NCBI RefSeq assembly: GCF_003002875.1
Contig: NZ_PVTH01000016.1
Location: 1-47,499 of the forward strand
DNA length: 47,499 bases
From: Arcticibacter pallidicorallinus
GTDB lineage: Bacteria; Bacteroidota; Bacteroidia; Sphingobacteriales; Sphingobacteriaceae
Direction of reading: 5' to 3'
A model generated the notes under the pieces. The model was given only the letters and a program-made list of their open reading frames with translations, did not search any database and was not told the DNA's origin. Positions 1-47,499 of the stretch are shown in pieces. The stretch's first letter is position 1, and each line of letters opens with the position of its first letter. The translations under genes and the position numbers were made by a program.

Positions 1-99
1 AAAACCTCATGTCCATCAATCATAAGAACATCAGAGACCTGTATCCACAGAACTATAAGAAACTAATTGAGGCTGGCAAGCTGTAGTTCGTCGGGTGGA
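1..99 (+). repeat. Left copy of 99-bp terminal inverted repeat
   Basis: Bases 1-99 are the reverse complement of 47401-47499. I aligned them by eye: 1-94 are identical, base 95 differs (T here, C in the other copy) and 96-99 match. Similarity stops at base 100. The RHS reading frame on the minus strand runs normally down to about base 100 and then enters this unrelated sequence, so the repeat truncates it. It could be the end of a multicopy insertion sequence, a long terminal inverted repeat, or a repeat at which the assembly stopped. Confidence 0.95.
3..86 (+). CDS. C-terminal tail of an unidentified ORF entering from the left
   Basis: Frame 3 of the repeat is open from the window edge and ends in TAG at 84-86. 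The last 25 residues begin MSINHKNIRDLYPQNYKK and look like real coding sequence. The same tail occurs on the minus strand at the right end. An ORF stopping about 13 bp before the boundary of a repeated sequence is the usual layout of a transposase near the end of an insertion sequence. The family could not be identified from so short a stretch. Confidence 0.35.
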   Translation, partial: NLMSINHKNIRDLYPQNYKKLIEAGKL

Positions 100-828
100 T
101 ACATCATAATCATAGTTTACTGCGGTAACGTTGGCTACCGACTGCAGCTGGTTGCTGTTGCCGTACCTGTAGGTGTAAATATTCGCCCCGGTTCCATCCC
201 GATTCAGGCTGGTAATATTCCCCATTACATCGTAGGTCAACCTCTCACTCAGCTCCGTAGGACTCACCTCCCCGATCAGTAATCTATTAAGTTTGTCGTA
301 ACTATAGCTAAGTGTTTTTGGGCCGTTGCCATTATTATATACCTGGTTGGATATGTTCCCGTTGTACTGCGGGATGCTGCCGTCCTGGTATTTCAGCTCC
401 ATATCAAAGTCTTCCGAGCTCTGTTTTTTTAGCCAACCTCTGGAGTTATAAGTATAGTGTATTTCCTGCAAGCTGACCCCGGCTGTAATAAATGCTGAAA
501 AAACAGAACCGGGTTGTGCATGGAAGCCTGGTTTCAGCGTAATGCTCTCAGTAGCTGTTGCCGTTAAAGCTTGCCCGTTCTGCACTATATCGTCCTCATT
601 TAGGAAGACATGCTGGGGCACTGTTGTCCGCCCCGGTTCTTCACTGGTATGCAGTCTTTTTGTTTTCAGCTGGCCTATCTCATTGTAGGATAGATCGCTC
701 TGTGTTATTTCGGGCTGGCTATTTATCTTTTTCCTTATCTCTATCAAACGACCCATATGGTCATATTCATTGGTGGTTAATATCGTGGTAATCATAGCCA
801 TAGCTGCCCGTCTTAAAGCCCGAAACAC
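100..828 (-). pseudogene. RHS/YD-repeat fragment B, cut by the left repeat
   Basis: This frame carries typical RHS core: YDHMGR, YNEIGQLKTKRL, a GWLKKQSSEDFDMELKYQDG segment, WNGNIS-like 'YNGNISNQVY', YSYDKLNRL and YDVMGNITSL. It is missing its N-terminus and runs into the 99-bp repeat after 'VNYDYD'. A stack-like motif (SITLKPGFHAQPGSVFSAF) sits in the middle of the core; in RHS1 and RHS2 the equivalent motif is near the N-terminus. The upstream end joins fragment A out of frame at about 793-828. It encodes no complete product and is best read as a scrap of an older RHS gene. Confidence 0.8.
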
Positions 829-1156
829 TCATCAGCCGGTTGCCCGTATAGGCGTAGTTCAACGTTCCGTTACCCGTGCCACCGCGGATCAGCTTCGTGA
901 TATTGCCCACCTGATCATAGGTCAGCTCTTCTCCCAATTCGTTGGCATTGCTATATGCGTCCGTCTTCAGCCTGTTCAGCTTATCGTAGCTATAAGTAAA
1001 CCAGCGGTTACCTGTATGGGTACTGGTATATTCCTGCTCTGAGATGTTTCCGTTCCACTGCGCTGTTGCGCCTTTGACCGGATCGTTATACCGCAGGTAC
1101 TGATCAAACGCTGTTCCGGCTGTCATCGATTTGATCCAGCCCCGCTCGTTGATTAT
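767..1156 (-). pseudogene. RHS/YD-repeat fragment A, out of frame with fragment B
   Basis: The frame opens at about 1156 with 'INERGWIKSMTAG', without a start codon, and continues through AQWNGNISEQEY, FTYSYDKLNRL, LTYDQVGNITKL and 'GSYGYD' before stopping at 767. The same core stretch in RHS1 reads 'YNERGWMRAMTT', so this piece starts in mid-core. After 'GYD' the sequence switches to fragment B in another frame, and B restarts at an earlier point of the core (YDHMGR). The pair is therefore a scrambled duplication lying downstream of RHS1. Confidence 0.78.
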
Positions 1157-1191
1157 ACTTTTGATGCAATTGTAGCTATTTCATTAATATA

Positions 1192-1734
1192 TTATTCGAA
1201 AAAGCTATTTAAAAAGGTTTGATCCGGTTCGGTGGTTATCTTGATATCAATCTTTTCTGTATCTAAGTCTATAATCCCATATCGTACTAAATCAGCAAAC
1301 CTATTATTTGACAATATACTTATTTCATCTTTGCGATTCTTTATAATAGAATCAATTTCCATGCTCCAAGTGCCCGCTTTACTACGGTCTCGCTTTAAGA
1401 CCCAACTAGAATTTTGGTAGTCGTATTTGAAGAGATAAACGTTCGCTGAATCAGGGTACTGCATAAATAAATATTTGAGACTCGTCATCGAATAACATGA
1501 CGAACACTCATGCTCGACTAGGGCAATTGACAGTGGTTCAATTGAACTGTAAATCTCGAGGGTATCAAGACTTTTTTTAAATTCAGCTTCCATAAATACA
1601 TCAAATAGAAAGTCATTTGAGTTTAAAATTGGATCTATCCTATTACCTATAATAAATCTCTTTCTGCCTTCATTCTTTTGATTGCAAGCTTGTACTGCGA
1701 CCATAAGGCAAAGTATCAGACAAAACATTTTCAT
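1192..1734 (-). CDS. Lipoprotein, probable immunity protein for RHS1
   Basis: This 180-residue protein begins with a lipoprotein signal: hydrophobic MFCLILCLMVAV followed by QAC, with Cys17 as the likely lipidated residue. I recognise no domain in the mature part. It contains a CSSC pair in 'HECSSCYSM', which could form a disulfide in the periplasm. Only 7 bp separate it from the stop of RHS1, whose C-terminus carries a metallopeptidase motif. An RHS toxin followed at once by a small unrelated gene is the normal toxin-immunity layout, and a lipoprotein would neutralise a toxin acting in the envelope. That function is inferred from position alone; a secreted accessory protein is possible. Confidence 0.6.
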   Translation of the reverse strand: MKMFCLILCLMVAVQACNQKNEGRKRFIIGNRIDPILNSNDFLFDVFMEAEFKKSLDTLEIYSSIEPLSIALVEHECSSCYSMTSLKYLFMQYPDSANVYLFKYDYQNSSWVLKRDRSKAGTWSMEIDSIIKNRKDEISILSNNRFADLVRYGIIDLDTEKIDIKITTEPDQTFLNSFFE

Positions 1735-1741
1735 TTTTACT

Positions 1742-4700
1742 TTATTTAATCACCCGCGGTTGAGCCCTTCTTTTATCCAATTGTTCATCTCGAATATTAT
1801 TTTCAGCCTTCCTTGTATTAAGTTCCTCTTTTGTCATGCCTCTCACTTTGCCTGTATCAGGATCCTTCACCTCCACAACTGTTTGATCATCTTTATCGTT
1901 TAGATAATTTCTTCCATGAATTAGTTCATGCCCCAAAGCACTTTGAGGCTTCATTCCTCCCGTCCCATCTTCGTTCTGGATTCCTCTGTTATCAGTGTCA
2001 GCATCGTGATATAATGTAGCCTCTTTGTCCCCTTTCGATAAGCGTTCACTTCCTCCCTGCGAATCCTTAATTGTTATCTTATAATCGCTATCTATTATTG
2101 CACTTACAAGTTTTGTTCCAAACTCTTTTCTGACAGGTGAAAGATTGTCTCCAACAAAACGAATATTAAACATACTAGTACTATTTGGATCTATGCTGCC
2201 ATACTTTACTACTTGTCCTGTTTGTAAAAGCGCTAAGCGATCCGAGGTCAATGATTGCAATTGAGTGAAGGCTTTCTGTGTAAAGTCACCTTTCGTTATA
2301 GGAATATAGATATCTCGACCGTCTACATCAACGAACAATAGCGGGTTATTTAAAGCATAGACATATGGGGATATAGGTTGATACTTCTCCACAAGCGGGT
2401 CCACCACATTCCACCTGGCAATCACCGGGTCATAGAACCTAGCGCCGTAATCATACTGGTTCGCTAAATCAGTCTGTATCTCCTTTCCATTATAAAGGTA
2501 GCGATTGTTGTTGGAGTAGTCATAACCGCCTGTGGGTTTTCTTAAGCCGAATGAGTAATACTCGTCTTCCTGGATTACCCGAGGGGCACCCTGGTACCGG
2601 TCGATACTAACACGGGTATTCCCCAGATGATCTTTCAGGTTATACTCATAGTTCCAGGCTCCACCAATAAGCCTAACCCGGCCTTCTTCCGTGCTGACAA
2701 AGTCGATAGCGCTGTTCTTGTAGACGATGCCGTTCACGTAGTCCCAGCTACCGTCCGTACCCGTATTCTTCAGCTTATTACCGCTGGCGTCATACGTATA
2801 GGTGGCTACGGTCGTCGTTCCACTGGTAACGCTCTGCGGAAGATTCAGCAGGTTGTACCTAATATTCTTACCCATGCCATCGCTTCCGGCATTTCCGTTC
2901 GCGTCATACTGGTAGCTTCGCGGACTATAGCCCGTAACGGTCTTTAGTTGATTACCCTCATAAACAGGGTACGCTAAGGTTCCTCCACCTGCCCCGCCTC
3001 TTACCAACTGAGAGATATTACCCATCTGATCATAGCTCATTTGCTCATCCAGGGCTCCCTGCGTCGATGCGGCAATCGTTAACCTGTTTAGCTTGTCATA
3101 GGTATATGTGAAGGCTTTAGAACCGGGACTGGCAACTTTGGTAGTCAGGTACTGCATCTGAGAAATGTTGCCGTTATACTGCGGTGTTCCCCAGTCCGGT
3201 GTATTGTATCTCAGATCTAAGGAGAAAAGATTACTGCTGGTGGTCATCGCCCGCATCCAGCCCCGCTCATTATATCCGTAATTCAAAGTTTGCAGGCCAT
3301 CTCCTATCGCTTTGCTCTTGAGCTGCCCCACTGCGTTATAGTCCAGTTTGCTCAACAGCACCTCCGCCGCATTGGCTGCACCGGTACTTTGCCGGGTTTC
3401 CGTCTTACGCCCCATATGATCATAGGTATAACGGCTGGCTATGGTCGTGGTCTGCCCCCCTACCGTATGGGTGCGGACGGAAGTTAGCAGCTCATCGGTA
3501 AAGCCGTAGGTATTGTTCACGATATCTGTTCCCCCTAAATGGTTTTGGCTCTTGCTTTGAATAACCCTCCCTTTGTTGTCATAATAGTTGGCGGATACTA
3601 GCATGGTACCGGTTTGCAACACGTTCACACGCGTGCCTGTCAGCAGTCCTTTAACTTCGTCACTTTGCCCAAGACTACTGTTAGGGTCTGCCGAACCAAA
3701 CACCGTCGCGCCAGGAAAAGTATAGTCATCATAATAATTCAGCACCAGGTTACTGCTTGGGGCCGGATAACTAGTAATGACATAGCCAGTCGGATTCTGC
3801 GTTGTATTGTTGGTGCGATCACGGGTGTCCCACTGCGAGGCGGCATAGATGCTGCTCTGAAGCGTAGCTCTTTGAATGAGGGAACCCGCGTTCCACAATC
3901 CGGTTATAATGAGGCGGCCATGGGCGTCGTACTTGGTTACCGTCCACTGATGATTGTTCCGCTGAAGCGGATCCTGCGTCAATACCAGCTGGTCCAGCTG
4001 ATTATAAACCATCAAATCCCAACCTCTACCCGGAACTTTCTTCTCGACCAGGCGGTTGCGCTCATCGTAACGGTACTGATAACACCAAAGGTCCTGCTTT
4101 ATTTGGTCTGGTGTTGCACCGTCTGCTCCTGACCCCGGCGGAAGTACGAATGAAAGGTTGCCAAAGTCATCATACACATAGTAGGTCGAAAGGCTTACAC
4201 TTTCGCTCTCCCAGACCCGCTTGAGCACCACCCTTCCTTCCTTGTCCTTATATTCTTCCGTGGTGCCACTTTTTCCGATGCTCCAGTTCTCGTCTTTGGT
4301 AATGGTCAGGTAAAGCTGCGAAGCACCATAGTTCCCTGAACTGCTCAGCGTTCGCGTGTATCCCGTTCCGACATCGGCCCGGAACAACCGTACCGAACGA
4401 TCGCCTGCCATAGTATTGGTGCTGTATTCCTGCTTTACGGTATGGCCGCTTTCCGCCATCGAAGCGCTGTAAGGCTGCCAGGAGTTGCCCGGAGCTCCCT
4501 GTTCCAGCACCCGGTTCAGGGGCGAGGATTCGAAAACGGTCTGTGCATATGGGCTGGAGATAGTGGGAACACCCGCAGGAGGGCTTTGATAGAAGCTCCC
4601 CTGGGCACTCAAGCCATCGGCTTTGTAGCTCCCGTCCTTACTGCCAGAAGCATAAGGAAGGTATTTCTTTACCTCCCTGCCAAACGCGTCGTATTCGACA

Positions 4701-5122
4701 GGGATCACAATGTCTTTGTCGGCTCCTGGGCTGCCTTTGGTTTGTACCGTCTGCAGCGGACGGCCCAGCCCGTCAAAATACTGCACGCTCTGCATCACCT
4801 CCCCTACTGCTTTACTTGAGAGATCAACACCCGAAGTAAAAGGCTCCCTGGGTGTATAGGTCACAATATAGTTCTGGTTCTGACTTAAAGCGGGGGCTAA
4901 AGGCGTCGTGTTATACCCGCTGATAAAAGCATGAAAACTAGATCCTGCCGGCACATGAAAGCCCGGCAAGAGCGTGATGCTCCCACTGGAACTTACAACG
5001 GGTTCAGCAGGATTATAGACGCTCAGCGGTCGGTCTTGTGCTGATGCTATGGTCAGACATGCAGCCAGCAGCATGATCAGTGAAGATAAAAATGCGCTCA
5101 TACCTCGATAGCTTAATTCCAT
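1742..5122 (-). CDS. RHS1: secreted RHS/YD-repeat protein with HELIH metallopeptidase tip
   Basis: 1126 residues. A Sec signal (about 8-28, ending ASAQ) precedes a stack motif (SITLLPGFHVPAGSSFHAF, ~47-65). A DUF6443-like segment follows (~80-180, 'YFDGLGRPLQTV', 'YDAFGREVKKYLPY'). YD repeats fill about 300-850, then comes the conserved RHS end (DHLGNTR, YLYNGKEIQ, YDYGARFYDPVIARW, ~850-960). The last 160 residues differ from RHS2. They carry GHELIHGRNYL (zinc-binding HELIH at 1065-1069) and a downstream 'ENNIRDE' stretch, the pattern of the M91/NleD-like peptidases found as polymorphic toxin tips. Two starts are possible: ATG at 5122 or at 5101. The promoter ends 15 bp upstream of 5122. A lipoprotein gene follows after 7 bp. 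Confidence 0.88.
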   Translation of the reverse strand: MELSYRGMSAFLSSLIMLLAACLTIASAQDRPLSVYNPAEPVVSSSGSITLLPGFHVPAGSSFHAFISGYNTTPLAPALSQNQNYIVTYTPREPFTSGVDLSSKAVGEVMQSVQYFDGLGRPLQTVQTKGSPGADKDIVIPVEYDAFGREVKKYLPYASGSKDGSYKADGLSAQGSFYQSPPAGVPTISSPYAQTVFESSPLNRVLEQGAPGNSWQPYSASMAESGHTVKQEYSTNTMAGDRSVRLFRADVGTGYTRTLSSSGNYGASQLYLTITKDENWSIGKSGTTEEYKDKEGRVVLKRVWESESVSLSTYYVYDDFGNLSFVLPPGSGADGATPDQIKQDLWCYQYRYDERNRLVEKKVPGRGWDLMVYNQLDQLVLTQDPLQRNNHQWTVTKYDAHGRLIITGLWNAGSLIQRATLQSSIYAASQWDTRDRTNNTTQNPTGYVITSYPAPSSNLVLNYYDDYTFPGATVFGSADPNSSLGQSDEVKGLLTGTRVNVLQTGTMLVSANYYDNKGRVIQSKSQNHLGGTDIVNNTYGFTDELLTSVRTHTVGGQTTTIASRYTYDHMGRKTETRQSTGAANAAEVLLSKLDYNAVGQLKSKAIGDGLQTLNYGYNERGWMRAMTTSSNLFSLDLRYNTPDWGTPQYNGNISQMQYLTTKVASPGSKAFTYTYDKLNRLTIAASTQGALDEQMSYDQMGNISQLVRGGAGGGTLAYPVYEGNQLKTVTGYSPRSYQYDANGNAGSDGMGKNIRYNLLNLPQSVTSGTTTVATYTYDASGNKLKNTGTDGSWDYVNGIVYKNSAIDFVSTEEGRVRLIGGAWNYEYNLKDHLGNTRVSIDRYQGAPRVIQEDEYYSFGLRKPTGGYDYSNNNRYLYNGKEIQTDLANQYDYGARFYDPVIARWNVVDPLVEKYQPISPYVYALNNPLLFVDVDGRDIYIPITKGDFTQKAFTQLQSLTSDRLALLQTGQVVKYGSIDPNSTSMFNIRFVGDNLSPVRKEFGTKLVSAIIDSDYKITIKDSQGGSERLSKGDKEATLYHDADTDNRGIQNEDGTGGMKPQSALGHELIHGRNYLNDKDDQTVVEVKDPDTGKVRGMTKEELNTRKAENNIRDEQLDKRRAQPRVIK

Positions 5123-5136
5123 GATAACCTGGAAGC

Positions 5137-5173
5137 CGAAGGTAAAGAGCTACACTGCAACCAGACTGCAGTG
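5137..5173 (-). promoter_or_regulatory. Palindromic promoter of RHS1
   Basis: Reading toward the gene: CACTGCA, spacer GTCTGGT, TGCAGTG (perfect 7-bp arms, 5153-5173), then TAGCTCTT and a -7 box TACCTTCG (5137-5144). The TCTG in the spacer lies 17 bp before the -7 box and fits a Bacteroidota -33 element. The RHS1 ATG is 15 bp further on. The same layout recurs at eight other places in this window. Confidence 0.8.
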
Positions 5174-5307
5174 AACGAAAAATTTGAAAAAATCCATAAA
5201 AATCAGAGATCACCATGAATTTAAACTATCGAAAAGGGTAAAAAACACACGGTCGAATTTCGTTGTCCTTGCTGCTTCCGGACTTAGTCTATGCTTCCAA
5301 TTGCCCC

Positions 5308-6372
5308 TTACTTAACCTTTCTGGCCTCCAGCCTCTCAATCCGCTTACTCTGTTCAATAATATGCAATGTTAACTCTTCAATTTTTTGTAACAACTTGCC
5401 ATTCATCTCTCCAATATCAAGCCCGTTAGCAGACACTTCCTTCGCTGAGGGTATACCAGGTAGATGCTTGTTCATTTTTATAAATCGCTCTATTGCCGTG
5501 AGCTCTTCAAGTTCGTAGGTTGATTCAAACACATAATCCGGCCAATTACCTTGGAGCTTCACTTTGATTGATTCAGCAATGACACCTCCCGCAACAGCAA
5601 GCTTGGAACCCCTAGAGTCGAGCGTACCGATGCACACACTTCCGTCACTTTTTATTCTCAATTTCTCCGTCAAATCAGATTGAATTCCGCCGATCGAGGT
5701 GTAAAACGCAAGGTCCATAGATTGCACCAAAGCATTATTATTTTGATGATTATTAACACGTTCAGCACGTATCCGGGCACCTATTTGATCAGGGACCACA
5801 TCCCGCCACGTATGAAAGTCAATGTTATATCCCCCTGGTGACGATCCTAGTGGGACATTCTTGTTACCTGCCGAAGCTGATCCTATACGAATGGATGATG
5901 ACCCGTCAAGAGGAGCCCCTATGTGTAACTTCCCAGCAGGATTGGTAACGCCAATTCCAACATTCCCAGTAATAGCTGCTTTGCTGGATACCAAAATAAC
6001 ATCTCCATTTGATTTAAAGCTCAACGGTGCAAGGTAATCAGAACTCCGATCTGCATAAAACTCCAATGAAGATTCCCCTACTGTGTTGTTGGAAAAATAT
6101 CCATCTTTTCGATGGCTGATATGCCAGGTATGAGGCTGATTTAAATTAAAAACAGGTCTTGTATTGACTGTAAACAAAAGATCATTTACAACATTCTGCT
6201 CTCCATCACCTTTGATCGTTATACCCCTACGGGAATTTCCTGTATTGACTTCCAGTAAATCCGTCGGCGAAGTCGTACCTATACCGACATTCCCAGATGA
6301 TTGTATCTGATTTGTTTGTGCAGAAAGTTTGGATGTCAACACTACAACCAATAATATAATTAGATTTTTCAT
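5308..6372 (-). CDS. Secreted fibre-like protein, conserved EELTLY C-terminal module (T1)
   Basis: 354 residues with a signal peptide (about 1-18, SKLSAQ). The body has two GNVGIG(T/V)-type repeats, the sort seen in phage-tail-like and surface fibre proteins, and a third degenerate one (GSVCIGT). A central block from 'GKLHIGAPLDGSSSIRIG' to 'LTEKLRIKSDG' is closely shared with the gene at 37623-38591, but the N-termini of the two differ. The last ~80 residues are the family module, subtype C: KLAVAGGVIAESIKV, WPDYVF, HLPGIPSAKEV, GEMNGKLLQKIEELTLH and a coiled coil. It stands alone between its own promoter (6415-6451) and the RHS1 promoter. No enzymatic residues are recognisable; a structural or adhesive surface role is inferred. 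Confidence 0.85.
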   Translation of the reverse strand: MKNLIILLVVVLTSKLSAQTNQIQSSGNVGIGTTSPTDLLEVNTGNSRRGITIKGDGEQNVVNDLLFTVNTRPVFNLNQPHTWHISHRKDGYFSNNTVGESSLEFYADRSSDYLAPLSFKSNGDVILVSSKAAITGNVGIGVTNPAGKLHIGAPLDGSSSIRIGSASAGNKNVPLGSSPGGYNIDFHTWRDVVPDQIGARIRAERVNNHQNNNALVQSMDLAFYTSIGGIQSDLTEKLRIKSDGSVCIGTLDSRGSKLAVAGGVIAESIKVKLQGNWPDYVFESTYELEELTAIERFIKMNKHLPGIPSAKEVSANGLDIGEMNGKLLQKIEELTLHIIEQSKRIERLEARKVK

Positions 6373-6414
6373 CTTGTTGTTCTATGGGTATGTTAGGCTT
6401 ACGCCACCTAAAAA

Positions 6415-6451
6415 TAAATATACAAGCACCCACTGCAATCAAAATGCAGTA
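6415..6451 (-). promoter_or_regulatory. Palindromic promoter of T1
   Basis: In gene direction: TACTGCA, spacer TTTTGAT, TGCAGTG, then 8 bp (GGTGCTTG) and -7 box TATATTTA. Here the spacer contains a perfect TTTG, 17 bp from the -7 box, which supports reading the spacer as the -33 element. The start codon of T1 is 42 bp past the -7 box. Confidence 0.75.
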
Positions 6452-6583
6452 AGCATATTTCTCGCTAATAAGACCTTTAAACCTCGACCTGTGACCGAAG
6501 GTATCTTATGGACGACTTTAGAGTCGTTGTCCACTGTAGCAATCTTTTCTATCAGCTGGCAATTTAAACGACCAACATCATCG
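6439..6583 (-). pseudogene. Possible transposase remnant (IS110-like?)
   Basis: One minus frame is open for about 47 codons without a start: 'QLIEKIATVDNDSKVVHKIPS', then a VTGRGLKVLLA segment. A charged helix followed by 'IPSVTG.G' and a hydrophobic stretch resembles the 'SIPGIG..TA' region of IS110/IS116-type transposases. The resemblance is weak and the frame runs into the T1 promoter palindrome, where it stops. It may be chance. The wider 6.37-6.88 kb gap holds only this, a fibre-module scar and a 39-codon ORF. Confidence 0.22.
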
Positions 6584-6598
6584 TTCAGTTATATCACT

Positions 6599-6733
6599 TT
6601 AAAGATATTCAAGTTGATTCAATCGATTCTTAAGCCCATTTATCTTCTCGTTCTGAGCCCTTTCACCATCTTTTCACCATCCGGTAAAGAAGTGTCGTAT
6701 ACCCCCCGGCTTGAACACATAGTCAGCAAGTTA
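6599..6733 (-). pseudogene. Scar of a fibre-like C-terminal module
   Basis: On the minus strand a 'ADYVFKP'-coding stretch at about 6708-6726 is followed, in another frame after a deletion, by 'ERAQNEKINGLKNRLNQLEYL' and a TAA at 6599-6601. The latter closely resembles the coiled-coil end of the family member at 44.1 kb (DQNEKIKRLESRLNQL). The HLPE and EELTLY parts are missing. It appears to be an internally deleted remnant of another fibre-like gene between RHS3 and T1. Confidence 0.5.
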
Positions 6734-6754
6734 CCCGTCTGCTCTCATGCCACG

Positions 6755-6874
6755 TCAAGTCACCTGCTCTGCTCCCGTAGCTGCATCCGAGTGGACACGG
6801 ATATATTCATCAGCATACGTTACCGTTCGGATGTAACCGTCAACATCATCGGTTGTCGTTTTAAAGTTTTGCAT
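6755..6874 (-). CDS. Small 39-codon ORF directly downstream of RHS3
   Basis: ATG at 6874, 6 nt after the RHS3 stop, and TGA at 6755-6757. The product starts MQNFKTTTDDVDGYIRTVTY. I do not recognise it. Its position suits translational coupling to RHS3, but it may be only the start of a longer gene whose remainder was replaced by the fibre-module scar that follows. Confidence 0.3.
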   Translation of the reverse strand: MQNFKTTTDDVDGYIRTVTYADEYIRVHSDAATGAEQVT

Positions 6875-6880
6875 AGATCG

Positions 6881-9800
6881 TTACGGCTGTAGAGGTACAC
6901 AGTTTATGACCTGCCCCGCATAGTTGTAGCAAAACTGTTTGATGACTTGGTCTTCATGATTCCGAATCCGTTGCAACCTCCCGAAGCCATCGTAATCGTA
7001 ATAGGTGGTTCTTCCCTTTACATCCGTCTCACTTGTCATTCCTACTGAAGACTTATAGGTATATACTGTTATCATCGCATTAGGCAACGCTGTATGTAAA
7101 GGGGCAAGAAAGTCCTTAACCTGTTGAGCAGATGGGCTCACCAAATTACGAAACCACTCAACTTGAGACGCGCCACTTAAAGCCGATACAACGTTACTGT
7201 ACTCGGCATTTTCAATCTTTGCAACCGGATATTGACCGCTATAGCTATAAACGTAGCATATCTTCGGACCTCTAGTTTTAGAAACACTCAACAGATTACC
7301 TTGATTGTCATACCCGCCGTATTCCAGACGCCTCTCATAATCATTACCTCCCACCTTTAGATCTTCCGATATAGGAGCTAGTATTCCAGATCCCCAGTCA
7401 TGATAATTCACGCGATGGGACTCGGTTTTCAATGCGCCTGTATAAGTATCCGTCTGAACTTTTTTATCTAAAATATGCCTGGAGACCATGGCGGCTGTTA
7501 CTGAAGTAATCAGATCAAAAGGATAATTGTAGTGCTTCTTATAGGTCCCGCCTCGGCTATCAATGGATTCTTCTGTTTTTGTTAAAAGATATGATGTATC
7601 ATAAGAGAAGGTAGTTTTCTTTTCAACAATATCTTCAAAATACTCCTTGCTTTTAATCTCTCGTATTTTCGCTGCCCCACTAGTATATTTACGAAAGCCA
7701 TAACCATAAATGCTGCACACATTTTCATGATATTCTTTTTCTTTTGCATATTGAACTTGGAGTCTGCTATGGTAATTGAAGCTAGGGTTCGCATACGGTC
7801 CCTTATCATAGGCAATGACCACGTTACCATGCCTATAGGTCGGCATATCCCATGCAAAATCAATATCAAAAAGTTCATAATCATGAATATCCTGTTTAAT
7901 TAGGCTATATATACCATTGTTTTTTTTATAATAGCTTTTTGACAGAAGTAAAGACTTCTCCCAAGGAGCACCCGGTATAGCAAATTTTCGATCAAAAGAA
8001 AATCCCTCACCGTAATCATGCACATTAAAGTCTTGCACTTCATCGTATCCGATCGAATACGTAGTAATCATTTTATTTGTGATATCTCCACTTTCGTTCT
8101 GTTGATATTCAGTGATTGCATCATAAACTACCGGACTTCCAGCTAAGTCAAAGCTTAGATAACTGTCCGATAGGTAATCTCTTGTTCGATGACCAGCGTG
8201 CTCCATATGATGGCCGAGACCGTCGTATGATGACCAATCCCAATAATGCATAACGGTGCCTTCTAGCCCAACATTCTTACCCGGCTTTAAATGCTGATTC
8301 ACATATCCCCTACCATCTTCATATTCACCATAACGGAATATCTTATGAAGATTCTTTCCTGTAACCGGTTTGGAAATTATCTCCTTTACCCTTAGTCCAG
8401 GGCCCATTAAAGTGGCGGTATTAGACGGAGGGTTATAGTTTGGAAAATAGTCAAACTTATTATTCTCATATAGAAACTCAGTCTCACCCCCCGTGGGATA
8501 TTTCACAGTTTTAAGCATGCCAAGCATCCGTGCATACTCATCTTCGTCGCGAGAAACACCGTAATAACCGATATCTCGGCTGATGGAAAAATTACTTCCA
8601 AAACTAGGCCGAAGAATACCTACAGATTGATATGGCAATGTATGTTGTGTATAACGGACATTATATCCCCACCAATCTTTGTTTCTTGCAGAAGTCGATG
8701 TTGGCTCAATTTCTCCTGACATCGCAGGTTCGTAGTAACTAAAATTATAAACTTCTCCACTAGCTCCGGTCTGGTTTAATTCTCGAAATGAAACCTTGTT
8801 AAGGTAGAATATATCTTTTTCGAATGGATGTAGTGAAGAAGTAAACGATATTTTCCGATTAGGAGCTCCACTTATCGAGATATCATCTAACAGCCATTTG
8901 TTTTCATAGACGCTGCGTTCGCTATACGCAAATAGAATAGTTTCACTTTTTGATCGCACCGAAGCTATAACCGGAGTTCGAAAGGAACGCTTGGTAAAAC
9001 CACCAGCTTCTTCCCGGGGGATTTCGTAAAGATAATCTACTAAATATGTCCAATACGGATCTAAAGCATCAGGCCCCCCAGAAAGACTATTGTCTCGCAT
9101 TCGGTCGGAGACCCGAACTGATTCATTGAAAGTATATTCCGAAAATGACCTAGTTAAATAGGTAAAGCTGATATCGTCCTTCTCATCCTCACTGATAATC
9201 TTATTTAAATACCAACCTGTAGGGATTCCACCAACCATGTCTTCATGGGGATTATCCGTATTAAACTCGACATAATCGCTAGTGGCGCTTTCTCCACCGA
9301 AAATATATTTGATTCCATCCGTATCTGTAATCTCAATTTTTTTGAAATATCCCTGGTAAGATAGATCTTGAATTAGCCTAATTCTTAGTGGCTCAAAAGG
9401 GATAAGAAAAGGCACTAACACTCCATTCTCTTTTTTTAATATAAATTTTCCACTTTTCCCGTTAGGAAGGGAGTAGTTGAAAATATCAAACTCGCTGTCG
9501 TATTTAGTTGCGTGACTGTAATCTTGATATCTGTAACCCTCTGTACATGAATTATAAAGAGTTTCGAACGATGGGGCCTCATCAGGATTTGCACTGAAGT
9601 TGGTCAGTCTATCCCATTCATCTGGTCTGCCTTTCATAGTTCTTGTCACCAACCCACCGCAATTGAGCGTCCACCTCATTCCTAATATACCATTGGTTTC
9701 ATTTGCTTTACGACCGGAGGCATGAAAGCTCATAGAGATCGGTAAATTCAGCTTCTTTGTTTTAATTTGATAAAGCGGAATTGAAATGTCCACTAATCCC

Positions 9801-9967
9801 GTATTTCCGTTCATTGGATATTCCCCATAACGAGTAAATGCTTTTGATTGTGGGGAAGCTTCGACGACAACGGGCAATTCAGGTAAAAACTGTGCGACGC
9901 ACACTTGGATGATAGTTGTTAAATAAAACAACAATAAATAACGGGGGTTAACTACTCTTTTTATCAA
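6881..9967 (-). CDS. RHS3: secreted RHS/YD-repeat-related protein without a clear toxic tip
   Basis: About 1028 residues from a TTG start at 9967. The frame stays open to a GTG at 10012, but that GTG overlaps the promoter palindrome and lies upstream of the -7 box (9994-10001), so it cannot be in the transcript. From the TTG the product starts with a basic residue pair and a hydrophobic signal ending VCVAQ. The N-terminal third has 'YGEYPMNGNTGLVDISIPLY' and 'GILGMRWTLNCGGLVTR', typical of the SpvB/RHS-associated proteins that accompany RHS genes in Bacteroidota. The C-terminus is YD-like (YYDYDGFGRLQRIRNHEDQV) and simply ends, with no polymorphic tip. A partner or scaffold for the RHS proteins is a reasonable guess. 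Confidence 0.75.
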   Translation of the reverse strand: MIKRVVNPRYLLLFYLTTIIQVCVAQFLPELPVVVEASPQSKAFTRYGEYPMNGNTGLVDISIPLYQIKTKKLNLPISMSFHASGRKANETNGILGMRWTLNCGGLVTRTMKGRPDEWDRLTNFSANPDEAPSFETLYNSCTEGYRYQDYSHATKYDSEFDIFNYSLPNGKSGKFILKKENGVLVPFLIPFEPLRIRLIQDLSYQGYFKKIEITDTDGIKYIFGGESATSDYVEFNTDNPHEDMVGGIPTGWYLNKIISEDEKDDISFTYLTRSFSEYTFNESVRVSDRMRDNSLSGGPDALDPYWTYLVDYLYEIPREEAGGFTKRSFRTPVIASVRSKSETILFAYSERSVYENKWLLDDISISGAPNRKISFTSSLHPFEKDIFYLNKVSFRELNQTGASGEVYNFSYYEPAMSGEIEPTSTSARNKDWWGYNVRYTQHTLPYQSVGILRPSFGSNFSISRDIGYYGVSRDEDEYARMLGMLKTVKYPTGGETEFLYENNKFDYFPNYNPPSNTATLMGPGLRVKEIISKPVTGKNLHKIFRYGEYEDGRGYVNQHLKPGKNVGLEGTVMHYWDWSSYDGLGHHMEHAGHRTRDYLSDSYLSFDLAGSPVVYDAITEYQQNESGDITNKMITTYSIGYDEVQDFNVHDYGEGFSFDRKFAIPGAPWEKSLLLSKSYYKKNNGIYSLIKQDIHDYELFDIDFAWDMPTYRHGNVVIAYDKGPYANPSFNYHSRLQVQYAKEKEYHENVCSIYGYGFRKYTSGAAKIREIKSKEYFEDIVEKKTTFSYDTSYLLTKTEESIDSRGGTYKKHYNYPFDLITSVTAAMVSRHILDKKVQTDTYTGALKTESHRVNYHDWGSGILAPISEDLKVGGNDYERRLEYGGYDNQGNLLSVSKTRGPKICYVYSYSGQYPVAKIENAEYSNVVSALSGASQVEWFRNLVSPSAQQVKDFLAPLHTALPNAMITVYTYKSSVGMTSETDVKGRTTYYDYDGFGRLQRIRNHEDQVIKQFCYNYAGQVINCVPLQP

Positions 9968-9993
9968 GGTCTTCGGTTTACTAAAGATCAGGG

Positions 9994-10030
9994 CCAAGAT
10001 ACTGCGCTCCACTGCAACCAGAATGCAGTA
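9994..10030 (-). promoter_or_regulatory. Palindromic promoter of RHS3
   Basis: In gene direction: TACTGCA, spacer TTCTGGT, TGCAGTG, 8 bp (GAGCGCAG), -7 box TATCTTGG. The spacing is identical to the other sites. The TTG start proposed for RHS3 lies 27 bp after the -7 box. Confidence 0.75.
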
Positions 10031-10104
10031 AACAAATTTTTATTATATCCTTAAAAACTTTTGAATTTTATTAATTGCGTGACAGATGGCATATTTAGAA
10101 ACCG

Positions 10105-10326
10105 TTAGGGAACATCAGCAAATACGACTTGGAAAACATCGACCACATTACAATGTTTCCGGATATAGTTCAGGCTCAAACCGCCTCCCCATTTCAGGTT
10201 AGGGCGCATGGACAGGTAACCCAGGTATTCCCTGATGTGCTTTTCCTGTATTTCGCTGGTAGTGTTGCAGCCGTTTTCTTCCAGGAAGTTTAAGAAGTCA
10301 TATGGCTCTGGCTTACAATAAAACTA
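10105..10326 (-). pseudogene. Fragment of a tyrosine recombinase (core-binding domain)
   Basis: A minus frame without a start codon reads 'KPEPYDFLNFLEENGC', then 'TTSEIQEKHIREYLGYLS', 'MRPNLKWGGGLSLNYIRKH' and 'CNVVDVFQVV' before a TAA at 10105-10107. The 'I...HI.EYL.YL..RPN...GGLS...I.KH' pattern is that of the N-terminal SAM-like domain of Bacteroidota XerD-type integrases. The catalytic domain is absent. It lies between the RHS3 promoter and the RHS2 immunity gene and is a relic of an integration event or of an old recombinase gene. Confidence 0.6.
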
Positions 10327-10352
10327 AAAAAGCTTTCGCACATTAAACAACA

Positions 10353-10386
10353 AAAACGCCTGGCTAATTTAAGAACCAGGCGTTTT
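10353..10386 (-). terminator. Intrinsic terminator after the RHS2 immunity gene
   Basis: Perfect 11-bp arms, AAAACGCCTGG and CCAGGCGTTTT, with a 12-nt loop. A/T runs on both sides make it usable in both directions. It lies 22 bp beyond the stop of the 10409-11026 gene. Confidence 0.85.
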
Positions 10387-10408
10387 ACTTCTATAAATTA
10401 AGTCTTAG

Positions 10409-11026
10409 CTAATTATGATTATTAAGTTTAGTAATATGTTCTGCTAAGGTTTTAATATCATTCCCTTTATTGACATACTGCTCTTCAAACTCTGTCACTA
10501 CTTCTATTTCAGCAATAGTTAAGATTCTTTTTTCCTCTCCTAAAACACCGTCTAAAAGTATTTCAGCAGCAGTTATCTGTTCTTCAGTAGTAAGTTCTGT
10601 TAAGTCAGCTTTAATGATTATTCCAAACATTCCATCGTTGTATTTTAACAGTGCGTACCTCCAAGAAGATGCATTAATCTCAACTTTCTCTCCATTATCC
10701 CTATAAATATCAAAGATAAAATCATCCCACTGCTTTTGTGGTTTTGCATAATGAAACTCCCAATCTTCAATATTGGGAGCATAGGATACTATTTCTTTAG
10801 TCTGAGACAGCAGTTCTATTTGACCGCCAGGAGATACAATTAGCATATTAGCCGCTTGTATACCTGGCCCTAGCTCCCAAGCGAAGTTCCCTAAACCAGT
10901 AATTAGTCGATCTAACTCCCCAAGTAGCTCTTCATTTTCAAAGCTCTCTCCGAAATTCTTATAATTAGTAGAGAACCATTCCCAAAAATTTATAATCCTA
11001 TTAGGACTTAAAGCCTTAATTTCCAT
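10409..11026 (-). CDS. Probable immunity protein for RHS2
   Basis: 205 residues, no signal peptide, so probably cytoplasmic. It contains 'FAWELGPGI', 'MLIVSPGGQIELL', 'SYAPNIEDWEFHYAKPQKQWD' and an acidic C-terminal half. I recall similar uncharacterised Bacteroidota proteins but cannot name the family. The ATG overlaps the end of RHS2 by 11 bp, and a strong terminator follows. A cytoplasmic protein translationally coupled to an RHS gene with a nuclease-like tip is what an immunity protein should look like. Its function is inferred from position. Confidence 0.65.
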   Translation of the reverse strand: MEIKALSPNRIINFWEWFSTNYKNFGESFENEELLGELDRLITGLGNFAWELGPGIQAANMLIVSPGGQIELLSQTKEIVSYAPNIEDWEFHYAKPQKQWDDFIFDIYRDNGEKVEINASSWRYALLKYNDGMFGIIIKADLTELTTEEQITAAEILLDGVLGEEKRILTIAEIEVVTEFEEQYVNKGNDIKTLAEHITKLNNHN

Positions 11027-14000
11027 TTTGTTTTTTCTCTAAATCCTTCATTCTTTTCTCACTGACTTCCCGGCGTTTATTATCAAGATTTTCCACCCCG
11101 CCATTATTATCCATCGCTTTTTGCTCTTTGTATTGACCTTCTTCACGATTACTTGGGTCATAGGTATCAATCACTTCTGCTTGAGTCCTGTCTCTACCGT
11201 CATCGGATTTCCTGGTTTCTTGAGGCGTAAGTTTATTATGTCTTCCTACATAAGGTTTGCCGCTTTTAGTAGCACTTCCTGGAACTTTATAAATTGAACC
11301 TTCTTGCTTTTGAGCACCATCACTACTTGAGCTCTCCAGTTTAGCCTTCATCTTGGCTATCTGAGCTTTAGACGGAGTAACCGCCTGGCTAGTTGGACTG
11401 GTATTGGTAACTACATTAGTAGCATCACGATTCGCAATATTATTTCTTGCATGTGTAATAACTGCCCGCCCTCCAATATAAGCGCCTGCTGCTACTGCCA
11501 GTTTCGATAGCTCTCTTTGGACTACCGGATTCCTTAAAACAGCTTGTGCTATCCTGATTGCTGGCTGAACCCATTGGCCGTCGGGGTCTATCGCATTTAC
11601 AGGATTATTTAGCGTGTAGTTATAAGGAGAATATTCTTCATACTCGTCCGCAAGTGGGTCTACGGTATTCCAGCGAGCAATTACAGGATCATAGAAACGC
11701 CAACCGTAATCATACTGATTTAACTCATCCTGAATCTCCTTTCCATTGTAAAGATACTTATTTGCTACCGTTCCTGCCACACGTGCGATACGTAATCCAA
11801 ACGGATAATAATCGTCTCTCTGCAGCTGCCGGACCGATGCATTATAGCTGTCAAAGCTGTAACGCACATTCCCCAGATGATCACTCAGGTTGTACTCATA
11901 TTTATAACTGCCTCCGTTGTTTACTATCCTGCCCTCTTCCGTCTGGATGAAGTCCAGCGTAGTGCCCGTGTACTGGATACCACTGATGTATTCAGTTGCT
12001 GCCGCGCCTACTAATTTGCGTAACTTCCTTCCGGATGCATCATAGACATACTGGATCACGGTTCCGTTACCCAGCGTTACCTGCCGGGGCAGGTTCAGCA
12101 CATTGTATTTTATTTCGTTAATACTATTTTGGCTGTTTACTGAATGGGTCCTTGCCGTCATGTTACCGTTCAGGTCATAATTGTAACCAGTCGTTCCCGG
12201 CTGCTGATACTGGTTACTAGCGTACGTGGTAACGCTGTCGAAGACCGACTGCAAGCGATTACTGCCGTTATAGTAGTACCGTAGCCCGTCTTCTTGGGCA
12301 CTGGCAGATGTATACCGCTGAAGACCCATGATGTTGCCGTTCAAGTCATAATCGATGCTCTTCTCACTTCGCCCGTCTGCTGCTATTCCCGATACCAACC
12401 TATTGAGCTTATCATAATTGTAAGCGTAGCTGCCCCCGCTCCATTCCTGCGCCGAGATGTTGCCGTTCCATTGTGGACTCGCACCATCTTCGTACTTCAG
12501 GGTCATGCCAAACTGCGGGGAGATACTCGTCTTGAGCCAACCCCGCGGATTGTAGCTGTAAGACGTACTCTGCAGGTTATTATGTAGCGCCTTGTCTTTG
12601 AGTTGCCCCACTTCGTTATAGCGCAGTGACGCCAGCTCCACACGGTCGCCTGCATTGTCCCCGATCTGCTGATAGGTCCGCTTCTTTCGCCCCATGTGGT
12701 CGTATTCATATTCGGTGATCACCTTCACCATCGCCGCACCTGAGGCCCGATGTAGCCGGGTACTGACCACTACTTCGTCCGTGAAGTTATAGCTGTTGAG
12801 TGTCTCATCGTAATTTTCAACAGCGATACTCCCTCCCTTATAGTGCTGATTGTAACTATGCACAACACGCCCTCTATCATCGTAGTAATTGATATTCCAG
12901 AGCATATCGGTCGTTCCCGCTGCTATGGCCTCTTTCAGCACTTTTATACGGCTGCCGGTCAGTAGCCCTTTGCACATCTGGCTGTAATTGTTTAGATAGG
13001 GGTTGCCTCCCGGGAAGGCATAGTCATCGTAATAGTTGATCGACAGATACAGGGCGACTGTTGTCGGAAAGGTGATATTGGTGTAACCGGTTTCTGCTGC
13101 GGATGCTGTAGCCAGACGGCTCTCCCATAGGATGTTTGGTTGATTGCTTACCTGGGTCTGAAGAGCGGTTCTGCGCGCGTCGTTAGGCAACACTCCCGCA
13201 TCGGCCGCACCGCTGGCATCTGTATATAGCCCGGTCATCACGACCTGTCCAAAAGCATTGTATTTGGTAAAACTCCACTCCTGAGGCGACTTAGCACGCT
13301 GCTCGGCGTCCTGGCTCAGCACCAGCTGGTCCAGCGGGTTGTAGATCATCAGCTCCCAGCCTTTACCGGGAACCTTCTTGCCCGTCATCTGGTTGCGTCC
13401 GTCATAGCGGTACTGATAACATAGGTCGTTCAGAGTAGCGGTGCTGATCGCCGCATTTGCATCAGGATTGGAAGCCGGTGGCAAGACAAAGCTCAGGTTG
13501 CCGTAATCATCGTAAACGTAATAGGTGGAGAGCATCTCCGTTGCACTTCCTTTCTTGTTGTATGTCCGCTTCAGCACAACCTGCCCTTGTTTGTCTTTAT
13601 ATTCTTCATTGGTTCCCAGGCAGCCGTCTTCCGGCCGCCAGTTCTCGTCCCTAATGATGGTCAGATAAAGCTGGCTGCCCGCATATACCGCGTTGTTATT
13701 GGCCCTTGATAAGGCCCGGGTGTTGTTGGCTCCTACCGTCGCCGTATACAAGGCCACACGCCGGCTGCCTGTCGTGTTTCCGCTATTGAACGGATCTGCA
13801 TTATTGGTACTGTATTCGGTGCGGACCGTATGCCCCCCACCGATCTGCCAGGCTGCGCCCGGCGCTCCCTGATCCAGCACCCGGTTCAGTGGTGACGACT
13901 CAAACAGTGTCTCTAAAAATGGATTCGGGATCGCTGTGACTCCGGATGGCGGAGCTGCGTAATAGCCCTGCTGATCGGTTAAGGCGTTGGTCTTATAACT

Positions 14001-14492
14001 GCCGTTATTACTGACGCTGGCATAAGGGAGATATTTTTTCACCTCACGCCCAAAGGCATCGTAAGCCACTGGAACGACGATATCCTTATCTGCATTCGGG
14101 CTGCCCTTTACCTGAACCGTTTGCAGGGGGCGACCCAGCCCGTCAAAATACTGCACACTCTGCATCACCTCACAAGTACTCTTATCCAGCAAGTTGGCCC
14201 TATCGTCAAAAGCCTCGCGAGGAGTCAGCGTCACGATGTAATTCTGATTTTGACTCATGGCTGAGGCCAGCGGAACACAGAGGACCGAAGGGCCGCTTAC
14301 GATGTAGGCATGGAAGCTGCTGCCCAGCGGAACCGTAAACCCCGGCAACAACGTGATGCTCCCGCTGGCTGTAACCGTAGAGCGTGAACTGCTATAGCTG
14401 CTTAGCTCCTCGTGCTCCTGAGGCGGCTGCCCCAAAACACGGCTAAAAGCAAAGACAAAAACCAGGACCTGCAGGTATAAAAATACTTTCAT
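11016..14492 (-). CDS. RHS2: secreted RHS/YD-repeat protein with GIY-YIG/URI-like nuclease tip
   Basis: 1158 residues. A signal peptide (1-21, SRVLGQ) precedes the stack motif SITLLPGFTVPLGSSFHAY (~44-62) and a DUF6443-like segment with 'YFDGLGRPLQTV' (~115). YD repeats follow, then the conserved end (DHLGNVRYSFD, YLYNGKEIQDE, FYDPVIARWNTVDPL, ~900-980). Up to 'YTLNNPVNAIDPDG' it parallels RHS1; after that it is unrelated. The tip (~1065-1158) has 'GSIYKVPG', YVGRH at 1081-1085, 'EGQYKEQKAMD' and 'GGVENLDNKR', the pattern of GIY-YIG/URI-type nuclease tips. The immunity candidate overlaps its stop. The start is the ATG giving a clean signal peptide. No consensus palindrome sits directly upstream, only the variant at 14738-14780. 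Confidence 0.85.
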   Translation of the reverse strand: MKVFLYLQVLVFVFAFSRVLGQPPQEHEELSSYSSSRSTVTASGSITLLPGFTVPLGSSFHAYIVSGPSVLCVPLASAMSQNQNYIVTLTPREAFDDRANLLDKSTCEVMQSVQYFDGLGRPLQTVQVKGSPNADKDIVVPVAYDAFGREVKKYLPYASVSNNGSYKTNALTDQQGYYAAPPSGVTAIPNPFLETLFESSPLNRVLDQGAPGAAWQIGGGHTVRTEYSTNNADPFNSGNTTGSRRVALYTATVGANNTRALSRANNNAVYAGSQLYLTIIRDENWRPEDGCLGTNEEYKDKQGQVVLKRTYNKKGSATEMLSTYYVYDDYGNLSFVLPPASNPDANAAISTATLNDLCYQYRYDGRNQMTGKKVPGKGWELMIYNPLDQLVLSQDAEQRAKSPQEWSFTKYNAFGQVVMTGLYTDASGAADAGVLPNDARRTALQTQVSNQPNILWESRLATASAAETGYTNITFPTTVALYLSINYYDDYAFPGGNPYLNNYSQMCKGLLTGSRIKVLKEAIAAGTTDMLWNINYYDDRGRVVHSYNQHYKGGSIAVENYDETLNSYNFTDEVVVSTRLHRASGAAMVKVITEYEYDHMGRKKRTYQQIGDNAGDRVELASLRYNEVGQLKDKALHNNLQSTSYSYNPRGWLKTSISPQFGMTLKYEDGASPQWNGNISAQEWSGGSYAYNYDKLNRLVSGIAADGRSEKSIDYDLNGNIMGLQRYTSASAQEDGLRYYYNGSNRLQSVFDSVTTYASNQYQQPGTTGYNYDLNGNMTARTHSVNSQNSINEIKYNVLNLPRQVTLGNGTVIQYVYDASGRKLRKLVGAAATEYISGIQYTGTTLDFIQTEEGRIVNNGGSYKYEYNLSDHLGNVRYSFDSYNASVRQLQRDDYYPFGLRIARVAGTVANKYLYNGKEIQDELNQYDYGWRFYDPVIARWNTVDPLADEYEEYSPYNYTLNNPVNAIDPDGQWVQPAIRIAQAVLRNPVVQRELSKLAVAAGAYIGGRAVITHARNNIANRDATNVVTNTSPTSQAVTPSKAQIAKMKAKLESSSSDGAQKQEGSIYKVPGSATKSGKPYVGRHNKLTPQETRKSDDGRDRTQAEVIDTYDPSNREEGQYKEQKAMDNNGGVENLDNKRREVSEKRMKDLEKKQNGN

Positions 14493-14841
14493 ATAGCTCT
14501 TGTTTAGTTTATATTGTGTGGTTCCTCCGTTATAGTTCTTTTCCTACTTTTTCCGACGCGTTTGCTGACGCATCCTTTGCAAGCGATGCTGCCTCTACTA
14601 ATGGGGGAAGTTTTGAGCTCCAACCTGGGTAAAGACTTGCTAACGAACATAAAAACATGACTACTTCTGTGTTATCCTAGTTATTAACCGAGTGCTTTCA
14701 CATCTTTCGATCAACATTATTTGTTTTTACTTATCCACAATAGTAAGAAGCTTCCCTGCAACTATTCTGCAGGGAAGCTTTTAATAGAAAATATTTTATG
14801 AAAATCGTTTTAGTGCGAATGAACTCTCAGATCAAGTCATC
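14493..14841. other. 349-bp intergenic region upstream of RHS2
   Basis: It contains a 42-codon minus ORF (14530-14658) whose product starts MFLCSLASLYPGWSSKLPPL; I cannot identify it. A GGAGG-like run lies about 30 nt before the RHS2 ATG. The large hairpin at 14748-14780 is described separately. I see no other gene or repeat here. If transcription starts at the hairpin, RHS2 would have a leader of roughly 240 nt. Confidence 0.5.
14738..14780 (-). terminator. 13-bp-arm hairpin: terminator of the secretion operon or variant promoter of RHS2
   Basis: AAGCTTCCCTGCA, 7-nt spacer, TGCAGGGAAGCTT form a perfect inverted repeat at 14748-14780, 62 bp past the GspF stop, so it could end the secretion operon. 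There is no clear T-run after it in that direction. Its core CTGCA-N7-TGCAG has the same geometry as the promoter palindromes. Exactly 8 bp beyond TGCAGGG comes TACTATTG, close to TAnnTTTG, pointing at RHS2. Both readings are open. Confidence 0.55.
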
Positions 14842-15987
14842 TCAAAAACTATTACTCATCTGAAACATCGGCAAATACATAGCAATCAACACCAGACCAA
14901 CCACCAGTCCCAAAAAAATGATAATCAACGGTTCAAGCAGGCTACTAATCGTTCCAGTCTTATATTCAACCTCCTCCGTATATTGATCCGATATCTTACC
15001 AAAAAAATAATCCAGCCTGTTAACCTCTTCCCCCACTTTAATCAACTGCACCAACTTTGCCGGATAAAAGGGAAACCTAGCCAAACTGTTGTGCAAAGAA
15101 TCACCTCCCATAATTGCTTTTTCAACTTCCTCAAGTGACGTCTCAATCGGATAAAACCCGATCATCTGCCTCACCAAAACGATCGATCGCAACAATGGCG
15201 TGTCCGTACTAACCAGCAACCGCATCGTGTTAGCGAATCGGGCAAGGTAGATCTTACTCACGATGTCTCCTACCAATGGAACTTTAAGAACAAGTGAAGA
15301 AACCCCTCTACGAAACCAAATTTTTTCCTTACTCAATACCAGAAAGACTACGAACCCAACGACTACCATAGCGAACATCAAAAAATAACGATCCAGAAAA
15401 GCTGAGCATCGGATAATAATGGACGTTATCCAGGGAAGCTCTCCACCAAAGCGTTGAAAAACATCAGCGAACATCGGAACGACAAACTTGAGCATGAAGA
15501 AAACCGCTCCCAGCGATGTCATCAGCACAATTAAAGGATAAGTTACCGCACTGATAATCTTGCGCCGCTGACTGATCTTATTCTTAAAGAACCTAGCCAT
15601 ATCAGTAAGAATCTCACCCATCCTACCCGTTTCCTCGCCAATCCGAATACTGTAATATTCGTAATCACTAAACTTTCCAGTTGTATTAAGTGCGCCAGAC
15701 AAGGGCTTTCCTTGCAATACATCCTCCCGAATTCCTTCAAACAAGCTCTTGTCTTTCGCTTTATCTTGATCAACCAAAATCAGATCCAAAGCGGTCCGCA
15801 AATCTATCCCAGAAAGAAGCAGCGTACTTAATTCCATATAAAAGGCCTCTTTCTTTCTATCACTGACCTTAGCTTTTCCAAAGGAAATATCTCTATTCAG
15901 CAGCTCCGAAAGACCTGAGCTCACAGGCTTTGTTTTGGACACTTGCTTCTTTACAACTTTGTAACCGGAAAGATCAATTGGTGGCAT
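14842..15987 (-). CDS. gspF: GspF/PilC-like inner-membrane platform protein
   Basis: 381 residues. Two repeated T2SSF domains are visible: about 45-170 ('FYMELSTLLLSGIDLRTALDLI') and about 245-370 ('FANTMRLLVSTDTPLLRSIVL'). Three hydrophobic segments occur near 145-165, 200-220 and 345-370. Length and domain order fit the polytopic platform that couples the GspE ATPase to pseudopilus assembly. It is the last gene of the secretion operon, 3 bp after the GspJ-like gene, with a hairpin 62 bp downstream. Confidence 0.93.
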   Translation of the reverse strand: MPPIDLSGYKVVKKQVSKTKPVSSGLSELLNRDISFGKAKVSDRKKEAFYMELSTLLLSGIDLRTALDLILVDQDKAKDKSLFEGIREDVLQGKPLSGALNTTGKFSDYEYYSIRIGEETGRMGEILTDMARFFKNKISQRRKIISAVTYPLIVLMTSLGAVFFMLKFVVPMFADVFQRFGGELPWITSIIIRCSAFLDRYFLMFAMVVVGFVVFLVLSKEKIWFRRGVSSLVLKVPLVGDIVSKIYLARFANTMRLLVSTDTPLLRSIVLVRQMIGFYPIETSLEEVEKAIMGGDSLHNSLARFPFYPAKLVQLIKVGEEVNRLDYFFGKISDQYTEEVEYKTGTISSLLEPLIIIFLGLVVGLVLIAMYLPMFQMSNSF

Positions 15988-15990
15988 ATG

Positions 15991-16494
15991 CTAGAGAGGT
16001 TTGATTAACTGTTGTAATTGAATTAGTTCACTAGAACTATAATGCTTACTATAAACCAGAGGAAACTCTTGAGATTTAAGAGTTGCGAAAAAAGCAATAT
16101 GATCGACCGGTCTCCCTTCAGTCGTTGCTTCTTCGTTTTCAAAAAGTGCTCTTAAATCACGATTAGGTATGTAAAAAGTATCCTGGCTTACCTCATACTG
16201 GTCTCTGAGAATATAATCAGCTGTAAATATGTACCTGATACTTCCTTCACTATCTTTGATGTCAATTCCTTCGAAAGTGCTGGATACTAATACCGCCGCC
16301 TGTATATCCTTTTGAAGTAGCTTGTCGACAAGCACAAACGATGCATGCTCTTCATTATCTTTATCAAACCTCCTATAAGATTGCACGATCATAGAAAAAG
16401 CAGTGTAGGTAATCCCAATTGTTATGGCTGCGAGTAACATCGCAATCGTCATTTCAAGAATGGTGTAGGCAGCAACTCGATAACCTGCTCTCAT
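15991..16494 (-). CDS. Minor pseudopilin, GspJ-like
   Basis: 167 residues with a type III (prepilin) signal: a short basic leader ending at an Ala, then YTILEMTIAMLLAAITIGI with Glu at mature position 5 and a hydrophobic helix. The rest is a small globular domain without a recognised motif. It overlaps the GspI-like gene by 4 bp (ATGA) and precedes gspF by 3 bp. Size and order (K-I-J-F on the transcript) suggest GspJ; the exact letter is inferred from gene order. Confidence 0.78.
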   Translation of the reverse strand: MRAGYRVAAYTILEMTIAMLLAAITIGITYTAFSMIVQSYRRFDKDNEEHASFVLVDKLLQKDIQAAVLVSSTFEGIDIKDSEGSIRYIFTADYILRDQYEVSQDTFYIPNRDLRALFENEEATTEGRPVDHIAFFATLKSQEFPLVYSKHYSSSELIQLQQLIKPL

Positions 16495-16847
16495 TGTTCC
16501 TCCCTCCTGACAATTTTCCGCAGTTTACCTATCTTGGTTGTACCTTGGCTGGCTTCTACCTGCAACAACAGCAAATCATCGTACCCTGAATAGAGAACTA
16601 CTATTTTCTCATAATTAATACTGTCTGCTTCTAAAACTTCATCCTCATAGTCTTGATTCCGGATGCTTTGGTCAATAATAGACTCCATCTGCTGATGGGC
16701 CAACGTCCGGCTAACAGAATACCCAGATTGTGTCACCTTAGTAAATATCCCTATTGCCAACGTAAAAACCACCAGTATAATAACCGTAGCTATTACGACC
16801 TCGATCAATGTTGATCCGGAAACTTTTGCAGTAGCTATTTTAGCCAT
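16491..16847 (-). CDS. Minor pseudopilin, GspI-like
   Basis: 118 residues. A short leader ends in 'KVSG' and is followed by STLIEVVIATVIILVVF, with Glu5 and a hydrophobic N-terminal helix. This is the standard prepilin-peptidase substrate signature. It is the shortest pseudopilin here, which fits GspI. It overlaps the GspK-like gene by 13 bp and the GspJ-like gene by 4 bp, so translation is probably coupled. Confidence 0.8.
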   Translation of the reverse strand: MAKIATAKVSGSTLIEVVIATVIILVVFTLAIGIFTKVTQSGYSVSRTLAHQQMESIIDQSIRNQDYEDEVLEADSINYEKIVVLYSGYDDLLLLQVEASQGTTKIGKLRKIVRREEQ

Positions 16848-18073
16848 GTCAACACGCGTTGATTCTTGCTCGTCGAATTGAACAATGAAGATGTAAGATA
16901 ATAAAGGCTGCGCTTGGGTCGGTTAAGTGTAATATCAATCAGGTAGTTCTCATAGAGCGTGCTTGGCGTCTGAATGATAAAGCGATTGCAGGATACCTTT
17001 CCCTCTATTATTACAGGCTTTTCAAATTTGATGAACCCACTTGCATATATCTCGCCCATAACCTTACTATTCTTCCCCAAGCTGATCTGCGTCTGCAGGT
17101 CACTGCGCTCTTCTTCATGAGTAAAAAGAATACCAGAAAGTATACTCCCTTCGCCGAGTGTTATTTTCGGTTGATTGCCACCTTTACCCTTCGAAAGCAC
17201 CCCGATTGCCGAGGGATAATCGAACGACACCGGACCATTCGTTACAACTGAATCAACCGCAAAAAGCTGACAGCTCCCGCGAAATCCATTTTCAACTATA
17301 ATTCCAGGAGCAAAAACCAGGACATTACTCAGCCTTGCCTCTTTTTTAATCGTCAAAACGGTATCACATAGTAACACGATCTTCCCAGAGTAAGAGCCCC
17401 CCACTATCGGATTCTTAGGAGATATCCTGATTTTTTTAACATTACGGAAAAATGAACGGCTAGCAGAATCAGCACTTATCGGATCGCTTTCACTGCTATC
17501 TTGTAAAGTCTCCTGCAACTGGAGGATTAATGTTTTGTTTAATTTAGGTAAGGAGCGTCCGCTCTCACGTAAAGCACCTTTAACAAGCTCCTTACCTTCG
17601 TAGGCTCGGCCGTCAACGTAAGCTTGCCTAATCCCAGCTTTAGGAAGTTCTGCAACACCTACGATTTGCGTCTTTCCACTCACAGAAAGGGGTCTGTCTT
17701 CATCAGCGAGATAAATAGCTGACTTGTCTCCGGACGCATCCAGCCCTATTAAAAACGATTGGCTTAACGTGTCTTTTTGTGAAAATGCACTAACCGTCCC
17801 CAAATCAAAAAGTCCCCAATGCTCTTTCCGCAAAAGAACGCTATCATTTTCCTCTTCAAACAAATCCAATCTGTCTTCCTGATCATATAACTGATAGTTC
17901 GATGATAATAGAAGTGCCCGTCCAGACTCAAGATTAACCGACAACTTCGCGTATCGCAAACTTTTTTGATGTTCTTGCCGATAAAAAGCAGCTACCGTAA
18001 TCAGTGAGGCACAAAACACCGCAATAATTAACGCAATCACGACTACCAGATATAATGCAGACGCTTTTAGCAT
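16835..18073 (-). CDS. Large minor pseudopilin, GspK/PilX-like
   Basis: 412 residues. The N-terminus, MLKASALYLVVVIALIIAVF, is a pilin-like hydrophobic helix with no Glu at position 5, as in GspK, the tip pseudopilin. The body has tandem hydrophobic beta-rich segments ('KIVLLCDTVLTIKKEARLSNVLVF', 'ILFTHEE', 'VMGEIYASGFIKFEKPVIIEGKVSC') that look like a small beta-helix, unlike classical GspK. Its start overlaps the stop of the preceding fibre-like gene by 1 bp. The function is assigned from the N-terminus and operon position. Confidence 0.65.
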   Translation of the reverse strand: MLKASALYLVVVIALIIAVFCASLITVAAFYRQEHQKSLRYAKLSVNLESGRALLLSSNYQLYDQEDRLDLFEEENDSVLLRKEHWGLFDLGTVSAFSQKDTLSQSFLIGLDASGDKSAIYLADEDRPLSVSGKTQIVGVAELPKAGIRQAYVDGRAYEGKELVKGALRESGRSLPKLNKTLILQLQETLQDSSESDPISADSASRSFFRNVKKIRISPKNPIVGGSYSGKIVLLCDTVLTIKKEARLSNVLVFAPGIIVENGFRGSCQLFAVDSVVTNGPVSFDYPSAIGVLSKGKGGNQPKITLGEGSILSGILFTHEEERSDLQTQISLGKNSKVMGEIYASGFIKFEKPVIIEGKVSCNRFIIQTPSTLYENYLIDITLNRPKRSLYYLTSSLFNSTSKNQRVLTWLK

Positions 18074-18795
18074 TATTTTTTGGACCTTAGCTCGGTTCGC
18101 AATTCTTCAATGTCTTTTTGCTGCTTAATGACATAAAGCGTCAGCTCTTCTATCTTTTGGAGCAGCTTAATATTCATTTCTGAAAGGTTCATTCCCTCGC
18201 TCTCCATCTCCTTCGCCGAAGCTATTTCTGGTAAGTGATTATTCTTTTTGATAAAAGATTCAAGCTCCGGAAGAGGCTTTAGATTGTAATTATCATGAAA
18301 GACGAAGTCAGCACCAGCATTAACCGTTACTTTAACTTCCCTTACAGCTATATTCCCCGCGACGGTGAGCTTATAAGTTGGATTGGATGTTCCAATTCCA
18401 ACATTACCACTCTCTGTTATTCGCATTTGTTCTATGTTAGAAGATGTACTAAAGCTAATTTCCCCTCCAACCCTGTCATTCCCCCTGTGAAAGTTTATTG
18501 CGCTATTTGCCTGTCCATAGAAGCTATGCTCGATGGAAAAACTCTTACTGCCAACTTCGAACTGTGTTCCATGAGCTCTCACACCAACAAACGTACCGGC
18601 GCCTTCGTGATCACCTTCCACTTGTCTTGCGAAAACACTTCCTAATGAACCTCCATTAACAAACGCAGCAACGTCAAGCATAGCCCTCGGCGCGGTTGTT
18701 CCTATCCCTACCGATCCTGTTTGCGGAAAAATATTGCTTTGCGCAAAGCAGCTTATTGATAATAGACAAATTGCTGTAGATATAATTGCTCTCAT
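18073..18795 (-). CDS. Secreted fibre-like protein inside the secretion operon (T2, subtype B)
   Basis: 240 residues with a signal peptide (1-18, ISCFAQ). It has 'GSVGIGTTAPRAMLDV' and 'GNVGIGTSNPTYKLTVAGNI'. The C-terminal module is subtype B: AVREVKVTVNAGADFVF, FIKKNNHLPEIASAKEM, NLSEMNIKLLQKIEELTLYVI and a short coil. The module is almost identical to that of its upstream neighbour while the N-terminal parts differ. It lies between MORN/GspC-side genes and the pseudopilins, so it is made together with the machine. A substrate or a surface-exposed accessory component is possible. Confidence 0.83.
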   Translation of the reverse strand: MRAIISTAICLLSISCFAQSNIFPQTGSVGIGTTAPRAMLDVAAFVNGGSLGSVFARQVEGDHEGAGTFVGVRAHGTQFEVGSKSFSIEHSFYGQANSAINFHRGNDRVGGEISFSTSSNIEQMRITESGNVGIGTSNPTYKLTVAGNIAVREVKVTVNAGADFVFHDNYNLKPLPELESFIKKNNHLPEIASAKEMESEGMNLSEMNIKLLQKIEELTLYVIKQQKDIEELRTELRSKK

Positions 18796-18821
18796 AATAT
18801 TATTTTATGGACTGATCGGTC

Positions 18822-19562
18822 TTATAGTCCGGATTCGAGTATCGTGATTCGCTTCCCTTGTTCTGTTAACTGCTTTTGCTGTTCAATCACATAGAGCGTC
18901 AGTTCCTCAATCTTTTGCAAAAGCTTTATATTCATCTCTGAGAGGTTCATCCCTTCGCGCTCCATCTCTTTTGCGGAAGCGATCTCTGGCAAGTGATTAT
19001 TCGTTTTGATAAAAGATTCAAGCTCCTGGAGTGGCCAAAGGTTATAATCATCATGGAACACAAAATCAGCACCTGCATTGACAGTTACTTTCACCTCCCT
19101 TGCAGCGATGTTGCCTGCTACAGTAAGTTTGGAAGACGTCTCTCTAGTTCCGATGCCTACGTTTCCATCACCTTTGATCCACATCAACTGCGCGAGTTGG
19201 TTATCATTTGAGTAATTATAAAATGCAAAACCTCCAGACCGACCCGGACCTCTGTTTGCTATGAAGTCCGTTTCTCCATCTCCGCCCGTTCTATTCCATC
19301 CCATCAGCAATTGGCCCGAATTAGCCAAAAAACTGAGATTATTACCAGTATAGGCAGGATCCAAATTGGCTGTTTGCCCGCTACTTAAGAACGTACCGAC
19401 AAGATGAAGCTTAGCCCATGGATTATTGTTGCCTATTCCAACGTTCCCGGTATGAGAGAAGTGAATATTTTGAGCAGTAGTAGTCCACTGTCCAAAGGAC
19501 TCTGGATTGAACATCTTAATAAGCAAAAAACTGAGAATCAGAAATGTTAATTTAAGGTTCAT
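18822..19562 (-). CDS. Secreted fibre-like protein inside the secretion operon (T3, subtype B)
   Basis: 246 residues with a signal peptide ending 'PESFGQ'. One 'GNVGIGNNNPWAKLHLVG' repeat and one 'GNVGIGTRETSSKLTVAGNI' lead into a subtype B module (NAGADFVFHDDYNL, HLPEIASAKEM, KLLQKIEELTLYVIEQQ). It is a recent tandem relative of the next gene (18073-18795) in the C-terminal 100 residues. A decayed third copy of the coil lies just upstream at 19577-19684. Confidence 0.83.
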   Translation of the reverse strand: MNLKLTFLILSFLLIKMFNPESFGQWTTTAQNIHFSHTGNVGIGNNNPWAKLHLVGTFLSSGQTANLDPAYTGNNLSFLANSGQLLMGWNRTGGDGETDFIANRGPGRSGGFAFYNYSNDNQLAQLMWIKGDGNVGIGTRETSSKLTVAGNIAAREVKVTVNAGADFVFHDDYNLWPLQELESFIKTNNHLPEIASAKEMEREGMNLSEMNIKLLQKIEELTLYVIEQQKQLTEQGKRITILESGL

Positions 19563-19576
19563 ATTAATGGTTTAGG

Positions 19577-19684
19577 TTATTTATTAGTCAAACTAGTAAT
19601 TCTGGTATCTAAAGTTTGCATTTTGCTTTCAAGATGTATGATATGATATAAAGGGTCAACTCCTCAACCTTTGCAAATGCTTCA
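19577..19684 (-). pseudogene. Scar of a fibre-like C-terminal end
   Basis: Between the MORN-like gene and T3, one minus frame gives 'FAKVEELTLYII' and a second frame then gives 'HLESKMQTLDTRITSLTNK' and a stop at 19577-19579. Together they are the EELTLY helix and coiled-coil end of a family member, joined by a frameshift. The upstream part is gone. It suggests that a third fibre-like gene once lay in this slot of the operon. Confidence 0.6.
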
Positions 19685-20308
19685 TCATTTGTTTCTATTA
19701 AGATCCTGACTATCCTTTCCCCTTTGCAGAAAAAACTTTGGTGGCTTAACGAAACCAATTCTAGGCAACCACTTCTTTTTTGCCGCCACAGCACCATTTC
19801 TATAATACACATCGGTGACACTGTCCTGGCTAACATAGGTCTTAACATTACCATGAAACTTTCCTCCCTTCATTCGCCCGATCTGCTTCACAACACCTGA
19901 ATCATCGTACGTAAAGAACCTCCCATTCTCTTGGCCTTTCCGATAATAAGCAGCTTTTTCCAGAATGCCACTTTCCCGCCAGCTCCGCCAAAGTCCACTC
20001 TTAATTCCTTTCTTGAAATCGCCCTCCTCTTTCAAATTCTTAGTCAGATAAAATGAGGAAAAATGTCCATTTAGCAACCTCCCACTATATCCTCCCTGAG
20101 TATGATATATCTTTCCTGCCTTAAACCAATAGTAAGTTACGTCAGAGTCGATGGTCGGTTCTCTCCTTACAGGCAAAACATATGCTGTTATACTACGATC
20201 CGCTTCTACCGTCGTGACCTTACTCGTTTGTTCCTTCAAAATATCCTGAGCACCCACGCTAAAAAATAAGCCCTGCATTACGCTTATCATACAAACCCAT
20301 CTTCTCAT
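19685..20308 (-). CDS. Secreted MORN-repeat-like protein of the secretion operon
   Basis: 207 residues with a signal peptide (1-20, SVGAQ). From about residue 75 there are repeated 'G..NG.F..Y' units: 'SGRLLNGHFSSFYL', 'GDFKKGIKSGLWRSW', 'KGQENGRFFTYDDSG', 'GGKFHGNVKTY'. These resemble MORN/toxin_15-type repeats common in Bacteroidota envelope proteins. It lies 1 bp after the GspC-like gene and is not a standard type II secretion component. A clade-specific accessory role at the outer membrane is a guess. Confidence 0.65.
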   Translation of the reverse strand: MRRWVCMISVMQGLFFSVGAQDILKEQTSKVTTVEADRSITAYVLPVRREPTIDSDVTYYWFKAGKIYHTQGGYSGRLLNGHFSSFYLTKNLKEEGDFKKGIKSGLWRSWRESGILEKAAYYRKGQENGRFFTYDDSGVVKQIGRMKGGKFHGNVKTYVSQDSVTDVYYRNGAVAAKKKWLPRIGFVKPPKFFLQRGKDSQDLNRNK

Positions 20309-20309
20309 A

Positions 20310-20813
20310 TTATTGCACTTTTAAAAACTTCGTTTTGCCTAAATAAGACACTTTAACCGAATCTCTGTTATTCTTCAAAATCTTCACGCCCCCTGCTTGT
20401 TGGCCCTCAGTAAGCATAAACTCCTTACCCTGAATTGTCATAAGAGCTACAATTCTTTTAAATTCAGGGTTCACAATATACCCGGTGTACTTTATCACAC
20501 TCCAATTCACTTCTGGCTCTGGAGTAGCATAGTTTGACATCGACGTCACCGGTTGATCTGTTGCCTCCGGAACAGCTGGAGGGATTGCCACTTGCATCTG
20601 TCTCCCAGAAAACGGATTTCGGTAGTTCAACGCTAACACGAGTGTGTCTTTCATCCTGTACTCATCCAACGACTCGTAGGTACTTTTCTTCGCGCCCGCT
20701 GCGGTGATAAACGAACTCTCTTCACCAGACGCTTGAAAAATCCGGTAAAAAACGATCCCCCAAACCGCCATGACGGAAACAATCAGCACAATTGTCATCG
20801 TCTTATTCTTCAT
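20310..20813 (-). CDS. GspC/PilP-like bitopic inner-membrane protein
   Basis: 167 residues: one N-terminal transmembrane helix (about 5-25, MTIVLIVSVMAVWGIVFY), a linker and a C-terminal domain with 'YTGYIVNPEFKRIVALMTIQGKEFMLTEGQQAGGVKIL'. That beta-rich part matches the homology region of GspC/PilP proteins, which link the inner-membrane platform to the secretin. Its size and place beside the GspL-, GspM- and secretin-like genes support this. Sequence conservation is weak, so the assignment is provisional. Confidence 0.6.
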   Translation of the reverse strand: MKNKTMTIVLIVSVMAVWGIVFYRIFQASGEESSFITAAGAKKSTYESLDEYRMKDTLVLALNYRNPFSGRQMQVAIPPAVPEATDQPVTSMSNYATPEPEVNWSVIKYTGYIVNPEFKRIVALMTIQGKEFMLTEGQQAGGVKILKNNRDSVKVSYLGKTKFLKVQ

Positions 20814-20816
20814 GTA

Positions 20817-21770
20817 TTATTGAATAGTAAAGCTTCTTAACTCGCTGAAAGCGCCCCAGTTCCCGGCCACATCTGCTGCGCGAACTTTCCAGTACACCAC
20901 CTCTCCGAAAGTACCATCCTTGAAGGAATAATTAGTTTCCTTAAGCGTCATAGGAAACGACGGATTGTAAAGAGTAGTCGTATCACTTCTATACACGTAC
21001 AGTTGATAGCTGCTTGCATCTTCCAAAGCCTTCCATTGCAAGGAAACAGGACTTGCCGCCGATGCACCTTTTGAGGGACCGACTAGAGAAACAATTGAAG
21101 GCGGCGTCTTATCATATCGAATCTCAGAAATGGTTGACCACTTCGAAACAGCAGAATCCTGTTCTGCCCTGACTCGCCATTGATAGGTGTTATCTTTTGA
21201 AAAACGAACTCTTAAATCAAGAGCTGTAGTTGTTTGATCAAAAAACAACACCTTTTCATCTCTGAAATTATTTGTATCTACCTGTAAGCGATAGACTTTA
21301 GCTCCATATAGATTATTCCAGGAGAACTCGGTGTCCGACAAGTTAGTCAGGAGTCCGTTTGAGGGAGCTCTAACTTGCACAACCTGCGAGCCTATATTCG
21401 ACTCATATACGGTCAATCTCTGCGTCGTGTACAAAGTGCTGCTGCTACCATTCTCACCCCGGATGCGCCATTCGTAAATACCAGGATCTAAGGTATAAAT
21501 GAATTTATTGTTAGTTACCAGCGTATCCATAATTAGACGGGATGCATCCGAAAACCCGGGGGTCACGATCTGTACCCGGTAAGAAAGAGCGTCCTCAACT
21601 TCATCCCACCAGAATGTCTGCAGGTAGGTGCTCGTTTGAGTGCTATCTGCTGGCGCATTTATGAAGACCTTCTCATCTTCTATAGAAGGCTCTATAAAGT
21701 CCTTACATGAAACCAGAAACAATAGACCCGCAAAAGGCAATATCTTTAATATCATTCCAAAATCGCTCAT
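20817..21770 (-). CDS. Lipoprotein with three Fn3-like domains
   Basis: 317 residues. 'GLLFLVSC' is a lipobox; Cys22 should be lipidated (start at 21770, or at the internal ATG at 21755). Three similar modules follow, each built on 'F.W..V..A..YR.Q': 'TFWWDEVEDALSYRVQIV', 'FSWNNLYGAKVYRLQVD', 'LQWKALEDASSYQLYVY'. They resemble fibronectin type III domains of surface lipoproteins. It lies in the secretion operon 3 bp before the GspC-like gene. It may be an outer-membrane anchor or a pilotin substitute; no direct evidence distinguishes these. Confidence 0.68.
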   Translation of the reverse strand: MSDFGMILKILPFAGLLFLVSCKDFIEPSIEDEKVFINAPADSTQTSTYLQTFWWDEVEDALSYRVQIVTPGFSDASRLIMDTLVTNNKFIYTLDPGIYEWRIRGENGSSSTLYTTQRLTVYESNIGSQVVQVRAPSNGLLTNLSDTEFSWNNLYGAKVYRLQVDTNNFRDEKVLFFDQTTTALDLRVRFSKDNTYQWRVRAEQDSAVSKWSTISEIRYDKTPPSIVSLVGPSKGASAASPVSLQWKALEDASSYQLYVYRSDTTTLYNPSFPMTLKETNYSFKDGTFGEVVYWKVRAADVAGNWGAFSELRSFTIQ

Positions 21771-21774
21771 CTGC

Positions 21775-22677
21775 TTATTTGTTAGCTTTCAATTCATCCA
21801 CCTCTTTCCTTAGGGCGATCAGATGCAATGTCAACTCCTCGATCTTTTTCAGGAGTTTGACATTTATTTCACCAATGTCTATACCGTTCTTTTTAACCTC
21901 AGCAGCTGATGGGATCTCAGGCAGATGCCCGTGTTTCTGGATAAATTCACCGGTTTCGGCCAGCGGCATTAATCCAAAATTCTCATCAAAAACATAATCA
22001 GGCCAGGAACTTCGCAGGTTTACTTTCACGGATTCCGCCACTATGGATCCCGCCACCGCTAGTTTGTGACCCTTGGTATCGGTAGTGCCAATGCCCAGAC
22101 TGCCTTTGAAGTGACTTGTTCCTTCACCGTTGAAGTAGGCATTAAGGGTATTAGATTCTCCGAAGGAATTGACATAAGAGTCTATGCTAGTCTTCAGACT
22201 ATGAGCCGGCTCGTTTACTTCGTTATACGGTAGCGGGTTCTGGACATTGTCATAAACAATAGGATTTACATCTGTATCTGCGGTATAGTGATAAGTAGTT
22301 CCACCGCCCCTAAGCCAAATTATGATACGAAGTTTGTCGTTGTTAAGTGTTATATCTCTCCAGCCGGCTACAAATTCGCCATAAGCGCAAGTAATATGCG
22401 TGTTAATGAAGTTTGATAGGTGTCCCCACTGAGATGTGTGAAAGATAAATTCAGATAATAGTGTACCTCGCCATGAGCTGTTTTCGTGAACATCTGGACG
22501 TACAATTTTAAGCGTTGTCGGTTCGTTTCTATACCAATTTCCATCCAGCCAGGTGACCGGGTAGTATTTATCAATATCACCGTGAACTGTGATACTTCCC
22601 CTAGTTTGGCTAAACGAATTCATCGTAATCAACGATAAAAACAGCAGAATTACCAAAAAATCCAATCTCATAATCAA
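21775..22677 (-). CDS. Secreted fibre-like protein inside the secretion operon (T4, subtype C)
   Basis: 300 residues with a signal peptide (ending NSFSQ). The N-terminal 190 residues are unique, with aromatic beta-rich sequence and no GNVGIGT repeats until 'GSLGIGTTDTKGHKLAVAGSI'. The module is subtype C: VAESVKVNLRSSWPDYVF, HLPEIPSAAEV, GEINVKLLKKIEELTLHLI. It overlaps the preceding family member by 4 bp (ATGA) and is followed by the Fn3-like lipoprotein. Confidence 0.83.
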   Translation of the reverse strand: MIMRLDFLVILLFLSLITMNSFSQTRGSITVHGDIDKYYPVTWLDGNWYRNEPTTLKIVRPDVHENSSWRGTLLSEFIFHTSQWGHLSNFINTHITCAYGEFVAGWRDITLNNDKLRIIIWLRGGGTTYHYTADTDVNPIVYDNVQNPLPYNEVNEPAHSLKTSIDSYVNSFGESNTLNAYFNGEGTSHFKGSLGIGTTDTKGHKLAVAGSIVAESVKVNLRSSWPDYVFDENFGLMPLAETGEFIQKHGHLPEIPSAAEVKKNGIDIGEINVKLLKKIEELTLHLIALRKEVDELKANK

Positions 22678-23564
22678 GGTTTTATAAGTCGTTCAAGTTC
22701 TCTAATACGGCTTTCCTGCTTCTCTGATCTTTTTTCCTGCTCTATCAGGTATAAGGTCAGTTCTTCAATCTTTTTTAAGAGCAAACCATTCATTTCACCC
22801 AAGCTCAGCCCTTTATCTTCAACTTGTTTGGCTGACGGAATTTCAGGCAAATGCCTATTATCATTGATATAAACTTCAAGGTCTTTTAAAGAAAGTTTCT
22901 CATGAGAGGGTGAGAACACATAATCTGGCCAGTTACTTGCTTCAACTTTTATTTCCTGGGCTCTTATATTCCCATTTACAGATAATTTCTCACTAGGATC
23001 CAACGTACCAAGACCTATATTTCCATTACCTACGTAGAAGGCGATAGACTGCGGGTGCGTGGTCGAGGACCAGATAACATTGTTCTGAGGAGCTTCAGTC
23101 TTCGTTCCGTAGATTTCGTAATCGGCCCCTCTAAACATGAATGTGAATCCTACGTGGGCAGGAGGAGTTTTGATGAAAACCTCATAATATTCCTGTCCCG
23201 GACCATCAGACGACTTCTGAGCATGCCACGTAAAATTATTTGCAGAGTTTCCGCTCATTTGCAGCACAGGCCTTTGCTGTTCAGAAATATGTTGAGGAAA
23301 CGAGAAATCCACATAACTTCCACCCTCTCCATCATAGCTGACAAAGTATACAGTACCGGAAACTCCGCCTTTCTTCCAAAAGCCCATTGCAGGATTGTGA
23401 TTGTAGATTCTAAAGATTTTTATCCACTCCTGCTCAATCGCATGATTGTAATATTCAAGCACCTTAACTTTCGTTGCTTCATTTATTCCCAGGGATGTTT
23501 GCGCTGTTGCAGAAATAGTTATGGCGAAAAAAACTAAGACGAGCAAAAAACCTCTATTTTTCAT
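22674..23564 (-). CDS. Secreted fibre-like protein inside the secretion operon (T5, subtype A)
   Basis: 296 residues with a signal peptide (1-21, SATAQ). A unique N-terminal domain (about 22-180) is followed by 'GNIGLGTLDPSEKLSVNGNI' and a subtype A module: RAQEIKVEASNWPDYVF, HLPEIPSAKQV, LGEMNGLLLKKIEELTLYLIEQ and a 25-residue coil. It begins 6 bp after the GspM-like gene, so it is translated as part of the machine operon. Confidence 0.84.
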   Translation of the reverse strand: MKNRGFLLVLVFFAITISATAQTSLGINEATKVKVLEYYNHAIEQEWIKIFRIYNHNPAMGFWKKGGVSGTVYFVSYDGEGGSYVDFSFPQHISEQQRPVLQMSGNSANNFTWHAQKSSDGPGQEYYEVFIKTPPAHVGFTFMFRGADYEIYGTKTEAPQNNVIWSSTTHPQSIAFYVGNGNIGLGTLDPSEKLSVNGNIRAQEIKVEASNWPDYVFSPSHEKLSLKDLEVYINDNRHLPEIPSAKQVEDKGLSLGEMNGLLLKKIEELTLYLIEQEKRSEKQESRIRELERLIKP

Positions 23565-23570
23565 ATTATA

Positions 23571-24110
23571 CTAATTGATCTTTTTTAAAGCCCCAAACAC
23601 CAGGTTCAAATACAACTTATCCTTTACTTCAGCACTCCTGCTTTTTACCTTTTTAAAAGAAGCTGATCGCAAAAAACCCACCCCTTGTGTCTTCTCCAAT
23701 GTATCCATCAGCAAAACCAAATTCCTGTAGTCGCCTTCAAACGATATCCGCTGGTTCATCAAGGCTGAATCCGCAGTAGACGTCAAGCTTCCCAAATCCG
23801 GATTGTAGTTAACCGAAACCCGTGAGCGAGACGCTGCTCCAGACACCTTGATCCAGAATTCATTCCTCCATTGAACGGAGTCCAATGTATAGCGCGTCAG
23901 CAAACTGCCAAGAACCTTCTCTTTCTCTCTCAAATGATTTGGATTATAGCTCAGCAAGGCCTCTTCACCTTTGCCTTTCAACTCCTTATTCAAACCAATC
24001 TCCTGCCAGGTCTTTTTCAAAGCAAGAGGCCAGCTCAGCAACATGACCAACCCCGAAACTATCAGAAGCAGCCGGTTACGAACCTTATATGATATTCCCG
24101 CACCTCTCAT
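23571..24110 (-). CDS. GspM/PilO-like inner-membrane protein
   Basis: 179 residues: an N-terminal transmembrane helix (about 13-30, LLLIVSGLVMLLSWPLAL), a helical/coiled stretch, then a small alpha/beta domain ('RISFEGDYRNLVLLMDTLEKTQGVGFLRSASFKKV'). 'F.G.Y..L...L..LE' is characteristic of PilO/GspM folds. It follows the GspL-like gene with no gap, the usual L-M order. Primary sequence in this family is poorly conserved. Confidence 0.7.
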   Translation of the reverse strand: MRGAGISYKVRNRLLLIVSGLVMLLSWPLALKKTWQEIGLNKELKGKGEEALLSYNPNHLREKEKVLGSLLTRYTLDSVQWRNEFWIKVSGAASRSRVSVNYNPDLGSLTSTADSALMNQRISFEGDYRNLVLLMDTLEKTQGVGFLRSASFKKVKSRSAEVKDKLYLNLVFGALKKIN

Positions 24111-25334
24111 CTAATACCTTAACGACATTTCAAATTCCTGAATTCCTTCTTCTTCAGCCGGTGAAAACCGTTGCATTTGTATTTGTTGTACCCATTCACG
24201 CCCCTTTAGCTTATAAATCCACTCGTTAACTGCGATTGGATCACCGGTAAGCCCTTTGATAATAATCTTTCCAGACTGGTATATCTCTTTTCGTTCGGCA
24301 TTACCTTCCGCTTGTTTAACCGGACTAACGCTAAGCTCAGTAAGTTCTATTGCAGCAGGCATATCACTGCTCACCTGATCTGCGAGCCAACCATAAGGAA
24401 GGCCCAGGTACCAACCTAGCACCGTCAAACGCTCTTGCTGCTGTGCTGTCTTTTTTTCAAGCATTTGCAGGTTTTCTGCACTGCTACTTTGGAGGTTTAC
24501 GCGCCTATTCAACGACTCGTTTTCTGCACGATAGGTACTAAAAACGATAAAATTGGCTAGTAACAGCACAAAGAAAAACCCTAATATCGCGACGAGTCTG
24601 AAACGAAATTGCTGCTTCTGTGTAAAGTCCTCCAATCGATCAGATATCTCAGAAACGGGAAGTTCAATTGTAATCAGCCTCGGATATAAAATCAATTGGA
24701 AAGCGGTTGCGTAAGCAATAAGATATTCTTCACTTAGCTTCTCCTGCTCAACCTTTATCGGAAATTCCGCCATAGCTCCGGGGCTTGACTTATAATCGCG
24801 CCATTTAAAATCTTCAGTATAATTTATTCGGTGGCCTGAAAAGCAAAGCTCTTGCCCATACGTATTAATCTGAGAGAGCACTTGACTGACGGCAAAGGGC
24901 CCTAATGTCAAGCTGAGTACCTTATGCTTTGTAAACTTAAAAGCTTCAAGCAAGTCGTCGATCTGTTCCTTTCGGATAATACTAATGAAGACATTTTCAT
25001 CTCCCGAAAATTGTTGCACATAGAAGGATTCAGATTTAAAGTTTGGAAAAACCTCTGATAGCTGCTGCGCATTCAGCTCACCAATCGCTTCAATTTTTTT
25101 TGTTAAAATCCCCTTACCGGTTAAGCTAAACGCAATAGGAGTGCTAACGGGAATAGTGGCGAGCACCTCGTCAAGAGATCCCTTGCAATCTTTCTTTTCT
25201 CCGATGGTTAGCGAATTCTTTTCCAGCGTCAATGTGCACATCGTGCACGTCACCGTTCCATCCATCTCCATAGCAATTTCCACCCCCATACTGGATGATA
25301 GCCACTGTGCCTTTTGAATACTGGATCTTATCAC
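24111..25334 (-). CDS. GspL/PilN-like bitopic protein
   Basis: 407 residues. An N-terminal cytoplasmic half (~1-240) with alternating beta strands could be the actin-like part of GspL/PilM. A transmembrane helix follows (~250-270, FRLVAILGFFFVLLLANFIVF), then a coiled coil (~272-300) and a C-terminal ferredoxin-like domain ('GKIIIKGLTGDPIAVNEWIYKLKG', as in PilN). It lies between the secretin and GspM-like genes, where the ATPase-docking protein is expected. I do not see clear nucleotide-binding motifs. Confidence 0.68.
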   Translation of the reverse strand: MIRSSIQKAQWLSSSMGVEIAMEMDGTVTCTMCTLTLEKNSLTIGEKKDCKGSLDEVLATIPVSTPIAFSLTGKGILTKKIEAIGELNAQQLSEVFPNFKSESFYVQQFSGDENVFISIIRKEQIDDLLEAFKFTKHKVLSLTLGPFAVSQVLSQINTYGQELCFSGHRINYTEDFKWRDYKSSPGAMAEFPIKVEQEKLSEEYLIAYATAFQLILYPRLITIELPVSEISDRLEDFTQKQQFRFRLVAILGFFFVLLLANFIVFSTYRAENESLNRRVNLQSSSAENLQMLEKKTAQQQERLTVLGWYLGLPYGWLADQVSSDMPAAIELTELSVSPVKQAEGNAERKEIYQSGKIIIKGLTGDPIAVNEWIYKLKGREWVQQIQMQRFSPAEEEGIQEFEMSLRY

Positions 25335-25354
25335 GTCTTATTGCTATTTATCTA

Positions 25355-27322
25355 CTAATAGGTTATTGTCGGCTTAATGAAAATCACCGTAACGACCTTG
25401 TTCGTCGTCTTCTCTCTACTGCTGAACAACCATTTCAAAACGGGTATCCGGGACAAAAACGGCACACCCGAGCCTGAATCACTATTTTCAGTCCGCTCCA
25501 TTCCACCCAACACAATCATATCCTCGTTCCGGGCCCTTATAATGGACTCAAACTTACTAGTTGACTTAGGAGGAGGTGCATTTAGAGGCGGATTGCCAAT
25601 GAAATCAGAAATGTCTACCGTTATATTGAGGGTAACCTGATCATCGCCGGATACAATAGGACGAATATTGATTTTCAGATCTGCATTCACTTCCGTAAAC
25701 TGTTCCGTGACTACCGTCTGACTTGTTAGGGAAGGAATCACATTTTGTGTCTTAGTACTGAAATACCGGCTACTGCCTATGCTAAGAGAAGCCGTGTGCC
25801 CGTTGAGGGTAGATAATTTAGGCACCTGCCTCACCTCCGCATTACTATTGGCTTCCAAAGCACTCAATGTCACATAGAACTTAGGTGTTACCTTCCCTAA
25901 ATTAATGGAGGTACTGCTGCTTAAACGTGAGAGAAAATCATTAATAGATGCTGCTCCGAACGTATAGTCCAGGCCTGGAAAAACCGTCCCGCCAGTTTTC
26001 GCACTGTCAGACAATCCGGCTTTAATACCGGTGCTCACTGTTTTACCTTTCCGGATATCCATCAACGTAACTTCAATCAGAACCATAGGCACCAAACGGT
26101 CGATCTGCTTAATATAGCTCTCAATCTCAGCAATCTGGGGCGAAGAACCGGAGAGTAATAATGTGTTTTGCTCCCTGAATTCCTTGATTTCAACTCCCCT
26201 TCTCCATTCCGCAGGGATCATAGCCTGAACGGTATCGACCGACCGGTACTGAAGCTGAACCACTTTGTTCGTCCTGAGTCCCTCGAGTTTGCGCTCGCCG
26301 ATCAGATAAATACCGTTATCAACTCGATAGGTATAATCCGTACCCTGTAACAGTGCACTCATGAATCCATTAAAGGTTATATCCTGCACCTTGATAGTGA
26401 TTGCACCTTTCATGTCTGAGTAAATAAAATAGTTAATTCCGGCCTCCTGACAAGAAGCCTTCACCAGGTCAAGGATAGACGACCCCGTAGCATCTACACT
26501 CAATAGCTTTCCTGCTGGAGATGTCTTGCTGTTTATGGCGAACGGCCCTCCTGAACCTCCTGCTGCTCCTGTTCCAGGACCGGAATTCATATTATTAATC
26601 GGACGGGGCACCCTGCGAACCGCAGTATTTCGATCGCCATTGATAAACAATTGCTCACTATCCTCCAGAGCCTGAAAAATATATACATCATCCGCTGTTC
26701 TGGTCAGTTTTAGATTATTCGCATAGGCCAGTTTTTCTAGCGCAACATCAAAAGGAGCATCAGAAAAAAAAGCAGTAACAGAGTTATTCAGTAACGGCAC
26801 CGGTACAACTACATTTTTGCCACTTAACTGAGTTATCTTTCTCGCAACGTTACCAAGGGTATCACTATTAAGTTCGAGACTCAGGGTGTTAGCGGACGCA
26901 TTATACCGGGCCTTTATCTCCCGTTTAGGAATGACAGGACGTGGCTGCAACACTTTACTGACCGACATAATAGATCCGGTCAGATTAATATCCAGCTGAT
27001 ACTCCCGCGCGAGGAATAACAGTACGTTTAGCGCCGTTTCATTGGTAAAGTTGTTATATATTTTAAAATCCAGTTGCGGATCAACGTTGATATTCAGATT
27101 ATTGGATTGGGCCAACGCACGTAAAAATTCCTGAGCAGATGCCCCGGACATAGAGAGCTGAACTTTCTGGTTCAAGCCTGGCAATGTAACCGCAAGACTT
27201 CGCAGTCGTTCATCAACGACCCTAAGTCGCTCCTCTGCCTGAGGTTGTTGTCCGATAGCCCCTTGCAAAAAGCCCAGTAACAACACTAACTGAAAACAGA
27301 TTATTCTTCCCCTGCGTCTCAT
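25355..27322 (-). CDS. gspD: Secretin, GspD/PilQ-like
   Basis: About 655 residues from the ATG at 27322, which lies 13 bp after the gspE stop. An upstream in-frame start at 27406 would extend into gspE and bury the signal peptide. The chosen start gives a clean signal (MRRRGRIICFQLVLLLGFLQ, ending AIGQQ). Small N-domains come first ('GASAQEFLRALAQSNNLNI', 'FNGFMSALLQGTDYTYR', 'VKLQYRS'-like N3), then the secretin core ('VPKLSTLNGHTASLSIGSS' and the C-terminal 'DMIVLGGMERTENSDSGSG'/'PFLSRIPVLKWLF'). It forms the outer-membrane channel of the machine. Confidence 0.92.
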   Translation of the reverse strand: MRRRGRIICFQLVLLLGFLQGAIGQQPQAEERLRVVDERLRSLAVTLPGLNQKVQLSMSGASAQEFLRALAQSNNLNINVDPQLDFKIYNNFTNETALNVLLFLAREYQLDINLTGSIMSVSKVLQPRPVIPKREIKARYNASANTLSLELNSDTLGNVARKITQLSGKNVVVPVPLLNNSVTAFFSDAPFDVALEKLAYANNLKLTRTADDVYIFQALEDSEQLFINGDRNTAVRRVPRPINNMNSGPGTGAAGGSGGPFAINSKTSPAGKLLSVDATGSSILDLVKASCQEAGINYFIYSDMKGAITIKVQDITFNGFMSALLQGTDYTYRVDNGIYLIGERKLEGLRTNKVVQLQYRSVDTVQAMIPAEWRRGVEIKEFREQNTLLLSGSSPQIAEIESYIKQIDRLVPMVLIEVTLMDIRKGKTVSTGIKAGLSDSAKTGGTVFPGLDYTFGAASINDFLSRLSSSTSINLGKVTPKFYVTLSALEANSNAEVRQVPKLSTLNGHTASLSIGSSRYFSTKTQNVIPSLTSQTVVTEQFTEVNADLKINIRPIVSGDDQVTLNITVDISDFIGNPPLNAPPPKSTSKFESIIRARNEDMIVLGGMERTENSDSGSGVPFLSRIPVLKWLFSSREKTTNKVVTVIFIKPTITY

Positions 27323-27335
27323 GCAAATATTCTCC

Positions 27336-28766
27336 TCAATAATTAAATAACAATGGATAAATTTCATCCACAGACGTCTCTCCCGCAGCAAACAATTCAA
27401 ATGCATTCTCAGCCAGCGTTCTGATACATCGCTCCCTTAACAACTCATCTACATTCATATTTCCATTCTTAATATTCGCGGCCAATTCCTGATCAACAGG
27501 CACAACTTCATATACCGCCTTTCGCCCCCTGTAGCCCGTATAATAGCACTCAGGACATCCCTTTGCCACATAATGATGCTCAACCGGAAAAAACGGTTTA
27601 AACTGACGTGGAAAGATTTCCGGCGTCACCGGCACCTTTTCCTTACAAAGCGGACAAAGAATGCGTACAAGTCTTTGAGCTACGGTTGTATTTAACGTAT
27701 TCGCAACTAAAAACCCCGGTATGCCCATATCCATAAGCCTGGATACAGTACCCCAAGCTGAATTGGTATGAATGGTCGACAAAACAAGATGCCCCGTTAA
27801 AGCCGCTCGGATCGCCATATTGGCCGTTTCGGGATCTCGGATCTCCCCCACCATGATGACGTCCGGATCCTGTCGTAGGAAAGTACGGAGAGCAGAGGCA
27901 AATGTCAAACCGATACTCTCCTTCAAAGGCACTTGATTGATTCCCTCCAGCGTATACTCTACAGGATCCTCTATAGTCAGAATGTTCCTTGTCTCTTTAT
28001 TAAGCAGCTTCAGCGTCGCATATAATGTAGTAGTCTTTCCCGATCCCGTCGGGCCGCTAATGAGCAAAATGCCATTTGGTCGCTTTATTCCCTGCAAATA
28101 GTTTTGAAGATCAAAAGACGAGAGGCCTAGACTATTCAAGTCTATATCAGTGGCGCTATTATTTAAAAGTCTAAGTACTACCTTTTCTCCATGCAGAGTA
28201 GGCAGAACAGATACCCGTATATCGAAGTCCTCGTCTTTATGTCGGTAATGAATACGGCCGTCCTGAGGTAACCTTTTCTCCGCAATATCAAGGTTAGCCA
28301 TAATCTTCACCTTATTAACAAGTGCCGGATACTCGGTCTTTTCAAGCAGATACCGCTCTACCATCATTCCATCAATTCTTACCCGAACTCTGCACTTATT
28401 TTCATAAGCTTCCACGTGAATATCGCTGCTCTTAAGGCCTCTGGCTTCACTAATTAAGCCGTCTAGAAAATCCGTACCTGAGGTACTGAACGATGCTGCT
28501 TTTTTATCAGACCTTCCTTGCTCTCTGAAATAATAAGTTGATAATAGACGCGTAACTTCTTCCTCTGCTAGCGGCTCCAGATGAATTCTTTTACCCAGCA
28601 TGATTTCAAGTTCAGCAGAAAGCTGGTACAAATCAGCATCCTGTCCACAAAATAGATCACAAGTATCCTCCGAGTCTGAGGAAGGCAGAATCCTGTAGTG
28701 CCAAGCTTGTTCCCGGCTTAGCAGATGTAAATTCTCGCTCGATAAGATAATCCCTTGAGCACTCAT
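27336..28766 (-). CDS. gspE: Secretion ATPase GspE/PilB-like
   Basis: 476 residues from the ATG at 28766, which overlaps the prepilin peptidase stop (TGATG). An upstream in-frame start at 28793 is less likely. Walker A GPTGSGKTTTLYATL, Asp box 'ILTIEDPVEY', Walker B 'LRQDPDVIMVGEIRDPET' and His box 'GHLVLSTIHTN' are all intact. The C-terminal zinc motif is CPLC...CPEC. This is the cytoplasmic ATPase that drives pseudopilus assembly. No PilT-type retraction ATPase is seen in the window. Confidence 0.95.
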   Translation of the reverse strand: MSAQGIILSSENLHLLSREQAWHYRILPSSDSEDTCDLFCGQDADLYQLSAELEIMLGKRIHLEPLAEEEVTRLLSTYYFREQGRSDKKAASFSTSGTDFLDGLISEARGLKSSDIHVEAYENKCRVRVRIDGMMVERYLLEKTEYPALVNKVKIMANLDIAEKRLPQDGRIHYRHKDEDFDIRVSVLPTLHGEKVVLRLLNNSATDIDLNSLGLSSFDLQNYLQGIKRPNGILLISGPTGSGKTTTLYATLKLLNKETRNILTIEDPVEYTLEGINQVPLKESIGLTFASALRTFLRQDPDVIMVGEIRDPETANMAIRAALTGHLVLSTIHTNSAWGTVSRLMDMGIPGFLVANTLNTTVAQRLVRILCPLCKEKVPVTPEIFPRQFKPFFPVEHHYVAKGCPECYYTGYRGRKAVYEVVPVDQELAANIKNGNMNVDELLRERCIRTLAENAFELFAAGETSVDEIYPLLFNY

Positions 28767-29281
28767 CACTTCTCCAAATAAGAAAAAAACCACTCCGTTT
28801 CACCAACATCCCAACCTTTCGCCCGCAGATCCGCCATCAGGACAACAGCAAATATCATCGCTTGCAAGCCTGCTAATGGAATGTTCAAACTTCTTCTCTT
28901 TAGAGCAATTACCAACAGAGAAAACAGCAATATTACTCCCAAGCTTAGCATGTAAAAAAACAAATAATTTATTGGAGGAAGATAACAGCCAAGACAGAGC
29001 AGAAACAGAATATCTCCCCACCCAATATGTTCACGTGTCAGGTTAGTCCAAGTTTTATATTTAATGCGGAAGTATAGTGATAATAACAGAAACTGAACAG
29101 ATAGGAAGACTAAGTTCCAGCTCGTATCTACCATAATGGCAAAGGCATCCACGCCAGACAATCGGTCAAGAATTAATAATATTGTAAGCACAGGATACAT
29201 CCACCAGTAAACCGCACGCCAGCGCATGTCCTGTGCAAATAATAGTAGCAGCCATACAATAAGTACTATCTTGGTCAACAT
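28766..29281 (-). CDS. Prepilin peptidase, short form
   Basis: 171 residues and very hydrophobic, with about five membrane segments. The two catalytic aspartates are visible: Asp18 in 'FAQDMRWRAV' and the one in 'GWGDILFLL', the GxGD motif of family A24. The N-terminal methylation domain of classical PilD/GspO is missing, so it probably only cleaves leaders. Its start overlaps the GspG stop by 1 bp. It should process the GspG, I, J and K-like pseudopilins of the same operon. Confidence 0.85.
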   Translation of the reverse strand: MLTKIVLIVWLLLLFAQDMRWRAVYWWMYPVLTILLILDRLSGVDAFAIMVDTSWNLVFLSVQFLLLSLYFRIKYKTWTNLTREHIGWGDILFLLCLGCYLPPINYLFFYMLSLGVILLFSLLVIALKRRSLNIPLAGLQAMIFAVVLMADLRAKGWDVGETEWFFSYLEK

Positions 29282-29703
29282 TAGTCTGGCGTTATTTCCT
29301 TAAGATTCTTATCCTGATCAATCTCCCAAACATTAAACGTTCCATTACCATTAAAGTCTGCTACTGCGGTTGCACGAGCAACAAACGTGTTTGAGCTCGC
29401 CTGCACAATCTCAATTCGGTAATTGGCTCTTCCATCTTTACCGTCTGAACTCAATTTCTCCTGTATAAAACCAAGTTCATTCAGGTCCGTTGTGTACTTT
29501 GACTTCTCAAAAAAGAAGTTCTTTTCCAAGGTATGCATATGCTCTAATTGCAATTTGGCCTCTGTACTTTTGGCTTTTGTTATTAATGGCATCAAATTTG
29601 GTAGTGCGAGCAGCACGAGAATGCCTATAATGACCAATACAATTAGAATTTCGGTTAGTGTGTATGCTTTAAGTCTCTTTTCAAACAATTTTCCCTTTTT
29701 CAT
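29281..29703 (-). CDS. gspG: Major pseudopilin, GspG-like
   Basis: 140 residues. The leader ends 'RLKA' and is followed by YTLTEILIVLVIIGILVLLALP with Glu5, then a helix and a small C-terminal domain with 'YTTDLNELGF' as in GspG/type IV pilins. It is the first gene of the secretion operon and probably its most abundant product. The leader's last residue is Ala rather than Gly. The 233-bp region upstream separates it from the divergent LytTR regulator gene. Confidence 0.9.
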   Translation of the reverse strand: MKKGKLFEKRLKAYTLTEILIVLVIIGILVLLALPNLMPLITKAKSTEAKLQLEHMHTLEKNFFFEKSKYTTDLNELGFIQEKLSSDGKDGRANYRIEIVQASSNTFVARATAVADFNGNGTFNVWEIDQDKNLKEITPD

Positions 29704-29936
29704 AATTTCTATGATACAGCGTTAAATCTAACGGAGAGAGTGCATTTACTAAAACTATTTACACCAAACAAGGAGTTTGCGGGACGAAAGAGTCGATAAT
29801 CATGATATCTGAAAAACAGAGCATATTTGTTTTTATATTGATTTTTATTTTTTCACCTTGCGAGAAATAATGAGCAATAATTTCTACTTTTGTATAGCTT
29901 TAATGCTCACCTTATCAACTTATTATAACCTAACCT
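29704..29936. promoter_or_regulatory. Divergent intergenic region between the secretion operon and the LytTR gene
   Basis: AT-rich, 233 bp. On the plus strand TACTTTTG (29885-29892) fits a Bacteroidota -7 box for the LytTR gene, whose ATG is 44 bp on. I see no convincing -33 element at the usual distance. On the minus strand no clear promoter stands out. The ACTGCA-N7-TGCAGT palindrome is absent, so the machine operon appears to use a different promoter class from the fibre and RHS genes. Confidence 0.45.
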
Positions 29937-30713
29937 ATGATTAAATGCTACATCTTTGGAGATGATTCAACCAAGCAGTTGATTAACAATTTCATCCCAA
30001 CTTTATCCCCAATTTTTTACTTGGGATCGTCTTTAGATTTCAGAACAGCATTCAAGGACATCGTCTTAAACAAACCCGATTTTATCTTCGTCGATATTGA
30101 ACGTGTTAATGCTGATCCCTTCGAAATTATCCTATTAAGGCAGATATCGCCAGTGCTGTTTACCACAGGTATAAAGCACGAAGCAGAAGTGCAAAACTCT
30201 AAAAAGGTACTTAAATCACCTGCTGGCGTTCAACCTGAGGTAGTGCAGATGCTTGAAGAAGCGGGAATAGCGCTTTCAGCCAAACGTCCTAACAAAGATG
30301 ATCATCCTACTTACCCGATTACGATAATTATCAAGACAAACTCAAAGGGCTTATACGGCGGAATTGAAGTTCTAATTAAGTTAGATGAAATCATATACGT
30401 CGAATCAGTCAAAAATTATCTGGACATTCATCTAGACGGTAACAGACATCATCGGTCATACATGACTCTCAAAAGCATGGAAAACGAGTTATCTGGTGAC
30501 TTCGAAAGGGTAAATAAATCTTTCATTATCAACCTAAATAAGATCACATCTATAGAAGGAAATGATTTTCTGATCTTAAATTATAATGAAAAAAACCGGA
30601 TTCCGATTGGCCCAACCTACAAGAAACAGTTTGCCGAATGGAAAAAGGGAAAACAATTTAAATCTATAGGAACAGACGATGACTCGATAATTGCTAGTGG
30701 AAAATCTTCCTAA
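29937..30713 (+). CDS. LytTR-type DNA-binding regulator with degenerate receiver-like domain
   Basis: 258 residues. The N-terminal ~115 residues look like a degenerate receiver ('KPDFIFVDIE' at the usual phospho-Asp strand) but lack the full acidic pocket. The C-terminal half (~140-245) is a LytTR domain: 'IIYVESVKNYLDIHL', 'RSYMTLKSMENEL', 'FERVNKSFIINLNKI', 'IPIGPTYKKQFAEW'. It is one of the few plus-strand genes, divergent from the secretion operon and between the machine and the fibre arrays. That makes it a good candidate regulator of either. The stop overlaps the end of the convergent HTH gene by 4 bp. Confidence 0.85.
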   Translation: MIKCYIFGDDSTKQLINNFIPTLSPIFYLGSSLDFRTAFKDIVLNKPDFIFVDIERVNADPFEIILLRQISPVLFTTGIKHEAEVQNSKKVLKSPAGVQPEVVQMLEEAGIALSAKRPNKDDHPTYPITIIIKTNSKGLYGGIEVLIKLDEIIYVESVKNYLDIHLDGNRHHRSYMTLKSMENELSGDFERVNKSFIINLNKITSIEGNDFLILNYNEKNRIPIGPTYKKQFAEWKKGKQFKSIGTDDDSIIASGKSS

Positions 30714-30940
30714 TTTTCGTAGAAACGTAGCTGAAATTGCCCCTTCGTGCCATAATAATAAGTCTGCTTTGATCTTGAATATTTAATCGGCGCTCCCAGC
30801 TCCCGCATTTCACTAAGAAAGCCATAGAGTGTTCTTTCTGAAATATTCAATCGCACAGCAAGTTGATTAGGCGTACCAGTGGACTTATGCCTGATCAAGT
30901 GATCTAGTCTTTCCAGACGGTCTAAAAGCTCAGATAACAT
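30710..30940 (-). CDS. Small winged-helix/HTH protein
   Basis: 76 residues. 'PNQLAVRLNISERTLYGFLSEM' is a helix-turn-helix of the HTH_11/DeoR type, followed by 'GAPIKYSRSKQTYYY', which looks like the wing. There is no effector domain. It converges on the LytTR gene with a 4-bp overlap. It could bind the promoter palindromes as a dimer, but nothing in the sequence shows that. Confidence 0.7.
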   Translation of the reverse strand: MLSELLDRLERLDHLIRHKSTGTPNQLAVRLNISERTLYGFLSEMRELGAPIKYSRSKQTYYYGTKGQFQLRFYEN

Positions 30941-31089
30941 ATGAAAGTGTTTAGGTCGAGAGTCATTTCATATTTTATTTCCAATATCTTTCTATAAAGA
31001 ATGACTGAAATTTATTGAGGTAATATTCGCCAGGAAAAACTTAAAGAAAAAATCATTTATATCAATTCATACAGATCAGGGATGAAAAA

Positions 31090-31923
31090 TCACTTTTCAA
31101 GGATTTGTTTAATAGCTAACTGTTGTCTTTCATTTTCCTCTTGAATCTTTTCATTCTCTTTCTTCAAAGCAATAACATGAAGAGTTAGTTCCTCAATCTT
31201 GCGGAGTAAAATCGCATTCATCTCACCCAATGACACCCCCTGTTCGTGCACTTCCTTTGCAGAGGGGACTCCAGGTAAATGCTTCTTTTCCTTAATGAAT
31301 TGCTGGATCTCTTTAAGCGATTTAAGTTCGTACGTCTTATCAAACACATAGTCAGGCCAGTTCTGATTGTCGACCTTGACTTCTCGGGCCCTGATCCTTC
31401 CGTTTACCGATAATCGCTCAGATGGATTCGAAGTACCAATACCTACATTGCCTCCTTCCTGAGTAGACTTAATCACCATTGTTAAATCCTGATAATTTCC
31501 AAACTGAGAAATATATTGGTGAGCGGTATAGAAATGAATATCAGAAGCCCTCACATTGGCGGCCCATGTGAATGTACCTGGCCTATCTGTAAAAACAATC
31601 TCTGCACTAGCAGTCGATGATTTTACAGCATCTAGTGTGGAGAAAAAACTCAACGCAGGGAATTTGTAGGTTTCATTACTACCGAAGTAATTACCGCCCT
31701 TGATTTCAATTGACTTGTTGCTCTCCCCAGCACCGATAGTGATTTAACTTGTGGTTGGTGAGGTGCCTATTCCTAAGTTGCCCGATGCCGGGAGGGTATT
31801 TGATTGAGCACACAACAGCGTCGAGAAAAATATCGCAGTAACGAAGACGAAGCAGAATTTGATGAATGTTCTCCAGATTAAAGAATACTGTTTAAGCTCG
31901 TAATTATGATTGATTTCAAACAT
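31090..31923 (-). pseudogene. Fibre-like gene with an in-frame stop (T6, subtype A)
   Basis: From ATG at 31923 the frame gives a long signal region (ending STLLCAQ), 'LPASGNLGIGTSPTTS', then TAA at 31744-31746 (codon 60). It then continues in the same frame with 'ITIGAGESNKSIEIKGG', 'GNVGIGTSNPSERLSVNG' and a complete subtype A module (WPDYVF, HLPGVPSAKEV, KIEELTLHVI). A single AAA-to-TAA change would explain it. It is the last gene of the six-gene operon from 36468. Only a fragment, or a product re-initiated at the TTG at 31653, could be made. Confidence 0.75.
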
Positions 31924-31942
31924 GAAATGATCGCTATTATTT

Positions 31943-32887
31943 CTACTTTCTTTTTTTCAAAAGATCTATTTCTTTTTGCTGTTTATCAAGCCTGTCGTTT
32001 TGGTTGATCAAGTATAGAGTCAACTCCTCAATCTTTTTCAGCAATCTCGCGTTCATTTCCCCTACATCTATCCCATTATCAGCAACTTCATCAGCTGATG
32101 GGATACCGGGCAGATGTTTATTCTGCTGGATAAAACCTTTGATATCAGTTAAGGTTGGTAACACATACTCTGGGGAAAAGACATAATCGGGCCAGTTATC
32201 CATTTCCACTTTAATCTCCTTCGCTCTGATCTTACCGTTCACCGATAGTTTTTCTTGAGGATCCATTGTGCCTAAACCCATATTTCCGAGATTGTTGATG
32301 ATAACCTGTGGATTGGAATAAACCGTCCCTGCTTCTACTGAGGCAGGGACGGCTGTATGAAAAATTATACTCCCTTGGTATGACTGACTATTTCCGGGAA
32401 TCAAAATACCCGCACCGCTCATGGACGAATGAGTCTTTGAGATCTTTAACTGTGTGTGACTATTGGAAGAAATATATAAGTTTGAACCTAATAATATGGA
32501 GGAGTGATTGTCAGTTCCAAGTGTCATGTAATTGGCAGGACCACTGTTAGTCTCCTGATTAAAACCAAACGATGCGTTTCCGCTCTTAAGAAATCCATTT
32601 ACTATCTCAATTTTCTCAGAAGGCTCAAAGACACCGATACCTAAAGCTCCGTTATTTTTGACCCAAAACCAGTCGCCCATCCTTACTCCGCCTGTAAAGT
32701 CACCTCCATAATTTAGACTTAATTGATTATGCTCATCATGCACCAGTGCCCTGCCACCGCTTCCCCTCGGGGGATGTCGAAGGATCACATCCGCTCCTCC
32801 ATTAAAATAAAACTCGTTGGTTTGGCAATAAGCTCCAAGAGAAAAAAATAACGCGAACAGATTACTAATTAAAAAAAGATTTTTCAT
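31943..32887 (-). CDS. Secreted fibre-like protein (T7, subtype A)
   Basis: 314 residues with a signal peptide (1-21, GAYCQ). The body contains 'GALGIGVFEPSEKIEIVNG' and 'GNMGLGTMDPQEKLSVNGKI' around a Gly/Ser-rich beta section, then RAKEIKVEMDNWPDYVF, HLPGIPSADEV, GEMNARLLKKIEELTLYLI and a coil. There is a 110-bp gap before it, containing a TTGCTG-N8-CAGCAA hairpin at 32974-32993 without a T-run. It may belong to the upstream operon or have its own weak promoter. Confidence 0.84.
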   Translation of the reverse strand: MKNLFLISNLFALFFSLGAYCQTNEFYFNGGADVILRHPPRGSGGRALVHDEHNQLSLNYGGDFTGGVRMGDWFWVKNNGALGIGVFEPSEKIEIVNGFLKSGNASFGFNQETNSGPANYMTLGTDNHSSILLGSNLYISSNSHTQLKISKTHSSMSGAGILIPGNSQSYQGSIIFHTAVPASVEAGTVYSNPQVIINNLGNMGLGTMDPQEKLSVNGKIRAKEIKVEMDNWPDYVFSPEYVLPTLTDIKGFIQQNKHLPGIPSADEVADNGIDVGEMNARLLKKIEELTLYLINQNDRLDKQQKEIDLLKKRK

Positions 32888-32997
32888 TTTATTTTCTGAT
32901 TATACTTATGCTATTCTCTTATAATCTAGATTTTGACTACCAGAAAACGGTGTTTGATCCTCCAATTTCACCTGTTGCTGGCCTTATTCAGCAAGTT

Positions 32998-33648
32998 TTA
33001 ATAGCGTCGGTGGATTCCATTACTTCTATTCACCAAGTCCTCAACCTGATCCTCTATAATCTCGAGCCGTCTGCTTTGGTCATGATTAATAGCCTTTTCT
33101 ACGTTTAGCTGTTTTTCCTTTTCTATCAAATGAAGTGTTAATTCTTCGATTTTTTTCAGAAGCTTCCCATTCATCCTCCCAAGGTCTATTCCATTTTTCT
33201 CAACTTCTTTTGCAGAAGGAACCTCTGGGAGGTGTTTATTCATTCTGACAAAGCTCTCAATTTCAGATAAAGTAGAAGGACGGTAAGCGGCATCAAAGAC
33301 ATAATCAGGCCAGTTAGCTACCTCAACCTTGATCTCATGTGCTCGAATCTTCCCGTTCACGGATAAGGCTTCCTGCGGTGTCAGGGTTCCAACTCCAACC
33401 TTACTCATCAACAAGATTTTGTCACCTAGACCTGATTTGAGTACCAGACCGTACTCGTCGCCTTCTGACTGAATATAACTATGCTCTCCGTCAGCCCAGA
33501 TTTGGATATTGTCCCATGTTGCCCATGAACTTTCTCTATTATATGCCTTAATTATCCCCTGAACATCAAATGATTGCGGAACGCCTGTCTGGCAAAATCC
33601 AGCATAAGGAAGAAGGACCAACAAAGCACACTGTAAAAACTTTCTCAT
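32998..33648 (-). CDS. Secreted fibre-like protein, short (T8, subtype A)
   Basis: 216 residues, the shortest intact member. Signal peptide 1-19 (AGFCQ), a single repeat 'SKVGVGTLTPQEALSVNGKI', then RAHEIKVEVANWPDYVF, HLPEVPSAKEV, GRMNGKLLKKIEELTLHLI and a long coiled coil of about 45 residues. Gly-Arg-Met-Asn replaces the usual GEMN. It shows how little body is needed between signal and module. It starts 22 bp after the preceding family gene. Confidence 0.84.
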   Translation of the reverse strand: MRKFLQCALLVLLPYAGFCQTGVPQSFDVQGIIKAYNRESSWATWDNIQIWADGEHSYIQSEGDEYGLVLKSGLGDKILLMSKVGVGTLTPQEALSVNGKIRAHEIKVEVANWPDYVFDAAYRPSTLSEIESFVRMNKHLPEVPSAKEVEKNGIDLGRMNGKLLKKIEELTLHLIEKEKQLNVEKAINHDQSRRLEIIEDQVEDLVNRSNGIHRRY

Positions 33649-33670
33649 ATTTTATTCTTTGATTAAATAA

Positions 33671-34579
33671 TTATTTACTCAACTGTTCGTTGACTATTTT
33701 CTTGAGCACTGTAATCTCTTTAGCCTGATCAATAAGATGTAAAGTCAGTTCTTCAATTTTTTGCAGAAGCTTACTGTTCATCTGACCCAATTCAATTCCA
33801 CCAGCTGAAACTTCTGCCGCAGATGGTATTCCAGGTAGATGTCTATTAGCTTTTATAAAGCGATCTGTGTGCTCGAGACTCGGAAGTTCATAGGATGAAT
33901 CAAAAACATAATCAGGCCAGTTCTCTGCTTCAACTTTTATTTCTTTTGCCCTGATCTTCCCGTTAACATCCAAGTGCGTAGTCGGATTCCTAGTATTGAT
34001 ACCTACGTAACCGTTTGACAGGGCTCTTATCGCTTGGACTCCGTTAGCAGAATTCCATAGATTACCGACTATCAGATCCCAATCATTTGTCATTGGCAAA
34101 TACCCGGTTGTAGAGGTTGAATTACCGCGATAACTGAGGGCAGTGAAACCTGATGAAAAGTTAATTGACCTGATTTTGATTTCTACAGGCAAGGGTGTAT
34201 CTATTCCGAGCGTATTAACCGCCCTTATTCTGAATTTGTGTACCGCAGGATTAACATCTATAGTAAAGTTGTAAAATTCATTACTGGACGTGTAGACATT
34301 ATTATTAGTTCGGCCCGCTTCCCTCCAAACGTCAGGATTAGCATGAGATGCTGAAGCTATATGTGTTGCAGCTGCCGCAATATTCCCCCTCGTATACGCA
34401 ATTGATATTTCGTAATAGCCGGAAGCCGCAGCTGCTACCGGAGATGCTTGCGAAAATTCCACATAATCTCCCACTACATAATTTGAAGGAAATGTGACTG
34501 TAGTTGTAAATATATCAATATTTTGAGCCTGCGCCGTAAAGGTTAATAGTGTTACAAAGATGATTAAGGTTGACTTCAT
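33671..34579 (-). CDS. Secreted fibre-like protein (T9, subtype A)
   Basis: 302 residues with signal peptide 1-18 (TFTAQ). The N-terminal domain (~19-150), with 'VEFSQASPVAAAASGYYEISIAYTR', looks like a beta-sandwich not shared with other members here. It is followed by 'GYVGINTRNPTTHLDVNGKI' and a subtype A module (RAKEIKVEAENWPDYVF, HLPGIPSAAEV, GQMNSKLLQKIEELTLHLI). It is the third gene of the operon starting at 36468. Confidence 0.84.
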   Translation of the reverse strand: MKSTLIIFVTLLTFTAQAQNIDIFTTTVTFPSNYVVGDYVEFSQASPVAAAASGYYEISIAYTRGNIAAAATHIASASHANPDVWREAGRTNNNVYTSSNEFYNFTIDVNPAVHKFRIRAVNTLGIDTPLPVEIKIRSINFSSGFTALSYRGNSTSTTGYLPMTNDWDLIVGNLWNSANGVQAIRALSNGYVGINTRNPTTHLDVNGKIRAKEIKVEAENWPDYVFDSSYELPSLEHTDRFIKANRHLPGIPSAAEVSAGGIELGQMNSKLLQKIEELTLHLIDQAKEITVLKKIVNEQLSK

Positions 34580-34610
34580 TATATGTGATTAATTTTAAAT
34601 GCAGAATACT

Positions 34611-35507
34611 CTATAATATAAAACTTCGGTTTCCTTTTCTTAGTTCATCAACTTCTGACTGAAGCTTGTCAAGCCTTTTATGTTGCTCAATCATATAAAG
34701 CGTCATCTCTTCGATCTTCTTGAGAAGCTTAGAATTCATTTCACCGAGAGTTACTCCATTCTCTCTAACTTCCTTCGCAGATGGTATCTCAGGTAAATGT
34801 TTGTTCTTTTGAATAAATTGCTCAACATACAGCAGGGGCATTGAAACATGGCCAGGATCAAATACATAGTCCGGCCAATTACCATTTTCCACTTTTATTT
34901 CCTTTGCCCGTATGTTGCCATTAACCCAAAGCTTTTCGGTTGGATTAAGCATACCTATCCCAACTTTACCCTGCATCAGCGTCAACTCATCTTCATAACC
35001 ATTATTATAGGAACTCAAAATCAACCGGGATGAAGATTCAGAACCACCGGCATAGTCCAGATAACTTCTAATTCTCGGGCCTGCATGGGAAGCCTTATAC
35101 GATGAAAAGAAAATACAGGCGCCAGCCCCCGCTTGATGAACTTGGTTACGAAGCAACAGATTCCCGCCAACGTCTAGCTTTTGTTGCGGATTAGAAGTAC
35201 CTATACCGACATCTCCGGCATGTGTTATTCTTAACCTTTCGGATAGCACAGATGAGCTGCCAGTAGAGAAATACAAGTCTGTCAATTGACCTGACGCACC
35301 TACACGATATGCTCCAATTTCCGACAAGATTCCTGCATTTATTTTAAACTGTATCTGATTTACAGGTCCAAGCACATCGCCTCCAGTAAGCAAAATCGGA
35401 AGCGATGTCGTATTTCCAGCTTGTGTAACGGTCTGAAGAGTCTGACCTCCGCTACTAATCGCCATCAGCAGAACAACGGCTAAAAAAATAATATTTTTCA
35501 TATCCAT
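34611..35507 (-). CDS. Secreted fibre-like protein (T10, subtype A)
   Basis: 298 residues with a signal peptide ending 'ISSGGQ'. The early segment 'TLQTVTQAGNTTSLPI' recurs in the gene at 38717 (TLQSVTDRGATTSKEI). The middle block, including 'GPRIRSYLDYAGG' and 'SRLILSSY.NGYEDELTLM', recurs in its upstream neighbour at 35512. Two GxVGIG repeats precede the module (RAKEIKVENGNWPDYVF, HLPEIPSAKEV, GEMNSKLLKKIEEMTLYMI; EEMTLY rather than EELTLY). It is a clear mosaic and starts 4 bp after T11. Confidence 0.84.
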   Translation of the reverse strand: MDMKNIIFLAVVLLMAISSGGQTLQTVTQAGNTTSLPILLTGGDVLGPVNQIQFKINAGILSEIGAYRVGASGQLTDLYFSTGSSSVLSERLRITHAGDVGIGTSNPQQKLDVGGNLLLRNQVHQAGAGACIFFSSYKASHAGPRIRSYLDYAGGSESSSRLILSSYNNGYEDELTLMQGKVGIGMLNPTEKLWVNGNIRAKEIKVENGNWPDYVFDPGHVSMPLLYVEQFIQKNKHLPEIPSAKEVRENGVTLGEMNSKLLKKIEEMTLYMIEQHKRLDKLQSEVDELRKGNRSFIL

Positions 35508-35511
35508 TGTA

Positions 35512-36468
35512 TTATCTCTTGCGGTTTATCAGCTCAGCCATTTGCTCTTTGAGTTGGTCAATCTGCTCTTGCTGATTTCGGTGGATTGCTCCTTCTTTTT
35601 GAAGAACTTTGATTTCCTTATCCTTCTCAATCAAATGAAGCGTTAGCTCCTCTATCTTTTTGAGTAGGCGAGCATTCATGTCGCCTAGATTTATTCCCTC
35701 CTGCTCTACATCTTGAGCTGATGGCAACCCTGGCAAGTGTTTATTCATTTTAATGAAGTCCCCCACGTCGGCAAGTGACTTCAATGTGTAGTCCGACTCA
35801 AAAACATAATCAGGCCAATTGGCAACATCAACCTTAATCTCTTGAGCTCGTATATTTCCCTTTACAGACAATTTGGCCGTCGGTGAAGAAGTACCGATAC
35901 CGACATTTCCCCCATCTGGATTAATCGAAACCGTGCCGTGAGCGCTACCGGAACTTTTCACACCTTGAATCAACGCATATCCGTCCTGTGCAGATGATAT
36001 ACTGAGAATAAGCGACGTATGGCCTCCATTAGCGGTGTTTGCGTTTCCCACTACAATACCCCCAGCTCCTTTGGGATCTACGTTGAGCGCTGCTGATGGG
36101 AAGGGAGTATTAATCCCAACTTTTCCATCCATTATCGTTAATTCATCTTTATGACCTTGCCAATAAGAACTCAGTATTAATCGGGCCTTTGAATCATTAT
36201 ACGCTGCATAGTCCAGGTACGACCTGATCCTCGGACCATGTGTATAATCATCGCCAAAGGGTGTGAACAAGATTGACGCCCCACCGCCTGGTACATTTTG
36301 ATAGTTCCTTAAGATAATATTACCTGATACATCTAAGGGAGCTAGTGGATTTGTGGTTCCAATCCCCACATTGCCGCTCGCTGGCCAGGTATTAGTATTC
36401 TGCGAATAGCACAAACTTGCGGTCATGACAAAAAGCAAGCTTATATATAGTTTCTTCATACACTTCAA
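35512..36468 (-). CDS. Secreted fibre-like protein, first gene of six-gene operon (T11, subtype A)
   Basis: 318 residues with signal peptide to 'SLCYSQ' (start at 36468 or the second Met, 36459). Repeats 'GNVGIGTTNPLAPLDVSGNI', 'GKVGINTPFPSAALNVD' and 'GNVGIGTSSPTAKLSVKGNI' are spread along the body. The subtype A module follows (RAQEIKVDVANWPDYVF, HLPGLPSAQDV, GDMNARLLKKIEELTLHLI), then a 40-residue coil. Its promoter is the leftward half of the palindrome at 36491-36543, 22 bp upstream. Confidence 0.86.
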   Translation of the reverse strand: MKCMKKLYISLLFVMTASLCYSQNTNTWPASGNVGIGTTNPLAPLDVSGNIILRNYQNVPGGGASILFTPFGDDYTHGPRIRSYLDYAAYNDSKARLILSSYWQGHKDELTIMDGKVGINTPFPSAALNVDPKGAGGIVVGNANTANGGHTSLILSISSAQDGYALIQGVKSSGSAHGTVSINPDGGNVGIGTSSPTAKLSVKGNIRAQEIKVDVANWPDYVFESDYTLKSLADVGDFIKMNKHLPGLPSAQDVEQEGINLGDMNARLLKKIEELTLHLIEKDKEIKVLQKEGAIHRNQQEQIDQLKEQMAELINRKR

Positions 36469-36490
36469 TGAAATATGTATTGGTATTACA

Positions 36491-36543
36491 CGAAAGTAAA
36501 AATGTACACTGCAACCAGACTGCAGTGTACATTTTTACTTTCG
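36491..36543. promoter_or_regulatory. Divergent palindromic promoter with 23-bp perfect arms
   Basis: Arms 36491-36513 and 36521-36543 are perfect reverse complements around the 7-nt spacer ACCAGAC. The centre is the usual CACTGCA-N7-TGCAGTG. Each arm also contains TACATTTT and the -7 box TACTTTCG, so identical promoter halves fire left (T11 operon) and right (T12). Only the leftward reading has the consensus spacer GTCTGGT with TCTG at -33; the rightward one has CCAG there. The leftward promoter should therefore be stronger. Confidence 0.85.
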
Positions 36544-36568
36544 CATAAACTATAAAACACCATTGATC

Positions 36569-37543
36569 ATGAGAAGAAATCTCATCCTCTTACTTATTGG
36601 AATATTTGCATGCTCCTATTCGTACTCTCAAACACAAATCATTACCACTGGTAATAACGTATTAAATACATCATACCCATATGCTGCTGACATTGTTATA
36701 GGGAGTGACGCAAACGGTGGAATACGGCATGATGCAAGCATCATGTGGTGGAACAATGAAAGTGCCGCTCGCATCTCCAATACCGCAGATGTATTTCTCT
36801 TCTCAGTCCATAATAGTTCCAACCCTAATATTGGTCTATCAGCAATTGTTGGGGGCAAAAGTTTCATTAAGGGAAATCTTGGAATTGGCAATACCGATCC
36901 ACGTGCTAAATTACATTTGGTTGGAAATGGCTCCTCCATTAACACTGTTGACGGACTTTCTGGGGATATGGTTATTCAAGGTAACTCCCCTGGTAGAAGC
37001 AGCACGATCGGTGCCGCACTTGAATTCGCTATTCCCGCAGATACTGACGGGACCAACATGTGGGGACAGGCAAGAATTATCACCGTTGCTGGTAACACCA
37101 ACACAAACAACGCTACAGGTAAACTGATCTTAGGAACAAGAAGAAAGTTCGATAAGCATACAGGCACAGGCGAAACGTGGAACTACGGGGATGATATTGT
37201 AATCGACGGAGCAGGGCGCGTAGGTATAGGAACGTCATCACCCGACGCTTTGCTTTCCGTAAAAGGCGCTATCCATACCCAAGAAGTAAAGGTGGATATG
37301 AAAGGTTGGGCTGACCATGTTTTTAATCCGGCTTATTCTCTTCAAAGCATTGAAGATGTGGAGTCATTTATCCACATCAATCAGCATCTTCCAGATATGC
37401 CTTCCGAAAAAGAGGTCATCAAAAATGGAATTAAACTTGGCGAAATGAATAAAGTGTTAGTGAAGAAAATTGAAGAGTTAACTCTCTACTTGATTGAGCA
37501 AAATAAAAGAATTAAACAGCTAGAAAACCAAATAAATCCTTAG
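36569..37543 (+). CDS. Secreted fibre-like protein on the plus strand (T12, divergent subtype A)
   Basis: About 324 residues from the ATG at 36569 (a TTG two codons upstream is less likely). Signal peptide ends 'CSYSYSQ'. 'GNLGIGNTDPRAKLHLVG' and 'GRVGIGTSSPDALLSVKGAI' flank a middle domain. The module has drifted: HTQEVKVDMKGWADHVF replaces WPDYVF, then HLPDMPSEKEV, GEMNKVLVKKIEELTLYLIEQ. Apart from the truncated gene at the right edge and one scar it is the only plus-strand family member. It is driven by the weaker half of the divergent palindrome and converges on T13. Confidence 0.85.
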   Translation: MRRNLILLLIGIFACSYSYSQTQIITTGNNVLNTSYPYAADIVIGSDANGGIRHDASIMWWNNESAARISNTADVFLFSVHNSSNPNIGLSAIVGGKSFIKGNLGIGNTDPRAKLHLVGNGSSINTVDGLSGDMVIQGNSPGRSSTIGAALEFAIPADTDGTNMWGQARIITVAGNTNTNNATGKLILGTRRKFDKHTGTGETWNYGDDIVIDGAGRVGIGTSSPDALLSVKGAIHTQEVKVDMKGWADHVFNPAYSLQSIEDVESFIHINQHLPDMPSEKEVIKNGIKLGEMNKVLVKKIEELTLYLIEQNKRIKQLENQINP

Positions 37544-37622
37544 TAATGCTCCTATCCTGAGGTATCTACCATCGTATTCAGGCCAATAGCAGACCAGCTT
37601 TGGGGCAGCCAACACGAGTTTC

Positions 37623-38591
37623 TTATTTAAGGGTAAGAATTATCCGGTTTAACTTTTCTTCCATAATCTGCATTTTCTCATTACTTTCTTTGATTTGCTC
37701 GTCCTTTTCTATGAGATATAAAGTCAGTTCTTCCAGTTTCTTAAGCAACTTCCCGTTCATTTCTCCGAGATCTATCCCCTCCCTGGCAACTTCGAGCGCG
37801 GAAGGTATCTCCGGAAGGTGTTGATTAAGAGTAATGTAAGATTTCAACTCTGAAAGTGGGGACAGAGCGTATGCTTGTCCGAAAACATAGTCAGGCCAAG
37901 CCGATTTAAGACTCACTTTAACAGACTCCGCTATAACGCTACCCGCAACAGCTAGTTTATATCCTTTTGGGTCAGAAGTGCCAATGCCAATATCTCCGTT
38001 GCTTTTAATTCGCAGCTTTTCCGTCAATTGCTCCTGCTCCCATCCCTCGCTGGTGTAAAAAGCCAAGTCCATAGACTGCACCAATGCATTATTGTTTTGT
38101 AGATTATTGATCCGCTCTGCTCTTATACGCGCTCCAATTAGTTCCGGACGAACATCTCTCCAAGTGTGAAAATCAATATCATATCCCCCGGTAGAAGATC
38201 CAACAGGCACATGTATGTTCCCAGGCACAGAGCTTCCAATTCGAATTGTTGCCAGGCTGCCATCCAACGGACCATCAATGTGTAACCTCCCTGCAGGATT
38301 TTCGGTTCCTATTCCAACTTGTCCATTTGCGTTTAAGGACATCACTGATCTTCCAACAGTAAAAAACTTGATGCCGCCCCATCCGGATAAAAACGCTGTC
38401 GGGCCACCGGTATGCCAAGTATCCGTATACCAACCCAGTCCATAATGAGCTACAGACTTACTATCGTAGTTAAATAGATTATTAGCTGCGAAATATCCTA
38501 TAGAGGGTTCGTTAAGAGGCATATTGGTAATCGCCTGCCCCATAACACAATAAGATACTCCTGTAAGTAAAATGGTATATAAATATTTCAT
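37623..38591 (-). CDS. Secreted fibre-like protein, mosaic (T13, subtype C)
   Basis: 322 residues with signal peptide to 'CVMGQ'. Residues ~1-100 ('AITNMPLNEPSIGYF', 'GGIKFFTVGRSVMSL') match the N-terminus of the gene at 42908. Residues ~100-220 ('GYDIDFHTWRDV', 'NNALVQSMDLAFYTS') match the middle of T1 at 5308. The module is subtype C: DPKGYKLAVAGSVIAESVKV, WPDYVFGQ, HLPEIPSALEV, KLLKKLEELTLYLIEK. A terminator lies upstream, so it needs its own promoter. Only a degenerate half-site (TGCAG near 38635-38639) is visible. Confidence 0.85.
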   Translation of the reverse strand: MKYLYTILLTGVSYCVMGQAITNMPLNEPSIGYFAANNLFNYDSKSVAHYGLGWYTDTWHTGGPTAFLSGWGGIKFFTVGRSVMSLNANGQVGIGTENPAGRLHIDGPLDGSLATIRIGSSVPGNIHVPVGSSTGGYDIDFHTWRDVRPELIGARIRAERINNLQNNNALVQSMDLAFYTSEGWEQEQLTEKLRIKSNGDIGIGTSDPKGYKLAVAGSVIAESVKVSLKSAWPDYVFGQAYALSPLSELKSYITLNQHLPEIPSALEVAREGIDLGEMNGKLLKKLEELTLYLIEKDEQIKESNEKMQIMEEKLNRIILTLK

Positions 38592-38671
38592 ATTATTGTT
38601 GGTTCAAGTTTTCAATCAATGGTGTATTTTGTTTCTGCATTGCGATTCACTTTAAATTGATGAATCATGAC

Positions 38672-38703
38672 AAAAAAAAGAATAAGAAAGGCTCTTATTC
38701 TTT
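38672..38703 (-). terminator. Intrinsic terminator after the five-gene fibre operon
   Basis: Perfect 10-bp arms AAAGAATAAG / CTTATTCTTT with a 7-nt loop. A run of eight A on the plus strand at the left flank gives a T-run in the direction of the minus-strand operon. It lies 13 bp past the stop of the 38717-39505 gene. Confidence 0.88.
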
Positions 38704-38716
38704 AACACGCATATTT

Positions 38717-39505
38717 TTATTTCCCTGCGATCTTATCAATCTGCTGCTGCATAGAATCAAGGCGCTCTGATTGCAACTCATTGATCACTTTCTCCTTGTT
38801 CAGTTCTTTTTCCTTTTGTATCAGATGTAGAGTCAGCTCTTCGATTTTCTTCAAAAGCATCACATTCATCTCTCCTAAGTTAACTCCGGACGCTTCGACT
38901 TCTTTAGCAGACGGAATGTCTGGAAGGTGTTTATTCGTTGTGATGTAACTCTCAATATCTGATAGAGCGGTAGGACGATACGATGGTTCAAATACATAGT
39001 CAGGCCAGTTACCAGCCCCCTCAACCTTGATTTCCTGAGCACGTATCTTCCCGCTTACAGAAACTGTTCCGTTGGCATCAATCCTTAGCGCGTGATAGTG
39101 ACCATTCGCATCAGTTCCTATAGAGAAGTCATTTCCCGACCTGTTTCCAATAAACCAGTTGAGTAGCCCGGCTTTTTCTAATTGTATCTGGGGAGATGCG
39201 GAACGAATATGCATTAGCTCTCCAGGATTAGATGTTCCCAGGCCAAGATATCCAGTAGAATAATTAAATGACATCAACCTGCCAAATCCTGTGGTCCATA
39301 GATATCCCATACCACCTTCTGCGTATAGCGCCCAACCCTTATCTTTAGCCCACCGATCGCGAAAAAAAAATCCGGCATCACTCATTATTTCTTTCGATGT
39401 AGTTGCTCCCCGATCTGTTACTGACTGGAGAGTCTCTTGCGCCTTTAATGTATATGCAGTACAAAAAATAAGGGTGCATAACAATGACTTTTTCATTGCA
39501 ATCAT
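38717..39505 (-). CDS. Secreted fibre-like protein, last of five-gene operon (T14, subtype A)
   Basis: 262 residues with signal peptide to 'TLKAQ'. The N-terminal 'ETLQSVTDRGATTSKEI' is shared with T10; 'GYLGLGTSNPGELMHI' is the only GxxGxGT repeat. Module: RAQEIKVEGAGNWPDYVF, one residue longer before W than its relatives, then HLPDIPSAKEV, GEMNVMLLKKIEELTLHLI and a 40-residue coil. The ATG overlaps the stop of T15 (ATGA), with an alternative ATG three codons in. A strong terminator follows. Confidence 0.85.
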   Translation of the reverse strand: MIAMKKSLLCTLIFCTAYTLKAQETLQSVTDRGATTSKEIMSDAGFFFRDRWAKDKGWALYAEGGMGYLWTTGFGRLMSFNYSTGYLGLGTSNPGELMHIRSASPQIQLEKAGLLNWFIGNRSGNDFSIGTDANGHYHALRIDANGTVSVSGKIRAQEIKVEGAGNWPDYVFEPSYRPTALSDIESYITTNKHLPDIPSAKEVEASGVNLGEMNVMLLKKIEELTLHLIQKEKELNKEKVINELQSERLDSMQQQIDKIAGK

Positions 39506-40125
39506 AATCTCTTTTCAATAACTTGTGCAAGTTTTGCATTTGACTCTTTCAAACGCTCAATGTCCTTCTTCTGGTCAATCAGATAAAGTGTCAGTTCTTC
39601 AATTTTCTGAAGTAATTTGATGTTCATCTCTGAGACACCAATCCCCTCACTCTCCATCTTGCTGGCTGGCTCAATCTCAGGCAGATGCTTATTAACGGCG
39701 ATAAACGACTCCACTTCTGAGAGCGATCTTAGACGATAATCCTTGTCAAATACATAGTCAGCACCAGCATTAACCGTAACCTTGATCTCCCGGGCCGTTA
39801 TATCGCCTGCAACAGATAACATCGATACCGGGTTGGCTGTCCCGATACCTACGTTCCCATTAGCATGTATAGACATCGCTAACCTGCCTAAAGTGAAAAA
39901 CTTAAGTCCTGAGAAACCGGAAAGATATCCAGTAAGGCCTCCTGGATTCCAAGAGTCAAGGTACCAACCAAGAGAATAATGTCCTGGATGATGGGGATCG
40001 TGGAAAAAATAATCTCCAAGGGCGTTTACACCTATCGCTGGAGCTTGTGGTTGTACGTTTGGTAAGTTCTGCCCAAATGTTGCCGAAAAACACAAGGTTA
40101 AAATAATTAGCAAAACCTGTTTCAT
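39502..40125 (-). CDS. Secreted fibre-like protein (T15, subtype B)
   Basis: About 207 residues. I prefer the ATG at 40125, 1 nt after the stop of T16 and giving a signal peptide MKQVLLIILTLCFSATFGQ. An upstream in-frame start at 40161 would overlap T16 and add a hydrophilic leader. The N-terminal block ('APAIGVNALGDYFF', 'SGLKFFTLGRLAMSI') is related to those of T13 and T19. It runs directly into a subtype B module: TAREIKVTVNAGADYVF, HLPEIEPASKM, VSEMNIKLLQKIEELTLYLI. Confidence 0.82.
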   Translation of the reverse strand: MKQVLLIILTLCFSATFGQNLPNVQPQAPAIGVNALGDYFFHDPHHPGHYSLGWYLDSWNPGGLTGYLSGFSGLKFFTLGRLAMSIHANGNVGIGTANPVSMLSVAGDITAREIKVTVNAGADYVFDKDYRLRSLSEVESFIAVNKHLPEIEPASKMESEGIGVSEMNIKLLQKIEELTLYLIDQKKDIERLKESNAKLAQVIEKRL

Positions 40126-40126
40126 T

Positions 40127-40861
40127 TCAATTGCTGTTAGTCTTGTTAAGTTTTTTTTCAATTGCTTCTATCCTCTCATTACTTCGCCTTATTTCCTCAT
40201 CCTTTTCGAACAGATACAAAGTCAGCTCTTCAATTTTTTTAAGCAACCTGGCGTTCATCGCTCCAATGTCTATTCCTTTCTCAGCAACCTCGCTAGCAGA
40301 AGGAACCTCTGGTAGGCGCTTATTGTGATAGACATAGGCCTTCAATTCGGCGAGAGTTGGGAGGGAATATGCTTGTTCAAAAACATAATCAGGCCAGTTA
40401 CTAACCTCAATTTTGACCTCTTTCGCTCTGATCATTCCGTTAACGGACAACCGCTCTTGGGGTGTTCCCGTACCAATACCTAAATTACCATCTCGAGTGA
40501 GTGCCATAGCCACGACCTCCTGCTCAAAGGCTTGACCGGGAGGACGTATAAGCCATTGATACAACGGAAAGTTAGATCGAGAATCTAATCGAAATGCCGC
40601 CCCAACATATGAGGGATTGAGATTTGATTCCCTAAAATTCAAACTAAAGTTCAACAATGGTGCGTAGCTTCCTGCATTTTCCGAATTAATGCTCATTGGA
40701 ATAAGGGCAGTCGCCAAACCAATATTACCATTAACATCGAGCATATTCAACGGTTGACTGGTTCCAATTCCTACCTTCCCATTCGACTCGTAAATATTAG
40801 TCTGAGCCATGCTTGCGAGAAATGGCATATAAAAAACAAATAATAAGAATCTCCTCTTCAT
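40127..40861 (-). CDS. Secreted fibre-like protein (T16, subtype A)
   Basis: About 244 residues from the ATG at 40861, the first ATG of the frame (a TTG lies five codons upstream). Signal peptide to 'FLASMAQ'. 'GKVGIGTSQPLNMLDVNGNI' and 'GNLGIGTGTPQERLSVNGMI' bracket a short body. Module: RAKEVKIEVSNWPDYVF, with HNKRLPEVPSASEV (Arg for His in HLPE), GAMNARLLKKIEELTLYLFEK and a coil. It is the third gene of the operon from 42785. Confidence 0.83.
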   Translation of the reverse strand: MKRRFLLFVFYMPFLASMAQTNIYESNGKVGIGTSQPLNMLDVNGNIGLATALIPMSINSENAGSYAPLLNFSLNFRESNLNPSYVGAAFRLDSRSNFPLYQWLIRPPGQAFEQEVVAMALTRDGNLGIGTGTPQERLSVNGMIRAKEVKIEVSNWPDYVFEQAYSLPTLAELKAYVYHNKRLPEVPSASEVAEKGIDIGAMNARLLKKIEELTLYLFEKDEEIRRSNERIEAIEKKLNKTNSN

Positions 40862-40893
40862 TTCAATATGGTTCAATAAGTATACACGGGAAT

Positions 40894-41874
40894 CTATTTG
40901 CTATTTGCATGCTGCTTCAGCATTTTAACATCTTCGGTCAGCCTTTGATTAGAAGATTTCAGATGTTGAATATCCTTGTTCTGTTTAATCAGATACAATG
41001 TCAGTTCTTCAATCTTCTTTAGTAATTTTATATTCATCTCGCCAACATCTATACCCTCACTTTGAACCAGACCGGCACTCGGAATCTCTGGAAGATGTCG
41101 ATTCTCTGATATAAAACCTTCTACATACTTTAATGATGGAAGATTTGCTTGTGGGCTGAAGACATAATCAGGCCAGGCGCTTTGCACTTTGACTTTAATG
41201 GATTCGGCAATGATGCTTCCTGCAACTGCTAATTTATATCCTTGTGTGTTATTCGTACCGATACCTACATTTCCATTTACGTATAGCTTGTCAGACGATG
41301 CGTACAGTGGCGGATCTACGCCCACTCCCACACCATAGCCATTGGCCTGCAAAATTTTACCACCTTCAGTACTAGAAATATCAAGGAAACGGAATGTCGA
41401 TGCATACTGCGATGACCCCCAAGTTCCTGTATAGAACATCTTTAAGCCTGTGGAATTGCTTTCATCATATTTGCTCTGAACATCGAGACTAGCTGACGGC
41501 GTTGTCGTATTAATACCAACTTTTCCTTCAGCCTCTAGAACAACTCTCGACCAAGGGCGAGAACCATTATCTGCTGTTTTCCTGAAATACAAGCTTTGAT
41601 CGAAAAAGCTACCTGCAAACTGCATTGCGAAGTTGTTTGCCGAATTGCTGTGCCGAACATCTAACAGGTGCCACCAACTCGAAGCCCCAGCCGGATAGTT
41701 TACAGGTTCACTTGCTTCAAAGAACCCGGAAACCGCGCCTTGAGCACCAGATAAGGATGCGTCTGTTCGAACATCCGTCCGACTGTTTAGTACTCCCCAG
41801 GTTGTCTGGGCGCCTAATTGTAAAGGTATCCCTAATGCACAAATAAGTATGCTAAGCTTGTGGAACATTCTCAT
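40894..41874 (-). CDS. Secreted fibre-like protein (T17, subtype C)
   Basis: 326 residues with signal peptide to 'PLQLGAQ'. The N-terminal domain has 'WWHLLDVRHSNSANNFAMQFAGS' and 'NGSRPWSRVVLEAEGKVGI', resembling the domain left in the truncated gene at 47039. 'GKVGINTTTPSASLDVQ' and 'GNVGIGTNNTQGYKLAVAGSI' lead to a subtype C module (AESIKVKVQSAWPDYVF, HLPEIPSAGLV, GEMNIKLLKKIEELTLYLI). The start overlaps the T18 stop (ATGA). Confidence 0.85.
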   Translation of the reverse strand: MRMFHKLSILICALGIPLQLGAQTTWGVLNSRTDVRTDASLSGAQGAVSGFFEASEPVNYPAGASSWWHLLDVRHSNSANNFAMQFAGSFFDQSLYFRKTADNGSRPWSRVVLEAEGKVGINTTTPSASLDVQSKYDESNSTGLKMFYTGTWGSSQYASTFRFLDISSTEGGKILQANGYGVGVGVDPPLYASSDKLYVNGNVGIGTNNTQGYKLAVAGSIIAESIKVKVQSAWPDYVFSPQANLPSLKYVEGFISENRHLPEIPSAGLVQSEGIDVGEMNIKLLKKIEELTLYLIKQNKDIQHLKSSNQRLTEDVKMLKQHANSK

Positions 41875-42785
41875 CGTTTTGTATTTTTAAGTCTATTAAT
41901 TTCAGCCTGCTGCCTGTCACTATCATTCTTAAGTTGAATAATGTAAAGGGTCAGCTCTTCGATCTTTTTTAGCAACGTACCATTCATATCAGCCAGATCT
42001 ATCCCATCCTTTGCAACCTGGTCAGCAGAAGGCACATCCGGTAAATGCTTATTCTTCGAGACATAAGTTTCGAGCTCTGAAAGGGGAAGTAGTTGATGAC
42101 CACAATCAAAAACATAGTCAGGCCAGGTATTTTGAAGCTTTACCTTTACCGATTCGGCGATCACGGAGCCCGGTACTGCCAGCTTATATCCCTGTGTATC
42201 GGTTGTGCCTATGCCTGTACTACCCAGTACATATTGATTATCGCGAATAACTTGTTCAAAAGTTACGTCGTATCCTGGTCCAGGGTCTCCAGAAATCGAA
42301 TTTGCGGGCGTCCAGCTTCCTTCCGATGATGTTACAGTATAAAAGGACTTTCCGGAGTAATTAAACAGATAAGCGAAAACAACAAAAGTATTCGCATTAG
42401 CGGACGATGTTGTAGGGATAATTCGTACAAGGGCAGGAAATGCACTTCTTCCAAAGCGCGTTCCAACCGCTGAAAGCGGATATCCCCCGGGAGACAACGA
42501 ATTGGCGTTACTTGTCCTAATAAGCACTTCCGTATATCCCTGCTGGTAAACCGAAGCATTATATCCATCTCCACCATAGAACTTAATACTGGTATTATTT
42601 CCGTGTTGCCCTAAATTAAGCGTCCCAACTTTTACCCAAGAAGGTGATTCGGTTGTTAGAAAGTTCAGCGTATTCGGCACCACCGCTCCTGTCATACCTA
42701 TTGTACCGTTTGTTGGAAAATTATTCTCTTGGGCAAAACCGCTGGCGACAAAAAGAAAAAAAAGAAAAAATAGAAGCTTGTTCAT
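41871..42785 (-). CDS. Secreted fibre-like protein, first of five-gene operon (T18, subtype C)
   Basis: 304 residues with signal peptide to 'ASGFAQ'. The N-terminal ~190 residues ('NFPTNGTIGMTGAVVPNTLNF' and an aromatic beta-rich domain) are unique. 'GSTGIGTTDTQGYKLAVPGSV' leads to a subtype C module: AESVKVKLQNTWPDYVF, HLPDVPSADQV, ADMNGTLLKKIEELTLYII. The promoter palindrome lies 42 bp upstream. Confidence 0.85.
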   Translation of the reverse strand: MNKLLFFLFFLFVASGFAQENNFPTNGTIGMTGAVVPNTLNFLTTESPSWVKVGTLNLGQHGNNTSIKFYGGDGYNASVYQQGYTEVLIRTSNANSLSPGGYPLSAVGTRFGRSAFPALVRIIPTTSSANANTFVVFAYLFNYSGKSFYTVTSSEGSWTPANSISGDPGPGYDVTFEQVIRDNQYVLGSTGIGTTDTQGYKLAVPGSVIAESVKVKLQNTWPDYVFDCGHQLLPLSELETYVSKNKHLPDVPSADQVAKDGIDLADMNGTLLKKIEELTLYIIQLKNDSDRQQAEINRLKNTKR

Positions 42786-42826
42786 ATCACGTTGGTAACC
42801 TTATGACTTTAATCAACAATATTCCA

Positions 42827-42863
42827 CCAATGTATTAAACCACACTGCAACCAGCTTGCAGTA
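42827..42863 (-). promoter_or_regulatory. Palindromic promoter of the five-gene fibre operon
   Basis: In gene direction: TACTGCA, spacer AGCTGGT, TGCAGTG, 8 bp (TGGTTTAA), -7 box TACATTGG. Spacing is identical to the other sites. It separates T19 from the T18-T14 operon, and I see no terminator between T19 and this promoter. Confidence 0.78.
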
Positions 42864-42907
42864 AGCAAGTTTTAAAAAATAGCACTAACTACCCGGCCAA
42901 TTACAGT

Positions 42908-43822
42908 CTACTTCCTTTCAAGGCTTTCAATGCGCTCTCCTTGCTCCCTTAAATTTTTCGATTGGGCTTGTATTACTTTATTTTGCTCGATCAAATACAA
43001 GGTCAATTCCTCAACCTTCTGAAGTAACCTTATGTTCATTTCAGCCAGATTGATACCATCTTTCTCCATCTGTTTCGCCGGTGCAATATCAGGGAGGTGC
43101 TTATTTAACTTCACGAAAGATTCAAGTTCAGTTAATGACTTTAAATCGTAATCATCGCTAAATACATAATCCGCTCCGGCATTGACAGCAACCTTCACCT
43201 CCCTTGCTTCAATATTTCCTGCGACGGTTAATTTAGACGTAGGGTTCGCCGTGCCGATACCTAAATTCCCGGAACTATTCAGTCGCATCAATTCATGAGT
43301 ATTGGTCCCGTAATCAATATCTCCATTATCCCGCGCCAGCCACCTGAAAGAAAAGTTGGTCAACCGTGCTCCAGTCATTCCATAGTTTATAGCTCCACTG
43401 GATTCAATTACCAAGCCACTTCGATTATTTGCGGAGCCGAAAAAATTTTTTATTCGATTACTATAAAAATTATCCACTCTTAGATAGTTCGAGTAAACTC
43501 CGCCAAGAACATGAAGCTTTTCGGACGGAGCCTCTGTTCCAATACCAACATTTCCACCAAAGCTTAAAGACATAACAGGTCTTCCCATAGTGAAGAACCT
43601 AACGCCCCCATAGCCGGACAAATACGCCGAGGCTCCGCCCGGTTGCCAAGAATCAATATACCACCCTATCCCATAATGCCCAACTTGTTTGTTATCGTAG
43701 GTAAATTGATCATAAGATGCAGCAACTCCTATTGCAGGAGCATTGACGGGCATATTGGTTATAGCCTGACCCATAGAATAAAAACAAATCCCAGTTAGAA
43801 TTAACGTAAATACATACTTCAT
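42908..43822 (-). CDS. Secreted fibre-like protein, mosaic (T19, subtype B)
   Basis: 304 residues with signal peptide to 'CFYSMGQ'. Residues ~1-100 ('AITNMPVNAPAIGVAAS', 'GGVRFFTMGRPVMSL', 'GNVGIGTEAPSEKLHVLGG') match T13, but the middle ('NRSGLVIESSGAINYGMTG') and module differ. The module is subtype B: EAREVKVAVNAGADYVF, HLPDIAPAKQM, AEMNIRLLQKVEELTLYLIEQ. It forms a single-gene unit with its own palindrome 57 bp upstream. Confidence 0.85.
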   Translation of the reverse strand: MKYVFTLILTGICFYSMGQAITNMPVNAPAIGVAASYDQFTYDNKQVGHYGIGWYIDSWQPGGASAYLSGYGGVRFFTMGRPVMSLSFGGNVGIGTEAPSEKLHVLGGVYSNYLRVDNFYSNRIKNFFGSANNRSGLVIESSGAINYGMTGARLTNFSFRWLARDNGDIDYGTNTHELMRLNSSGNLGIGTANPTSKLTVAGNIEAREVKVAVNAGADYVFSDDYDLKSLTELESFVKLNKHLPDIAPAKQMEKDGINLAEMNIRLLQKVEELTLYLIEQNKVIQAQSKNLREQGERIESLERK

Positions 43823-43863
43823 ATCTTTTGAGTCTGGGACTCTTTACATCTCCCAGATGACGG

Positions 43864-43900
43864 CTAATTTAAAAACCCTCACTGCAACCACACTGCAGTG
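43864..43900 (-). promoter_or_regulatory. Palindromic promoter of T19
   Basis: In gene direction: CACTGCA, spacer GTGTGGT, TGCAGTG (7-bp perfect arms), 8 bp (AGGGTTTT), -7 box TAAATTAG. The -7 box is weaker than at other sites, but spacing is unchanged. Confidence 0.72.
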
Positions 43901-43982
43901 AAACTCTTTAAATTTCCAGCGAAGTCAACACTGCATAATTAGACGGTTCAGAATAACATTTTATCACAGCTTAATTAAATCA

Positions 43983-44078
43983 ATGTATATGATTGAATAG
44001 GAACGGAAACATGAAGCACAAAGCGCGAGACTGGCCAACCTGGAGGCAGAACATGCCAAGAACAAAAAAGAGAGGTAG
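43983..44078 (+). pseudogene. Plus-strand scar of a fibre-like C-terminal end
   Basis: In one plus frame: 'MYMIE', TAG, then 'ERKHEAQSARLANLEAEHAK' and 'NKKER' before TAG at 44076-44078. 'LYMIEQ' followed by a charged heptad-like helix is the normal end of the family module; a CAA-to-TAG change accounts for the stop. Its orientation is opposite to the neighbouring genes, so an inverted copy once existed here. The rest of the 273-bp gap holds only the T19 promoter. Confidence 0.5.
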
Positions 44079-44095
44079 AATTGGAATTTGCTCCA

Positions 44096-44845
44096 TCATC
44101 GTCTGCTTACTTCGCTTTCTCGAGATGCACCCAGCTGGTTCAATCGGCTCTCCAACCTTTTAATTTTCTCGTTCTGATCCCTCGTCATTTGACTCTGGAC
44201 ATCCAGTGCTGAGCGCAATTCAGAAGACTTTTTATCCTGTTCGATCATGTATAAAGTCAGCTCCTCTATTTTCTCCAGGAGTTTAGCATCCATCTGTCCC
44301 AGGTCAATTCCCTTAAGTTGCACTTCGACTGCCGAGGGAACACCAGGCAGATGGTTGTTTTCCTTCACAAACTTTGCGACATCTGGTAAAGAAAGTATGG
44401 TATGTTCCGGCTTGAACACGTAGTCGGGCCAATTACTTTGAAGAGCCACTTTTACGGATTCGGCAATAACACCACCCGCCACTGTAAGCTTATATCCCCG
44501 GGTATCCGCAGTTCCGATTCCAACACCACCTGTGCTCGATTCATTTAAGATCAAAGGAGACGCTTCTATATTAAGCCGCTTAAAGGTATTATCTCCAAAA
44601 GCATCTATATAGCTACGATTGTTCTTAAAATCTGCTTTGATAAAAATCCGTCCATTCCCATTGTCGTTACTACCTCCAATGCGAATTTCACCCGTTTGCG
44701 CACTGGTATAAACATGAAGTTTATCCGTAGGACTCCCTGTCCCAACTCCGACATTTCCGACCGAGGGAAAGAAATTTGTTTGGAGCCTTCGATTGTAACC
44801 CTAAAAAGAGAGCAGAAAAGAAAGGTTGATTTTTACGAGTTTCAT
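44096..44845 (-). pseudogene. Fibre-like gene with paired frameshifts in the signal peptide (T20, subtype C)
   Basis: ATG at 44845 starts a signal-like MKLVKINLSFLLSF, then TAG at 44801-44803. Beyond it the same frame is open for about 235 codons ('VGNVGVGTGSPTDKLHVYT', 'GGVGIGTADTRGYKLTVAGGV', AESVKVALQSNWPDYVF, HLPGVPSAVEV, KLLEKIEELTLYMIEQ). Reading the adjacent frame over the damage gives 'FLGLQSKA', and one base removed later restores 'QTNFFPSVG'. So a T was lost from a T-run and a base gained downstream. It is the second gene of the operon from 45791, 28 bp after T21. Confidence 0.72.
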
Positions 44846-44873
44846 ATAGTTTCAAAGCGATAGGTCAAAACGT

Positions 44874-45791
44874 TTACTTACTGGCCTCCAGCCTCTCAAT
44901 CCGTTTATTCTGTTCAATAATGTGTAATGTTAGCTCTTCAATTTTTTGCAACAGTCTGCCATTCATTTCTCCAACGTCAAGCCCAGTCACGGCGACCTCC
45001 TTCGCCGAAGGCATACCTGGAAGATGCTTGTTTTCTTTAATGAATCGTTCTGTTGCTTTAAGATTTTGAAGCTCGTAGGACGGATCAAAAACATAATCTG
45101 GCCAGTTTTGATTTTCCACTTTAATCTCTTGAGTTCTAATTTTCCCCTTGACTTGTAGTTGATAATTAGGGTCAGCAACTCCCGTCCCAATGCTTACTTT
45201 TCCACTAATGTTCATGTGGCCAACGTCATATGTTCCCGTCATATTTGACTGAAAGTCTTGTATATCACTAATCAGATTTTGATTTACCGGCTGATTATTC
45301 ACCATGTAATTAACGCATTTCAAACTTTCTCCACTCGAATTCGCCCACCCGGCAAACTGGAATCCATGGTTATGATAAGCCCCTGAATAGGGTACCTCAA
45401 GCGCTATATATGTCTTCCCATTGTAAACGCAAGTTTTCAGCTTCCAGACATCATCTGAAGACAAAGACTGAATAGCCCCATAAACTTCATAATAGGCGGA
45501 TGATGTATTTACTTGCACAATAGCCGCTCGATTGAAAGCAAATTGATTTCCTCGAAATGCTGTGATTGTTCCGACTGTATTGTTAAACGCTAAGGGTTGA
45601 CCTCGGCAAATTTCATGAAGAAGTATCAGAGAACGTGTATGGTCCCCAGAGTTGTTACTACCTAAAGCGACCACTTTATATCCGTCCGGACCTGTAACCG
45701 ATTGCGCGGAGACAATCTGGAACAAAAGGACCGAGCATATTATGGACATGATATGCTTCCATGCATCTTTTCGAAATTTCCGTATTCTCAT
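44874..45791 (-). CDS. Secreted fibre-like protein (T21, subtype A)
   Basis: 305 residues from the ATG at 45791. The frame also has a TTG at 45818, but that overlaps the -7 box and can be excluded. Signal region to 'FQIVSAQ'. The N-terminal ~190 residues form a unique domain ('RSLILLHEICRGQPLAFNN'). 'GKVSIGTGVADPNYQLQVKGKI' leads to the module: RTQEIKVENQNWPDYVF, HLPGMPSAKEV, GEMNGRLLQKIEELTLHIIEQ. Its C-terminal 40 residues are almost the same as T1's, although T1 is subtype C. Confidence 0.85.
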   Translation of the reverse strand: MRIRKFRKDAWKHIMSIICSVLLFQIVSAQSVTGPDGYKVVALGSNNSGDHTRSLILLHEICRGQPLAFNNTVGTITAFRGNQFAFNRAAIVQVNTSSAYYEVYGAIQSLSSDDVWKLKTCVYNGKTYIALEVPYSGAYHNHGFQFAGWANSSGESLKCVNYMVNNQPVNQNLISDIQDFQSNMTGTYDVGHMNISGKVSIGTGVADPNYQLQVKGKIRTQEIKVENQNWPDYVFDPSYELQNLKATERFIKENKHLPGMPSAKEVAVTGLDVGEMNGRLLQKIEELTLHIIEQNKRIERLEASK

Positions 45792-45815
45792 AGTGCTAAA
45801 AAATCTAGTTGAGAA

Positions 45816-45852
45816 CAAAGATAAAACGCTCCACTGCAGCCAGACTGCAGTA
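45816..45852 (-). promoter_or_regulatory. Palindromic promoter of T21-T20
   Basis: In gene direction: TACTGCA, spacer GTCTGGC, TGCAGTG, 8 bp (GAGCGTTT), -7 box TATCTTTG, a perfect TAnnTTTG. This is the best -7 box of the set and fixes the register for the others. The T21 ATG is 24 bp further on. Confidence 0.82.
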
Positions 45853-45863
45853 TGTCAGTTAAG

Positions 45864-46769
45864 CTACAGCTCGTCTCTACTCTCAATTTTTGTTACGCGC
45901 GCCTTCAGTTGCTCATTCTCTTTCTTCATATCAATCATATAAAGCGTTAGCTCTTCAATCTTTTTCAGCAACTTTATATTCATCTCACTAAGGTTCACCC
46001 CCTCCTTTTCCATTTCCATCGCAGAAGCGATCTCGGGAAGACGTTGATTTTGTTTTATAAAGGCTTCCAGCTCCGAGAGGGGCTGCAGGGGATATCCTTC
46101 TTTAAAAACATAATCCGCTCCGGCGTCAACCGAGACCCTGACTTCCCGGGACTGAATGTTACCGGCCACAGTAAGTTTCGCTGTCGGATTAATTGTCCCT
46201 ATACCTACACTGCCTCCCGGTGTAATTGTAAATTCGTTAGAGTAAAATCCACGTATATCAGCAGGAACAATATTGATGTAATCAAGATAAAGATCTGTTA
46301 TCCCTGGAGTAAAGTTAACCCCCCTAATTTCGATATTATCAACGTTCTCCGCAATAACAACAGGGATACTTATAATTTCCCATTCCTGCTGATTTCTGAA
46401 CATAGTCGGCTTCAAGTTAATCGAGTTTGAGATGAGCCCACCACTGAAACTTACAATATCAAGAATGCAGAGAGAATTTGATGATTGATTAGATGACACC
46501 TTCATTCGAAATTGCACAACGTAGTTGCCGGCTTGATATTTAATGTACGGGCCAAACCATACAGTTTCCCCTGGCGAATTAGCTGGCCGAAGTACAGCTT
46601 TCCCGCCATCGGCAGTTTGGTCATCGACAAGGGAACTCCCGGCAGTTAGATGTAATTTACTTTCATCAAGCTTTTGACCTACGGGGTTAACCTGCGCGAT
46701 TGCAGAGAAACCAAATAGCAGCACGAAGACCAGTATTGACCTGACAATAATTTCTAATCTTTTTTCCAT
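45864..46769 (-). CDS. Secreted fibre-like protein (T22, subtype B)
   Basis: 301 residues with signal peptide to 'FSAIAQ'. The N-terminal domain (~27-190) has 'GNYVVQFRMKVSS' and 'LYLDYINIVP', suggesting a carbohydrate-binding-like jelly roll, though I cannot name it. 'GSVGIGTINPTAKLTVAGNI' leads to a subtype B module: QSREVRVSVDAGADYVF, QRLPEIASAMEM, SEMNIKLLKKIEELTLYMI. The palindromic promoter is 77 bp upstream, and the T21 promoter begins 11 bp past its stop. Confidence 0.84.
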   Translation of the reverse strand: MEKRLEIIVRSILVFVLLFGFSAIAQVNPVGQKLDESKLHLTAGSSLVDDQTADGGKAVLRPANSPGETVWFGPYIKYQAGNYVVQFRMKVSSNQSSNSLCILDIVSFSGGLISNSINLKPTMFRNQQEWEIISIPVVIAENVDNIEIRGVNFTPGITDLYLDYINIVPADIRGFYSNEFTITPGGSVGIGTINPTAKLTVAGNIQSREVRVSVDAGADYVFKEGYPLQPLSELEAFIKQNQRLPEIASAMEMEKEGVNLSEMNIKLLKKIEELTLYMIDMKKENEQLKARVTKIESRDEL

Positions 46770-46846
46770 TTTTTTTTTGATATGCTAAAACCGCTCCTCG
46801 ATTACCCTACTTAGGTACCTCTGTATAAGAAGCCATTATTAATTGC

Positions 46847-46883
46847 CGAAGATATATTTCCAAACTGCAGCCAGAATGCAGTC
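46847..46883 (-). promoter_or_regulatory. Palindromic promoter of T22
   Basis: In gene direction: GACTGCA, spacer TTCTGGC, TGCAGTT, 8 bp (TGGAAATA), -7 box TATCTTCG. Core arms ACTGCA/TGCAGT are perfect. It is back to back with the plus-strand site at 46971. Confidence 0.78.
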
Positions 46884-46970
46884 TCATTCTTGTGAAACTT
46901 TTTTTCTTCCTATCTATTCAAATCGAAATATATCACTTGCTAACACTCGGCTTATCCTAAAATGAAACTA

Positions 46971-47007
46971 CACTGCAATCTAATTGCAGTAAGAATCACG
47001 TACTTCG
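46971..47007 (+). promoter_or_regulatory. Palindromic promoter of the truncated right-edge gene
   Basis: On the plus strand: CACTGCA, spacer ATCTAAT, TGCAGTA, 8 bp, then GTACTTCG. TTCG is in the usual register, but the TA of the -7 box is shifted by one base. It is the least canonical of the nine sites. The ATG follows 31 bp later. Confidence 0.65.
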
Positions 47008-47038
47008 TCGGTAGCGTAAATATTTAAACTTCTTTATC

Positions 47039-47437
47039 ATGTCTAAGTCATTCGAGATTCTAAAATTCATCTGCCTTATTTTAATGTTCTCCGGTTTTTT
47101 CACCTCTGTTCAGGCGCAGAGTGCAATCGAAATTGAGGATATCAGAAGCGTTGCCAGCGCTCCCTCTCACTACAACAGACATTTCAAACGCTCTTTTAGA
47201 AACCTTTCAACTTTGGGCATACCAGAAGGAGGTTCAGAATATTATACAGTATTGGGCTTTAGAGGGTGGGGTGATAACACAGGTGGAAAAGCGCATGAAC
47301 TTGCTTTCGGTAATGGAAATGACGTTTTTCTAAGATCAGGTATAGACGAAGGCTGGCAACTCTGGAGAAAGATAATCGTTGAAAACCCAGGTACAGAGTG
47401 TCCGCCCGACGAACTACAGCTTGCCAGCCTCAATTAG
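47039..47437 (+). pseudogene. Fibre-like gene truncated by the right terminal repeat (T23)
   Basis: Signal peptide to 'SVQAQ', then a domain ending 'GWQLWRKIIVENPG', which parallels 'RPWSRVVLEAEGKVGI' of T17. Where GxVGIGT and the C-terminal module should follow, the frame enters the 99-bp repeat and stops at 47437 after 'PPDELQLASLN'. The module is therefore lost. Promoter and start are intact, so a short secreted domain may still be made. Confidence 0.78.
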
Positions 47438-47499
47438 TTTCTTATAGTTCTGTGGATACAGGTCTCTGATGTTCTTATGATTGATGGACATGAGGTTTT
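47401..47499 (-). repeat. Right copy of 99-bp terminal inverted repeat
   Basis: Reverse complement of bases 1-99 with one mismatch, running exactly to the last base of the window. It contains the same 28-codon ORF tail on the minus strand (47414-47497), entering from outside. It interrupts the T23 gene. The inner boundary is sharp at 47401. Confidence 0.95.
47414..47497 (-). CDS. C-terminal tail of an unidentified ORF entering from the right
   Basis: This is the same reading frame as at 3-86, on the minus strand, ending in TAG at 47414-47416. Both copies point into the window. One insertion element could flank both ends only if it had inverted repeats of at least 99 bp; otherwise there are two copies in opposite orientation. 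Confidence 0.35.
   Translation of the reverse strand, partial: NLMSINHKNIRDLYPQNYKKLIEAGKL

What the first reader, a model, noticed from the sequence alone, without database searches (positions are those of the whole stretch)
5137..47007. A repeated palindromic promoter class: ACTGCA-N7-TGCAGT, 8 bp, TAnnTTnG
Nine sites (5153, 6431, 10010, 36507, 42843, 43880, 45832, 46863, 46971) share perfect ACTGCA/TGCAGT arms and a fixed 8-bp distance from the 7-bp right arm to a TAnnTTTG-like -7 box. One site serves two divergent promoters. Read in gene direction, the 7-nt spacer tends to nTCTGGT, and its TCTG/TTTG lies 17 bp before the -7 box. The arms therefore appear to embrace the -33 element, as an operator would. 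Every site heads an RHS or fibre-like transcription unit; I found none before the secretion operon or the regulators. The sequence facts are direct; the regulator and the sign of control are unknown.
Basis: partly seen in the sequence, partly recalled or inferred. Interest (0 to 1): 0.9.

Follow-up and report, generated by a model that had tools for sequence, protein, structure and literature searches.

The report
Operator set for secreted RHS/fibre genes
A bacterium marks the promoters of many of its surface-fibre and RHS genes with one exact DNA palindrome, and a tiny regulator gene in the same secretion cluster is probably the protein that reads it; a similar regulator-plus-palindrome layout recurs, with changed letters, beside secretion systems in related bacteria.

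Summary
The 4.1-Mb genome has 12: ten precede RHS or fibre genes, one an unclassified ORF, one looks like a terminator. Eight of nine window sites have TAnnTT exactly 9 bp after the arm on the gene side, so the dyad spans about -40 to -22 around the -33 element. The unnamed regulator is probably a 76-aa stand-alone HTH_11 protein at 30713-30940 (-). In 399 family genomes the seven best HTH matches (cut set afterwards) all carry ACTGC-N9-GCAGT-N9-TAnnTT, against 12 of 392 others, close to the control rate. The nearby LytTR protein tracks the motif less well. Relatives keep the geometry but change the arms: Pedobacter nutrimenti has 12 AGTGC..GCACT sites; the 10 inspected precede RHS, fibre or secretion genes. 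Other HTH relatives follow type I exporter genes, with such a promoter before double-glycine-like peptides, though many HTH loci show no clear dyad. I read this as a family of cargo-promoter regulators embedded in secretion loci. Binding and sign of control are inferred; rigid spacing favours activation. No structure was obtained (service busy).

The parts
5154..5172 (-). Operator 1, before DUF6443/RHS gene 1742-5122; -7 box TACCTTCG at 5137-5144
6432..6450 (-). Operator 2, before fibre gene 5308-6372; box TATATTTA at 6415-6422
10011..10029 (-). Operator 3, before RHS-like gene 6881-10012; box TATCTTGG at 9994-10001. The annotated GTG start lies upstream of the box, so the true start is probably further in
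36508..36526 (.). Operator 4, bidirectional, between fibre genes 35512-36468 (-) and 36563-37543 (+); box TACTTTCG on both sides
42844..42862 (-). Operator 5, before the fibre gene run that starts with 41871-42785; box TACATTGG at 42827-42834
43881..43899 (-). Operator 6, before fibre gene 42908-43822; box TAAATTAG at 43864-43871; a second TAnnTT on the other side has no gene behind it
45833..45851 (-). Operator 7, before fibre gene 44874-45818 (ATG probably at 45791); box TATCTTTG at 45816-45823
46864..46882 (-). Operator 8, before fibre gene 45864-46769; box TATCTTCG at 46847-46854
46972..46990 (+). Operator 9, before the unclassified secreted-looking ORF 47039-47437; GTACTTCG at 47000-47007 (box one base off)
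30710..30940 (-). Stand-alone HTH_11 protein, 76 aa: proposed reader of the operators; overlaps the end of the LytTR gene by 4 bp
   Evidence: (29.1 bits, cut-off 25)
29937..30713 (+). LytTR-domain regulator, divergent from the secretion operon: rival binder
14842..29703 (-). Secretion operon of the type called T2SS in Bacteroidetes (T2SSF, secretin, T2SSE ATPase, prepilin peptidase-like, pilin-like genes); no operator before it

Best explanation
Each palindrome is the binding site of a dimer of a small winged-helix protein (HTH_11 family, 76 aa, encoded at 30713-30940). The dyad is centred about 31 bp before the transcription start, with one half-site on each side of the -33 element, and thereby ties the promoters of the secretion locus's likely cargo (RHS proteins and fibre proteins) into one regulon spread over at least three contigs. 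Shown: the sites, their spacing, their genes, the HTH gene, its co-occurrence with the motif, and changed arms with kept geometry in relatives. Inferred: that this HTH protein binds the sites, that it is a dimer, that the downstream proteins are cargo of the secretion system, and the sign of control. I judge activation more likely (about 0.6) than repression (about 0.4): the dyad-to-box distance is almost invariant even where the arms have changed, as expected when regulator and RNA polymerase must touch, whereas repressor sites can usually move. Half-site centres 13 bp apart leave the -33 groove on roughly the opposite face, so sigma and regulator could sit there together.
For: (1) Perfect 12-bp arms, 12 in the genome against 0 control. 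(2) TAnnTT at exactly 9 bp in 8 of 9 window sites and 9 of the 12 genome sites, the genome sites having been found by arms alone. (3) Downstream genes: of the 27 physical sites of the wider motif that I could inspect in the seven HTH-A genomes, 26 precede a homologue of a window RHS, fibre or secretion-operon gene (one of them as second gene, G055; one only at 24% identity, G076 C297); in G066 only 8 sites could be inspected, the search having counted 14 matches. (4) HTH profile in 399 family genomes: the seven best (115-142 bits; next is 94.7) all have the wider motif, against 12 of 392 others, Fisher p = 1.7e-10; the cut was set after seeing the scores. The 12 others have 1-2 matches each; the backwards control hits 7 genomes once each. 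(5) Inside the genus, G020 and G041 lack both; four others have both. (6) The motif lies just downstream of the HTH gene in G055, G066, G268 and, with a less regular box, G076. (7) Arms change with geometry kept: AGTGC-N9-GCACT-N9-TAnnTT occurs 12 times in G364 (identical at the HTH locus to Pedobacter nutrimenti), 3 times in G220, twice in G050, all with a related HTH beside the secretion genes; 10 of the 12 G364 sites were inspected and all 10 precede RHS/fibre/secretion homologues. (8) Downstream of 68 related HTH genes a perfect 5-bp-arm dyad stands at the same place in 11, against 0-1 at most other offsets.
Against: No binding or expression data. With a loose HTH cut (143 genomes) the association is weak (12 of 143 against 7 of 256, p = 0.012): the link rests on the close HTH clade. 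LytTR also co-occurs with the motif in most of the seven genomes. In one search a second peak appears at offset +8 (4 of 68, and 17 of 68 at the looser threshold); it comes from subfamily C sites, where a second overlapping dyad exists, so the true dyad there is ambiguous. 43 of 68 HTH loci show no dyad at the looser threshold. Single AGTGC hits in 10 genomes equal the control (10 genomes). The HTH gene itself, the RHS gene 11016-14492 and the secretion operon have no site in the window. Many loci were fetched with a pattern that demanded the 9-bp spacing, so the 68 matches at 9 bp are not an independent count.
Confidence: 0.72

Rival explanations
1. The LytTR-domain regulator at 29937-30713 reads the palindrome.
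For: It lies in the island, and homologues lie beside RHS loci in G041, G055, G066 and G076. Matches above 90 bits occur in six of the seven motif genomes if searches are taken together.
Against: G041 has the closest homologue (52% identity, 204-211 bits) but no motif and no HTH match. G001 has the motif, but only LytTR matches below 60 bits, as do G364, G220 and G050 with the altered arms. From recalled knowledge, LytTR domains usually bind direct repeats about two turns apart, not an inverted repeat with 13 bp between half-site centres.
Confidence: 0.1
2. The HTH protein is the binder but is a repressor: the dimer covers the -33 element and blocks RNA polymerase.
For: The dyad overlaps the core promoter; TnTG at -33 to -30 is fairly well kept (T 26, T 24 and G 20 of 31 A-type promoters), as if the promoter could work unaided; the upstream flank in the window is AT-rich (70% against 57%).
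Against: Spacing to the box is nearly invariant and the same offset appears with changed arms. No site lies before the HTH gene in the window, so there is no sign of autoregulation.
Confidence: 0.33
3. A different, unidentified regulator or special sigma factor reads the site.
For: Co-occurrence is correlation; other shared regulators were not searched for systematically.
Against: The HTH gene is next to the site in several genomes, and arms differ between HTH groups while the geometry stays. The box is the ordinary TAnnTTTG type, which argues against a special sigma.
Confidence: 0.15
4. The palindromes are RNA hairpins (terminators) or recombination sites, not operators.
For: C3:377846, L255:10317 and window 14755 are terminator-like hairpins with TGCAG-type arms; C14:6418 also looks like one. 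Short inverted repeats around an asymmetric core recall recombinase sites.
Against: Most window sites have no arm extension or T-run and stand before genes with a fixed box. The 7-bp spacers differ between sites, which a crossover region would not allow.
Confidence: 0.04

Closest known systems
HTH_11 (Pfam PF08279) winged-helix domain
   Same: Window protein scores 29.1 bits against a cut-off of 25; 4 of 7 relatives tested pass, 3 fall below
   Different: From recalled knowledge the domain usually comes joined to a ligand or enzyme domain; here it is a 76-aa protein on its own
So-called T2SS of Bacteroidetes (Cytophaga hutchinsonii; PMC5553014, PMC6668835, passages seen)
   Same: Secretin, T2SSE ATPase, T2SSF and pilin-like genes; PMC6668835 says it groups with type IVa pili and may be a novel secretion system
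   Different: The passages I saw describe no dedicated regulator or operator
Bacteroidetes LexA-like SOS regulators (PMC8565304, passages)
   Same: Palindromic operators in Bacteroidetes whose arms diverge between regulator groups
   Different: Motifs GGA-N5-TCC and CTAA-N5-TTAG and DNA-repair genes; ours has another sequence, another spacing and secretion-locus genes
Lambda cII at PRE (recalled, not tested)
   Same: Two half-sites flank the -35 region, so regulator and sigma can share the promoter on opposite faces
   Different: cII reads direct repeats and is not an HTH_11 protein; here the half-sites are inverted
LytTR response regulators (AgrA type, recalled)
   Same: One is encoded in the island
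   Different: Does not track the motif as well as the HTH protein; site form differs

Membership tests
HTH_11 (PF08279) | Score at or above Pfam's gathering cut-off | tested here: met
   29.1 bits against 25 for the window protein
HTH_11 (PF08279) | Winged-helix fold | not tested
Bacteroidetes sigma-A promoter | TAnnTTTG-type -7 box | tested here: met
   TAnnTT at 9 bp in 8 of 9 window sites; the last two letters vary
Bacteroidetes sigma-A promoter | Transcription starts at the expected distance | not testable with these tools
   No transcript data; the -12 to -5 position of the box is taken from Flavobacterium psychrophilum (PMC9723704 passage)
Bacteroidetes SOS box | GGA-N5-TCC or CTAA-N5-TTAG | tested here: not met
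   Arms and spacing differ
LytTR operator | Motif present where the LytTR homologue is | tested here: not met
   G041 has the regulator and no motif; G001 the motif and no LytTR match above 60 bits
T2SS-like system of Bacteroidetes | Secretin, T2SSE, T2SSF and pilin genes in one cluster | tested here: met
T2SS-like system of Bacteroidetes | RHS/fibre proteins are its cargo | not testable with these tools
   Gene neighbourhood only

The most novel reading that the evidence does not exclude
A phylum-wide family of tiny stand-alone HTH_11 proteins is built into the loci of unrelated secretion machines (the T4aP-like 'T2SS' and type I ABC exporters). Each reads a 19-bp dyad fixed at about -31 of the promoters of that machine's own cargo (RHS/fibre proteins, or double-glycine peptides). 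Arms diverge between systems, geometry does not, so the operator alone could list the cargo of each machine.
Probability: 0.5. Interest if true: 0.85.

Novelty: new variant of a known kind. Interest (0 to 1): 0.72.

Why it matters
The 'T2SS' of Bacteroidetes has been suggested to be a separate secretion system derived from type IV pili (PMC6668835, passage). If the operator marks its regulon, a DNA pattern search gives a list of candidate cargo and the gene to delete to test it. The system is also a small natural series for studying how a regulator and its operator change together: same promoter geometry, different arms in related species. My literature searches (open-access library only, listings and passages) showed no report of this operator or HTH protein; subscription papers were not searched.

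Tried and rejected
LytTR as binder: tested by co-occurrence, downgraded, not excluded outright; six of seven motif genomes also have a LytTR match above 90 bits. Degenerate sites in the genome: with up to 3 mismatches over arms and box there are 61 strand-specific matches (28 + 33) against 17 controls (8 + 9), and the 3-mismatch class looks mostly like chance; no set of weaker operators emerged. SOS box: rejected by sequence. Terminators: accepted for C3:377846, L255:10317 and window 14755. L255 (G188) first looked like a further HTH-motif pair but is a hairpin with a T-run, so I dropped it as evidence. Recombination sites: rejected because the spacers differ. The AGTGC pattern as a general marker: 13 of 399 genomes, of which the 10 single-hit genomes equal the control (10 genomes), so only the three multi-site genomes (G364, G220, G050) count; a Fisher test on eight hand-picked HTH genomes was post hoc and I do not rely on it. 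Mantel test of HTH distance against arm distance: r = 0.27, 5 of 2000 permutations; relatedness confounds it. Within the genus alone, 4 of 4 against 0 of 2 is not significant (p = 0.067). Held-out HTH loci from other families of the phylum: perfect dyad at the expected offset in 3 of 19 (other offsets 0-1), looser in 6 of 19 (others 0-4); 13 of 19 show none. PDB sequence search and NCBIfam gave only weak matches, among them the HTH part of AcpB/EbpR/MafR regulators in 5 of 15 members.
Full report
Observation. The nine sites are real and perfect. The window is contig C16 of a 4,116,409-base genome of 23 contigs; relatives found with its pilin include Sphingobacterium, Pedobacter, Mucilaginibacter, Pararcticibacter and Hufsiella, so I take the family to be Sphingobacteriaceae (inference). 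Genome-wide there are 12 perfect sites and none of the backwards control. Of the three outside the window, C8:9692 and C14:6418 lie before RHS-like genes, and C3:377846 lies between convergent genes with long arms and T-runs, as a bidirectional terminator would. C14:6418 is also hairpin-like, so its role is less certain.

Anatomy. Read towards the gene the order is ACTGCA, spacer nTnTGGy, TGCAGT, nine bases, TAnnTT. With the box placed at -12 to -5, as mapped in Flavobacterium psychrophilum (PMC9723704, passage), the dyad runs from about -40 to -22 and TnTG lies at -33 to -30. In 31 A-type promoters gathered from the loci, T stands at -33 in 26, T at -31 in 24 and G at -30 in 20; the mirror position of -33 is G in 16 and A in 14, so this element follows the promoter direction rather than the dyad. 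Eight of nine window sites and nine of the 12 genome sites have TAnnTT at exactly nine bases on at least one side; 46972 is off by one, C8 has TAATAT and C3 has none. The 25 bases upstream are AT-rich in the window promoters (70% against 57%).

Genes. Sites head one DUF6443/RHS gene, one RHS-like gene and fibre genes that share a C-terminal domain (my reading of the translations; no Pfam family). One site, 46972, heads a 132-aa secreted-looking ORF that I could not assign. The island also holds a T2SS-like operon and a LytTR regulator.

The regulator. Reading the neighbourhoods of motif sites in relatives showed a small HTH protein just before several of them, and tblastn found its counterpart in the window at 30713-30940. 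It is 76 aa, passes Pfam HTH_11 and overlaps the LytTR gene end by 4 bp. In 399 family genomes I searched the wider motif and an HTH profile. The seven best HTH genomes (115-142 bits, next 94.7) all have the motif (11, 14, 4, 1, 3, 2 and 1 matches in G000, G066, G076, G055, G001, G011 and G268); 12 of the other 392 do, with 1-2 each, close to the backwards control (7 genomes). Fisher p = 1.7e-10 with a cut chosen after seeing the scores; at the tool's loose cut (143 genomes) it is 12 of 143 against 7 of 256, p = 0.012. LytTR fits less well: G041 has it at 52% identity without motif or HTH, and G001 has the motif with only weak LytTR matches. But six of the seven motif genomes do have a LytTR match above 90 bits, so the case against it rests on few genomes.

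Changed arms, same geometry. In the 600 bases after 68 related HTH genes, a palindrome of the right gap and distance occurs in 19; the peaks at other gaps lie on the same centre, and off-centre combinations reach at most 8. With at least 6 of 7 pairs the expected centre gives 14 of 68, other offsets 0-2; with perfect five-base arms 11 of 68, other offsets 0-1 except 4 at +8, which comes from a second overlapping dyad in subfamily C. Arms seen include ACTGC, AGTGC, ACTAC, ACTCC (imperfect), AATGC and AGTCC. The AGTGC form has 12 matches in G364, 3 in G220 and 2 in G050; singles in 10 other genomes equal the control. All 10 G364 sites that I could inspect precede homologues of window RHS, fibre or secretion-operon genes.

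Place in secretion loci. The HTH gene follows a homologue of the window's T2SSF gene in 8 of the 55 loci with a same-strand upstream ORF listed, and another gene of that operon in four. Of seven other upstream proteins scanned, five are type I exporter parts (two ABC transporters, two outer-membrane efflux proteins, one HlyD protein) and two have no family. In 15 of 16 selected loci of that group short ORFs with a double-glycine-like leader follow (by eye). Outside the family, 19 HTH loci served as a held-out check: the dyad is at the expected place in 3 (perfect) or 6 (looser), and other offsets give 0-1 and 0-4; two of them (L356, L357) have the very arms ACTGCA..TGCAGT. This is modest support, with 13 of 19 showing nothing.

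Mechanism. I propose that a dimer of the HTH protein sits on the two arms, which flank the -33 element. Strict spacing favours activation in the manner of a regulator that shares the promoter with sigma (recalled parallel: lambda cII), but a repressor that covers the -33 element is not excluded. What sets the activity of so small a protein is unknown; its own level or a partner protein are the simplest options (inference).

Novelty. Regulator-operator pairs are a known kind. New, as far as my searches go, are this operator, its stand-alone HTH_11 candidate, and the repeated placing of such pairs in secretion loci.

Noticed in passing
L274, L281, L292, L297, L299, L300, L307 and others, just after the HTH gene: HTH relatives behind type I exporter genes are followed by a promoter-like dyad and by short ORFs with double-glycine-like leaders (15 of 16 loci looked at, by eye).
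   Followed up: partly
L356, L357 (another family of the phylum): HTH relatives with exactly ACTGCA-N7-TGCAGT-N9-TAnnTT 10 bases after the gene.
   Followed up: partly
window 14755-14773: Terminator-like hairpin with CCTGCA..TGCAGG core between the secretion operon and an RHS gene.
   Followed up: partly
L053 9937-10755, L162, L163 10234-10998, L164 3266-4069, L165 6538-7248, L168 10594-11307: LytTR proteins related to the window's recur beside RHS loci, whether or not the palindrome is present.
   Followed up: partly
window 31090-31653 and 44096-44554: Fibre-type ORFs without a usual signal-bearing start or an operator; they look truncated at the 5' end.
   Followed up: no
subfamily C sites such as L274, about 15 bases after the HTH gene: Two overlapping dyads, one on the usual centre and one 8 bases further (TTTTG..CAAAA); which one is read is unclear.
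   Followed up: partly
upstream of G364 operators, about -55 to -46: A-rich stretch in most AGTGC promoters, like an UP element.
   Followed up: no
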